DNA from: Odontesthes bonariensis
Taxonomy: Eukaryota > Chordata > Actinopteri > Atheriniformes > Atherinopsidae
Assembly: GCF_027942865.1 (NCBI RefSeq)
Contig: NC_134529.1
Location: forward strand, 27,402,760 to 27,466,759
Length of the DNA: 64,000 bases
Reading direction: 5' to 3'
Part shown: piece after piece, positions 1 through 64,000 of the stretch
Layout: the number at the start of each line of letters is the position of its first letter
Position numbering within the stretch: position 1 is the stretch's first letter
The notes under the pieces: model-generated
What the model saw: only the letters and a program-made list of their open reading frames with translations
Database searches by the model: none
Told to the model about the DNA's origin: nothing
Position numbers and translations under genes: made by a program

Positions 1-649
1 TGTAAGGAAGATTTAAACTTTTTCTGTATATCACATATTAAACCTAGCCTGGGAATTCCCATGCTGCTTTGCGCGCGATTTCATTCCCACTGCAAAGGCA
101 GCTTGGAAACCACTGCCCTTATTTTTGCCTGAGTTAGGGAACCAATCACAGAACGGGGGTCAGCAAGACGATGACGACGTCTATGCGCGACACCGAAGCT
201 TGTAGAGTGTTAATCCAACATGGCAGCGGACACAAGTTACCGTTCGATGCAGCCTTAGAAAGTGTTTTAAGTAGCTTAGAACGCAAGTTTACTTTTAAAA
301 AAGAGCAACGTTTGGCGTTGAAAGATTTCATTGCCAAGAAGGATGTATTTGCTCTACCATCATCTTCTCATACACAGTAATGCGTCTTCTTCTTCCTCGT
401 CGAATTTCTGTCGCTCTACATACGTCATCTGGTATAAGTGATACAATTGGCTATGAATCGCGCACAAAGCAGCATGGGAAGAACCAGACGCCATTTGATA
501 GACATTCGTAGCGCCCAATAAACGGCTCTAGGCATTCGTAAACCACGCCTCAAATACGAGAAAATGCACATCTAGTTCCCAGACCACCATCTCATCGAGA
601 TGTGGACGCGTCAGCCAGACTATATTAAACCTACAATCCTTGGAAAAGC

Positions 650-721
650 AGGGGGCACTCAGATTTGAACTGAGGACCTCTTGATCTGCAGTCAAATGCT
701 CTACCACTGAGCTATACCCCC
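650..721 (-). tRNA. tRNA-Cys: tRNA-Cys(GCA), unit 1, minus copy
   Basis: Full 72-nt tRNA-Cys on the minus strand, divergent from the copy at 846 with 124 bp between 5' ends. It differs from the plus copy by one base: the T stem reads CTCAG/CTGAG, giving an A-U pair in place of G-U. A TTTT tract (complement of 645-648) begins two bases past the 3' end, a typical Pol III terminator. Confidence 0.94.
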
Positions 722-845
722 CTGTATGTAGTTTCTGTCAAATACTTTTTAGTAAAAGTTCCAATTCCATTTGGCAGAAGCATTGACCATCATGTTTCCG
801 ATGCCAACACAAAACATGTCATTGATAGAATATGTGTAATTATTG

Positions 846-917
846 GGGGGTATAGCTCAGTGGTAGAGCATTTGACTGCAGATCAAGAGGTCCTCAGTTC
901 AAATCTGGGTGCCCCCT
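846..917 (+). tRNA. tRNA-Cys: tRNA-Cys(GCA), unit 1, plus copy
   Basis: A 72-nt cloverleaf can be drawn by hand. The acceptor GGGGGTA pairs with TGCCCCC (one G-U). The D arm is GCTC/GAGC. The anticodon arm is TTTGA-CTGCAGA-TCAAG with anticodon GCA at 878-880. The variable loop is 5 nt, and the T arm CTCAG-TTCAAAT-CTGGG contains one G-U pair. The discriminator is U, as expected for tRNA-Cys, and there is no intron. The downstream flank has no run of four T for over 200 bp, so Pol III termination is not obvious. Promoter elements would be internal: box A around TAGCTCAGTGG and box B around AGTTCAAATCT. Confidence 0.93.
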
Positions 918-1265
918 ATAATTATGACACTATCAGGTTAGTTATCTTCTCAATTCTTAAAGGCATTGAGAAAACTTTCTAATTTCTGAGGAAAAGACAA
1001 ATGTGGTGTTTAAAGCAAACATATTAAACATGCTTAACAGTGGGTTTATGTTGGTAGTACTAAAGTTGAGAAGTAATCAATGTATCTCAAGGCAGACTGT
1101 ACAGGATATTACACCATGGACTAACATGCAACTTCACTTCACATCCATTAAAATATTGCAAAGCAACCTTTATCTGTGGACATAGCAAAGTTAGTTGTCC
1201 CATTTGTCTGGGAATTCTCTTTTCTGATAATGTGAATTTCAAGAATGAGTAATATGCATTGAGTA

Positions 1266-1307
<42 letters not shown>

Positions 1308-2091
1308 TATGTGTACATTTTTCTATTAGCAATTTTGGGAAGTTAACAATAGCAGTTTCAAAGATCAGTTAATTGTTAACTCTCATCACCACAACTTGGC
1401 ATGCAAGAGAACCAACTCCAAAAGCCCATCTGCCACAAAATTGTAAGGAAGATTTAAACTTTTTCTGTATATCACATATTAAACCTAGCCTGGGAATTCC
1501 CATGCTGCTTTGCGCGCGATTTCATTCCCACTGCAAAGGCAGCTTGGAAACCACTGCCCTTATTTTTGCCTGAGTTAGGGAACCAATCACAGGACGGGGG
1601 GGCAGCAAGACGATGACGACGTCTATGCGCGACACCGAAGCTTGTAGAGTGTTAATCCAACATGGCAGCGGACACAAGTTACCGTTCGATGCAGCCTTAG
1701 AAAGTGTTTTAAGTAGCTTAGGACGCAAGTTTACTTTTAAAAAAGAGCAACGTTTGGCGTTGAAAGATTTCATTGCCAAGAAGGATGTATTTGCTCTGCC
1801 ATCGTCTTCTCATACACAGTAATGCGTCTTCTTCTTCCTCGTCGAATTTCTGTCGCTCTACATAGGCCATCTGGTATAAGTGATACAATTGGCTATGAAT
1901 CGCGCGCAAAGCAGGATGGGAAGAACAGGACGCCATTTGATAGACATTCGTAGCCCCCAATAAACGGCTCTAGGCATTTGTAAACCACGCCTCAAATATG
2001 AGAAAATGCACATCTAGTTCCCAGACCACCATCTCATCGAGATGTGGACGCGTCAGCCAGACTATATTAAACCTACAATCCTTGGAAAAGC

Positions 2092-2163
2092 AGGGGGCAC
2101 TCAGATTTGAACTGAGGACCTCTTGATCTGCAGTCAAATGCTCTACCACTGAGCTATACCCCC
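2092..2163 (-). tRNA. tRNA-Cys: tRNA-Cys(GCA), unit 2, minus copy
   Basis: Same body as the copy at 650, with the A-U T-stem pair and an immediate T4 terminator. Confidence 0.94.
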
Positions 2164-2287
2164 CTGTATGTAGTTTTTGTCAAATACTTATTAGTAAAAG
2201 TTACAATTCCATATGGCAGAAGCATTGACCATCATGTTTCCGATGCCAACACAAAACATGTCATTGATAGAATATGTGTAATTATTG

Positions 2288-2359
2288 GGGGGTATAGCTC
2301 AGTGGTAGAGCATTTGACTGCAGATCAAGAGGTCCTCAGTTCAAATCTGGGTGCCCCCT
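2288..2359 (+). tRNA. tRNA-Cys: tRNA-Cys(GCA), unit 2, plus copy
   Basis: Identical body to the copy at 846; no adjacent T4 terminator. Confidence 0.93.
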
Positions 2360-2707
2360 ATAATTATGACACTATCAGGTTAGTTATCTTCTCAATTCTT
2401 AAAGGCATTGAGAAAACTTTCTAATTTCTGAGGAAAAGACAAATGTGGTGTTTAAAGCAAACATATTAAACATGCTTAACAGTGGGTTTATGTTGGTAGT
2501 ACTAAAGTTGAGAAGTAATCAATGTATCTCAAGGCAGACTGTACAGGATATTACACCATGGACTAGCATGCAACTTCACTTCACATCCATTAAAATATTG
2601 CAAAGCAACCTTTATCTGTGGACATAGCAAAGTTAGTTGTCCCATTTGTCTGGGAATTCTCTTTTCTGATAATGTGAATTTCAAGAATGAGTAATATGCA
2701 TTGAGTA

Positions 2708-2757
<50 letters not shown>

Positions 2758-3061
2758 TATGTGTACATTTTTCTATTAGCAATTTTGGGAAGTTAACAAT
2801 AGCAGTTTCAAAGATCAGTTAATTGTTAACTCTCATCACCACAACTTGGCATGCAAGAGAACCAACTCCAAAAGCCCATCTGCCACAAAATTGTAAGGAA
2901 GATTTAAACTTTTTCTGTATATCACATATTAAACCTAGCCTGGGAATTCCCATGCTGCTTTGCGCGCGATTTCATTCCCACTGCAAAGGCAGCTTGGAAA
3001 CCACTGCCCTTATTTTTGCCTGAGTTAGGGAACCAATCACAGAACGGGGGTCAGCAAGACG

Positions 3062-3271
3062 ATGACGACGTCTATGCGCGACACCGAAGCTTGTAGAGTG
3101 TTAATCCAACATGGCAGCGGACACAAGTTACCGTTCGATGCAGCCTTAGAAAGTGTTTTAAGTAGCTTAGAACGCAAGTTTACTTTTAAAAAAGAGCAAC
3201 GTTTGGCGTTGAAAGATTTCATTGCCAAGAAGGATGTATTTGCTCTACCATCGTCTTCTCATACACAGTAA
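3062..3271 (+). pseudogene. RecQ-like helicase fragment, A form (unit 3)
   Basis: A units carry one base fewer just after the ancestral ATG (ACACAAGTTACCG against ACAAAACGTTAGCG), so that ATG no longer reads into the helicase-like frame. A longer 69-codon frame from an upstream ATG does instead and ends in the same LPSSSHTQ. Equivalent frames lie at 171, 1613, 8728, 15823, 21527, 22904, 28624 and 29864. The A form looks derived and the B form nearer the source. Confidence 0.42.
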
Positions 3272-3540
3272 AGCGTCTTCTTCTTCCTCGTCGAATTTCT
3301 GTCGCTCTACATACGTCATCTGGTATAAGTGATACAATTGGCTATGAATCGCGCACAAAGCAGCATGGGAAGAACCAGACGCCATTTGATAGACATTCGT
3401 AGCGCCCAATAAACGGCTCTAGGCATTCGTAAACCACGCCTCAAATACGAGAAAATGCACATCTAGTTCCCAGACCACCATCTCATCGAGATCTGGACGC
3501 GTCAGCCAGACTATATTAAACCTACAATCCTTGGAAAAGC

Positions 3541-3612
3541 AGGGGGCACTCAGATTTGAACTGAGGACCTCTTGATCTGCAGTCAAATGCTCTACCACTG
3601 AGCTATACCCCC
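3541..3612 (-). tRNA. tRNA-Cys: tRNA-Cys(GCA), unit 3, minus copy
   Basis: Complete; T4 terminator directly downstream on the minus strand. Confidence 0.94.
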
Positions 3613-3736
3613 CTGTATGTAGTTTCTGTCAAATACTTTTTAGTAAAAGTTCCAATTCCATATGGCAGAAGCATTGACCATCATATTTCCGATGCCAACA
3701 CAAAACATGTCATTGATAGAATATGTGTAATTATTG

Positions 3737-3808
3737 GGGGGTATAGCTCAGTGGTAGAGCATTTGACTGCAGATCAAGAGGTCCTCAGTTCAAATCTGGG
3801 TGCCCCCT
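3737..3808 (+). tRNA. tRNA-Cys: tRNA-Cys(GCA), unit 3, plus copy
   Basis: Complete 72-nt body, anticodon GCA at 3769-3771; no nearby T4. Confidence 0.93.
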
Positions 3809-4156
3809 ATAATTATGACACTATCAGGTTAGTTATCTTCTCAATTCTTAAAGGCATTGAGAAAACTTTCTGATTTCTGAGGAAAAGACAAATGTGGTGT
3901 TTAAAGCAAACATATTAAACATGCTTAACAGTGGGTTTATGTTGGTAGTACTAAAGTTGAGAAGTAATCAATGTATCTCAAGGCAGACTGTACAGGATAT
4001 TACACCATGGACTAGCATGCAACTTCACTTCACATCCATTAAAATATTGCAAAGCAACCTTTATCTGTGGACATAGCAAAGTTAGTTGTCCCATTTGTCT
4101 GGGAATTCTCTTTTCTGATAATGTGAATTTCAAGAATGAGTAATATGCATTGAGTA

Positions 4157-4192
<36 letters not shown>

Positions 4193-4381
4193 TATGTGTA
4201 CATTTTTCTATTAGCAATTTTGGGAAGTTAACAATAGCAGTTTCAAAGATCAGTTAATTGTTAACTCTCATCACCACAACTTGGCATGCAAGAGAACCAA
4301 CTCCAAAAGCCCATCTGCCACAAAATTGTAAGGAAGATTTAAACTTTTTCTGTATATCACATATTAAACCTAGCCTGGGAA

Positions 4382-4808
4382 TTCCCATGCTGCTTTGCGC
4401 GCGATTTCATTCCCACTGCAAAGGCAGCTTGGAAACCACTGCCCTTATTTTTGCCTGAGTTAGGGAACCAATCACAGGACGGGGGGGCAGCAAGACGATG
4501 ACGACGTCTATGCGCGACACCGAAGCTTGTAGAGTGTTAATCAAATATGGCAGCGGACAAAACGTTAGCGTTCGATGCAGCCTTAAAAAGTGTTTTAAGT
4601 AGCTTAGAACGCAAGTTTACTTTTAAAAAAGAGCAACGTTTGGCGTTGAAAGATTTCATTGCCAAGAAGGATGTATTTGCTCTTCCATCGTCTTCTCATA
4701 CACAGTAATGCGTCTTCTTCTTCCTCGTCGAATTTCTGTCGCTCTACATAGGCCATCTGGTATAAGTGATACAATTGGCTATGAATCGCGCGCAAAGCAG
4801 CATGGGAA
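4382..4808. repeat. Inverted repeat inside each array unit (unit 4 shown)
   Basis: The 24 bases at 4382-4405 are the exact reverse complement of 4785-4808 (core CATGCTGCTTTGCGCGCG), with 379 bp between. With one gap the match extends a few bases further. In A units one base of the right arm differs (CGCGCACAAAG). The arms flank the helicase-like fragment, so the segment resembles an insertion bounded by inverted repeats or two opposed copies of one older repeat. Confidence 0.75.
4547..4708 (+). pseudogene. RecQ-like helicase N-terminal fragment, B form (unit 4)
   Basis: A 53-codon frame starting at ATG reads MAADKTLAFDAALKSVLSSL, then ERKFTFKKEQRLALKDFIAK and KDVFALP. The KKEQ-LALK-FI-KKDVFA stretch resembles motif 0 and the run-in to the Walker A motif of RecQ-type SF2 helicases, where VLPTGxGKS should follow. 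Here the frame instead continues LPSSSHTQ and stops, so no ATPase motif exists. The same frame begins 220 bp into every B unit (4547, 5974, 10215, 11642, 13069, 17298, 18723, 20150, 24393, 25820, 27247) and in hybrid units 6 and 11 (7399, 14496). The family call is inference from a short motif. It may be the first exon of a fish RecQ-like gene or a transposon-captured copy; a real 53-aa product is unlikely. Confidence 0.45.
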
Positions 4809-4977
4809 GAACAGGACGCCATTTGATAGACATTCGTAGCCCCCAATAAACGGCTCTAGGCATTCGTAAACCACGCCTCAAATATGAGAAAATGCACATC
4901 TAGTTCCCAGACCACCATCCCATCGAGATGTGGACGCGTCAGCCAGGCTATATTAAACCTACAATCCTTGGAAAAGC

Positions 4978-5049
4978 AGGGGGCACTCAGATTTGAACTG
5001 AGGACCTCTTGATCTGCAGTCAAATGCTCTACCACTGAGCTATACCCCC
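4978..5049 (-). tRNA. tRNA-Cys: tRNA-Cys(GCA), unit 4, minus copy
   Basis: Complete; acceptor stem intact; T4 terminator adjacent. Confidence 0.94.
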
Positions 5050-5173
5050 CTGTATGTAGTTTTTGTCAAATACTTATTAGTAAAAGTTACAATTCCATAT
5101 GGCAGAAGCATTGACCATCATGTTTCCGATGCCAACACAAAACATGTCATTGATAGAATATGTGTAATTATTG

Positions 5174-5245
5174 GGGGGTATAGCTCAGTGGTAGAGCATT
5201 TGACTGCAGATCAAGAGGTCCTCAGTTCAAATCTGGGTGCCCCCT
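5174..5245 (+). tRNA. tRNA-Cys: tRNA-Cys(GCA), unit 4, plus copy
   Basis: Complete 72-nt body in a B unit; anticodon GCA at 5206-5208. Confidence 0.93.
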
Positions 5246-6402
5246 ATAATTATGACACTATCAGGTTAGTTATCTTCTCAATTCTTAAAGGCATTGAGAA
5301 AACTTTCTAATTTCTGAGGAAAAGACAAATGTGGTGTTTAAAGCAAACATATTAAACATGCTTAACAGTGGGTTTATGTTGGTAGTACTAAAGTTGAGAA
5401 GTAATCAATGTATCTCAAGGCAGACTGTACAGGATATTACACCATGGACTAGCATGCAACTTCACTTCACATCCATTAAAATATTGCAAAGCAACCTTTA
5501 TCTGTGGACATAGCAAAGTTAGTTGTCCCATTTGTCTGGGAATTCTCTTTTCTGATAATGTGAATTTCAAGAATGAGTAATATGCATTGAGTACTTATAT
5601 ATATATATATATATATTAATATGTGTACATTTTTCTATTAGCAATTTTGGGAAGTTAACAATAGCAGTTTCAAAGATCAGTTAATTGTTAACTCTCATCA
5701 CCACAACTTGGCATGCAAGAGAACCAACTCCAAAAGCCCATCTGCCACAAAATTGTAAGGAAGATTTAAACTTTTTCTGTATATCACATATTAAACCTAG
5801 CCTGGGAATTCCCATGCTGCTTTGCGCGCGATTTCATTCCCACTGCAAAGGCAGCTTGGAAACCACTGCCCTTATTTTTGCCTGAGTTAGGGAACCAATC
5901 ACAGGACGGGGGGGCAGCAAGACGATGACGACGTCTATGCGCGACACCGAAGCTTGTAGAGTGTTAATCAAATATGGCAGCGGACAAAACGTTAGCGTTC
6001 GATGCAGCCTTAAAAAGTGTTTTAAGTAGCTTAGAACGCAAGTTTACTTTTAAAAAAGAGCAACGTTTGGCGTTGAAAGATTTCATTGCCAAGAAGGATG
6101 TATTTGCTCTTCCATCGTCTTCTCATACAGTAATGCGTCTTCTTCTTCCTCGTCGAATTTCTGTCGCTCTACATAGGCCATCTGGTATAAGTGATACAAT
6201 TGGCTATGAATCGCGCGCAAAGCAGCATGGGAAGAACAGGACGCCATTTGATAGACATTCGTAGCCCCCAATAAACGGCTCTAGGCATTCGTAAACCACG
6301 CCTCAAATATGAGAAAATGCACATCTAGTTCCCAGACCACCATCCCATCGAGATGTGGACGCGTCAGCCAGGCTATATTAAACCTACAATCCTTGGAAAA
6401 GC

Positions 6403-6474
6403 AGGGGGCACTCAGATTTGAACTGAGGACCTCTTGATCTGCAGTCAAATGCTCTACCACTGAGCTATACCCCC
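6403..6474 (-). tRNA. tRNA-Cys: tRNA-Cys(GCA), unit 5, minus copy
   Basis: Complete; T4 terminator adjacent. Confidence 0.94.
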
Positions 6475-6598
6475 CTGTATGTAGTTTTTGTCAAATACTT
6501 ATTAGTAAAAGTTACAATTCCATATGGCAGAAGCATTGACCATCATGTTTCCGATGCCAACACAAAACATGTCATTGATAGAATATGTGTAATTATTG

Positions 6599-6670
6599 GG
6601 GGGTATAGCTCAGTGGTAGAGCATTTGACTGCAGATCAAGAGGTCCTCAGTTCAAATCTGGGTGCCCCCT
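6599..6670 (+). tRNA. tRNA-Cys: tRNA-Cys(GCA), unit 5, plus copy
   Basis: Complete 72-nt body; anticodon GCA at 6631-6633. Confidence 0.93.
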
Positions 6671-7829
6671 ATAATTATGACACTATCAGGTTAGTTATCT
6701 TCTCAATTCTTAAAGGCATTGAGAAAACTTTCTAATTTCTGAGGAAAAGACAAATGTGGTGTTTAAAGCAAACATATTAAACATGCTTAACAGTGGGTTT
6801 ATGTTGGTAGTACTAAAGTTGAGAAGTAATCAATGTATCTCAAGGCAGACTGTACAGGATATTACACCATGGACTAGCATGCAACTTCACTTCACATCCA
6901 TTAAAATATTGCAAAGCAACCTTTATCTGTGGACATAGCAAAGTTAGTTGTCCCATTTGTCTGGGAATTCTCTTTTCTGATAATGTGAATTTCAAGAATG
7001 AGTAATATGCATTGAGTACTTATATATATATATATATATATTAATATGTGTACATTTTTCTATTAGCAATTTTGGGAAGTTAACAATAGCAGTTTCAAAG
7101 ATCAGTTAATTGTTAACTCTCATCACCACAACTTGGCATGCAAGAGAACCAACTCCAAAAGCCCATCTGCCACAAAATTGTAAGGAAGATTTAAACTTTT
7201 TCTGTATATCACATATTAAACCTAGCCTGGGAATTCCCATGCTGCTTTGCGCGCGATTTCATTCCCACTGCAAAGGCAGCTTGGAAACCACTGCCCTTAT
7301 TTTTGCCTGAGTTAGGGAACCAATCACAGGACGGGGGGGCAGCAAGACGATGACGACGTCTATGCGCGACACCGAAGCTTGTAGAGTGTTAATCAAATAT
7401 GGCAGCGGACAAAACGTTAGCGTTCGATGCAGCCTTAAAAAGTGTTTTAAGTAGCTTAGAACGCAAGTTTACTTTTAAAAAAGAGCAACGTTTGGCGTTG
7501 AAAGATTTCATTGCCAAGAAGGATGTATTTGCTCTACCATCATCTTCTCATACACAGTAAAGCGTCTTCTTCTTCCTCGTCGAATTTCTGTCGCTCTACA
7601 TACGTCATCTGGTATAAGTGATACAATTGGCTATGAATCGCGCACAAAGCAGCATGGGAAGAACCAGACGCCATTTGATAGACATTCGTAGCCCCCAATA
7701 AACGGCTCTAGGCATTCGTAAATCACGCCTCAAATACGAGAAAATGCACATCTAGTTCCCAGACCACCATCTCAACGAGATGTGGACGCGTCAGCCAGGC
7801 TATATTAAACCTACAATCCTTGGAAAAGC

Positions 7830-7896
7830 AGGGGGCACTCAGATTTGAACTGAGGACCTCTTGATCTGCAGTCAAATGCTCTACCACTGAGCTATA
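7830..7896 (-). pseudogene. Truncated tRNA-Cys, unit 6, minus copy
   Basis: The 66-bp deletion removes the first five G residues of the tRNA together with its 5' flank. The 3' acceptor strand CCCCC now faces unrelated bases, so the acceptor stem cannot form. The T4 terminator and the rest of the body are intact. Confidence 0.93.
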
Positions 7897-7959
7897 TTGA
7901 CCATCATGTTTCTGATGCCAACACAAAACATGTCATTGATAGAATATGTGTAATTATTG

Positions 7960-8031
7960 GGGGGTATAGCTCAGTGGTAGAGCATTTGACTGCAGATCAA
8001 GAGGTCCTCAGTTCAAATCTGGGTGCCCCCT
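7960..8031 (+). tRNA. tRNA-Cys: tRNA-Cys(GCA), unit 6, plus copy
   Basis: Complete. Its partner is truncated, leaving only 63 bp to the broken minus copy. Confidence 0.93.
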
Positions 8032-8379
8032 ATAATTATGACACTATCAGGTTACTTATCTTCTCAATTCTTAAAGGCATTGAGAAAACTTTCTGATTTC
8101 TGAGGAAAAGACAAATGTGGTGTTTAAAGCAAACATATTAAACATGCTTAACAGTGGGTTTATGTTGGTAGTACTAAAGTTGAGAAGTAATCAATGTATC
8201 TCAAGGCAGACTGTACAGGATATTACACCATGGACTAGCATGCAACTTCACTTCACATCCATTAAAATATTGCAAAGCAACCTTTATCTGTGGACATAGC
8301 AAAGTTAGTTGTCCCATTTGTCTGGGAATTCTCTTTTCTGATAATGTGAATTTCAAGAATGAGTAATATGCATTGAGTA

Positions 8380-8423
<44 letters not shown>

Positions 8424-9206
8424 TATGTGTACATTTTTCTATTAGCAATTTTGGGAAGTTAACAATAGCAGTTTCAAAGATCAGTTAATTGTTAACTCTC
8501 ATCACCACAACTTGGCATGCAAGAGAACCAACTCCAAAAGCCCATCTGCCACAAAATTGTAAGGAAGATTTAAACTTTTTCTGTATATCACATATTAAAC
8601 CTAGCCTGGGAATTCCCATGCTGCTTTGCGCGCGATTTCATTCCCACTGCAAAGGCAGCTTGGAAACCACTGCCCTTATTTTTGCCTGAGTTAGGGAACC
8701 AATCACAGAACGGGGGTCAGCAAGACGATGACGACGTCTATGCGCGACACCGAAGCTTGTAGAGTGTTAATCCAACATGGCAGCGGACACAAGTTACCGT
8801 TCGATGCAGCCTTAGAAAGTGTTTTAAGTAGCTTAGAACGCAAGTTTACTTTTAAAAAAGAGCAACGTTTGGCGTTGAAAGATTTCATTGCCAAGAAGGA
8901 TGTATTTGCTCTACCATCGTCTTCTCATACACAGTAAAGCGTCTTCTTCTTCCTCGTCGAATTTCTGTCGCTCTACATACGTCATCTGGTATAAGTGATA
9001 CAATTGGCTATGAATCGCGCACAAAGCAGCATGGGAAGAACCAGACGCCATTTGATAGACATTCGTAGCGCCCAATAAACGGCTCTAGGCATTCGTAAAC
9101 CACGCCTCAAATACGAGAAAATGCACATCTAGTTCCCAGACCACCATCTCATCGAGATCTGGACGCGTCAGCCAGACTATATTAAACCTACAATCCTTGG
9201 AAAAGC

Positions 9207-9278
9207 AGGGGGCACTCAGATTTGAACTGAGGACCTCTTGATCTGCAGTCAAATGCTCTACCACTGAGCTATACCCCC
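9207..9278 (-). tRNA. tRNA-Cys: tRNA-Cys(GCA), unit 7, minus copy
   Basis: Complete; T4 terminator adjacent. Confidence 0.94.
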
Positions 9279-9402
9279 CTGTATGTAGTTTCTGTCAAAT
9301 ACTTTTTAGTAAAAGTTCCAATTCCATATGGCAGAAGCATTGACCATCATATTTCCGATGCCAACACAAAACATGTCATTGATAGAATATGTGTAATTAT
9401 TG

Positions 9403-9474
9403 GGGGGTATAGCTCAGTGGTAGAGCATTTGACTGCAGATCAAGAGGTCCTCAGTTCAAATCTGGGTGCCCCCT
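9403..9474 (+). tRNA. tRNA-Cys: tRNA-Cys(GCA), unit 7, plus copy
   Basis: Complete 72-nt body in an A unit; anticodon GCA at 9435-9437. Confidence 0.93.
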
Positions 9475-9822
9475 ATAATTATGACACTATCAGGTTAGTT
9501 ATCTTCTCAATTCTTAAAGGCATTGAGAAAACTTTCTGATTTCTGAGGAAAAGACAAATGTGGTGTTTAAAGCAAACATATTAAACATGCTTAACAGTGG
9601 GTTTATGTTGGTAGTACTAAAGTTGAGAAGTAATCAATGTATCTCAAGGCAGACTGTACAGGATATTACACCATGGACTAGCATGCAACTTCACTTCACA
9701 TCCATTAAAATATTGCAAAGCAACCTTTATCTGTGGACATAGCAAAGTTAGTTGTCCCATTTGTCTGGGAATTCTCTTTTCTGATAATGTGAATTTCAAG
9801 AATGAGTAATATGCATTGAGTA

Positions 9823-9860
<38 letters not shown>

Positions 9861-10645
9861 TATGTGTACATTTTTCTATTAGCAATTTTGGGAAGTTAAC
9901 AATAGCAGTTTCAAAGATCAGTTAATTGTTAACTCTCATCACCACAACTTGGCATGCAAGAGAACCAACTCCAAAAGCCCATCTGCCACAAAATTGTAAG
10001 GAAGATTTAAACTTTTTCTGTATATCACATATTAAACCTAGCCTGGGAATTCCCATGCTGCTTTGCGCGCGATTTCATTCCCACTGCAAAGGCAGCTTGG
10101 AAACCACTGCCCTTATTTTTGCCTGAGTTAGGGAACCAATCACAGGACGGGGGGGCAGCAAGACGATGACGACGTCTATGCGCGACACCGAAGCTTGTAG
10201 AGTGTTAATCAAATATGGCAGCGGACAAAACGTTAGCGTTCGATGCAGCCTTAAAAAGTGTTTTAAGTAGCTTAGAACGCAAGTTTACTTTTAAAAAAGA
10301 GCAACGTTTGGCGTTGAAAGATTTCATTGCCAAGAAGGATGTATTTGCTCTTCCATCGTCTTCTCATACACAGTAATGCGTCTTCTTCTTCCTCGTCGAA
10401 TTTCTGTCGCTCTACATAGGCCATCTGGTATAAGTGATACAATTGGCTATGAATCGCGCGCAAAGCAGCATGGGAAGAACAGGACGCCATTTGATAGACA
10501 TTCGTAGCCCCCAATAAACGGCTCTAGGCATTCGTAAACCACGCCTCAAATATGAGAAAATGCACATCTAGTTCCCAGACCACCATCCCATCGAGATGTG
10601 GACGCGTCAGCCAGGCTATATTAAACCTACAATCCTTGGAAAAGC

Positions 10646-10717
10646 AGGGGGCACTCAGATTTGAACTGAGGACCTCTTGATCTGCAGTCAAATGCTCTAC
10701 CACTGAGCTATACCCCC
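10646..10717 (-). tRNA. tRNA-Cys: tRNA-Cys(GCA), unit 8, minus copy
   Basis: Complete; T4 terminator adjacent. Confidence 0.94.
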
Positions 10718-10841
10718 CTGTATGTAGTTTTTGTCAAATACTTATTAGTAAAAGTTACAATTCCATATGGCAGAAGCATTGACCATCATGTTTCCGATGC
10801 CAACACAAAACATGTCATTGATAGAATATGTGTAATTATTG

Positions 10842-10913
10842 GGGGGTATAGCTCAGTGGTAGAGCATTTGACTGCAGATCAAGAGGTCCTCAGTTCAAAT
10901 CTGGGTGCCCCCT
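10842..10913 (+). tRNA. tRNA-Cys: tRNA-Cys(GCA), unit 8, plus copy
   Basis: Complete; anticodon GCA at 10874-10876. Confidence 0.93.
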
Positions 10914-12072
10914 ATAATTATGACACTATCAGGTTAGTTATCTTCTCAATTCTTAAAGGCATTGAGAAAACTTTCTAATTTCTGAGGAAAAGACAAATGT
11001 GGTGTTTAAAGCAAACATATTAAACATGCTTAACAGTGGGTTTATGTTGGTAGTACTAAAGTTGAGAAGTAATCAATGTATCTCAAGGCAGACTGTACAG
11101 GATATTACACCATGGACTAGCATGCAACTTCACTTCACATCCATTAAAATATTGCAAAGCAACCTTTATCTGTGGACATAGCAAAGTTAGTTGTCCCATT
11201 TGTCTGGGAATTCTCTTTTCTGATAATGTGAATTTCAAGAATGAGTAATATGCATTGAGTACTTATATATATATATATATATATTAATATGTGTACATTT
11301 TTCTATTAGCAATTTTGGGAAGTTAACAATAGCAGTTTCAAAGATCAGTTAATTGTTAACTCTCATCACCACAACTTGGCATGCAAGAGAACCAACTCCA
11401 AAAGCCCATCTGCCACAAAATTGTAAGGAAGATTTAAACTTTTTCTGTATATCACATATTAAACCTAGCCTGGGAATTCCCATGCTGCTTTGCGCGCGAT
11501 TTCATTCCCACTGCAAAGGCAGCTTGGAAACCACTGCCCTTATTTTTGCCTGAGTTAGGGAACCAATCACAGGACGGGGGGGCAGCAAGACGATGACGAC
11601 GTCTATGCGCGACACCGAAGCTTGTAGAGTGTTAATCAAATATGGCAGCGGACAAAACGTTAGCGTTCGATGCAGCCTTAAAAAGTGTTTTAAGTAGCTT
11701 AGAACGCAAGTTTACTTTTAAAAAAGAGCAACGTTTGGCGTTGAAAGATTTCATTGCCAAGAAGGATGTATTTGCTCTTCCATCGTCTTCTCATACACAG
11801 TAATGCGTCTTCTTCTTCCTCGTCGAATTTCTGTCGCTCTACATAGGCCATCTGGTATAAGTGATACAATTGGCTATGAATCGCGCGCAAAGCAGCATGG
11901 GAAGAACAGGACGCCATTTGATAGACATTCGTAGCCCCCAATAAACGGCTCTAGGCATTCGTAAACCACGCCTCAAATATGAGAAAATGCACATCTAGTT
12001 CCCAGACCACCATCCCATCGAGATGTGGACGCGTCAGCCAGGCTATATTAAACCTACAATCCTTGGAAAAGC

Positions 12073-12144
12073 AGGGGGCACTCAGATTTGAACTGAGGAC
12101 CTCTTGATCTGCAGTCAAATGCTCTACCACTGAGCTATACCCCC
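12073..12144 (-). tRNA. tRNA-Cys: tRNA-Cys(GCA), unit 9, minus copy
   Basis: Complete; T4 terminator adjacent. Confidence 0.94.
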
Positions 12145-12268
12145 CTGTATGTAGTTTTTGTCAAATACTTATTAGTAAAAGTTACAATTCCATATGGCAG
12201 AAGCATTGACCATCATGTTTCCGATGCCAACACAAAACATGTCATTGATAGAATATGTGTAATTATTG

Positions 12269-12340
12269 GGGGGTATAGCTCAGTGGTAGAGCATTTGACT
12301 GCAGATCAAGAGGTCCTCAGTTCAAATCTGGGTGCCCCCT
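12269..12340 (+). tRNA. tRNA-Cys: tRNA-Cys(GCA), unit 9, plus copy
   Basis: Complete; anticodon GCA at 12301-12303. Confidence 0.93.
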
Positions 12341-13499
12341 ATAATTATGACACTATCAGGTTAGTTATCTTCTCAATTCTTAAAGGCATTGAGAAAACTT
12401 TCTAATTTCTGAGGAAAAGACAAATGTGGTGTTTAAAGCAAACATATTAAACATGCTTAACAGTGGGTTTATGTTGGTAGTACTAAAGTTGAGAAGTAAT
12501 CAATGTATCTCAAGGCAGACTGTACAGGATATTACACCATGGACTAGCATGCAACTTCACTTCACATCCATTAAAATATTGCAAAGCAACCTTTATCTGT
12601 GGACATAGCAAAGTTAGTTGTCCCATTTGTCTGGGAATTCTCTTTTCTGATAATGTGAATTTCAAGAATGAGTAATATGCATTGAGTACTTATATATATA
12701 TATATATATATTAATATGTGTACATTTTTCTATTAGCAATTTTGGGAAGTTAACAATAGCAGTTTCAAAGATCAGTTAATTGTTAACTCTCATCACCACA
12801 ACTTGGCATGCAAGAGAACCAACTCCAAAAGCCCATCTGCCACAAAATTGTAAGGAAGATTTAAACTTTTTCTGTATATCACATATTAAACCTAGCCTGG
12901 GAATTCCCATGCTGCTTTGCGCGCGATTTCATTCCCACTGCAAAGGCAGCTTGGAAACCACTGCCCTTATTTTTGCCTGAGTTAGGGAACCAATCACAGG
13001 ACGGGGGGGCAGCAAGACGATGACGACGTCTATGCGCGACACCGAAGCTTGTAGAGTGTTAATCAAATATGGCAGCGGACAAAACGTTAGCGTTCGATGC
13101 AGCCTTAAAAAGTGTTTTAAGTAGCTTAGAACGCAAGTTTACTTTTAAAAAAGAGCAACGTTTGGCGTTGAAAGATTTCATTGCCAAGAAGGATGTATTT
13201 GCTCTTCCATCGTCTTCTCATACACAGTAATGCGTCTTCTTCTTCCTCGTCGAATTTCTGTCGCTCTACATAGGCCATCTGGTATAAGTGATACAATTGG
13301 CTATGAATCGCGCGCAAAGCAGCATGGGAAGAACAGGACGCCATTTGATAGACATTCGTAGCCCCCAATAAACGGCTCTAGGCATTCGTAAACCACGCCT
13401 CAAATATGAGAAAATGCACATCTAGTTCCCAGACCACCATCCCATCGAGATGTGGACGCGTCAGCCAGGCTATATTAAACCTACAATCCTTGGAAAAGC

Positions 13500-13571
13500 A
13501 GGGGGCACTCAGATTTGAACTGAGGACCTCTTGATCTGCAGTCAAATGCTCTACCACTGAGCTATACCCCC
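13500..13571 (-). tRNA. tRNA-Cys: tRNA-Cys(GCA), unit 10, minus copy
   Basis: Complete; T4 terminator adjacent. Confidence 0.94.
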
Positions 13572-13695
13572 CTGTATGTAGTTTTTGTCAAATACTTATT
13601 AGTAAAAGTTACAATTCCATATGGCAGAAGCATTGACCATCATGTTTCCGATGCCAACACAAAACATGTCATTGATAGAATATGTGTAATTATTG

Positions 13696-13767
13696 GGGGG
13701 TATAGCTCAGTGGTAGAGCATTTGACTGCAGATCAAGAGGTCCTCAGTTCAAATCTGGGTGCCCCCT
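13696..13767 (+). tRNA. tRNA-Cys: tRNA-Cys(GCA), unit 10, plus copy
   Basis: Complete; anticodon GCA at 13728-13730. Confidence 0.93.
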
Positions 13768-14926
13768 ATAATTATGACACTATCAGGTTAGTTATCTTCT
13801 CAATTCTTAAAGGCATTGAGAAAACTTTCTAATTTCTGAGGAAAAGACAAATGTGGTGTTTAAAGCAAACATATTAAACATGCTTAACAGTGGGTTTATG
13901 TTGGTAGTACTAAAGTTGAGAAGTAATCAATGTATCTCAAGGCAGACTGTACAGGATATTACACCATGGACTAGCATGCAACTTCACTTCACATCCATTA
14001 AAATATTGCAAAGCAACCTTTATCTGTGGACATAGCAAAGTTAGTTGTCCCATTTGTCTGGGAATTCTCTTTTCTGATAATGTGAATTTCAAGAATGAGT
14101 AATATGCATTGAGTACTTATATATATATATATATATATTAATATGTGTACATTTTTCTATTAGCAATTTTGGGAAGTTAACAATAGCAGTTTCAAAGATC
14201 AGTTAATTGTTAACTCTCATCACCACAACTTGGCATGCAAGAGAACCAACTCCAAAAGCCCATCTGCCACAAAATTGTAAGGAAGATTTAAACTTTTTCT
14301 GTATATCACATATTAAACCTAGCCTGGGAATTCCCATGCTGCTTTGCGCGCGATTTCATTCCCACTGCAAAGGCAGCTTGGAAACCACTGCCCTTATTTT
14401 TGCCTGAGTTAGGGAACCAATCACAGGACGGGGGGGCAGCAAGACGATGACGACGTCTATGCGCGACACCGAAGCTTGTAGAGTGTTAATCAAATATGGC
14501 AGCGGACAAAACGTTAGCGTTCGATGCAGCCTTAAAAAGTGTTTTAAGTAGCTTAGAACGCAAGTTTACTTTTAAAAAAGAGCAACGTTTGGCGTTGAAA
14601 GATTTCATTGCCAAGAAGGATGTATTTGCTCTACCATCATCTTCTCATACACAGTAAAGCGTCTTCTTCTTCCTCGTCGAATTTCTGTCGCTCTACATAC
14701 GTCATCTGGTATAAGTGATACAATTGGCTATGAATCGCGCACAAAGCAGCATGGGAAGAACCAGACGCCATTTGATAGACATTCGTAGCACCCAATAAAC
14801 GGCTCTAGGCATTCGTAAATCACGCCTCAAATACGAGAAAATGCACATCTAGTTCCCAGACCACCATCTCAACGAGATGTGGACGCGTCAGCCAGGCTAT
14901 ATTAAACCTACAATCCTTGGAAAAGC

Positions 14927-14993
14927 AGGGGGCACTCAGATTTGAACTGAGGACCTCTTGATCTGCAGTCAAATGCTCTACCACTGAGCTATA
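14927..14993 (-). pseudogene. Truncated tRNA-Cys, unit 11, minus copy
   Basis: Same 66-bp deletion junction as in unit 6; five 5' acceptor bases missing. Confidence 0.93.
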
Positions 14994-15056
14994 TTGACCA
15001 TCATGTTTCTGATGCCAACACAAAACATGTCATTGATAGAATATGTGTAATTATTG

Positions 15057-15128
15057 GGGGGTATAGCTCAGTGGTAGAGCATTTGACTGCAGATCAAGAG
15101 GTCCTCAGTTCAAATCTGGGTGCCCCCT
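15057..15128 (+). tRNA. tRNA-Cys: tRNA-Cys(GCA), unit 11, plus copy
   Basis: Complete; faces a truncated partner 63 bp away. Confidence 0.93.
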
Positions 15129-15476
15129 ATAATTATGACACTATCAGGTTACTTATCTTCTCAATTCTTAAAGGCATTGAGAAAACTTTCTGATTTCTGA
15201 GGAAAAGACAAATGTGGTGTTTAAAGCAAACATATTAAACATGCTTAACAGTGGGTTTATGTTGGTAGTACTAAAGTTGAGAAGTAATCAATGTATCTCA
15301 AGGCAGACTGTACAGGATATTACACCATGGACTAGCATGCAACTTCACTTCACATCCATTAAAATATTGCAAAGCAACCTTTATCTGTGGACATAGCAAA
15401 GTTAGTTGTCCCATTTGTCTGGGAATTCTCTTTTCTGATAATGTGAATTTCAAGAATGAGTAATATGCATTGAGTA

Positions 15477-15518
<42 letters not shown>

Positions 15519-16301
15519 TATGTGTACATTTTTCTATTAGCAATTTTGGGAAGTTAACAATAGCAGTTTCAAAGATCAGTTAATTGTTAACTCTCATCAC
15601 CACAACTTGGCATGCAAGAGAACCAACTCCAAAAGCCCATCTGCCACAAAATTGTAAGGAAGATTTAAACTTTTTCTGTATATCACATATTAAACCTAGC
15701 CTGGGAATTCCCATGCTGCTTTGCGCGCGATTTCATTCCCACTGCAAAGGCAGCTTGGAAACCACTGCCCTTATTTTTGCCTGAGTTAGGGAACCAATCA
15801 CAGAACGGGGGTCAGCAAGACGATGACGACGTCTATGCGCGACACCGAAGCTTGTAGAGTGTTAATCCAACATGGCAGCGGACACAAGTTACCGTTCGAT
15901 GCAGCCTTAGAAAGTGTTTTAAGTAGCTTAGAACGCAAGTTTACTTTTAAAAAAGAGCAACGTTTGGCGTTGAAAGATTTCATTGCCAAGAAGGATGTAT
16001 TTGCTCTACCATCGTCTTCTCATACACAGTAAAGCGTCTTCTTCTTCCTCGTCGAATTTCTGTCGCTCTACATACGTCATCTGGTATAAGTGATACAATT
16101 GGCTATGAATCGCGCACAAAGCAGCATGGGAAGAACCAGACGCCATTTGATAGACATTCGTAGCGCCCAATAAACGGCTCTAGGCATTCGTAAACCACGC
16201 CTCAAATACGAGAAAATGCACATCTAGTTCCCAGACCACCATCTCATCGAGATCTGGACGCGTCAGCCAGACTATATTAAACCTACAATCCTTGGAAAAG
16301 C

Positions 16302-16373
16302 AGGGGGCACTCAGATTTGAACTGAGGACCTCTTGATCTGCAGTCAAATGCTCTACCACTGAGCTATACCCCC
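16302..16373 (-). tRNA. tRNA-Cys: tRNA-Cys(GCA), unit 12, minus copy
   Basis: Complete; T4 terminator adjacent; one private base change in its 5' flank. Confidence 0.94.
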
Positions 16374-16497
16374 CTGTTTGTAGTTTCTGTCAAATACTTT
16401 TTAGTAAAAGTTCCAATTCCATATGGCAGAAGCATTGACCATCATATTTCCGATGCCAACACAAAACATGTCATTGATAGAATATGTGTAATTATTG

Positions 16498-16569
16498 GGG
16501 GGTATAGCTCAGTGGTAGAGCATTTGACTGCAGATCAAGAGGTCCTCAGTTCAAATCTGGGTGCCCCCT
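16498..16569 (+). tRNA. tRNA-Cys: tRNA-Cys(GCA), unit 12, plus copy
   Basis: Complete; anticodon GCA at 16530-16532. Confidence 0.93.
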
Positions 16570-17728
16570 ATAATTATGACACTATCAGGTTAGTTATCTT
16601 CTCAATTCTTAAAGGCATTGAGAAAACTTTCTGATTTCTGAGGAAAAGACAAATGTGGTGTTTAAAGCAAACATATTAAACATGCTTAACAGTGGGTTTA
16701 TGTTGGTAGTACTAAAGTTGAGAAGTAATCAATGTATCTCAAGGCAGACTGTACAGGATATTACACCATGGACTAGCATGCAACTTCACTTCACATCCAT
16801 TAAAATATTGCAAAGCAACCTTTATCTGTGGACATAGCAAAGTTAGTTGTCCCATTTGTCTGGGAATTCTCTTTTCTGATAATGTGAATTTCAAGAATGA
16901 GTAATATGCATTGAGTACTTATATATATATATATATATATTAATATGTGTACATTTTTCTATTAGCAATTTTGGGAAGTTAACAATAGCAGTTTCAAAGA
17001 TCAGTTAATTGTTAACTCTCATCACCACAACTTGGCATGCAAGAGAACCAACTCCAAAAGCCCATCTGCCACAAAATTGTAAGGAAGATTTAAACTTTTT
17101 CTGTATATCACATATTAAACCTAGCCTGGGAATTCCCATGCTGCTTTGCGCGCGATTTCATTCCCACTGCAAAGGCAGCTTGGAAACCACTGCCCTTATT
17201 TTTGCCTGAGTTAGGGAACCAATCACAGGACGGGGGGGCAGCAAGACGATGACGACGTCTATGCGCGACACCGAAGCTTGTAGAGTGTTAATCAAATATG
17301 GCAGCGGACAAAACGTTAGCGTTCGATGCAGCCTTAAAAAGTGTTTTAAGTAGCTTAGAACGCAAGTTTACTTTTAAAAAAGAGCAACGTTTGGCGTTGA
17401 AAGATTTCATTGCCAAGAAGGATGTATTTGCTCTTCCATCGTCTTCTCATACACAGTAATGCGTCTTCTTCTTCCTCGTCGAATTTCTGTCGCTCTACAT
17501 AGGCCATCTGGTATAAGTGATACAATTGGCTATGAATCGCGCGCAAAGCAGCATGGGAAGAACAGGACGCCATTTGATAGACATTCGTAGCCCCCAATAA
17601 ACGGCTCTAGGCATTCGTAAACCACGCCTCAAATATGAGAAAATGCACATCTAGTTCCCAGACCACCATCTCATCGAGATGTGGACGCGTCAGCCAGGCT
17701 ATATTAAACCTACAATCCTTGGAAAAGC

Positions 17729-17800
17729 AGGGGGCACTCAGATTTGAACTGAGGACCTCTTGATCTGCAGTCAAATGCTCTACCACTGAGCTATACCCCC
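17729..17800 (-). tRNA. tRNA-Cys: tRNA-Cys(GCA), unit 13, minus copy
   Basis: Complete; T4 terminator adjacent. Confidence 0.94.
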
Positions 17801-17924
17801 CTGTATGTAGTTTTTGTCAAATACTTATTAGTAAAAGTTACAATTCCATATGGCAGAAGCATTGACCATCATGTTTCCGATGCCAACACAAAACATGTCA
17901 TTGATAGAATATGTGTAATTATTG

Positions 17925-17996
17925 GGGGGTATAGCTCAGTGGTAGAGCATTTGACTGCAGATCAAGAGGTCCTCAGTTCAAATCTGGGTGCCCCCT
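17925..17996 (+). tRNA. tRNA-Cys: tRNA-Cys(GCA), unit 13, plus copy
   Basis: Complete; anticodon GCA at 17957-17959. Confidence 0.93.
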
Positions 17997-19153
17997 ATAA
18001 TTATGACACTATCAGGTTAGTTATCTTCTCAATTCTTAAAGGCATTGAGAAAACTTTCTAATTTCTGAGGAAAAGACAAATGTGGTGTTTAAAGCAAACA
18101 TATTAAACATGCTTAACAGTGGGTTTATGTTGGTAGTACTAAAGTTGAGAAGTAATCAATGTATCTCAAGGCAGACTGTACAGGATATTACACCATGGAC
18201 TAGCATGCAACTTCACTTCACATCCATTAAAATATTGCAAAGCAACCTTTATCTGTGGACATAGCAAAGTTAGTTGTCCCATTTGTCTGGGAATTCTCTT
18301 TTCTGATAATGTGAATTTCAAGAATGAGTAATATGCATTGAGTACTTATATATATATATATATATTAATATGTGTACATTTTTCTATTAGCAATTTTGGG
18401 AAGTTAACAATAGCAGTTTCAAAGATCAGTTAATTGTTAACTCTCATCACCACAACTTGGCATGCAAGAGAACCAACTCCAAAAGCCCATCTGCCACAAA
18501 ATTGTAAGGAAGATTTAAACTTTTTCTGTATATCACATATTAAACCTAGCCTGGGAATTCCCATGCTGCTTTGCGCGCGATTTCATTCCCACTGCAAAGG
18601 CAGCTTGGAAACCACTGCCCTTATTTTTGCCTGAGTTAGGGAACCAATCACAGGACGGGGGGGCAGCAAGACGATGACGACGTCTATGCGCGACACCGAA
18701 GCTTGTAGAGTGTTAATCAAATATGGCAGCGGACAAAACGTTAGCGTTCGATGCAGCCTTAAAAAGTGTTTTAAGTAGCTTAGAACGCAAGTTTACTTTT
18801 AAAAAAGAGCAACGTTTGGCGTTGAAAGATTTCATTGCCAAGAAGGATGTATTTGCTCTTCCATCGTCTTCTCATACACAGTAATGCGTCTTCTTCTTCC
18901 TCGTCGAATTTCTGTCGCTCTACATAGGCCATCTGGTATAAGTGATACAATTGGCTATGAATCGCGCGCAAAGCAGCATGGGAAGAACAGGACGCCATTT
19001 GATAGACATTCGTAGCCCCCAATAAACGGCTCTAGGCATTCGTAAACCACGCCTCAAATATGAGAAAATGCACATCTAGTTCCCAGACCACCATCCCATC
19101 GAGATGTGGACGCGTCAGCCAGGCTATATTAAACCTACAATCCTTGGAAAAGC

Positions 19154-19225
19154 AGGGGGCACTCAGATTTGAACTGAGGACCTCTTGATCTGCAGTCAAA
19201 TGCTCTACCACTGAGCTATACCCCC
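19154..19225 (-). tRNA. tRNA-Cys: tRNA-Cys(GCA), unit 14, minus copy
   Basis: Complete; T4 terminator adjacent. Confidence 0.94.
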
Positions 19226-19349
19226 CTGTATGTAGTTTTTGTCAAATACTTATTAGTAAAAGTTACAATTCCATATGGCAGAAGCATTGACCATCATGTT
19301 TCCGATGCCAACACAAAACATGTCATTGATAGAATATGTGTAATTATTG

Positions 19350-19421
19350 GGGGGTATAGCTCAGTGGTAGAGCATTTGACTGCAGATCAAGAGGTCCTCA
19401 GTTCAAATCTGGGTGCCCCCT
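19350..19421 (+). tRNA. tRNA-Cys: tRNA-Cys(GCA), unit 14, plus copy
   Basis: Complete; anticodon GCA at 19382-19384. Confidence 0.93.
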
Positions 19422-20580
19422 ATAATTATGACACTATCAGGTTAGTTATCTTCTCAATTCTTAAAGGCATTGAGAAAACTTTCTAATTTCTGAGGAAAAG
19501 ACAAATGTGGTGTTTAAAGCAAACATATTAAACATGCTTAACAGTGGGTTTATGTTGGTAGTACTAAAGTTGAGAAGTAATCAATGTATCTCAAGGCAGA
19601 CTGTACAGGATATTACACCATGGACTAGCATGCAACTTCACTTCACATCCATTAAAATATTGCAAAGCAACCTTTATCTGTGGACATAGCAAAGTTAGTT
19701 GTCCCATTTGTCTGGGAATTCTCTTTTCTGATAATGTGAATTTCAAGAATGAGTAATATGCATTGAGTACTTATATATATATATATATATATTAATATGT
19801 GTACATTTTTCTATTAGCAATTTTGGGAAGTTAACAATAGCAGTTTCAAAGATCAGTTAATTGTTAACTCTCATCACCACAACTTGGCATGCAAGAGAAC
19901 CAACTCCAAAAGCCCATCTGCCACAAAATTGTAAGGAAGATTTAAACTTTTTCTGTATATCACATATTAAACCTAGCCTGGGAATTCCCATGCTGCTTTG
20001 CGCGCGATTTCATTCCCACTGCAAAGGCAGCTTGGAAACCACTGCCCTTATTTTTGCCTGAGTTAGGGAACCAATCACAGGACGGGGGGGCAGCAAGACG
20101 ATGACGACGTCTATGCGCGACACCGAAGCTTGTAGAGTGTTAATCAAATATGGCAGCGGACAAAACGTTAGCGTTCGATGCAGCCTTAAAAAGTGTTTTA
20201 AGTAGCTTAGAACGCAAGTTTACTTTTAAAAAAGAGCAACGTTTGGCGTTGAAAGATTTCATTGCCAAGAAGGATGTATTTGCTCTTCCATCGTCTTCTC
20301 ATACACAGTAATGCGTCTTCTTCTTCCTCGTCGAATTTCTGTCGCTCTACATAGGCCATCTGGTATAAGTGATACAATTGGCTATGAATCGCGCGCAAAG
20401 CAGCATGGGAAGAACAGGACGCCATTTGATAGACATTCGTAGCCCCCAATAAACGGCTCTAGGCATTCGTAAACCACGCCTCAAATATGAGAAAATGCAC
20501 ATCTAGTTCCCAGACCACCATCTCATCGAGATGTGGACGCGTCAGCCAGGCTATATTAAACCTACAATCCTTGGAAAAGC

Positions 20581-20652
20581 AGGGGGCACTCAGATTTGAA
20601 CTGAGGACCTCTTGATCTGCAGTCAAATGCTCTACCACTGAGCTATACCCCC
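20581..20652 (-). tRNA. tRNA-Cys: tRNA-Cys(GCA), unit 15, minus copy
   Basis: Complete; T4 terminator adjacent. Confidence 0.94.
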
Positions 20653-20776
20653 CTGTATGTAGTTTTTGTCAAATACTTATTAGTAAAAGTTACAATTCCA
20701 TATGGCAGAAGCATTGACCATCATGTTTCCGATGCCAACACAAAACATGTCATTGATAGAATATGTGTAATTATTG

Positions 20777-20848
20777 GGGGGTATAGCTCAGTGGTAGAGC
20801 ATTTGACTGCAGATCAAGAGGTCCTCAGTTCAAATCTGGGTGCCCCCT
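20777..20848 (+). tRNA. tRNA-Cys: tRNA-Cys(GCA), unit 15, plus copy
   Basis: Complete; anticodon GCA at 20809-20811. Confidence 0.93.
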
Positions 20849-22005
20849 ATAATTATGACACTATCAGGTTAGTTATCTTCTCAATTCTTAAAGGCATTGA
20901 GAAAACTTTCTAATTTCTGAGGAAAAGACAAATGTGGTGTTTAAAGCAAACATATTAAACATGCTTAACAGTGGGTTTATGTTGGTAGTACTAAAGTTGA
21001 GAAGTAATCAATGTATCTCAAGGCAGACTGTACAGGATATTACACCATGGACTAGCATGCAACTTCACTTCACATCCATTAAAATATTGCAAAGCAACCT
21101 TTATCTGTGGACATAGCAAAGTTAGTTGTCCCATTTGTCTGGGAATTCTCTTTTCTGATAATGTGAATTTCAAGAATGAGTAATATGCATTGAGTACTTA
21201 TATATATATATATATATATTAATATGTGTACATTTTTCTATTAGCAATTTTGGGAAGTTAACAATAGCAGTTTCAAAGATCAGTTAATTGTTAACTCTCA
21301 TCACCACAACTTGGCATGCAAGAGAACCAACTCCAAAAGCCCATCTGCCACAAAATTGTAAGGAAGATTTAAACTTTTTCTGTATATCACATATTAAACC
21401 TAGCCTGGGAATTCCCATGCTGCTTTGCGCGCGATTTCATTCCCACTGCAAAGGCAGCTTTGAAACCACTGCCCTTAGTTTTGCCTGAGTTAGGGAACCA
21501 ATCACAGAACGGGGGTCAGCAAGACGATGACGATGTCTATGCGCGTCACCGAAGCTTGTAGAGTGTTAATCCAACATGGCAGCGGACACAAGTTACCGTT
21601 CGATGCAGCCTTAGAAAGTGTTTTAAGTAGCTTAGAACGCAAGTTTACTTTTAAAAAAGAGCAACGTTTGGCGTTGAAAGATTTCATTGCCAAGAAGGAT
21701 GTATTTGCTCTACCATCATCTTCTCATACACAGTAAAGCGTCTTCTTCTTCCTCGTCGAATTTCTGTCGCTCTACATACGTCATCTGGTATAAGTGATAC
21801 AATTGGCTATGAATCGCGCACAAAGCAGCATGGGAAGAACCAGACGCCATTTGATAGACATTCGTAGCACCCAATAAACGGCTCTAGGCATTCGTAAATC
21901 ACGCCTCAAATACGAGAAAATGCACATCTAGTTCCCAGACCACCATCTCAACGAGATGTGGACGCGTCAGCCAGGCTATATTAAACCTACAATCCTTGGA
22001 AAAGC

Positions 22006-22072
22006 AGGGGGCACTCAGATTTGAACTGAGGACCTCTTGATCTGCAGTCAAATGCTCTACCACTGAGCTATA
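22006..22072 (-). pseudogene. Truncated tRNA-Cys, unit 16, minus copy
   Basis: Same deletion junction as units 6 and 11, although the left part of this unit is of a different type. The deletion therefore predates the mosaic. Confidence 0.93.
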
Positions 22073-22135
22073 TTGACCATCATGTTTCTGATGCCAACAC
22101 AAAACATGTCATTGATAGAATATGTGTAATTATTG

Positions 22136-22207
22136 GGGGGTATAGCTCAGTGGTAGAGCATTTGACTGCAGATCAAGAGGTCCTCAGTTCAAATCTGGGT
22201 GCCCCCT
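22136..22207 (+). tRNA. tRNA-Cys: tRNA-Cys(GCA), unit 16, plus copy
   Basis: Complete; faces a truncated partner. Confidence 0.93.
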
Positions 22208-22555
22208 ATAATTATGACACTATCAGGTTACTTATCTTCTCAATTCTTAAAGGCATTGAGAAAACTTTCTGATTTCTGAGGAAAAGACAAATGTGGTGTT
22301 TAAAGCAAACATATTAAACATGCTTAACAGTGGGTTTATGTTGGTAGTACTAAAGTTGAGAAGTAATCAATGTATCTCAAGGCAGACTGTACAGGATATT
22401 ACACCATGGACTAGCATGCAACTTCACTTCACATCCATTAAAATATTGCAAAGCAACCTTTATCTGTGGACATAGCAAAGTTAGTTGTCCCATTTGTCTG
22501 GGAATTCTCTTTTCTGATAATGTGAATTTCAAGAATGAGTAATATGCATTGAGTA

Positions 22556-22599
<44 letters not shown>

Positions 22600-23382
22600 T
22601 ATGTGTACATTTTTCTATTAGCAATTTTGGGAAGTTAACAATAGCAGTTTCAAAGATCAGTTAATTGTTAACTCTCATCACCACAACTTGGCATGCAAGA
22701 GAACCAACTCCAAAAGCCCATCTGCCACAAAATTGTAAGGAAGATTTAAACTTTTTCTGTATATCACATATTAAACCTAGCCTGGGAATTCCCATGCTGC
22801 TTTGCGCGCGATTTCATTCCCACTGCAAAGGCAGCTTGGAAACCACTGCCCTTATTTTTGCCTGAGTTAGGGAACCAATCACAGAACGGGGGTCAGCAAG
22901 ACGATGACGACGTCTATGCGCGACACCGAAGCTTGTAGAGTGTTAATCCAACATGGCAGCGGACACAAGTTACCGTTCGATGCAGCCTTAGAAAGTGTTT
23001 TAAGTAGCTTAGAACGCAAGTTTACTTTTAAAAAAGAGCAACGTTTGGCGTTGAAAGATTTCATTGCCAAGAAGGATGTATTTGCTCTACCATCGTCTTC
23101 TCATACACAGTAAAGCGTCTTCTTCTTCCTCGTCGAATTTCTGTCGCTCTACATACGTCATCTGGTATAAGTGATACAATTGGCTATGAATCGCGCACAA
23201 AGCAGCATGGGAAGAACCAGACGCCATTTGATAGACATTCGTAGCGCCCAATAAACGGCTCTAGGCATTCGTAAACCACGCCTCAAATACGAGAAAATGC
23301 ACATCTAGTTCCCAGACCACCATCTCATCGAGATCTGGACGCGTCAGCCAGACTATATTAAACCTACAATCCTTGGAAAAGC

Positions 23383-23454
23383 AGGGGGCACTCAGATTTG
23401 AACTGAGGACCTCTTGATCTGCAGTCAAATGCTCTACCACTGAGCTATACCCCC
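23383..23454 (-). tRNA. tRNA-Cys: tRNA-Cys(GCA), unit 17, minus copy
   Basis: Complete; T4 terminator adjacent. Confidence 0.94.
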
Positions 23455-23578
23455 CTGTATGTAGTTTCTGTCAAATACTTTTTAGTAAAAGTTCCAATTC
23501 CATATGGCAGAAGCATTGACCATCATATTTCCGATGCCAACACAAAACATGTCATTGATAGAATATGTGTAATTATTG

Positions 23579-23650
23579 GGGGGTATAGCTCAGTGGTAGA
23601 GCATTTGACTGCAGATCAAGAGGTCCTCAGTTCAAATCTGGGTGCCCCCT
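23579..23650 (+). tRNA. tRNA-Cys: tRNA-Cys(GCA), unit 17, plus copy
   Basis: Complete; anticodon GCA at 23611-23613. Confidence 0.93.
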
Positions 23651-23998
23651 ATAATTATGACACTATCAGGTTAGTTATCTTCTCAATTCTTAAAGGCATT
23701 GAGAAAACTTTCTGATTTCTGAGGAAAAGACAAATGTGGTGTTTAAAGCAAACATATTAAACATGCTTAACAGTGGGTTTATGTTGGTAGTACTAAAGTT
23801 GAGAAGTAATCAATGTATCTCAAGGCAGACTGTACAGGATATTACACCATGGACTAGCATGCAACTTCACTTCACATCCATTAAAATATTGCAAAGCAAC
23901 CTTTATCTGTGGACATAGCAAAGTTAGTTGTCCCATTTGTCTGGGAATTCTCTTTTCTGATAATGTGAATTTCAAGAATGAGTAATATGCATTGAGTA

Positions 23999-24038
<40 letters not shown>

Positions 24039-24823
24039 TATGTGTACATTTTTCTATTAGCAATTTTGGGAAGTTAACAATAGCAGTTTCAAAGATCAGT
24101 TAATTGTTAACTCTCATCACCACAACTTGGCATGCAAGAGAACCAACTCCAAAAGCCCATCTGCCACAAAATTGTAAGGAAGATTTAAACTTTTTCTGTA
24201 TATCACATATTAAACCTAGCCTGGGAATTCCCATGCTGCTTTGCGCGCGATTTCATTCCCACTGCAAAGGCAGCTTGGAAACCACTGCCCTTATTTTTGC
24301 CTGAGTTAGGGAACCAATCACAGGACGGGGGGGCAGCAAGACGATGACGACGTCTATGCGCGACACCGAAGCTTGTAGAGTGTTAATCAAATATGGCAGC
24401 GGACAAAACGTTAGCGTTCGATGCAGCCTTAAAAAGTGTTTTAAGTAGCTTAGAACGCAAGTTTACTTTTAAAAAAGAGCAACGTTTGGCGTTGAAAGAT
24501 TTCATTGCCAAGAAGGATGTATTTGCTCTTCCATCGTCTTCTCATACACAGTAATGCGTCTTCTTCTTCCTCGTCGAATTTCTGTCGCTCTACATAGGCC
24601 ATCTGGTATAAGTGATACAATTGGCTATGAATCGCGCGCAAAGCAGCATGGGAAGAACAGGACGCCATTTGATAGACATTCGTAGCCCCCAATAAACGGC
24701 TCTAGGCATTCGTAAACCACGCCTCAAATATGAGAAAATGCACATCTAGTTCCCAGACCACCATCTCATCGAGATGTGGACGCGTCAGCCAGGCTATATT
24801 AAACCTACAATCCTTGGAAAAGC

Positions 24824-24895
24824 AGGGGGCACTCAGATTTGAACTGAGGACCTCTTGATCTGCAGTCAAATGCTCTACCACTGAGCTATACCCCC
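24824..24895 (-). tRNA. tRNA-Cys: tRNA-Cys(GCA), unit 18, minus copy
   Basis: Complete; T4 terminator adjacent. Confidence 0.94.
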
Positions 24896-25019
24896 CTGTA
24901 TGTAGTTTTTGTCAAATACTTATTAGTAAAAGTTACAATTCCATATGGCAGAAGCATTGACCATCATGTTTCCGATGCCAACACAAAACATGTCATTGAT
25001 AGAATATGTGTAATTATTG

Positions 25020-25091
25020 GGGGGTATAGCTCAGTGGTAGAGCATTTGACTGCAGATCAAGAGGTCCTCAGTTCAAATCTGGGTGCCCCCT
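25020..25091 (+). tRNA. tRNA-Cys: tRNA-Cys(GCA), unit 18, plus copy
   Basis: Complete; anticodon GCA at 25052-25054. Confidence 0.93.
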
Positions 25092-26250
25092 ATAATTATG
25101 ACACTATCAGGTTAGTTATCTTCTCAATTCTTAAAGGCATTGAGAAAACTTTCTAATTTCTGAGGAAAAGACAAATGTGGTGTTTAAAGCAAACATATTA
25201 AACATGCTTAACAGTGGGTTTATGTTGGTAGTACTAAAGTTGAGAAGTAATCAATGTATCTCAAGGCAGACTGTACAGGATATTACACCATGGACTAGCA
25301 TGCAACTTCACTTCACATCCATTAAAATATTGCAAAGCAACCTTTATCTGTGGACATAGCAAAGTTAGTTGTCCCATTTGTCTGGGAATTCTCTTTTCTG
25401 ATAATGTGAATTTCAAGAATGAGTAATATTTATTGAGTACTTATATATATATATATATATATTAATATGTGTACATTTTTCTATTAGCAATTTTGGGAAG
25501 TTAACAATAGCAGTTTCAAAGATCAGTTAATTGTTAACTCTCATCACCACAACTTGGCATGCAAGAGAACCAACTCCAAAAGCCCATCTGCCACAAAATT
25601 GTAAGGAAGATTTAAACTTTTTCTGTATATCACATATTAAACCTAGCCTGGGAATTCCCATGCTGCTTTGCGCGCGATTTCATTCCCACTGCAAAGGCAG
25701 CTTGGAAACCACTGCCCTTATTTTTGCCTGAGTTAGGGAACCAATCACAGGACGGGGGGGCAGCAAGACGATGACGACGTCTATGCGCGACACCGAAGCT
25801 TGTAGAGTGTTAATCAAATATGGCAGCGGACAAAACGTTAGCGTTCGATGCAGCCTTAAAAAGTGTTTTAAGTAGCTTAGAACGCAAGTTTACTTTTAAA
25901 AAAGAGCAACGTTTGGCGTTGAAAGATTTCATTGCCAAGAAGGATGTATTTGCTCTTCCATCGTCTTCTCATACACAGTAATGCGTCTTCTTCTTCCTCG
26001 TCGAATTTCTGTCGCTCTACATAGGCCATCTGGTATAAGTGATACAATTGGCTATGAATCGCGCGCAAAGCAGCATGGGAAGAACAGGACGCCATTTGAT
26101 AGACATTCGTAGCCCCCAATAAACGGCTCTAGGCATTCGTAAACCACGCCTCAAATATGAGAAAATGCACATCTAGTTCCCAGACCACCATCTCATCGAG
26201 ATGTGGACGCGTCAGCCAGGCTATATTAAACCTACAATCCTTGGAAAAGC

Positions 26251-26322
26251 AGGGGGCACTCAGATTTGAACTGAGGACCTCTTGATCTGCAGTCAAATGC
26301 TCTACCACTGAGCTATATCCCC
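26251..26322 (-). tRNA. tRNA-Cys: tRNA-Cys(GCA), unit 19, minus copy (acceptor mismatch)
   Basis: Full length, but plus-strand base 26318 is T instead of C. Position 5 of the tRNA is therefore A, opposite C68, one mismatch in the acceptor stem. It may be less efficient or decaying. Confidence 0.85.
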
Positions 26323-26446
26323 CTGTATGTAGTTTTTGTCAAATACTTATTAGTAAAAGTTACAATTCCATATGGCAGAAGCATTGACCATCATGTTTCC
26401 GATGCCAACACAAAACATGTCATTGATAGAATATGTGTAATTATTG

Positions 26447-26518
26447 GGGGGTATAGCTCAGTGGTAGAGCATTTGACTGCAGATCAAGAGGTCCTCAGTT
26501 CAAATCTGGGTGCCCCCT
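26447..26518 (+). tRNA. tRNA-Cys: tRNA-Cys(GCA), unit 19, plus copy
   Basis: Complete; anticodon GCA at 26479-26481. Confidence 0.93.
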
Positions 26519-27677
26519 ATAATTATGACACTATCAGGTTAGTTATCTTCTCAATTCTTAAAGGCATTGAGAAAACTTTCTAATTTCTGAGGAAAAGACA
26601 AATGTGGTGTTTAAAGCAAACATATTAAACATGCTTAACAGTGGGTTTATGTTGGTAGTACTAAAGTTGAGAAGTAATCAATGTATCTCAAGGCAGACTG
26701 TACAGGATATTACACCATGGACTAGCATGCAACTTCACTTCACATCCATTAAAATATTGCAAAGCAACCTTTATCTGTGGACATAGCAAAGTTAGTTGTC
26801 CCATTTGTCTGGGAATTCTCTTTTCTGATAATGTGAATTTCAAGAATGAGTAATATGCATTGAGTACTTATATATATATATATATATATTAATATGTGTA
26901 CATTTTTCTATTAGCAATTTTGGGAAGTTAACAATAGCAGTTTCAAAGATCAGTTAATTGTTAACTCTCATCACCACAACTTGGCATGCAAGAGAACCAA
27001 CTCCAAAAGCCCATCTGCCACAAAATTGTAAGGAAGATTTAAACTTTTTCTGTATATCACATATTAAACCTAGCCTGGGAATTCCCATGCTGCTTTGCGC
27101 GCGATTTCATTCCCACTGCAAAGGCAGCTTGGAAACCACTGCCCTTATTTTTGCCTGAGTTAGGGAACCAATCACAGGACGGGGGGGCAGCAAGACGATG
27201 ACGACGTCTATGCGCGACACCGAAGCTTGTAGAGTGTTAATCAAATATGGCAGCGGACAAAACGTTAGCGTTCGATGCAGCCTTAAAAAGTGTTTTAAGT
27301 AGCTTAGAACGCAAGTTTACTTTTAAAAAAGAGCAACGTTTGGCGTTGAAAGATTTCATTGCCAAGAAGGATGTATTTGCTCTTCCATCGTCTTCTCATA
27401 CACAGTAATGCGTCTTCTTCTTCCTCGTCGAATTTCTGTCGCTCTACATAGGCCATCTGGTATAAGTGATACAATTGGCTATGAATCGCGCGCAAAGCAG
27501 CATGGGAAGAACAGGACGCCATTTGATAGACATTCGTAGCCCCCAATAAACGGCTCTAGGCATTCGTAAACCACGCCTCAAATATGAGAAAATGCACATC
27601 TAGTTCCCAGACCACCATCTCATCGAGATGTGGACGCGTCAGCCAGGCTATATTAAACCTACAATCCTTGGAAAAGC

Positions 27678-27749
27678 AGGGGGCACTCAGATTTGAACTG
27701 AGGACCTCTTGATCTGCAGTCAAATGCTCTACCACTGAGCTATACCCCC
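27678..27749 (-). tRNA. tRNA-Cys: tRNA-Cys(GCA), unit 20, minus copy
   Basis: Complete; T4 terminator adjacent. Confidence 0.94.
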
Positions 27750-27873
27750 CTGTATGTAGTTTTTGTCAAATACTTATTAGTAAAAGTTACAATTCCATAT
27801 GGCAGAAGCATTGACCATCATGTTTCCGATGCCAACACAAAACATGTCATTGATAGAATATGTGTAATTATTG

Positions 27874-27945
27874 GGGGGTATAGCTCAGTGGTAGAGCATT
27901 TGACTGCAGATCAAGAGGTCCTCAGTTCAAATCTGGGTGCCCCCT
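27874..27945 (+). tRNA. tRNA-Cys: tRNA-Cys(GCA), unit 20, plus copy
   Basis: Complete; anticodon GCA at 27906-27908. Confidence 0.93.
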
Positions 27946-29102
27946 ATAATTATGACACTATCAGGTTAGTTATCTTCTCAATTCTTAAAGGCATTGAGAA
28001 AACTTTCTAATTTCTGAGGAAAAGACAAATGTGGTGTTTAAAGCAAACATATTAAACATGCTTAACAGTGGGTTTATGTTGGTAGTACTAAAGTTGAGAA
28101 GTAATCAATGTATCTCAAGGCAGACTGTACAGGATATTACACCATGGACTAGCATGCAACTTCACTTCACATCCATTAAAATATTGCAAAGCAACCTTTA
28201 TCTGTGGACATAGCAAAGTTAGTTGTCCCATTTGTCTGGGAATTCTCTTTTCTGATAATGTGAATTTCAAGAATGAGTAATATGCATTGAGTACTTATAT
28301 ATATATATATATATATTAATATGTGTACATTTTTCTATTAGCAATTTTGGGAAGTTAACAATAGCAGTTTCAAAGATCAGTTAATTGTTAACTCTCATCA
28401 CCACAACTTGGCATGCAAGAGAACCAACTCCAAAAGCCCATCTGCCACAAAATTGTAAGGAAGATTTAAACTTTTTCTGTATATCACATATTAAACCTAG
28501 CCTGGGAATTCCCATGCTGCTTTGCGCGCGATTTCATTCCCACTGCAAAGGCAGCTTGGAAACCACTGCCCTTAGTTTTGCCTGAGTTAGGGAACCAATC
28601 ACAGAACGGGGGTCAGCAAGACGATGACGATGTCTATGCGCGTCACCGAAGCTTGTAGAGTGTTAATCCAACATGGCAGCGGACACAAGTTACCGTTCGA
28701 TGCAGCCTTAGAAAGTGTTTTAAGTAGCTTAGAACGCAAGTTTACTTTTAAAAAAGAGCAACGTTTGGCGTTGAAAGATTTCATTGCCAAGAAGGATGTA
28801 TTTGCTCTACCATCATCTTCTCATACACAGTAAAGCGTCTTCTTCTTCCTCGTCGAATTTCTGTCGCTCTACATACGTCATCTGGTATAAGTGATACAAT
28901 TGGCTATGAATCGCGCACAAAGCAGCATGGGAAGAACCAGACGCCATTTGATAGACATTCGTAGCACCCAATAAACGGCTCTAGGCATTCGTAAATCACG
29001 CCTCAAATACGAGAAAATGCACATCTAGTTCCCAGACCACCATCTCAACGAGATGTGGACGCGTCAGCCAGGCTATATTAAACCTACAATCCTTGGAAAA
29101 GC

Positions 29103-29169
29103 AGGGGGCACTCAGATTTGAACTGAGGACCTCTTGATCTGCAGTCAAATGCTCTACCACTGAGCTATA
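29103..29169 (-). pseudogene. Truncated tRNA-Cys, unit 21, minus copy
   Basis: Fourth instance of the same 66-bp deletion, at the position predicted by the higher-order period. Confidence 0.93.
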
Positions 29170-29232
29170 TTGACCATCATGTTTCTGATGCCAACACAAA
29201 ACATGTCATTGATAGAATATGTGTAATTATTG

Positions 29233-29304
29233 GGGGGTATAGCTCAGTGGTAGAGCATTTGACTGCAGATCAAGAGGTCCTCAGTTCAAATCTGGGTGCC
29301 CCCT
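29233..29304 (+). tRNA. tRNA-Cys: tRNA-Cys(GCA), unit 21, plus copy
   Basis: Complete; faces a truncated partner. Confidence 0.93.
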
Positions 29305-29652
29305 ATAATTATGACACTATCAGGTTACTTATCTTCTCAATTCTTAAAGGCATTGAGAAAACTTTCTGATTTCTGAGGAAAAGACAAATGTGGTGTTTAA
29401 AGCAAACATATTAAACATGCTTAACAGTGGGTTTATGTTGGTAGTACTAAAGTTGAGAAGTAATCAATGTATCTCAAGGCAGACTGTACAGGATATTACA
29501 CCATGGACTAGCATGCAACTTCACTTCACATCCATTAAAATATTGCAAAGCAACCTTTATCTGTGGACATAGCAAAGTTAGTTGTCCCATTTGTCTGGGA
29601 ATTCTCTTTTCTGATAATGTGAATTTCAAGAATGAGTAATATGCATTGAGTA

Positions 29653-29708
<56 letters not shown>

Positions 29709-30342
29709 TATGTATTCTGTATATCACATATTAAACCTAGCCTGGGAATTCCCATGCTGCTTTGCGCGCGATTTCATTCCCACTGCAAAGGCAGCTTGGA
29801 AACCACTGCCCTTAGTTTTGCCTGAGTTAGGGAACCAATCACAGAACGGGGGTCAGCAAGACGATGACGACGTCTATGCGCGACACCGAAGCTTATAGAG
29901 TGTTAATCCAACATGGCAGCGGACACAAGTTACCGTTCGATGCAGCCTTAGAAAGTGTTTTAAGTAGCTTAGAACGCAAGTTTATTTTTAAAAAAGAGCA
30001 ACGTTTGGCGTTGAAAGATTTCATTGCCAAGAAGGATGTATTTGCTCTGCCATCATCTTCTCATACACAGTAAAGCGTCTTCTTCTTCCTCGTCGAATTT
30101 CTGTCGCTCTACATACGTCATCTGGTATAAGTGATACAATTGGCTTTGAATCGCGCACAAAGCAGCATGGGAAGAACCAGACGCCATTTGATAGACATCC
30201 GTAGCGCCCAATAAACGGCTCTAGGCATTCGTAAACCACGCCTCAAATACGAGAAAATGCACATCTAGTTCCCAGACCACCATCTCATCGAGATGTGGAC
30301 GCGTCAGCCAGACTATATTAAACCTACAATCCTTGGAAAAGC

Positions 30343-30414
30343 AGGGGGCACTCAGATTTGAACTGAGGACCTCTTGATCTGCAGTCAAATGCTCTACCAC
30401 TGAGCTATACCCCC
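30343..30414 (-). tRNA. tRNA-Cys: tRNA-Cys(GCA), unit 22, minus copy
   Basis: Complete; T4 terminator adjacent. Confidence 0.93.
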
Positions 30415-30538
30415 CTGTATGTAGTTTCTGTCAAATACTTTTTAGTAAAAGTTCCAATTCCATATGGCAGAAGCATTGACCGTCATGTTTCCGATGCCAA
30501 CACAAAACATGTCATTGATAGAATATGTGTAATTATTC

Positions 30539-30610
30539 GGGGGTATAGCTCAGTGGTAGAGCATTTGACTGCAGATCAAGAGGTCCTCAGTTCAAATCTG
30601 GGTGCCCCCT
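30539..30610 (+). tRNA. tRNA-Cys: tRNA-Cys(GCA), unit 22, plus copy
   Basis: Complete. The base just before the mature 5' end is C instead of the usual G; the five acceptor G residues are kept. Confidence 0.92.
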
Positions 30611-30964
30611 ATAATTATGACACTATCAGGTTAGTTATCTTCTCAATTCTTAAAGGCATTGAGAAAACTTTCTAATTTCTGAGGAAAAGACAAATGTGGT
30701 GTTTAAAGCAAACATATTAAACATGCTTAACAGTGGGTTTATGTTGGTAGTACTAAAGTTGAGAAGTAATCAATGTATCTCAAGGCAGACTGTACAGGAT
30801 ATTACACCATGGACTAGCATGCAACTTCACTTCACATCCATTAAAATATTGCAAAGCAACCTTTATCTGTGGACATAGCAAAGTTAGTTGTCCCATTTGT
30901 CTGGGAATTCTCTTTTCTGACAATGTGAATTTCAAGAATGAGTAATATGCATTGAGTACTTATA

Positions 30965-31046
<82 letters not shown>

Positions 31047-31475
31047 TTAATATGTGTACATTTTTCTATTAGCAATTTTGGGAAGTTAACAATAGCAGTT
31101 TCAAAGATCAGTTAATTGTTAACTCTCATCACCACAACTTGGCATGCAAGAGAACCAACTCCAAAAGCCCATCTGCCACAAAATTGTAAGGAAGATTTAA
31201 ACTTTTTCTGTATATCACATATTAAACCTAGCCTGGGAATTCCCATGCTGCTTTGCACGCGATTTCATTCCCACTGCAAAGGCAGCTTGGAAACCACTGC
31301 CCTTATTTTTGCCTGAGTTAGGGAACCAATCACAGAACGGGGGTCAGCAAGACGATGACGACGTCTATGCGCGACACCGAAGCTTGTAGAGTGTTAATCC
31401 AACATGGCAGCGGACACAAGTTACCGTTCGATGCAGCCTTAGAAAGTGTTTTAAGTAGCTTAGAACGCAAGTTTA

Positions 31476-32849
31476 TGTCACGTTTTGGGTTTTGTGTTGT
31501 ATATTTTCTGTTGGGCAACGTCCCTGGTATCAACTGTGTAATCGCTGGGACTAACATGGACTCCATATATGGACTGGGGATTATTGGTTGTAAAGGATGG
31601 ACTGATGCGATTGGTGGGACTGATTGATTCGGGGCGGGATAAATGCTTTTTATATGCGGGGGATTTGTCACTGGGGGGGCTTTTTCCTTGGGCCAGCGCG
31701 GCGACGTCACCAGGCCGCGACAGAACCGGCCCAGCTGATGCGACCACAACAACATCGCCACCAGCTGAAGCAGCAGGAGATTCACGGCGATTTGAGGATG
31801 GGCATGATCGCACGCCTGCTAAAGGAAAGTGCTTTATTTCTCCCTATGTTCTCGTGGCGTGCATGAGCTATGTGCTAGTCTCCTGGTGCCAGTAGATGTG
31901 TTTTGTTCCGAGGTGCCCGGGGACTCGAGGAGTGCTGGAGGGAAACCGGAGCCGGCGTCAGGAGCCAGGAGGGCAGTGACGCGAGACAGGAGATCTTCAC
32001 GCAGATGAGAGGGATTGTCGTGGAGGTATTGCTGGAAGTCTGGTGGCTGGAGGCTGATGAGCTGGACTGTGTGAAGGGAGATCCGTGGCCCATTATTCCG
32101 CCTGGTAGCACGGCCGCCACGTCGGATCCGTGAGTCATACGTGGACTGGGGGTATAGCTAAGTTGCTTTGTTTTTGTCGGGTCGGCGGCTTTCCCACACC
32201 GACCCGACGTGGACTCTTTTGCTCTGTGTTGGGTGGCAGCGCATCTGCTTGGTGCTAGCAGATCCCCGTGAACTCCTCTTCGATGGTGTAACGCATTATT
32301 GCTAAATGAAGTCAGTGACCTGGTGTGAGTAGAATAGAGTAATATACGAGTGTCATTTTATGCTAGCGTGTTGGTTGCTGATTTACTCTTATATCCATGA
32401 GCAGTAGTCCCTATGGGATTGGAGGGGGTTGCTTTTGGTGTGCTGTGATTTATAGCATTAGTTGCATGCGGTGATCTGAGTCTTTGTGTTGCTGTGCTGA
32501 TATTGCTGTGTTGGGGTGTAATTTATTGACTATTATTTTGCTGCATTTTTTTTTTGGTGTTTATTTGGGCTCGACCATGCCATTGGGACTATTGCTGTGA
32601 CCGTTGTGTGCCGTGAACCTTTGCATGAACTGTTTGCTGTGCGTAAACTCCTGACTGATTGTGCTTTGATGTGCCTAATTTGGGGTGTATTGTGGTATTA
32701 ACTGTGCCACTCTTGGTTGGGTTTGGGGTGGGGGACCTGCCTGTTATCACAGTGTGGCTGCTGCCCATGAAAATAAAACCTTTAAACTGATTCCTCTGTT
32801 CTGGTGTTTTGTGTCTCCGAGGGGATTGGGTCTGTGGTGAGCCACGACA
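31476..32849 (+). mobile_element. Solo LTR inserted in array unit 23
   Basis: The 1374-bp insertion starts TGTC, ends GACA and is flanked by a 4-bp duplication TTTA (31472-31475 and 32850-32853). Unit sequence resumes exactly after it. A TATA-like TTTTTATATG lies near 31647 and an AATAAA at 32772, so transcription would run on the plus strand. A perfect 10-bp GC-rich hairpin stem lies at 32176-32185 and 32199-32208. No internal coding region or second LTR is present, hence a solo LTR of a retrovirus-like or Gypsy-like family that I cannot name. It occurs in only this unit. Confidence 0.82.
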
Positions 32850-33211
32850 TTTACTTTTAAAAAAGAGCAACGTTTGGCGTTGAAAGATTTCATTGCCAAG
32901 AAGGATGTATTTGCTCTGCCATCGTCTTCTCATACACAGTAAAGCGTCTTCTTCTTCCTCGTCGAATTTCTGTCGCTCTACATACGTCATCTGGTATAAG
33001 TGATACAATTGGCTATGAATCGCGCACAAAGCAGCATGGGAAGAACCAGACGCCATTTGATAGACATTCGTAGCGCCCAATAAACGGCTCTAGGCATTCG
33101 TAAACCACGCCTCAAATACGAGAAAATGCACATCTAGTTCCCAGACCACCATCTCATCGAGATGTGGACGCGTCAGCCAGGCTATATTAAACCTACAATC
33201 CTTGGACAATC

Positions 33212-33283
33212 AGGGGGCACCCAGATTTGAACTGAGGACCTCTTGATCTGCAGTCAAATGCTCTACCACTGAGCTATACCCCC
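33212..33283 (-). tRNA. tRNA-Cys: tRNA-Cys(GCA), unit 23, minus copy (variant T stem, no T4)
   Basis: Complete. Unlike all other minus copies it has CTGGG in the T stem, as the plus copies do. Its downstream flank reads GGACAATC where others have GGAAAAGC, so the adjacent T4 terminator is missing. Confidence 0.91.
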
Positions 33284-33407
33284 CTGTATGTAGTTTCTGT
33301 CAAATACTTATTAGTAAAAGTTCCAATTCCATATGGCAGAAATATTGACCATCATGTTTCCGATGCCAACACAAAACATGTCATTGATAGAATATGTGTA
33401 ATTTTTG

Positions 33408-33479
33408 GGGGGTATAGCTCAGTGGTAGAGCATTTGACTGCAGATCAAGAGGTCCTCAGTTCAAATCTGGGTGCCCCCT
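33408..33479 (+). tRNA. tRNA-Cys: tRNA-Cys(GCA), unit 23, plus copy
   Basis: Complete body although the surrounding unit is the most diverged of the array. Confidence 0.92.
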
Positions 33480-34030
33480 ATAATTATGACACTATCAGGT
33501 TAGATATCTTCTCAATTCTTAAAGGCATTGAGAAAACTTTCTGATTACTGAGGAAAAGACAAATGTGGTGTTTAAAGCAAACATATTAAACATGCTTAAC
33601 AGTGGGTTTATGTTGGTAGTACTAAAGTTGAGAAGTAATCAATGTATCTAAAGGCAGACTGTACAGGATATTACACCATGGACTAGCATGCAACTTCACT
33701 TCCATTAAAATATTGCAAAGCAACCTTTATCTGTGGACATAGCAGTATTAGTTGTCCCATTTTGCTGGGAATTTTCTATTCTGATAATGTGAATTTCAAA
33801 AATGAGTAATATGCATTGAGTACTGATATAAATATGTATTAGGGCTGGGAAACGATTACAATTTTTTATCTAATTAATCACATGATTTCCCTGATTAATC
33901 ACGATTAATCGCATTTGTACGCAAAATCCAAAAATTAATTCAAAAGTAGTGTATAGCTTTTGTTATAAAGTTTTATTTTAAATTTACTGCAATATGAATG
34001 AAAGTGCCATAACATTTGTTGGGGCATTTG

Positions 34031-34300
34031 TTAACACACTTTTAACATCAGCATCTTTCTGTAGTTTTTATGTAGAAGCCTCGCTCCACTGTCTGTTTCC
34101 TTGAATGACTTTCTGCTATCAGTTGTGTGTTTTGCCTTGAAGTTATATTTTAGACTGGAACTACTACGCTGAGAAGACAATTCAACTTGGCAGTGTTTAC
34201 AGATGACTTTGGTTCTGTCGACTCCGCCGTATGGAAGAACTTTTAAATGAAAATGGCCGAGTAAATGTTCCGTACCCTTCTCCGTTTTTGTTGGATTCAC
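34031..34300 (-). pseudogene. BED zinc-finger N-terminus of a hAT transposase
   Basis: The 89-codon frame contains TKVICKHCQVELSSQRSSSS followed by LKYNFKAKHT, the layout of a BED finger (C-x2-C then H-x4-H). The first histidine is replaced by asparagine (YNFKAKH), so one zinc ligand is missing. No catalytic domain follows; the element is an internally deleted derivative. Confidence 0.7.
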
Positions 34301-34452
34301 CGATTACTTTCTTTTCCGGTTCCACAGCAGACAGCAACAGACTTTTACAAAATAAAAGCCTGTGAGCAACAGACTTTTACAATAACAAAATAAATAATAA
34401 AACCTGCACTAATGCGCGAAAAAATATTTGTCGTTGTTAAATAATTAATGAG

Positions 34453-34854
34453 TTAAAGCTATGGTAGGTAATCCTAGAGAGCTAGCAAGAGAGCTAGCAA
34501 GATTCGAAAGTGTCCACTCCTCTAAGCTCCACCCCCCCCTCCCCATTCCGTCAGTGCTTCATCCAAAGCCGGTGGAACCGCATGCGCACATGGAGCAGGG
34601 AGCCGGCAGAGGGGGGCGTAGGCAGAAAGCAGAGGCATCTGATTGGTTTTTTGTAGGCGACCAATCCGAGATCAGCGGGACGCTGATCTCGGATTGGTCA
34701 GCTTTTTCTCAGTCCTGCAGCTGCCACAGAGGTCTGATTATTTTCGTCCCTTTTTCTAAATACATCTTGTGTAGATTTCTCTCAGGATAGACGGACCATT
34801 TCACCCAGTATTACAAAATGTGTTTCTGAACAGGATTACCTACCATGCCTTTAA
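34453..34854. mobile_element. Nested MITE with TTAA ends
   Basis: The left end AGCTATGGTAGGTAATCCT (34457 on) and right end AGGATTACCTACCATGCCT (to 34850) are inverted repeats of about 19 bp, flanked by TTAA on both sides. It lies inside the hAT derivative and is therefore younger. The target site suggests a piggyBac-like or TTAA-using family; a Harbinger-type 3-bp TAA/TTA site is the alternative. Confidence 0.68.
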
Positions 34855-34887
34855 CGCTATAATAACGAGTTAACTCACCCAGCCCTA

Positions 34888-35130
34888 GTTTTTACAAATG
34901 GTTCAAGTATTGGAGAGAAGCCAATGAAAAGACAACATTTATCTAATTTGTAATGTGATGCTTCTCAATTTCTGTTCCAAGAATCAAACTATTATGGAGA
35001 ACAGTTTCCATCTATACATAGTCCTTCAGTGTTTTAGAAATGAGGTAAATTCATGAATGATCTTTGACCTAAAATATCCTGATCAGTTCCAAAGGTGAAC
35101 AGAAAACATTCTTTTCATAATTTTTATCGA
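34888..35130. other. Unassigned AT-rich spacer
   Basis: I see no coding frame, tRNA or repeat that I recognise here. Confidence 0.5.
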
Positions 35131-35985
35131 CAGAATTTCTAGGCGCAGCCAGGGCGTTGAGGAGGTCCGTTTTGGCGACCTCAGAATCGGGTCACTGCTC
35201 TTTGCGAATGATGTGGTTCTGTTAGCGTCGTCGGGCCGTGACCTTCAGCTCTCACTGGATCGGTTTGGAGTCGAGTGTGAAGCGGCTGGGATGAGAATCA
35301 GCACCTCAGAATCCGAGACCATGGTCCTCGGCTGGAAAAGGGTGGAATGCCCTCTCCCAGTTGAGAATGAGATCCTTCCCCAAGTACAGGAGTTCAAGTA
35401 TCTCGGGGTCTTGTTCATGAGTGAGGGACAAATGGAGCGGGAGAAGACAGACGGATCGGTGCAGCGTCTGCAGTGATGCGGGCTCTGCACCGGCCCGTCG
35501 TGGTGAAGAAGGAGCTGAGCCAGAAGGCGAAGCTCTCGATTTACCGCTCAATCTATGTTCCTACCCTCACCTATGGTCACGAGCTGTGGGTAGTGACCGA
35601 GAGAACGAGATCGCGAATACAAGCGGCCGAAATGAGTTTCCTCCGCAGGGTGTCTGGGCTCTCCCTTAGAGATAGGGTGAGAAGCTCGGTCATCCGGGAG
35701 GGGCTCGGAGTAGAACCGCTGCTCCTCCGCATCGAGAGGAGTCAGATGAGGTGGCTCGGGCATCTGGTTTGGATGCCTCCTGGACGCCTCCCTGGTGAGG
35801 TGTTCCGGGCCCGTCCCACTGGGAAGAGACCCCGGGGAAGACCCAGGACACGTTGGAGAGACTATGTCTCTCAGCTGGCCTGGGAATGCCTAGGGTCCCC
35901 CCAGAAGAGCTGGAGGAAGTGGCCGGGGACAGAGACGTCTGGGTTTCTCTGCTTAAGCTGCTGCCCCCGTGACCCGGTGGTCAGA
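35131..35985 (+). mobile_element. LINE reverse transcriptase C-terminal fragment (Rex/CR1-RTE-like)
   Basis: Two consecutive frames give the end of a non-LTR retrotransposon ORF2. The first holds the RT box FANDVVLLAS (35201 on), where the catalytic FADD has become FAND, followed by a GMRIS..E..VL and FKYLGVLF thumb region. The second (35473-35985) reads YVPTLTYGHELWVVTERTRS, RVSGLSLRDRVRSSVIREGL and RWLGHLVWMPPGRLPGEVFR, typical of fish LINE tails. A frameshift near 35473 and the 5' truncation make it dead. Confidence 0.8.
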
Positions 35986-35987
35986 AC

Positions 35988-36185
35988 ATGGAAAAGATCT
36001 TGAATGGGAAGGCAACTGTGGTGTTAGTGGTAATTGGAGCTCTCAGGGCTGTGACCCCTGTACTGGGGGAGTGGCTCCAACAGATCCCAGGAACAAGATC
36101 AGAGATCTCTGGACCCCAGCCTGAAAAGAGGGGAACCGCCCACAAGAAGGACGAGTGTGGAGTTTTATTTGCTAGGACTGAGTGA
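35988..36185 (+). mobile_element. LINE C-terminal tail fragment, second family
   Basis: The 65-codon frame includes ATVVLVVIGALRAVTPVLGE followed by WLQQIPGTRSEISGPQ. This resembles a tail peptide common in fish LINE ORF2 proteins of the type ending VIGALGAVTP-LGEWLQQIPG. It abuts the preceding LINE fragment directly, so one probably inserted into the other or a rearrangement joined them. The family match is from memory of such tails. Confidence 0.45.
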
Positions 36186-37719
36186 GACATCAACTAAGTT
36201 TTGATTTGTTGTCTTTTGGTTTCTTAGATTGATATTATGATAAGATCCTCTGGTTTTGCTATGTTAGTTGGTTTGATTTGTGGAGACTTATTTCTTGTGT
36301 ATTCCGTTTAGATAATTGTTACAGGACTCAGATCTGTTCACTTTGGTTTTCTCCATTGTTTTCTATCACTGCCCCATGATGTCCTCAGTTGCCATTTCTT
36401 TCTTTTGATTGCCATGTTCTCGTTTTTTTGTTCTCGTTTACTTGATTGCATTCACTTATCCAATCACAACTCCCAGATATGCTCCTGGGTTTTCATTATT
36501 CAGTGCCAGCTGCATGTCATGGCTGTCCCCTTGTCAACTAGTTTGGTGGTTTCTTCCAAGCTCAGATTCTTGATTATTTAGTTTTTTCTATTTCTGGCTA
36601 TGTCTGCTTTTAGCTTAATAAACATATATTTGGAATATATTCAGCTACAGATTGTGTCTGCCTCTTACCTGTTCAGTCTTGTGTTTGGTTTATCCTTCTC
36701 ATCTTGTCTTTATGGATTGTGAAATGAAGAAATAGTAAATTTGTTCAAAGGTTGAATATAAGTTAATGAGCTCACCATCGCTGCCCATGTCTGTTGACCT
36801 GTGTTAGATTCTTTATTCATCTCAAGAGAAATTTAGGGATTGACTTGCTGACACATTCAAAACAACAACAACAAAAAAAGACTTTCAAAGAAATAATCTA
36901 AGATTAGAAGGATAAGAAACTGCAACACAAAAGAATAAAACGTAAAAACTGGATGGATATCATGGATATACAAAAATACAAATATAAATGCAACGCGGGA
37001 TGTAAAGTAAGGTTGTGGAATAGTTTAGTTTGATGAACCCATCTCATCTCCATTTATATGGCTATGTCACAAGTTCTCATGTCATTAAAGAGCACCTGCT
37101 ATAAATATATAAGAGAGACTCATTCTGGCTATTTATCGACATTCAAAAAATGACCTGGTCAAACCAGGTGTGACATCAGCCATTTCTGCATGTCTTTAGA
37201 TGAACAGAAATGTTTCTTTTACTAGGTCTTCTCTCTATAAAACATCGCAGGAGGGCTTACTTAGATTTGCAAAGTTGCATCTGAGCAAGATGTGCAAATG
37301 TTTGGGCATGGTGCACTACACCACTGTTTATGAAAACTAAACGAAGACTGAAATATCTTAACTGTTGTTTAATAGATTATTCTGATGATGTGAAAAGATG
37401 TTCATGCTCTCCTCAGGGGAGTTTTATAATTACCTCAGTTATCTCTTTATCTGTGGTCAATTACCTGCTAAGCTCGCAAGATTTCTATCAGCCTCTGTTG
37501 TAAAGTGCTAATTATTAAATGTTACCATTCAAATGTGATGAATATGATAATGACCATAGTAAACCTCAAGGTACTCTTTAATTTGAGTCACTGTCAGATG
37601 TGCATAAATTATTTATGACATAAACTAATGGACATTCAGGTACATTTAAGTGAAGTTCAGAAACTTTCGCACTGATCTTAGTTGAAATCAACAACAAACA
37701 TTTGATGAATTCTGCAATA
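36186..37719. other. Unassigned non-coding stretch
   Basis: T-rich DNA with an AATAAA at 36617, which may be the 3' end of the retroelement to its left. There is no convincing frame, tRNA or terminal repeat. Confidence 0.5.
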
Positions 37720-38225
37720 ATCATATAGATAGATAGATAAGTACTTTATTCATCCCAATTTGGGAAATTATTGTGTTGCAGCAGCGTACGGTATAAAAGA
37801 TATGTAAACATTTAAAGGAAAAACAAGCAAATAGAATAAAAATAGAGAATAAACATCAGCCATAAACAAATCTACAGTATAGAATAAACATCAGAGAAAT
37901 AAACATTAGCTATATACAAATCTACAGTATGAAGAGTAGGTTAAATAATAATAATAATAGTACTACTAATAATAATATTAATAATAATAATAAACATCAG
38001 TAAACTAAATAAAAACAGATTTGTACATTTAACAATAAAGGTAAAAATAAATTTAACTGGGCAGACTGAACCAATAAGAAATACAGGGTACATGGATAAA
38101 ATATGGGATATATGGATAATTTATTTTACTATGATGATATTTGTGCAAATGTTATTAGTGCAAAATGAGCAGTTGAGACGAAAAAGGTGAAAAATCTGCT
38201 GCAACAGGCTGCTACCTAGGGTGTG
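37720..38225 (-). mobile_element. LINE 3' tail with (TAGA)n end and (AAT)n microsatellite
   Basis: The tetranucleotide run ATAGATAGATAGATAA followed by GTACTTTATTCATCCC is the reverse complement of a common fish LINE 3' terminus, which ends in GGGATGAATAAAGTAC plus a short tandem tail. The rest is A-rich, with an (AAT)n tract at about 37945-37995. It is 5' truncated and non-coding. Confidence 0.6.
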
Positions 38226-39719
38226 CACCATTTTCTGTCTTTATTCTCATTTTTGCAACAATAGTCACCAGAAATTTCAATGTTGTAGAAGCAATTAAAG
38301 AATATTCTGCGATAGCAGCCTCTGTGTCGCATTTATCACTCAGTGGTACGAATTGAGATATCTGGTATCATGACATTGAGGGCATCCTTAAAGATCTCAT
38401 ACAAGTATCTACCAAAAGACATAAATACATCTTGAGCTGACAGTAAATTTTACATTTTGAATCTTGACACCTTTTGCCCGTTATGACTGGTTGCACCTTT
38501 TTCTATTTTTTCAATTCACACAAAGGAACAAAGATGTCTCTCTGCTGTCAAAACCAGGAACACTGCCTGCAGCAAAGCAAATGCTGGCAAGCTAATAAAG
38601 ATATCTACTGTTACCTCCAACTAGAGATTGTGGAGGGAAAAGTCTAGAACGTTATTTTTGACTCTGCAGAGCAGAAGTGACAGCATGTATCTGGCTAAAA
38701 AAATAATGAGCCTGGAATGCACACTCATCGCTTTAGCAGCAGCTTCTTTTTGTGATTGTACAGAGGAGGAGAGTCTTGCCCATTCACACTCCAGAATGCT
38801 CTTGTTTCTTGAGAAAGTTGCTCAGTTGACAGTTGCTCAGTCAAGGCTCACCTTTCACGTTATAAATGTTCAACTGAAGCAGTCATTTTCCACCTGAATG
38901 AGGCTGCAAAAAGCCTGAAAATGCAGCTGCATAAAAGGAACGCTGAGACTGACTTCCTGTGATGGTTGGAAATCAGTGGCTGTGACCACCTGTGTAATGA
39001 CTTCAGTTGTGGAAACTTCTCTTTTTCCTGTGTGTAAATACAGAAGAGAAAAATTAATATAAAAAAACTAGCAGTTATCAAGCAGGTTTCACCTGTGAGC
39101 GCTCTTTATTTTCCCGTTTTAGCACACAGCCTGATGTGACAAGTAAACGTAATCAAACAAGGCTTCTTTTTAAGCTGAAATATTGCCAATGGCGGAGAAT
39201 AAAATAAGTATGGTGTAATCCCAATTTAAAGAACTGGAGAGTGAACCTGTTTTGTAAAAAGTGACCTGGGGGTGCACACACTCTTTATGAGCTCAGATGC
39301 TGGACTGTTTACAAAACAGTCAGATTAGTAAAAATGACTTCAATCACCACTATAATGTCCTAATTGAATTTGACTCAACATGAGCAACACTGTTACTAAA
39401 TGCTATATTAGCATCAACACAGACTCCAACACAGAATTTTATTTAGTTCAATTAAATTCAGTGTCTGTCTGCCCATGTAGTCTTAAAGCTGAGCAGGGAC
39501 GTAGCGAGGCATACAGCTGTACAGGGGCACAGGCCCCCAGCCAGAACACCACCACCAACACTGCCTTACTGAATACAGAAAATAAGCCTGTACTGGATGC
39601 ATGAGAAAATTTTTTCAAATTTGCATGAACCTCAACAGGTTTACCAGAGCTATACGCTATCTATATTACCAATATTGTTTCAATCAGAATTTCACAAGAT
39701 AAGTTTTTTTCGAACAAGG
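38226..39719. other. Unassigned stretch
   Basis: No recognised gene. The longest plus-strand frame (38628-38897, 89 codons) has no motif I recognise and no intron-exon context, so I do not call it. The segment GACGTAGCGAGGC with GCACAGGCCCCCAG near 39500 looks repeat-like but cannot be assigned. Confidence 0.5.
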
Positions 39720-39932
39720 GAGACCCAAACTTTTTCCATTAAGTAAATAAGACACTGGGTGAAGCAGAGGGCCAGATAATATTAGCAGTAGATTTTAATC
39801 AAGTTTCAGATCCCTTATTGGATAGGGGCAAATTTAGTGGCCCAATTATATCTAAGGATAGAGCTGCAATACAAATGATCAGTGAGGATATGGGATTGGT
39901 GAACATATGGCGACTGATAAATCAGTGACAGG
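39720..39932 (+). mobile_element. L1-like LINE, part 1 (endonuclease region)
   Basis: The frame reads ILAVDFNQVSDPLLDRGKFS and MGLVNIWRLIN, the central and C-terminal part of an APE-type endonuclease (GDFN..LDP..LVD.WR in the family). The LINE is cut at 39932 by a hAT insertion and continues at 40667. Its 5' part is not recognisable further left. Confidence 0.75.
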
Positions 39933-40658
39933 CAGTGCTTAATTTGTAAAGTGGGATGAGTGGCTCCGGTGCGATAAAAAAGCGTGGGGGGGGGGCACGC
40001 TTTCGAGCAACCCTGTGCGCCACACCGAAAATAATCTGGGCATGTATTGTAGGCCTAATAACGATAGTCACATCGAATCCGGATAGAGTACAAATTCCTA
40101 AGTTCAATGCTGTATTTAGTCAACAAAGCAAGACAATACAGTATAACTAAAGCCAGGTGTTTGTTTTACTTTAAACTGTTCTTTGGTCCAAATTTCCCCA
40201 GATGCTTGCGTCACCTCCATCAGTAACGACGAGACCTTCCCGCTCATCATTCCCTCTGACTGGTGCACTAGCTTCGCTGTCATCCTTCGCCGTCTCACTG
40301 TTATCTTTGGGATCCGGCTGTCCAGACGATTTGAAAAACATCAACAAACTTCCTTGCTTCTTTTGCATTTTCTCGTAGGCTACGAACACTACACCACCGC
40401 CACTTTACAAACTCTCTGGCTAACTGTCCAATAGAACGGAAGTGTGCACCATCCTTTTCCGTAATATAGATATTTTCAGTATCTTGTTTCATGACAGAAA
40501 TCACCAACAAGACGGATATAGAAACCAGACATTTACACTAAATAAACTTTAATTTATGACGGATGATGGCTATAAATAGCTGGCGGAGCCAACGTCAGAG
40601 GTTCCAGAGCGCGCTCCCTCTGTAAAAAGTGACACGCTCCCTCTCAAATTAAGCCCTG
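39933..40658 (-). mobile_element. Non-autonomous hAT element in the L1-like LINE
   Basis: The ends CAGTGCTTAATTT and AAATTAAGCCCTG are inverted (one mismatch). The flanks form an 8-bp target duplication, GTGACAGG (39925-39932) against GTGGCAGG (40659-40666), the size expected for hAT. On the minus strand a frame around 40171-40389 reads MQKKQGSLLMFFKSSGQPDP and later IWGNLDQRTV, like the N-terminal leader of TTF-finger (ZMYM1-like) hAT transposases. The catalytic part is missing. Confidence 0.83.
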
Positions 40659-40859
40659 GTGGCAGGGAATATACCTTTTATTCACGCTGCCACCAATCCT
40701 ATTCCAGGATTGACATGCTTTTGATATCGAGCACTATAATGAAACAAGTCGTTAATTGTACAGTCAATCCAATGGCTCTCTCAGATCATGCAGCAGTTGA
40801 GCTTAGCATTGACATAAATACTGACACTGAGAAAAAAGGTAGATGGAGAATGAATACAT
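40659..40859 (+). mobile_element. L1-like LINE, part 2 (endonuclease end)
   Basis: Continues the endonuclease: REYTFYSRCHQSYSRIDMLL followed by NCTVNPMALSDHAAVELSI. The SDHAAVELS box carries the catalytic Asp-His pair of APE endonucleases. It stops at 40859, where the Gypsy element begins. Confidence 0.82.
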
Positions 40860-41154
40860 TGTGGAAGTTGCCTTTAGGCGAAAAGATGAGCCGAAAACTT
40901 CTCACATTAAGACTCTGTGAGTCGCGTTTATTAACTGACAAAAACTGACAGTTCCAACTGACAAAAACTGACAGTTCCAACTGACAGCTCGCGCATCAAC
41001 AGAACAGCTGTTATCATGAAACGTCACCGAATCTCTTAAAGAGACCGCAACTATTAAATGCATCATAACATTAAAGACGATGAACCAACAACATAACAGA
41101 TAACAGAACACATATAAGAAAGTGAATTATGCCGTCAGTGTTGAGAGCACTACA
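40860..41154 (-). repeat. 3' LTR of the Gypsy element
   Basis: 295 bp and almost identical to the 5' LTR. The adjoining run of seven C (41159-41165) is the complement of the polypurine tract. Confidence 0.95.
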
Positions 41155-41201
41155 CATGCCCCCCCAGAATTCACTCTAACAGAAAACCTGATAAAAAAAT
41201 A

Positions 41202-44200
41202 TCAACGGCGTGGGGGGCGAATCAAACGTCCAGTGCGGCTCCGCCGAATTTGAGAGTGCGGAACCGCCCCCTCAGTGGCTGTCTGTGGGGCTCCCCTGCG
41301 GCATGGTCGAGGGGCAGGAGGAACGGAAAGGGGGGGCCTAGTCAGAGGCCGTCCCCATTTTGGGGGCTGCACCAACTCAACTGGCCTGGCCAGATCAAAG
41401 TGAGCTGGTTTAAGGCGGTCCACAGAAATACACTCCGGTTTGCCCCCAATGTCCACCACAAAGTGCTTGTCCCCAGTTTCCACAACACGGAAAGGGCCCT
41501 CGTAAGGCGGACGGAGAGGTCCGCGGTGCCCATCCACACGAATGAAAACATACCCAGCAGACTGTAGGCCACTGGGGACGTGAGAGTTTGGTAGACCATG
41601 GCAGGAGGTAGCAAGTGGAGCAAACAGCTTGGCATTGTCTAACAGGCTGGAGCGCTGGAGTGTGGCTGACCAAGGGGTCGTGGTGCTGGGGACGAAATCC
41701 CCGGGGACCCGCAGTGGCTGACCGTAGACCAGCTCTGCGGAGGAGGCCTGGAGGTCTTCCTTCGGCGCTGTCCTGATGCCCAGCATGACCCATGGGAGCT
41801 TGTCAGCCCAGGAACTGTCCTTCAGGCTGGCACGCAGGGAGGCTTTCATGGACCTGTGAAATCGTTCACAGAGGCCATTGCTCTGGGGGTGGTAGGCCGT
41901 GGTGCGGTGGAGTTTAACTCCCAAGCTCCCTGCGACAGCATTCCAAAGCTCGGAGGTAAACTGAGCGCCACGGTCTGAGGAAATGTCTGAAGGGGCGCCA
42001 AAACGGGACACCCAGGTGCCGATAAATGCCCGTGCCACGTCCGCTGATGTTATGGATGACAGTGGAACAGCCTCTGCCCACCGTGTGGTCCTGTCGACCA
42101 TAGTGAGTACATGAGTGTAACCCTGCGAGGGTGGAAGTGGGCCAACTAGGTCGATGTTGACGTGGTCGAAACGTCGTTCAGGCACTTGAAATTGTTCCAG
42201 TGGCGCTTTGGTGTGGCGGTGTACTTTGGCACGTTGGCACTCCACACAGGTGTTCGCCCAGTCCCTCACATCCTTTTTAAGTCCGTGCCACACAAACTTT
42301 GCTGCCACCAGCTGTTGTGAGGCCTTGGTTCCGGGGTGTGAGAGGCTATGGATGGCGTCGAAAACAGGCCGCCTCCACTTCGCAGGCACAACAGGCCTAG
42401 GGGAGCCCATAGAGATGTCGCAAAGCAGAGTGGTGCCAGCGTCGTCGAATACCACATCCTGAAGCTGCAGCCCAGTAGCGGATGAACGGCAAGCCTGCAC
42501 GTCCGGGTCTGTGGCCTGCTCCGTTGCCATGCTGCCGTAGTCCAAACCGAGGTGGACCGCCCCCGCAACAGCACGGGAGAGGCAGTCTGCAACCTGGTTG
42601 TGCTTCCCAGAAAGGTGTGCAATGTCCGTCGTGAACTCTGAGATGTAAGTCAGCTGCCGCTGTTGCCTGCCGGACCATGGCTGAGTGACTTTGGACATGG
42701 CGAAGGTCAGAGGCTTGTGGTCCACAAAAACGGTGAACTCGGCGATCCTTCCAGCAGTGAACGAAAGTGTCGGATGGCGAGGTACACTCCAAGTAGCTCC
42801 CGGTCGAAAGTGCTATACTTCCGTTCACTGGGACGTAACTGCCTGCTGAAAAAGGCGAGAGGCTGCCAAGCATTACCCACCCACTGCTCGTAAACCGCAC
42901 CGACCGCGTAGTCCGAGGTGTCCGTGGTAAGTGCGATTGGGGCAGAGGAGGCGGGATGGGCCAACATGGCAGCCTTAGCCAGGGCTGTCTTAGCGTCCAC
43001 AAAAGCCTTGTCTCTTTCCGGGTTCCAGTCCACAGTGTGCTTAGGCTTGGCACCTTTCAGAGCCTCGTACAGGGGATGCATGGTTTGGGCAGCCCTGGGG
43101 AGAAAACGGTGGTAAAAGTTAACCATGCCAAGGAACTCCTGTAAGGCTCTGACAGTGACTGGGCGTGGAAAAGTGGTGATGGCCTCCACTTTTGACGGAA
43201 GGGGAACAACCCCGTCCTTCGTGACTCTGTGCCCCAGAAAGTCTATGGTGGACCGACCGAACTCGCACTTGGCAGGATTGATGATGAGCCCGTGCTCGGT
43301 AAGTCGCTCGAACAGAGTGCGAAGGTGCGAAAGGTGCTCTGGAGGTGATGAACTGGCCACGAGGATGTCGTCAAGGTACACAAACAGAAAAGGCAGATCC
43401 CGTAACACAGAGTCCATGAGCCGCTGGAATGTTTGAGCAGCATTTTTGAGCCCAAATGGTGTGCGCAGGAACTCAAACAAACCAAACGGTGTGATTACAG
43501 CTGTTTTTGGAATGTCGCGAGGGTGTACGGGCACTTGATGGTATCCTCTGATCAGGTCCACCTTCGAAAACATGACCTTACCAGCCAGGTGCGCTGAAAA
43601 ATCCTGGATGTGCGGCACTGGGTAGCGGTCAGGCGTTGTCGCGTCGTTGAGCCGTCGGTAGTCCCCGCAAGGACGCCAGCCCCCCCCTGGTTTGGGGACG
43701 AGGTGTAGGGGAGAGGCCCAAGGACTGTTGGAGCGTCGAACAATCCCCAGGCGCTCCATGGACTCGAACTCTGTCTTGGCTACGGCAAGCTTGTTCGGCT
43801 CGAGGCGTCGAGCGCGGGCGTACACAGGTGGGCCAGTGGTGTCGATGTGGTGCTCTACACCGTGCTTGGCTGTAGAAGAGGAGAAAGTGGGCTGGGTGAG
43901 TGCTGGAAACTCGGCGAGCAGCCGTTGGAAACTGTCCGTGACAGAGAGCAGGCTGGAGAGGTGTTCTGCACCAGAGTCGCTGAGCGCGCAGGCATAAGAA
44001 CAGAAAGTGACGGCGTCGATCAAGCGCTGATTTTTAACGTCCACTAACAGTCCAAATGCACACAAAAAATCTGATCCTAAGAGGGGAACAGCGACTTTGG
44101 CAGTCACAAAGTCCCAGCCGAAGCATTGGCCGTCAAAACACAGTTCAACATGCCTTGTGCCGTATGTACGGATAGGGCTTCCTTGGCGTTTCCTGCTCCA

Positions 44201-44263
44201 CTGAAGCTGCATGGAGAGCGGCATCGTTTGGCCTTGGGGCCAAACCTGGCATGGTAGTAGCAC
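41202..44263 (-). CDS. Gypsy Pol region (protease, RT, RNase H, integrase)
   Basis: In transcription order: an aspartic protease-like part near 44.1 kb; reverse transcriptase with [10 protein letters not shown] near 43.4 kb; RNase H around 42.6-42.9 kb; and integrase with an HHCC finger, a DDE core ([12 protein letters not shown]) and a C-terminal domain at about 41.3-42.4 kb. The order RT-RNase H-integrase is that of the Ty3/Gypsy group. As a fossil entry it is described by domain only. Confidence 0.92.
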
Positions 44264-44838
44264 ACACCTGAAGACTGCTGCCGACGCAGGGCTGCTGCTG
44301 CGATGAGCATGTGATCATCGGATATTTCTGATACAGCAACAGCACCAGCAGGAAGAAGGGCAGCTGCGCAGGGCTCTTGACTAGCCAGGAAACACTTGTC
44401 AGCCTCAGCAGCCCGTTCTCCACAATCAGTGCTGGCAGTGTTGGCCAAAGCAGCTCTCACATGAGCAGGCAGTTGGCGCAGGAAAAGGTGGAGGAAAAGG
44501 AAATCTGGCTTGTTGTCACCGAGCCCTTGAAGAGAGAAAAGCCTGCTAGCCCTCTCTGTGTCGGATAGTTCGAATGTTTTCAGTAAGTATTCTTTCAGAG
44601 TTTCATACTTTCTCGTCAGAGGAGGACGTTTAAGAAGGCTCACTACTCTCGATGCCGTAGAACTTCCGAGAGCAGATACCACATAGTAGTATTTCGTTTC
44701 GTCGGCCGTTATCTGACGCAAGGCAAACTGTGCCTCAGTCTGAGCGAACCAGGCAGAAGAAGACGATTCCCAGAATTCGGGGAGCTTGAGAGACACAGCG
44801 TTTGCGGTCATGGCGATCTGGATACGTCCAGTAAACAA
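44104..44838 (-). CDS. Gypsy Gag-like region
   Basis: Encodes a capsid-type Gag beginning near [20 protein letters not shown], with LPEFW and [14 protein letters not shown] segments seen in metazoan Gypsy Gag proteins. It is part of the element at 40860-45149. Confidence 0.8.
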
Positions 44839-44854
44839 ACGTCGGGGTCACCAG

Positions 44855-45149
44855 TGTGGAAGTTGCCTTTAGGCGAAAAGATGAGCCGAAAACTTCTCAC
44901 ATTAAGACTCTGTGAGTCGCGTTTATTAACTGACAAAAACTCACAGTTCCAACTGACAAAAACTCACAGTTCCAACTGACAGCTCGAGCATCAACAGAAC
45001 AGCTGTTATCATGAAACGTCACCGGATCTCTTAAAGAGACCGCAACTATTAAATGCATCATAACATTAAAGACGATGAACCAACAACATAACAGATAACA
45101 GAACACATATAAGAAAGTGAATTATGCCGTCAGTGTTGAGAGCACTACA
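44855..45149 (-). repeat. 5' LTR of the Gypsy element
   Basis: 295 bp, TG...CA ends. It is the upstream LTR for minus-strand transcription and pairs with the copy at 40860. Confidence 0.95.
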
Positions 45150-45757
45150 ACATCATTATTACAGGATGAATCCTTCAACCTATCGTTGAAGGACGATCTT
45201 ATATCTTTTTTTAAATTAATGCTGGCAGTGCAACCTCAAAAGCGATGGAATGGGAAGCATCAAAAGCGTACATTAGGGAGAAAATGATAGCATATTCATC
45301 TAAAAAGAAAAAAGAGGTTCAGAAGAGAATAGAGTAGTTGGAATCTGAAATTAGAAGTCAGGAAATAGAACTATCAAAAAATTTCTCACATAAATCATAT
45401 CGAGATATATGTAAGCTTAAATGTCAACTTCAAGAAATGTATAATAAAAAAGTGCAATACGCTCTATTCAGGCTGGGGACAAATTTCTATGAAGAGGGAG
45501 AGAAGACAGGTAAGCTGCTTTCCAGACAACTAAAACAACAAAATTCCTACAGTGTAATACCACGAATTAAGAAAGGAGATAAAATAGTTTTTTCAACAAA
45601 AGAAATAAATTAGGTATTTCAACAGTTCTATAAAGAACTATTTAACAACAGAGAATGAAATCAGGGATGCAGTTTCATGTATGAAATCAGGGAAGTCACC
45701 GGGCCTCAACGGATTCCGGGTGGAATATTACAAGCAGTATATAGATATCCCAGGACC
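45150..45757 (+). mobile_element. L1-like LINE, part 3 (linker to RT)
   Basis: LINE coding resumes after the ACAT duplication. WEASKAYIREKMIAYSSKKK and LSRQLKQQNSYSVIPRIKK match the endonuclease-RT linker of L1-type ORF2, and MKSGKSPGLNGFRVEYYKQY is the first RT box (family: K-PG-DG-P-EFYK). An in-frame stop at 45335-45337 and further changes show decay. The part ends at 45757, where the retrovirus begins. Confidence 0.82.
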
Positions 45758-46066
45758 TGTGGGAGAAGGATGTCATGACATGCTCATGACTTCTGGCCTA
45801 GTTACATCCTGGGCCTTGTTGACTGGTTCATATGAATATTGTTGATAGTTAGAATGAGCGTGTTGATGATAAACTGCGAAAGCTAGGCGCCTCCAGAGAG
45901 GGCCACGTACACTTGTTATGATAAAACGGTATAAAAGGGTGTCACAAGATGAGCTCGTCGGACATTTTGTACATTCTGTATGCACATTTGCTGTGACGGT
46001 TTGTTCAATAAACTCCCCAATGGACGGCTGATCAACGCGGGATTCGACTCTAATTTCTCCACAACA
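45758..46066 (+). repeat. 5' LTR of the endogenous retrovirus
   Basis: 309 bp with a TATA box (GGTATAAAAGGG near 45929) and an AATAAA polyadenylation signal (near 46006), the usual U3-R-U5 order. Confidence 0.94.
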
Positions 46067-46069
46067 TAA

Positions 46070-46087
46070 TGGTGACCCCGAATTCGT
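46070..46087 (+). other. Primer-binding-site-like sequence
   Basis: TGGTGACCCCGAATTCGT begins three bases after the LTR. It starts with the TGG complementary to a tRNA CCA end. The tRNA used is not identified. Confidence 0.7.
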
Positions 46088-49000
46088 GAGAGTTTGCATC
46101 TGGATCCCGGCGGAGCGTGTTCTCTGTGCCCCGACAACCGACATCAGCTGTAACAAGCCGGCAGGTGGGATTTTGTTCCTACCATTACAGTTGATCTCTG
46201 TTAGTGGAGCACAGCTGACGGCTTCTTCCGGCTTCCCCAAATTTAAAAGAACACAGGAGAGAGATGGATCCTGCATTCGGTAAGCTCTTCCATTGCTTTC
46301 CTCTGCGCAGGGGGGCTGCTGAAATTGTTTGGGAAATTTTGGGCCAAGAGGAGCCATATGTTTGAATTGGGATAAAATTGGGTAAACAGCAGCTGATGTG
46401 AGTTGTAAAGCAGACAGCTGTGGTCAGTTGGTCTGGCTTGTTGTATTTTTGTGGTAATTAAGGACTATAGTCGCTGCGCTCCGGCAAATTGTGAATCGGA
46501 TGAATTCAAACTGGATTAATTAATAGCTGTAAAGAAGCGGGTAGGTTGTTGAGCGACCACCAATAGTACCTCTTGCGTCTTATCAGCCATCCTTCAATGC
46601 ATTGGGGGAAGGAATACTGACGGGAGTATGGGGTACACTAGACTCATTAAACATACGTGAAAATTATTTTCACTAGTCAAGGAGTAAAACGAATACTGAT
46701 AATTGATTGACTGGCGAACATTAAAGTTCAACGATTGAATCAATCAGGCTTTCAAAAAAAACTCTGAAATGAAAAAATCCAGTTCTATGAGGAGCACATT
46801 TTAAGTATATATGTTTATATCATTTTATATATCTGCTTAGAACTCTTTGGAGTTATCCGAGACCTCAGTATAAAGACATTTAGAAGAAAGTTCAAATTCG
46901 TTTATGAAATTGACCACAGGAGATTATTATTGAGAGGTCACAGCGAAGCTGGTAAAGTACACGTCAGCATCTGTTGCTTTGGTCAAGAAACCATATCACA
47001 AGGCTTGTAGGGAAAACACATTTTGTATTCCATATATTGCTGACACCAACATCTCCTGAAAAATTAAAAGTCTAAATGAAAGAAATTGATAATTTAAAAA
47101 TGTGAAGATTTGAACGGTGACTGACAAAACTTTGATCGACTGACTTGGTGTGAGTGTGTGGGACCGGTCTCTGTTGTCTGTCAATGTGTGTGAAATCTGA
47201 TGTTTTATGTGAATCTAAAAAAAAAGAAGAAAAGAAAAAGGTTCTGACTCATATCATCCCTTGACTTTTGAGTATTCGTAGTATTTTAAGTTAAACTCAG
47301 ATTTGCTTCATTGTTATAATTTGCTTAATTGTTATAGTTGCCACATTAATAACTTGGGGAGATAAGGAGTTGTTGCAGTAATGTGCTGTGATTTTTAAAC
47401 ACTGTGTGTTTATTTCTTTAAGATTCTGTATTTTCGTTGAGTGCATCTTGTTATTATTGAATTATTGAATACTGCTGTGATTGGTGTTAAGTTTCTGAAG
47501 TTCTATTCTCAACAGGCGAGTGAAGGTGTTTTGGCTTTCAGGGAGACAGAGGTTGCTGCGCGGGCACGTGGCTGGTGTGAAGGCGCGTGGTTTGTCCTTG
47601 ACAGTTTTCTGCTGCTGCAAATGTTCGTGTGTGATCACACTTTCTTTCCTTGTGTCTTCCAGGGGCAATTTATGGTTGAACTGTAATAATTATTAGTTTT
47701 CTTTAGGTAATGTGCTAATTGCAGAGTTGTTATCAGTCGAGTAAATGTTGGTTTCGCAATTCCTAGGGGGGAGTTTCTGTCCTTAGGCCATTGATTCATC
47801 ACGTCGTTCGACGTGAATGTGACATTCCTGATAAAGAAAGTTTTTCGCTTATGCATTGTTTCTGTATCTTTTGATTTGTAGTTTCCCTGTCCACAGCGTG
47901 TTAAATTGTATTTCTTTCTCTTTCTTAACAAATGCCATTTTGAGGTGAAGAATAGTGCAACTGTTATTTCTGTGTTGTTTGGTTTGTATTTTTTCTCTGT
48001 CCAGCTGGAAAGTTTGTATTTCCTCCTCTTTCTTAACTTGTCACAAAAAGTGTGACAAACGCCATTTTGAGTTGGGGTGTGGTTCAATTGTTATGTCTGG
48101 TTCAATTGTTATGCTTGGGAGGAGTTAATAACAGTCTAGGAAGTAGATTTAATGGTGTGTTCATATTTGGTTGGTTACAATTCATGTGGTTCGCTGGAGG
48201 CGGGCTTAGAGGTGTGTTCATATTTTATTGGTTAGAAGTTACGTGTCTCAGACGTGTTTCATTGGAGATAGATTTAAAGGTGTGTTCAGATTTCATTGGT
48301 CAAAAAAATATTTTTATTTCACTGGTCAGAATTGACGTAGCTGTGACGTACATTGGATCATCTGGATTGGTGGAGGACATTGTGTGTGGATTGGATCGGA
48401 AGCATCCGGATGTGAGCAAAAGTTGGGGCAACGCCTTTAGCCTGAGTCACTTCAAACAGAGTAAGCATTAACTGAGCTTTCGATTAGCAATAAATTAACA
48501 TTGGGTAGCATTAGTAATACAGCAAGTATTGATTAGCAATAATTAGTATTGATTAGCAATCACTAGCGTTGAATAGCATAATTAGCATTCAATTAGCATT
48601 GGTCAACAAGGAAGCTAGTATTGATTAGCCATAAGTAGCATTGATTAGCAATAGTTAGCATTGGTTAGCATTAGTAGCATTTGTTAGCATTTCGTTAGCC
48701 ATAATTAGCATTGATCAGAAATACAATTAGCATTGATTAGCAATAGTTAGCATTGGTTAGCATTAGTAGCATTTGTTAGCATTTCGTTAGCCATAATTAG
48801 CATTGATCAGAAATACAATTAGCATTGATTAGAAATAGTTAGCATTGGTTAGCATTAGTAGCATTTGTTAGCATTTCGTTAGCCATAATTAGCATTGATC
48901 AGAAAGACAATTAGCATTGATTAGCAATAGCAATAAGGCAAATATTGGTTTAAATCTTAATTAGCAATAGGTTAGCATTTATTAGCAACAGCTAGGAAGC

Positions 49001-49374
49001 TAACAGCAATTGGCATTGGTTAGAAGTCAAAAAGCTAAATTAGCCTAATATTGAATTAACATTGGTTCAATTTAAAAAAAAAAAAAAAAAACAACCTAGA
49101 GCGTAAGCTTTCAAAGCTAACATAGGCTAACCTTAACATTAGCATTGACAATATCCAATCCAATAATTAGCTGCATCTAAGCTAAATTTAGCCGAGCATT
49201 AAATTAGCATGGATTAGAGTTAAATAATTAGTTAATTTAAATTGACTTTCAAAAAAAAAAAAAAAAAAAAGGGGGGGGAATACGAATAATAAATAAGGAA
49301 AATTTAGAAAATAGATAAGTAAATAAAAAAGGAAAAGTCAAAAGTCAATAGAAGGGAACTAACTAGGTGAAACA
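46088..49374 (+). other. Long leader of the endogenous retrovirus
   Basis: About 3.3 kb without a convincing coding frame between primer site and gag, unusually long for a retroviral leader. It includes AT-rich sequence, a T/G-rich stretch (47.4-48.4 kb), a TTAGCATTG-rich tandem region (48.5-49.2 kb) and two A-rich runs (about 49072-49091 and 49244-49270, the latter followed by a G run). Confidence 0.7.
48651..48926 (+). repeat. Three-copy 92-bp minisatellite in the retroviral leader
   Basis: Copies start at 48651, 48743 and 48835 with the motif ATAGTTAGCATTGG. Each is built from shorter TTAGCATT-type words, which continue more loosely from about 48480 to 49215. Copy 3 differs from copies 1 and 2 at a few bases only. 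Confidence 0.92.
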
Positions 49375-50847
49375 ATGGATGTAACACCAACAATAACCAT
49401 TAGCACCAAACATCCTGAACATTCCAAAGATATTAAAAAGATATCTCTAAAATGGGAAAAACAAACAAAAAATAACGTCTCACCCTGGCCAAAAGGTGGC
49501 ACTTTTAATGGAGCTACCTGTAAGATTATGGAACAAAGGATTAAAGCTTACAAACCAAAGGACAAAAGCAAAAAGAGACAGGAAAAGAGAGAGCTTGAAT
49601 TAAAAGTTCTACATTTCTTTGAAAATGCAGAGCTATATCCAACACTGCCAGGAGCAGTAAACATACAAGGAGATTCTGAAATAAAAGATCACAAAATATC
49701 TCATGAACGTCCAGAACCACAAATAGCTGCATCAAGCAGTCATGGAGCTCCTGAGCCAGACGCCGTCTGTAATTCAGATCAGGCAAGGGGACAGCTCCCA
49801 CAATACCAAAGATCACCAGAACTGGCACCACCAGTTCAAAAGGCATCTTCTGAAGAACATAAGAGTCCAACAGCGTCAGCACCGAGTTTGATAGAAATGA
49901 CGCAGGGACAGTATGTGCCGTGGCAGACGCTCGACCTAGGGGGGCTGGTTGCTCGATTGCCGGACATTCACACAGGTGCAAGTAGATGGATAAGAGCTTT
50001 TGAACAAGAGACTGTGGATAAACTGTTGTCTGTGGGACACATTAAGACAGTGTGGGCACTGTGTTTTGGAACTTCTACCATGGAGGGCATTTTGAGACAC
50101 AGTGAGAATGACTGGATGTTAAGCCACCGAGCTGATGGAACTGACTTTAATGCATATCGAGCTGCACTCTGGAGAGCGGTGCGAGCTGAGTTTCCTGTGG
50201 GAGTGGACCTCGAAGCATTAAAGGGGGAGCCACTGTCAGGAACAGAGAGTCCGGTTGTGTACATTGCACAACAACTGAAGAAATGGAGACAAGAGTCTGA
50301 GGGAGAAATCGAGAAGAGCCCAGCTTGGGTGACATTGTTCAGAGTTTCCATCAAAGAGGCTCTGCCTGCCCCAGTTCAGGGGCGGCTGGAGGATGTGGTG
50401 GGGTTGAATTCAATGTCACGTGGACAATTCCGAGACCATGTGGTGCATGCAGTAAACAAATACAGAAAAGAACTGAAACGGAAGGAGCAGGAGAAGGATA
50501 TGCAAAGGGAACTTGCACGGTTGCAGTTAGAAGAACTGCAAGCGAAGCAAGAAGTACGAAATGAGGCCATGACAGCGGGGGCCGCTGAACAGCCATCACA
50601 GGGGCAAGTCCATCGTGGACCCTGTCAAAGGTCAAGAAGAGGTGCACCTGGAGGACGAAGGTCCTCGGGGGCATGTTGGGCCTGTGGCGAGAAGGGACAC
50701 TTTGTTTACAGCTGTCCGAGAGCACCGAGAAACCCGAGTGTTCGGCAGGACCGTGGCCAGTCCCTGCGGGGCGGAGCAAGTGGCCCGGCAGGTCCAAGGC
50801 GTTCCTCTGGCAGAGGAATCCCAGTATTGGTTTACATTGACATATAG
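49375..50847 (+). CDS. Retroviral Gag-like region
   Basis: A 490-codon frame with a charged, proline-containing N-terminal half, a capsid-like central region around residues 170-340 (QTLDLGGLVARLPDIHTGAS) and a basic C-terminus with one CCHC knuckle, CWACGEKGHFVYSC. The first ATG follows a purine-rich tract. Confidence 0.85.
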   Translation: MDVTPTITISTKHPEHSKDIKKISLKWEKQTKNNVSPWPKGGTFNGATCKIMEQRIKAYKPKDKSKKRQEKRELELKVLHFFENAELYPTLPGAVNIQGDSEIKDHKISHERPEPQIAASSSHGAPEPDAVCNSDQARGQLPQYQRSPELAPPVQKASSEEHKSPTASAPSLIEMTQGQYVPWQTLDLGGLVARLPDIHTGASRWIRAFEQETVDKLLSVGHIKTVWALCFGTSTMEGILRHSENDWMLSHRADGTDFNAYRAALWRAVRAEFPVGVDLEALKGEPLSGTESPVVYIAQQLKKWRQESEGEIEKSPAWVTLFRVSIKEALPAPVQGRLEDVVGLNSMSRGQFRDHVVHAVNKYRKELKRKEQEKDMQRELARLQLEELQAKQEVRNEAMTAGAAEQPSQGQVHRGPCQRSRRGAPGGRRSSGACWACGEKGHFVYSCPRAPRNPSVRQDRGQSLRGGASGPAGPRRSSGRGIPVLVYIDI

Positions 50848-51480
50848 AGGTAAGAAGTACACTTACATCGGACGTACTCAAAAGGGTTTAAAAACCGCCC
50901 TCAGGTGCGTCATCATTACAAAACAAAACAAAGTTTTTAAGTTAAATGTGTCACGACTACTAAGTTTCTAAAACTCGAATTTAAATAGGTCACTGTTACT
51001 AGGACAGAACAAAACAAAGTTTCTGAATTTAAAATTTAAATGTGCCACTATTACGAAGTTCTAAAATTTGAACGGAACAAAGTTTCTAATTTAAATTTTA
51101 GCATTGATAGCCTAAATTAGAGTATCTATTTAGCCCATAGGGAATTACTGATATCTCTCCATCCCACTTGGAGGGAGTAAGAAAAGCGCCATGTCCAAAA
51201 TAAATGAATACATAACAAATGAATAAATAAATAAAATTAAAATACAACAAGTATGATCTTCTTTTGGGAGGATTATGCAATAAAATGCGTTTCCTCTGGA
51301 AGGAATCATGAAAAATCCAAAGATCAAAGGTTGAAAGCACAACTGGAGAGGACCACCGAGGCTAAGTTAGCCTTTGAAAATTTGAAACGAAATTAGCAAA
51401 AGTCATCCAAAACGGCCAACATTAGTCTATGAGAAGCCATTTTTCTTATATGTCTCCAATAAAAACCATAAGATTTCAGA
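50848..51480. other. Retroviral interior without recognisable domain
   Basis: AT-rich sequence with short repeats of an AAATTTAAAT type. Protease and reverse transcriptase would be expected here and are not recognisable. Confidence 0.55.
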
Positions 51481-52846
51481 ACTAATAAATCAGAGTAGGT
51501 ATGTTGTGACTCGGACAGGATGTTTGCAGGTTGTGCATCTTTTGACACGTCCAGATGTGAGAATACAGAAGTGTACTACATCGGATCCTGCGGATGTCAT
51601 TCCACGTGAGTTTGAAGGAGAACCACATGAGTGTGTGTCAGAAGCTGTGAGATACATTAAACTGAGACCTGACTTAGAAGCAACTTCACTTGTGCAGGCT
51701 GACGTCACTTATGTTGTGTATGGTTCATGTTGTGAGATCATTTGGGTGATCATGAGGTTTTGCAGTTGTGAAACAGGAAGGTGGAGAACTTTGTGAGAAA
51801 GCTGAGACGTGTGAACGGCCATGTTCGGCACAGTTGGCTGAACTGAAGGCATTAACGGAAGCATGTTGACTGGTGAAAGGTAAGGTTACGAATGTGTACA
51901 CAGATTCTGCATATGCTCATGATATTTGCTATTTGTTTGAAGCAGTTTGGAAGCAGAGAGGGTTCAGGAGGTCGGACGGGAGTCCAGTGCGACAGGAGGT
52001 CCAAATGAAGGAGCGGATTGCAGTCATGAAAATTGAAAATTGGCAGTGATACAGTGTCAAATAATCGTAGAGGTAACAAAATGGTTGGTAAAGGTAATAT
52101 CGCGGCTGATGAAGCAGCGAAAGTAGCATCAAAGTGCCAGCTTGCTGTTTTGGCACCAATGGTGTTACTGGAGCCAGAGGTCGCGCCATCACAAGGATAT
52201 TGGTCATACATATTGGATAAATAGTCGTAAATTTTTTTTTGGTAAGAGAATTGATTCATCTGCTTGTCATTCCATCAGAGATTAGCTCAAATAATGGTTA
52301 AGTGTTTGTTTAGAAAAGTGCAAGAGGCATTCTGCGGCAGCTGCGAATCAAGCAGCGCTGTGGGGCCGTTTATCATCCACAGAGTCAAGGGATGGTCGAG
52401 AGGATCAAAGGAACCTGGAAAGTGAAATTGAATTGAATCTGTGCTTCAACTAAACTAACTAGATGCTTTGCCGCTTGCACTAATGAGATGTCCTATGCAG
52501 ACTCATAGAGTCACGCACTAACACCGCATAAAATGCTAACGGGTCAAACCAGGCCGGCACCTCAGTTCCCACTTGAGCAGGTGCAAACAGAGTGGACAGC
52601 TTACATGAAGCAACTAACTGCAATCCACAGAACAATCTATCTACAGGAGGAGTTCAGAGACTTGAGTCTCGAACAGCTGGTTGAGAGGCCAGTGGTGCCA
52701 GGCGACCAGGTGCACATCGAAGTGTTCCGAAGGAAGTGGCTTGAGCCAAGACGGAAAGGACCGTACACAATGGTGCGAGCAGCGCCAACAGCAGTTCAAG
52801 TGGAAGGTAGCAACACATGGTACCATTTAAAATCACTGCACTAAGG
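51481..52846 (+). pseudogene. Retroviral pol remnant (RNase H and integrase parts)
   Basis: RNase H-like VYTDSAYAHDICYLFEAVWK appears near 51.9 kb. Integrase C-terminal sequence (WLEPRRKGPYTMVRAAPTAV, then TWYHLKSLH) ends near 52.84 kb, as in gamma-type integrases. Broken, with many changes and a large missing part. Confidence 0.75.
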
Positions 52847-54798
52847 TTCAGACTAAAGACACAGACGGAGTTAAGTCCGAGGGAAAGGATGAACAAAAGG
52901 AAGAGGTTAAGATTTCTGACACTGTGAGCATCCAGGTGTGGGTGTTGGCCGACAGCATGGGCTCAGGAGAACGAAGCCTGGAGATGTTGGACGGGATCCC
53001 GCAAACAGGAGAGGCTGGAAGGGTCCCGTGATGAAGCCACCCCGCAGGGAAGTAGCCAGCCTGGGTCAGATGAGTATGATGCAACAATACACACCCACTC
53101 AGACCATGCCACGCCACAAACTTTGCCAGCAATACACACTAGAGCTAGTCGTGAAGAGGTATCTGCTAAGCTTGAATTTAAGTTCATGGAATAAACGATT
53201 TGAGGAAGTGTGGATCATGGGTCCAGAGGAGGAGACGACCAAATCACCGCCTCTGGACGCCACGACAAAGGGGCAATCTGGTAAGATCATGTCAGATTGA
53301 GTCAAAATGAGTTGTTCACAATGGTTGTAAGAACAGAAAGACTTCTCGTGGAAGTCTAGGGGGATTTGATACCATTAGCACTACGGGACAGAATAATCAT
53401 GTTAATCCAAGAACAGACGGAGTATACATGCACAGGTGGAGTCGGGAAAACAGTGTAACTGTGGAAAATGGGTTAAGGCAGCACAGGATATGTGGTATAG
53501 TTGGACATGGTACACTACGAGAGAACTGACAGCGACGGAGTGTCTCATATGTGCAGATGCTCCAGGAGCATTGCCTGTTATTGTTCCAGAGCCACTTACC
53601 TTCAGGGATTGTGCAGTGGTCCAGCAACGGGAATGCAGAGAAGGTAGGTTCACATCGGCAGAGGATAAATGGTTATTGTTTCCTATGTGTGGTATTAAAT
53701 GCGGATTGATGTTTGGGCCAAATAAATTACATAGTTATTTTCAAAATAAGGGAGGGCCACAAAATGGAGTCTTCTTGTGCTGAATTTAATCTGAGTACAT
53801 CACAGGATGGGCCTCCCACTGATTATAGAGTAGATTACGTTGGTGAGTTTGAATGCTTTTGGAACTCGCGTAGGTAATACTACTGTTAAATGAAACCAAT
53901 ATTTATTGGGATTTATTTATTTGGATCAAAATGTGAAAATATAGAAATGATCATTTTAACTCTATATCTTTTTGGGGATCAGACACACCCGGTAGCTGAG
54001 AGTTACTGGATGTGTGGAGATCATGTTTTGTTAAATGTGCTACCCAACAGGGAGATAGGTTTTTGGGCACTGGTGAGGAGGAAGACATCAGTTGTGTTAG
54101 TGTATGACAAGGTAAACGAGATGCGAGGTTTGGATGTGGAAAAAGGGAGAGTTAAAAGATCTAGTGATGGCTACATCAGGGATAAGCACGTTTACTTGGA
54201 TGCAATATGACAGCCGAGAGGGATTCCTTTGAGCTCAAAGCACGCAGGGAGATTGCAGCTGGATTTGAGTCTATTTTGCCGTGGATCATATTTAACAAAA
54301 TGGGGAATGGACTAATTACATATAATACAACCAACAGGGAATTCTTAGCTACACGAGTGAAGGGTTTGCAGGCTTTGGAGAACAACTACATGAGACAAGT
54401 ATGATGGCTTGGTAGAACAGACAAGTTTTAGAATGGATATTAGAAGGGAAAATTGGTGTTTGCCAGATGGTTGGGCAAAATGTTGTACATTTATACCCGG
54501 GAACACTGCAGCTGATAGAACGTTTACAACGGCCGAGAAGGAGTTCAGAGAACGGAGAGAGGAGCTGACGTGTGATGCTGGTGGAGGTGAACGGTGGTGG
54601 TCTGGTCTGTTTGGGATTTTTGGAGAAGGGGGAGCGATGACAGTTAAGGCGGGAATAGCAATATTGTTGATAGTGAGCATGGTTTCCCAATTGGGGTGTT
54701 GCATTATACCCATTCTGAGAAGGTGTTCGCTGCAAGTGATGTTCAAACAAACAGTGGAAGGAATCAGGAGGCAGATGACCATGCGAGACCAGGTCTGA
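52847..54798 (+). pseudogene. Retroviral env remnant
   Basis: The 3' part encodes WCLPDGWAKCCTFIPGN, whose C-x-n-CC arrangement matches the disulfide region of retroviral transmembrane subunits. It is followed by a hydrophobic span (AGIAILLIVSMVSQLGCCII) and a short basic tail near 54.8 kb. Surface-subunit sequence to the left is not recognisable beyond position. Broken. Confidence 0.7.
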
Positions 54799-55613
54799 GG
54801 ACCAACGCATGGGAGAGCGGGTCAACGAATGAAGGTTACCAACGGACGGTTCACAAGTTTCTTTCCTCGAGGGTGGAACCAAGGTTAGTCTAATAGGGAG
54901 AAGAGATGCTGAAGATCTCTTTGATTGGGAGTGACGTACTGGCGACCTCTCCTCCCAGAGTTAGCTTAGCAGTTCCAGACCCAGCCGGACGGATGTTCGG
55001 CCAGAAGCAGACGACACCAGAGTACAGGAGATGGGACGGGACTGGAGGAGCTGCATTACATTGCATTTTATTACTATTGTTGTGTGAGAATCCATAATTT
55101 TATGTATTGTACTTGATACAAAACGGTGATTAACTGATTTGAAGGTGATGTATTCAGTCTATGTGTATTATCAATCAGAACTGATCTCTAATATGTCCAT
55201 TGCCAATTGTGTCGGTCAGCTGTTCGGAGTGCGACCTTGGTAAAGTGGTCGGTCCCCAAGTGGGGGGGGGCCGTAGGTGAATTTTCCCAAGATAAGAACA
55301 TGAGTTACGAAAGTAGCAGCCGGTGGGTTTTTCGCACCTATGCACTGCGAACAGTGGACAAGTGTGATGGCAATGTAAAACTTGTAGTGTTGTTGAATTC
55401 AATATCGTGTAATTTAATTTAATCATTTAATGTGATTCGATTATACGCATATATATATTTCTTTTCATTTATTCAAAATGGTCCCGTTGATTGATATTGT
55501 AGAATTGTTAGAATAATTTAGTGTTGATTATGTTAATTAATTCTTAATTAACTATGTGGGATGATTTTCTTTCATTTTAGATTATTTCTTTATTAAATCA
55601 CTGATAAGTGATT

Positions 55614-55624
55614 TCAGGGGGGAC
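55614..55624 (+). other. Polypurine-tract-like sequence
   Basis: A G-rich run just before the 3' LTR, in the place where plus-strand priming is expected. Confidence 0.6.
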
Positions 55625-55626
55625 TA

Positions 55627-55935
55627 TGTGGGAGAAGGATGTCATGACATGCTCATGACTTCTGGCCTAGTTACATCCTGGGCCTTGTTGACTGGTTCAT
55701 ATAAATATTGTTGATAGTTAGAATGAGCGTGTTGATGATAAACTGCGAAAGCTAGGCGCCTCCAGAGAGGGCCACGTACACTTGTTATGATAAAACTGTA
55801 TAAAAGGGTGTCACAAGATGAGCTCGTCGGACATTTTGTACATTCTGTATGCACATTTGCTGTGACGGTTTGTTCAATAAACTCCCCAATGGACGGCTGA
55901 CCAACGCGGGATTCGACTCTAATTTCTCCACAACA
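55627..55935 (+). repeat. 3' LTR of the endogenous retrovirus
   Basis: 309 bp; pairs with 45758-46066. The LINE frame continues directly after it. Confidence 0.94.
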
Positions 55936-58205
55936 CACCAAAATTACAAGAGATATACAATGAAGCTTTTAAAATGGGAACCCTTCCCCCGACATTTAAC
56001 GAGGCCTTAATATCAGTGATACGTAAAAAAGATAGAAATACCACAAACCCCACTAACTATCGACCTCTAAGTTTGATAAATCTGGATTGCAAGATCCAAA
56101 CTAAGATCCTGGCTTCACATCTGGAGAAGGCTCTACCGAACATCATACATTCTGACCAACTCGGATTTATGAAAAATAGGTCCTCGACCGATAACATGAG
56201 AAGATTACTACACCTAATCTGGCTGAATAGGACAGTAAAAGACCCAGTCGTTGCCCTCTCGCTTGATGCTGAGAAGGCATTCGACCGAGTTCAATGGGAA
56301 TTTCTATTTTCAGCCTTGTCACATTTTGGATTTGGACCAACCTTGATTAAGTGGATTAGAACTATACACAAAAACCCTAAGGCAGCGGTGATAACAAACG
56401 GTGTAATCTCACCTCCTTTTAACCTCACAAGAGCTACTCGACAGGGTTGTGCTCTGTCACCACTGATGTTTAATAATGTACTGGAACCATTAGCTATTGC
56501 CATCAGCGCCAATACAGCCATAGGGGGCTGGTAGGAGGAGGGAAAGAGCATAAACTATTATTATATGTGGACGATATTCTGATGCTGATAAAAGACCCAT
56601 TAAATCAATACCACACCTGATGAACACGATACAATCTTATTCCAAATTATCAGGATATAAAATTAACTGGACAAAGACGGAAGCGATGCCTATATCTGGA
56701 CTATGCAATTTAAATTTACTGACAAATTCCGGATTTAAATGGATACCAAAAGGGATGAAATACTTGAGAATCAAACTAAGCAGCGAAGTGGAGGAAATAC
56801 CTTAGTTTAATTTATAACCATTGTTGCAAAAAATTTAAACTAATCTGGATAAATGGGGGAAACTAAGGCTTACATTATGGGGGAATGTGATAAAAATGGT
56901 GGTTACACCGCAATTTAATTATGTGCTTATGATGTCGCCAATAACTGTATCTCCCCAGATCTTTAAACAGTATGATACAATAATTACAGAATTCTTATGG
57001 GACAGGAAACGACCCAGAATTAAATTTAGTAAAATGTGCTCTCCTAGAGACAGAGGAGGCCTGGGGTTGCCAGACCCGAGATTATACAATGTCTCCTTTG
57101 AAATGGCCGAATTAGCCTATCACTGGAAAAAAGACAACCAGCTAGAGTGGGTTACTATTGAAAATAAGCTGTCATCCCCTTTCACTCCTATTGATAGATT
57201 CTCACCGTCCACACATAATGTAGTGAAGCCTATCATGTCTCACTCAGAAGAGATCTGGATTAAGATACATAAAATGCATAAATCATCACACTGTAAACAA
57301 ATATATTCTTCTCTGTGGCAAATTGTCATATTGTTGATCTATACGAGGAAGGGGTATTCATGTCATTCCCTGATATAAAAAGAAAATACGATCTCCAAGG
57401 AAAAGGACATTTTTGGAAATATCTACAGATCAGAGACCGTATAACATCCAGCATTCAGTACAAAGATGGAAACCACATCATGGACTATTTCTCGCTACCT
57501 GCGGAGTACCACCGAGCCTCTATATTATATAGAACAACCAACCAATTGCTCAGCGATGACTGTTGGAGCCTGAAAATGATATGCATAGGTACTCTACAAC
57601 ACTGCATCTGGGATTGTCCTGTCATTCTGCCTTTCTGGAAAACAGTAGTGGACAACCTGAGCAACTGGCTGGGAAGTGACATACCATTATCTCCCAGATT
57701 ATGCCTATTAGGGGATAGAAGCCCCAATACACAATATATTTACAATCTATTATACAAGCGGAGAACTCTCTGTAATCATGGCAGGGACTACAACGGCTGC
57801 CACGACAATACTTAAACTGTGGAAAACACCCAAACCCCCTGAACTGAAAGAGTGGATAAACATTATGATAAAGACAGCTTCCTATGAACTTATGCTCAAC
57901 AGGTTGAGCAATTCAAATAAGACCAAGGCACAAATCTGGGACTTGTTCTGGGTTTACATCACATTGCCTGATGAGCCTGCAGTATGAATACCTCGCTCTG
58001 ATTGTGCCCTGTATCCAGCACTATAATCTATGGTATGGATATGCTCTCCAGCTATGTAACCATCAATATGTCCTCTTTACGAACAGTATCGTTCATACTG
58101 TACTTTTATTTTATTTTGGTTTCGCTATGACACTGATACTACATGTAATGCAGGCTGTCAAACACCAGAGACAAGGAAATAAAAATCTGAATTACAAAAA
58201 TAAAA
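55936..58205 (+). mobile_element. L1-like LINE, part 4 (reverse transcriptase to 3' end)
   Basis: RT motifs in order: NPTNYRPLSLINLDCKIQTK, LSLDAEKAFDRVQWEFLFSA, TRQGCALSPLMFNNVLEPLA and LLLYVDDILML (YVDD at 56564-56575, in a different frame from the preceding box). Then come the thumb (PQFNYVLMMSPITV, RPRIKFSKM, GGLGLPDPRLY) and a C-terminal zinc-knuckle-like LQHCIWDCPVILPFW. Several frameshifts and stops mean it is a pseudogene. A-rich sequence with AATAAA marks the 3' end near 58.2 kb. With parts 1-3 it forms one LINE split by three insertions. Confidence 0.9.
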
Positions 58206-58215
58206 TTCCATATTG

Positions 58216-59870
58216 ATGTTAATTTATGTCACCCAGTATGCACAGTGTGGGGCATGCAGGAATACTGCACTTAAGCCATGTTGATAGGTCCTCACAGACC
58301 TCAAGCCTGAACTTCTGTACAGGCGCACAAAACCACAAAGCGTGTGTATAATCATCAGGTGTGTTATCTGTGCAATGTGCGCAGATATTTGAGTGTGTTA
58401 GACCCATCCTGAACATCCTTTGTCCTGTATAATGTGTTCTGTGAAGAATGTTGTGTTGTATGAGCTGCGAATTAGAATTTTGAGTCATTCTGAAGGTGTT
58501 CAAACATATTTGTGGCCAGAAGTTATGGTTAGAATTAGAACTGAGGGATAGATCTGCCTCCCATTTTGAGGATGGTAAAGAAATTGTATCATCCATCTGT
58601 AATTTATATATTTTTGATAGCAGTTTTGGTGTGCAGAAGCTTAAAAATTCTACTACCCTAATGGGGAGTTGTAAGTCTGGTTGTTGGAGGATATATTTCT
58701 TAGTTATTATAGATTTAAGTTGTTGGTATTCTAGAAATTTATTGCTTCCTAACCCATGTTGTGATATGAGCGCATCGAATGAAATAAAATTTCCATTTTG
58801 GACAACATGTTCCAGATGTTTTATTCCTTTGTTCTTCCATAGAGTAAAGTTTGGCATTTTTTTGTTTTGCAGGATGTCAGGATAGTTCCAGATGGGTGTA
58901 AGTTTACACGGGAGAAGTGAGGACTTTGTAATTTTAAGAAATTCCCACCAGGCTGTCAGAGAGGTGCTGATGTTAATGCTTTTGAAGCATTTGTGATGTT
59001 TTACATTTGGACTAATAAGTGGCAGGTCCGAGATTTCCAGATTATCACATAAAGCTTGTTCTATATTTATCCATGGTTCATCTAGTGGGCTAGATTTAAA
59101 CCATTTTGAAATATATTAACGTATTGGCTAAGAAATAGTGCTGAAAATTAGGTAAATCTAATCCACCACTGTCCTTGGTCTTCTGTAGAGTTTTTAAACT
59201 AATACGTGGTGGTTTGTTTTTCCACAGACATTTGGAGATGCATGAATCTACTGACTTAAACCAAGTAGCGGATGGTTTTATGGGGATCATTGAAAACAAA
59301 TAGTTAACTTTTGGTAATACCATCATTTTAATGGTAGCGACTCTCCCCATAAGTGATATGGGTAATAACTTCCAACGAGTGAGATCATCCTCTATTTCTG
59401 TAGACTATAATGATTTAATCCTGTGTTCTAATTCTGATATTCTTGAACGTTCCTTCTCTCCTCTTTTTCTTATTTGATGAAAAACAGATTATTTTGCCTC
59501 TCGTAACTGCTTTTCCTGCTTCCCAGAGAACACAAGCTGACATTCCTGGCAGGTCATTATTTTCTAGATATACAGATCATTCCCTTTTGAAATAATTAAT
59601 AAAATCAGGGTCTATTAGTTATGATGTACTACTATTTCTTGCTGGTGGTGTAACTTATTATTCTTCAGTGTGAGAAGATAGAGATAGGGGTGCGTGATCA
59701 CTGATTGTGATGGGGTAGATTTTGGTGTCTGAATTATCACTCATCAAAGAGCTGCTAACTAAGAAATAATCTATTCCTGAATATGAATGGCGTACTGGTG
59801 AGAAGAAAGTACATTCCCTGAGAGTGGGGTGGTTTAAGACTAAAATACATTTCTGGTCCCCTATGGTCCT
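58216..59870 (-). mobile_element. Second L1-like LINE fragment, tail to tail
   Basis: On the minus strand from right to left: endonuclease end (YSGIDYFLVSSSLMSDNS then TISDHAPLSL, near 59.7-59.8 kb), an RT thumb (MGRVATIKMMVLPKVNYLFS, 59096-59350) and a 212-codon C-terminus (58219-58857) with a CAHC..H..C knuckle. The RT core is missing, so it is internally deleted. Its 3' side abuts the A-rich end of the first LINE, and its own 3' UTR is absent. Confidence 0.83.
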
Positions 59871-60560
59871 ATAGGCAGTTTAGATCATCAGGGAAAGCTT
59901 TCCTGTCTCTCCCCACAGCTACAACTAATGAAGGAAAAGCTGCTTTCAGTTTTTATGCACCTTTATGTGGAATCACCTCCCAATTAGATTAAATTAGATG
60001 AAACTTTTGAGTCTTTTAAATCACATCTTAAAATCACCTATTTTTGCACTTGGTTACCTTTCCATTGCACTATGCTTGTTTTGATATTGTTATCTTTAAT
60101 CTATTTGTTTCATAATATACCTTTTTTATTACATGCTGTACCTGCATTACATTTGTTTGGGACTTCCCCAACAGAAGTAATGGATCTGTGGAGGAAATTC
60201 GATTTTACTCTGAAAGTCCTTGGTTTCCCCCTGATTCCCTCAGTAAAACCCCCTCTGACTGCTTGCTCACTCTCTCTTCCCTGACAGACCTCTAAAAATA
60301 GAGGTCTCCCGGCTCCGTTTTATGTTTTGTTAGATTATTTCATCTTTAGTCTGCATGTACAGTGGATTTTGTTATTTCCTGAACAAACAGGGTAAATGCT
60401 GTCATTTGTTTCCATGAGAGGCACTGAGGCAGCATCCAGCACATTACCAGGGCCATAAAACAACAGCTGAGGTACAGAGACAGTAGCACCCTCAAGGGTC
60501 TGGTCAATTATTTTTAGATTCTCAGTTATGCCATTTTATGAACGAGAACACGTTTAGCTG
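59871..60560 (+). mobile_element. LINE 3' piece (L2/Rex-like), weak
   Basis: GKAAFSFYAPLCGITSQLD and the spaced CACTTGGTTACCTTTCC stretch resemble the C-terminus and 3' UTR of L2-like fish LINEs (family: GxRAFSxxAPxLWNSLP). Decayed, and no complete domain can be read. The right part (about 60300-60560) has nothing I recognise. Confidence 0.4.
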
Positions 60561-60577
60561 AAATGGTTTGCACACTG

Positions 60578-60772
60578 GGGGCTTCACGGTGGTATGGTGG
60601 TTAGCACCACCGCATCACAACTCCTGGTTGGGGCCTTTCTGTGTGGAGTTTGCATGTTCTCCCCGTATACGCGTGGGTTCTCTCCGGGTACTCCGGCTTC
60701 CTCCCACTGTCCAAAAACATGCTTGTTAGGTGAATTTGTGTCTCTAAAATTGTCCTAAGGAGTGAGTGTGAG

Positions 60773-60843
<71 letters not shown>

Positions 60844-60989
60844 TTGTTCATCTCTGTGTGGCCCTGTGATGGACTGGCGACCTGTCCAGGGTGTACCCCA
60901 CCTCTTGCCCATTGACCGCTGGGATAGGCTCCAGACCCCCCGCGACCCGACCGACGGATTCAGCGGCTATAGAAAATGGATGGATGGTT
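60578..60989 (+). mobile_element. tRNA-type SINE with ATGGATGG tail
   Basis: GGTGGTTAGCACCACCGCAT matches the box-A part of a common fish SINE-like repeat. TTTGCATGTTCTCCCCGT, TCCGGCTTCCTCCCACTGTC, GATGGACTGGCGACCTGTCC and the final AGAAAATGGATGGATGG follow in the usual order. The box-B part is deleted, so it should not be transcribed by Pol III. Confidence 0.78.
60776..60842 (+). repeat. (TG)n microsatellite inside the SINE
   Basis: About 65 bp of TG repeats with two TGG interruptions, expanded from the short GTGAGTG run usual at this place. Confidence 0.9.
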
Positions 60990-61631
60990 TGCACACTGAT
61001 AATCTAATATAACTTTTCTTTCACTTCAGGACCATATTTAACTCCAAACATTGCTCTTCTAGTTATCCCTCCCTGCTTGTCTCATCGGAGAGGCATTTCT
61101 TCATTTTCTACATCTGCTTAATCCAACTCAGGAGGGGGGGGAGGGGCTGTGAAGTAACACGCAGTATCAAGTATCACATACAAATTAATCAGAGGGCAGT
61201 TAAGGTTCCAAGATCAGCTTACTTCTTCCGACTGATATCCAGTAACAACCATAATCCTAGAATTTTGTTTGTAACGTTTATTATACTTATATCAATTAGA
61301 CCCGGCTGCAGAGACAAATCAGAGGGAGAGTACTTTTTCAACGTACATTTAGTGGTTCTGTGGCCACTTCTACAGTATTAAAAAAATCATTTTCTCTCTC
61401 TAAAAATGGGCAGTTAATCCTAAAATGTATTAAAAAAATACAGTAGTAAAGTGCTGTGTCCATTTATTTAACTCAAAAGTCAAGCATTTATTACAAGACA
61501 AACAGCAACCGTACAGCTTCACTTCTCCTAGAAACATGAGCACTGATGTCAAACTGAACACTGGAGTAAACATTGATGCTAGAGGAGGCAGCTACAGCAG
61601 ATAGGGAGCACAAGGAGCAGAACAAAGCAGT
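60990..61631. other. Unassigned AT-rich stretch
   Basis: No frame, tRNA or terminal repeat recognised. Confidence 0.5.
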
Positions 61632-61790
61632 GTAAAGCCGGAGTTACAGTTGATGCGTCGCTGACTGGTGAGCGGACCGTGACGTTAAAATGACATGTCA
61701 GGCATGGCGCTTCCCTTGAAAAGACGGCGCAGCGCGGTGTCGTGCACCTGTCAATTTTTGTAACTTGGCGGCGCCAACAACGACAGACCG

Positions 61791-62010
61791 GATGGACCAT
61801 TTTGAGGCAAAGGCTAAATGAGGAGGTGCGTTTGTACAGCACCTGTACGAAACTGCAGTGAAACAGCACAGGGAGCACGTAAACTCCCAAAACTGGTGCA
61901 CAGAGATGGGCAGAACTTTGGGGAAAGAGGGAGAGTTCTGTAAGAATGTGTGGAAGAAGCTACGGGACAGATAGGTGAAGGCAAAGAAGAGGGCAGAGAC
62001 TTGAAGTGGT
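61791..62010 (+). pseudogene. MADF/Myb-like domain fragment of a Harbinger element
   Basis: Starting at ATG the frame reads MDHFEAKAK, then after a stop LYETAVKQHREHVNSQNWCT and GKEGEFCKNVWKKLRDR. The W-x-n-FCKNVWKKLRDR pattern is the second half of a MADF DNA-binding domain as found beside Harbinger transposases. In-frame stops make it non-functional. Confidence 0.68.
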
Positions 62011-62463
62011 GATGCCAGGGGCTTCAGACCTTCACCTCTTTTAACTGAATTAAAAAATTTAAATGATCCGAATACTGCAGCAGTATCATTAATGACAGTA
62101 TTCCTGCTCTTGACAGCGGCATTGTTTTCTTCTCGACTTTCTTCGTTGTAGAGTAGTTAGCCGTAACCTTCACGTAGCAGCGACACCTCTGTGACGGAGA
62201 AGATTGCAACTACTGGCGCATCGATTTGCGCCACTATATATTGCTAGAGCCGCAAGGGCGGATTATAGTTCTGCGTCTATCGTCTTGACGTGTTGCTTTG
62301 CTCTGGTCGCGAACCACTTTTCATATTATGGTTCTGCAACCTCGGACTGGAATTTCTCAGGACGCACAGCAGTTTCCCCTCGCGAGAATTTCTGTGAGCG
62401 GTGACGAGAACTTCGGGGGCGCCGGCAGAAGTGTTTATTTTTCAAAAAAAAGTGCATGCAAGA

Positions 62464-62560
62464 TATGGATCTGGAGTTGCTCGACATCGAAGACGAACAG
62501 CTTCTTTTATTGGAGTTGGCGAAAATGTAAAGGAGGAAGCCACACAGACAACCGGAAAGG
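62464..62560 (+). pseudogene. Harbinger transposase N-terminal fragment
   Basis: MDLELLDIEDEQLLLLELA followed by a basic stretch resembles the acidic-then-arginine-rich start of HARBI1-like transposases. It stops within about 25 codons. Confidence 0.5.
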
Positions 62561-62654
62561 CACACCGAGGACCAATCACAGCCACTTTTGTCTGCGCACT
62601 TCCGTTGGTGGTCTGTGTGCGTCTGTCGCATAGTCAGGATTTTTCTGAGGTGCA

Positions 62655-62745
62655 CGACAACGCGCGCAGAGCCTCTGCGTGGGGGAGTGGTCAAGATTTT
62701 GACGCTCGCAGAGGCTCTGCGTCCGAGCGTCAGAGGCTTTGCGTC
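62655..62745. repeat. Cluster of GAGGCTCTGCG-type short inverted and direct repeats
   Basis: GCAGAGCCTCTGCG, GACGCTCGCAGAGGCTCTGC and GAGCGTCAGAGGCTTTGCG lie within about 90 bp on alternating strands, near the right end of the Harbinger remnant. Likely subterminal transposase-binding repeats (inference). Confidence 0.6.
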
Positions 62746-62806
62746 TGAAGCATAAATCAGCCTGCAACCCTTCTGCCTGCAAGTAATGCAAGTTAATGCG
62801 GCTATC

Positions 62807-62844
62807 TGTGAGTGTGTGTGTGTGTGTGTGTGGGGGGGGGGGGG
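62807..62844. repeat. (GT)n microsatellite with poly-G end
   Basis: A TG repeat running directly into a run of G, lying between the Harbinger remnant and the next hAT remnant. Confidence 0.9.
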
Positions 62845-62860
62845 CAAAGTTTAACCACTT

Positions 62861-63700
62861 TTAGTAGAGTGGCAGGCAACGTTTGTGAACTGTGTGAAAC
62901 CTTATTAAAACCCTGTCCTTCCACTCATTCCTAAATTTCCGAGTCAAGCCCTTCTCAAATGCCAATTGGATGAGGTGGGCCTTGCGCTGATGAAGCATAG
63001 TTAGACGATGCTCTGTGAAGACGTTTTTAAGAGTGGAAAATGAATTTTCACAGAATGGCTCCAAAAGTCAGTCCATGTTTAAATGTGAGAAGACAGTGTG
63101 CTTTTCTTCCAGGGGATTCTGGAACTGTTTCAGAATCTGTAAGGATTGAGTAACATGTTTGATGACCATGCCATGACAATATAGGCTATTTAATCATTCA
63201 AAAGGAGCCTTGTAGCTTTTTGAGATTTTTGAATATGATAAAAGCAATACTGCCTAGCCTTGGTCACCTGTTTCATTGTCCACTTTGCCTCATCCGGTGG
63301 AGAAGACTCTTTCATTTGTGTCCTGAGGAAGTTCAGAGTCCACAGCAGGTGTCTTGGTCAGGTCAAGTAAAAGCTTCACCTTGGTGGCATCCAAGAATGT
63401 AGCTTGGGCAGGATGCAGGGCATTGAGTGCCACCATCAGGTCACAATAATGTCCCCCAAATCAATTTTTCATTTCCCCACATACTGAGTCAATACAACTG
63501 TAATAAAGCCTACGTAGCTCTGTTTCATCATTACAATCTACATGTGTGCTTATTTCCTCAACCACATAGTCAACAAGGGCAGAGTTCTGTGTGCGTCTGC
63601 TCTTTGATGGCCTTGTTGTGACGCTGTCACAATGCGCCAGGATTGCCTGGAATTCTGTCTAATCTCAAGACAGGTGCATGCACTGCTGATGAGCTGTAAA
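62861..63700 (-). pseudogene. hAT transposase C-terminal half, decayed
   Basis: A 67-codon frame (62861-63064) reads CENSFSTLKNVFTEHRLTML and RKAHLIQLAFEKGLTRKFRN, resembling the C-terminal dimerisation region of hAT transposases (family: CERSFSxLK..RS-M). Further right on the same strand, pieces such as ETELRRLYYSCIDSVCGEM and NALHPAQATFLDATKVKLLL can be read with frameshifts and stops. A domesticated hAT-like gene is an alternative, but the breaks argue for a fossil. Confidence 0.62.
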
Positions 63701-64000
63701 CCTGGAAGAAAAGGCAAACCCCCTTATTGTTCCTGTACAGATTACAACAAAATGTACACTGCAGCATTGCATGCCAAGACACAGGGAAATTAAACAAAAC
63801 TAACAAATCCAGCGATAAGTTCTAACATATTGTGTAACATACATACATATCAAATTGATTTTTCCTATGGGGACGGCCATGACAATTTAAAGAGATTAAT
63901 CTTTAAAAGATACTATAAGTGATCTTTTAAAATGAACTGAGGGATTTTGAATGATTATCTAATGTCGGTTGAATTTTAAGAGTCTTCTAAGAATAGAAAA
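63701..64000. other. Unassigned end of window
   Basis: AT-rich, nothing recognised; it may belong to the hAT remnant to its left. Confidence 0.4.

Follow-up and report, generated by a model that had tools for sequence, protein, structure and literature searches.

In a 64,000-nucleotide stretch of the Odontesthes bonariensis genome (contig NC_134529.1; hereafter the window), we found paired tRNA-Cys genes in a tandem array that carries a higher-order repeat, most probably young and formed by out-of-register exchange.

Organization of the array

The window opens inside the array, which occupies positions 1..33839 and is open at the left window edge. It consists of 23 units (u1 to u23), each of about 1.43 kb and each combining two tRNA-Cys(GCA) genes in head-to-head orientation with a MITE-like element and a TA-rich spacer; the sequence of unit u8 has no match in the window beyond 33839. 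In u8, taken here as the example, the MITE-like element lies at 10050..10476 (plus strand) between 25-bp terminal inverted repeats (10050-10074 and 10452-10476). By eye it has no clear target-site duplication, and its 53-aa open frame matched 0 Pfam families, though the frame may resemble the start of RecQ-like helicases. The minus-strand tRNA-Cys gene of u8 (10644..10718) has a TTTT 2 nt 3′ of the Rfam-defined gene end, and the plus-strand gene (10841..10914) has none within 280 nt downstream. The two facing genes make up an inverted repeat (10646..10913) that is predicted to fold, in single-stranded DNA, into a long, near-perfect hairpin of −102 kcal/mol (z = −18.7); the hairpin is about 73 bp in each unit and about 67 bp in the S units defined below. 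A (TA)n tract, of 10 copies in u8 (11264..11283), follows.

The units fall into three types, A, B and S, with mean divergences of 1.19 to 1.85% between types and 0.05 to 0.60% within them; A u7 and B u8, for example, are distinguished by 24 sites, 12 of them inside the MITE-like element. The S units (u6, u11, u16 and u21) share a 66-bp deletion. The TA tract numbers 9-10 copies in B units and 15-25 in the S units and in A units u3, u7 and u17. A unit u12 has 10 copies, a B-like length that breaks the strict pattern by type.

Identity comparison recovered the nested arrangement that had been proposed from the sequence alone, in which the order S-A-B-B-B recurs three times and then starts again with S. 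The repeat is wider than the interval first assigned to it (7179-28453), as A-B-B (u3-u5) stands ahead of the three repeats and S (u21) and an A-like unit (u22) follow them. The A units are u3, u7, u12 and u17, with the A-like u22 as the last in the series, and their spacing is 4, 5, 5 and 5; the leftmost block, A-B-B-S, therefore has four units and is one B short. Counted from A, and all on the plus strand, block I spans 2956..8621 (u3 A, u4 and u5 B, u6 S), block II 8622..15716 (u7 A, u8-u10 B, u11 S), block III 15717..22797 (u12 A, u13-u15 B, u16 S) and block IV 22798..29758 (u17 A, u18-u20 B, u21 S, the last shortened by a deletion beside the TA tract). A five-unit period throughout the array was rejected, given this spacing and the position of u1-u2 outside the pattern.

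To the right of the blocks, u22 (29759..31250, plus strand) differs from A units u3, u7 and u17 by 13 sites and has the longest TA tract. The outermost and most diverged unit, u23 (31251..33839, plus strand), is interrupted by an insertion of about 1.37 kb (31476..32849) with the ends TGTCACG...CACGACA and TTTA on both sides, probably a solo LTR; similarity to the other units stops at the TA tract. We also considered u22 as a single unit of 2.87 kb, which proved to be u22 plus part of u23 with its insertion.

The periods of 7097, 7081 and 7097 bp that had been reported for the repeat are exact if the left terminal inverted repeat of each S unit (7236, 14333, 21414 and 28511) serves as the anchor. 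With the plus-strand or truncated tRNA as the anchor, the second of them becomes 7079, owing to a 2-bp length difference between the anchors; the value of 7081 was examined as a possible error and is correct at the left inverted repeat.

Identity between units and blocks

We compared units at increasing distance along the array (u6-u21, TA tract excluded). The mean number of differing sites was 12.7 at lag 1, 12.5 at lag 4, 1.9 at lag 5, 13.6 at lag 6 and 4.7 at lag 10, so that among lags 1 to 8 identity at lag 5 was by far the highest. None of 20,000 permutations of the unit order reached the lag-5 value, either at lag 5 itself or at any of these eight lags. The sequence-only reading had named neighbours as alike as units five apart as the outcome that would refute it, and array-wide units five apart are the closer. 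Within the B-B-B runs, however, adjacent units are 1.0 site apart on average (6 pairs), exactly as B units at a distance of five are (1.0; 6 pairs), which indicates that smaller steps or local conversion have acted as well.

The three S-A-B-B-B blocks, numbered 1 to 3, differ pairwise by 4, 16 and 18 sites over about 6,585 (0.061%, 0.243% and 0.273%), below the 5% criterion for higher-order repeats. The lowest value is that of blocks 1 and 2 (4 of 6,585 sites), and blocks 2 and 3 owe 11 of their 16 differences to one tract, at S positions 39-194. Such near-identity could have been created by the assembler, had it duplicated one or two real 7.1-kb blocks or joined haplotypes end to end, since the divergence of blocks 1 and 2 is beyond the resolution of short or noisy reads. 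We consider this improbable, because the copies bear private marks (the 11-site S tract, the differences at 528 and 662, those at 1192-1193 in u18 and at 653 in u19, and S-unit TA tracts with lengths of 18, 19 and 25) and because the leftmost block is a unit short of five. These features argue against exact false copying, and with less force against joined haplotypes.

The diverged units at the right edge speak for unequal exchange: u23 is separated from all other units by at least 23 sites, and u22 by at least 12. Two observations count against it. Despite its place at the edge of the repeat, u21 differs from u16 at only one site outside the TA region; and on the left of the blocks, u2 is 10 sites from its nearest unit, about as far as u22, so the right edge is not alone in being diverged.

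Two S units, u6 and u11, are mosaics of B and S that share a switch point, which lies between positions 194 and 292; u16 lacks the B left end. Up to 194, all 10 informative sites of u6 and u11 are in the B state; from 292 on, S states occupy 16 of 16 sites in u11 and 15 of 16 in u6, the exception being a B state at 449 within the S part of u6. A mosaic of this kind would be an expected product of unequal exchange, although a conversion tract could explain it equally well.

The blocks might instead stem from a single burst, by rolling-circle or break-induced replication of a reinserted 7.1-kb circle rather than by repeated unequal exchange, and the 0.061% divergence of blocks 1 and 2 and their intact order are what a burst would leave. 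Yet the similarity between blocks is graded: blocks I and II have the mosaic S in common, with C at 528 in 5 of 5 B units, and blocks III and IV have the non-mosaic S in common, with T at 528 in 5 of 6. Together with the one four-unit block and the local homogenization of B units, this points to several events at different times, and we regard a single burst as rather unlikely.

tRNA-Cys genes

ARAGORN identified 42 tRNA-Cys(GCA) genes in the window with an intact fold and a GCA anticodon, and Rfam 46 tRNA matches. The four additional matches are 5′-truncated copies, one in each S unit, where the 66-bp deletion takes away the 5′ end of one tRNA; they lie on the minus strand at 7836..7896 in u6 (with the deletion junction at the 5′ end), 14933..14993 in u11, 22012..22072 in u16 and 29109..29169 in u21. 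The Rfam scores were 67 to 71.3 bits for the 42 genes and 51.1 bits for the four truncated copies. Inside 7179-28453 there are 27 of the 42 genes and three truncated copies. Each 7.1-kb block thus holds ten tRNA bodies, nine of them intact and one truncated, in agreement with the count of about nine intact genes among ten loci made from the sequence alone.

Scoring TTTT alone as a terminator, we found it 2 nt downstream of 18 of the 19 untruncated minus-strand genes, whereas for all 23 plus-strand genes the first TTTT comes 280 or 302 nt downstream; among the nine intact genes of a block, only the four on the minus strand have one nearby. The tRNA bodies themselves are nearly invariant (identical in 23/23 plus-strand and 17/19 untruncated minus-strand copies), as they would be if selection preserved the block as a whole, whether for the dosage of the tRNA or because it served as a boundary or resembled a centromere in function; the human tRNA array at 1q23.3 is described as binding CTCF (PMC4041453). 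We consider such selection very unlikely. The right part of the unit is about as invariant as the genes, with 6 variable sites in the 341 of the right spacer and 0 in the 138 beyond the TA tract (u1-u22), so that homogenization is enough, and selection on the tRNA is not needed, to account for the low variation. Moreover, every block has one broken gene among its ten, and no TTTT lies near the plus-strand genes.

Formation of the repeat

Taking the order of the types, the identities, the switch point of the mosaics, the four-unit block and the diverged and interrupted right-edge units as they stand in the sequence, we would reconstruct the history of the array as follows. A unit made of the MITE-like element, the facing tRNA-Cys pair and the TA-rich spacer would have been amplified singly, and its copies would then have diverged into the three types, of which S bears the 66-bp deletion that broke one tRNA. 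Out-of-register exchange with an offset of several units, through unequal sister-chromatid or homologous recombination, would have copied A-B-B-B-S whole at least twice, and exchange by one unit would have altered the number of B units and created the B/S mosaic unit. The exchange mechanism, the order of these events and the suggestion that the process may be ongoing are drawn from one sequence. Both the TA tracts and the hairpin formed by each tRNA pair may promote breaks.

We compared this reading with a simple simulation of duplication and deletion, scoring repeats that spanned 16 units or more and had a period between 3 and 8; the parameters were of our choosing and the snapshots are not independent. 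Single-unit steps gave no such repeat in 3,582 snapshots, and mean steps of 3, 5 and 8 units gave 62, 135 and 175 of 3,582, respectively. A period of exactly 5 was rare (4, 5 and 2 of 3,582 for the same steps), which counts against the reading; within the scored range most repeats had a period of 7 or 8. The pattern fits unequal recombination, a mechanism that is itself ordinary.

It had been proposed that the amplification unit has moved from one tRNA pair to the 7.1-kb block, so that copy number changes in steps of about nine intact genes. Blocks have indeed been copied whole, but amplification has not simply moved there: the four-unit block, the homogenized B units and the B/S recombinants indicate exchange at other offsets or conversion, and nine-gene steps are therefore not obligatory. 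A bolder version, which we offer tentatively and think less probable than not, is that the higher-order repeat organizes itself, the facing tRNA genes and TA tracts driving the exchange, and that a single population contains many alleles, which differ both by 7.1-kb nine-gene blocks and by single pairs. If so, the locus would be a living model for the birth of satellite higher-order repeats, with genes as markers.

The pattern points to a way in which an array of tRNA genes could gain many of them at once. The locus is recent enough that individual exchange events can still be recognized in its sequence, in the four-unit block, the recombinant S and the diverged and interrupted edge unit. Should it prove polymorphic, the first steps of higher-order repeat formation could be watched outside centromeres, and tRNA dose would be shown to be able to shift by many genes per step.

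Comparison with known systems

A tandem tRNA repeat is known from Xenopus laevis. Among the matches listed for open-licence PubMed Central, many of them on mitochondrial genomes, none was to a higher-order repeat of tRNA genes. As of 2010, tRNA tandem repeats were described as reported only in Entamoeba histolytica (PMC2888827). Teleosts and Nematostella have tRNA clusters of fifty or more genes; the available part of that account describes no nested repeat in the teleost clusters, and gives the pairs in Danio as nearly all parallel, in contrast to the head-to-head pairs of Odontesthes (PMC2888827).

The closest tRNA counterpart in our comparison is the human 1q23.3 array, with a 7.3-kb unit in 9-43 copies that are 98% identical and change in number block-wise (PMC4041453). 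Both arrays have a multi-kilobase unit with several tRNA genes (7.3 versus 7.1 kb), near-identical copies and amplification by blocks. The available text of that paper does not use the term ‘higher-order', and copy-number variation is demonstrated for the human array, whereas the Odontesthes array is known from one sequence, and five related 1.43-kb units, all carrying a single isoacceptor, make up its 7.1-kb block.

Kilobase-sized monomers also make up the higher-order repeats of human chromosomes 13, 18 and 21, where LTR monomers of about 3.5 kb come six to a block and an LTR6A insertion occurs once per block, much as the 66-bp deletion does here; those repeats are amplified LTR transposons, and tRNA genes go unmentioned in the available text (PMC2588610). 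The NBPF 3mer resembles our array in its gene-borne monomers (1.6 kb, in a 4.8-kb repeat) and in having blocks far more alike than monomers, but it is protein-coding, and its monomers diverge by about 18% and its blocks by about 1.6% (NBPF20), compared with 0 to about 2% and 0.06-0.27% here (PMC9584774). With alpha satellite the array shares nested periods and a closer similarity of same-position monomers across blocks than of neighbours; alpha satellite monomers are, however, 171 bp long, 20-40% diverged and centromeric (PMC9584774, PMC2588610). The likeness to a centromeric satellite drawn in the sequence-only reading thus holds for the topology but not for the divergence of the monomers, 0 to about 2% here, or for the extent, here three full copies and partial ones. 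In the general features of higher-order repeats, the array has ordered, distinct monomers in tandem, and monomers at the same position are the closest, B units excepted. Higher-order repeats of multi-kilobase units and tRNA macrosatellites are each known; here they are combined in one locus.

Organization of the array

The tandem array comprises 23 units (u1–u23, numbered from left to right) of ~1.43 kb each; the left edge of the window falls within it, its left end lying outside, and its right end is at ~33839. Each unit contains two head-to-head tRNA-Cys(GCA) genes with ~122 bp between them, a (TA)n tract in the spacer, and one MITE-like element bounded by 25-bp terminal inverted repeats (in u8, for example, at 10050-10476). 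ARAGORN found 42 tRNA genes in the window and Rfam 46 tRNA matches, four of them truncated, all in units of type S, where a 66-bp deletion removes part of the minus-strand tRNA. The MITE-like element of u8 also holds a 53-aa open frame (10215-10373), with similar sequence in other units; it matched no Pfam family, and may resemble the start of RecQ-like helicases.

Nested period

Unit boundaries were set by reference to the plus-strand tRNA; the units were then aligned and their differing sites tallied with the TA region excluded. The units fall into types A (u3, u7, u12, u17), B (u4, u5, u8–u10, u13–u15, u18–u20) and S (u6, u11, u16, u21). A unit u7 and B unit u8 differ at 24 sites, 23 of which lie in the unit's left half (P ~1e-5 if uniform). 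From u3, and with A taken as the start, the order is A-B-B-S, then A-B-B-B-S three times, then an A-like unit, u22 (13 sites from each of u3, u7 and u17), so that the spacing of A and A-like units is 4, 5, 5, 5. To the left, u1 resembles type A, with 7 sites between it and u3; u2 combines A and B states as a mosaic and differs from the unit closest to it at 10 sites.

The sequence-only reading had named, as a check, whether units five apart are more alike than neighbours, and the identity matrix shows that they are: within u6–u21 the mean number of differing sites was 1.9 at a distance of five units, against 12.7 for neighbours and 12.5 to 19.5 at distances of 2, 3, 4, 6, 7 and 8. None of 20,000 permutations of unit order reached 1.9, either at distance five or at any distance from 1 to 8. 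In other spans the five-unit value was 5.5 (u1–u22), 3.9 (u3–u22) and 2.0 (u6–u20), each again matched by 0 of 20,000 permutations. TA length also agreed best at five units, but is a weaker marker of the period, because 414 of 20,000 permutations were as good for u6–u20 (7 for u1–u21, 32 for u3–u21). The S-A-B-B-B blocks placed by that reading at 7179..28453, with periods of 7097, 7081 and 7097 bp, are exact when taken at the left inverted repeat; measured at the tRNA, the middle period is 7079. We consider it unlikely that the block order was created by an error of assembly.

tRNA genes and terminators

All 23 plus-strand tRNAs are identical across the Rfam-defined gene, as are 17 of the 19 untruncated minus-strand tRNAs to one another; the S-unit deletion replaces the first acceptor-stem bases of the minus gene. 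This low variation does not prove selection: across u1–u22, variable sites are also few in the right spacer (6 of 341) and absent past the TA tract (0 of 138). Of the 19 untruncated minus genes, 18 are followed by TTTT at a distance of 2 nt; for the plus genes (845-33480) the first TTTT is 302 nt downstream in 22 of 23 and 280 nt in the other. Thus, of the nine intact genes per block claimed earlier, every one has an intact tRNA body, but a canonical terminator stands close to only four. Judging from these positions, the plus and minus gene of a pair may be functionally unequal. The minus tRNA of the outermost unit, u23 (33212-33283), matches the plus genes in sequence, suggesting inter-arm conversion or an ancestral state.

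Proposed exchange between units

In the S-A-B-B-B phase, the blocks differ pairwise at 4, 16 and 18 of ~6,585 sites, and 11 of the 16 differences between blocks 2 and 3 lie in a single tract, S positions 39-194. We took as informative the 26 sites where u16, with u21 agreeing, is unlike B unit u8. Both u6 and u11 have the B state at 10 of 10 informative sites up to position 194, and from position 292 on the S state at 15 of 16 (u6) and 16 of 16 (u11). By their site states, then, u6 and u11 are recombinant, B at the left end and S at the right. An exchange of the last B of a block with S would yield such a unit with the loss of one B, and the state of block I (u3–u6), a B/S recombinant with one B fewer, is the outcome expected of it; gene conversion is an alternative to exchange for the mosaic itself. 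After the exchange, block II (u7–u11) would have derived by further exchange inside near-identical B runs, a history of the two blocks that we infer. Neighbouring B units differ at 1.0 site (6 pairs), and so do B units five apart (6 pairs); therefore, single-unit exchange or local conversion also occurred.

We simulated duplication and deletion with bounds and rates of our own choosing, and scored higher-order repeats that spanned 16 or more units with a period of 3 to 8. Single-unit steps and a mean step of 1.5 each gave none in 3,582 snapshots, while mean steps of 2, 3, 5 and 8 gave 12, 62, 135 and 175 of 3,582, snapshots within one run not being independent. Within the scored range the periods were mainly 7 or 8, with period 5 in 4, 5 and 2 snapshots at mean steps of 3, 5 and 8. 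Within this simulation, multi-unit steps are needed and a special five-unit rule is not.

The facing tRNA genes form an inverted repeat whose arms are 73 bp long at 98.6%, or 67 bp long where the unit is of type S. Folded as single-stranded DNA, the u8 pair gives one long hairpin of -102 kcal/mol, against -29.3 kcal/mol (s.d. 3.9) for its shuffles. Fragile elements include hairpins and TA tracts, and here both may drive exchange.

Array edge and right flank

The most diverged unit is u23, at least 23 sites from every other over 1,121-1,187 columns, with a 1.37-kb insertion with LTR-like ends inside it. Unit u22 is separated from every other by 12 or more sites, and u21 has lost sequence beside the TA tract, being elsewhere one site from u16.

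The flank is rich in transposons. An LTR retroelement on the minus strand (40933-44981), which we take to be Gypsy-type, carries pieces of integrase, reverse transcriptase/RNase H and DUF7041, and similar 23-bp tandem repeats at 40933-40986 and 44928-44981. Remains of a retrovirus-like element occupy 45773-56000, where 52509-52844 matches the C-terminal part of an MLV-type integrase. Frames 45773-46423 and 55642-55968 have translations largely in common and could belong to its two LTRs. A 92-bp tandem repeat lies at 48636-48930 (3.2 copies, 98% matches).

Comparison with known systems

Arrays kept alike by unequal exchange usually have a decayed edge and a uniform interior; edge decay here fits u22–u23, the right end alone being in view. 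None of the listed matches among open-licence papers described a tRNA array as a higher-order repeat. Tandem tRNA genes in a multi-kb unit that varies widely in copy number have been described (PMC4041453), and large tRNA clusters are known in teleosts (PMC2888827). Outside alpha satellite, nested repeats of kb-sized units are already known: LTR arrays form six-unit blocks, each block with one marker insertion (PMC2588610), and NBPF 3mers are a second case (PMC9584774).
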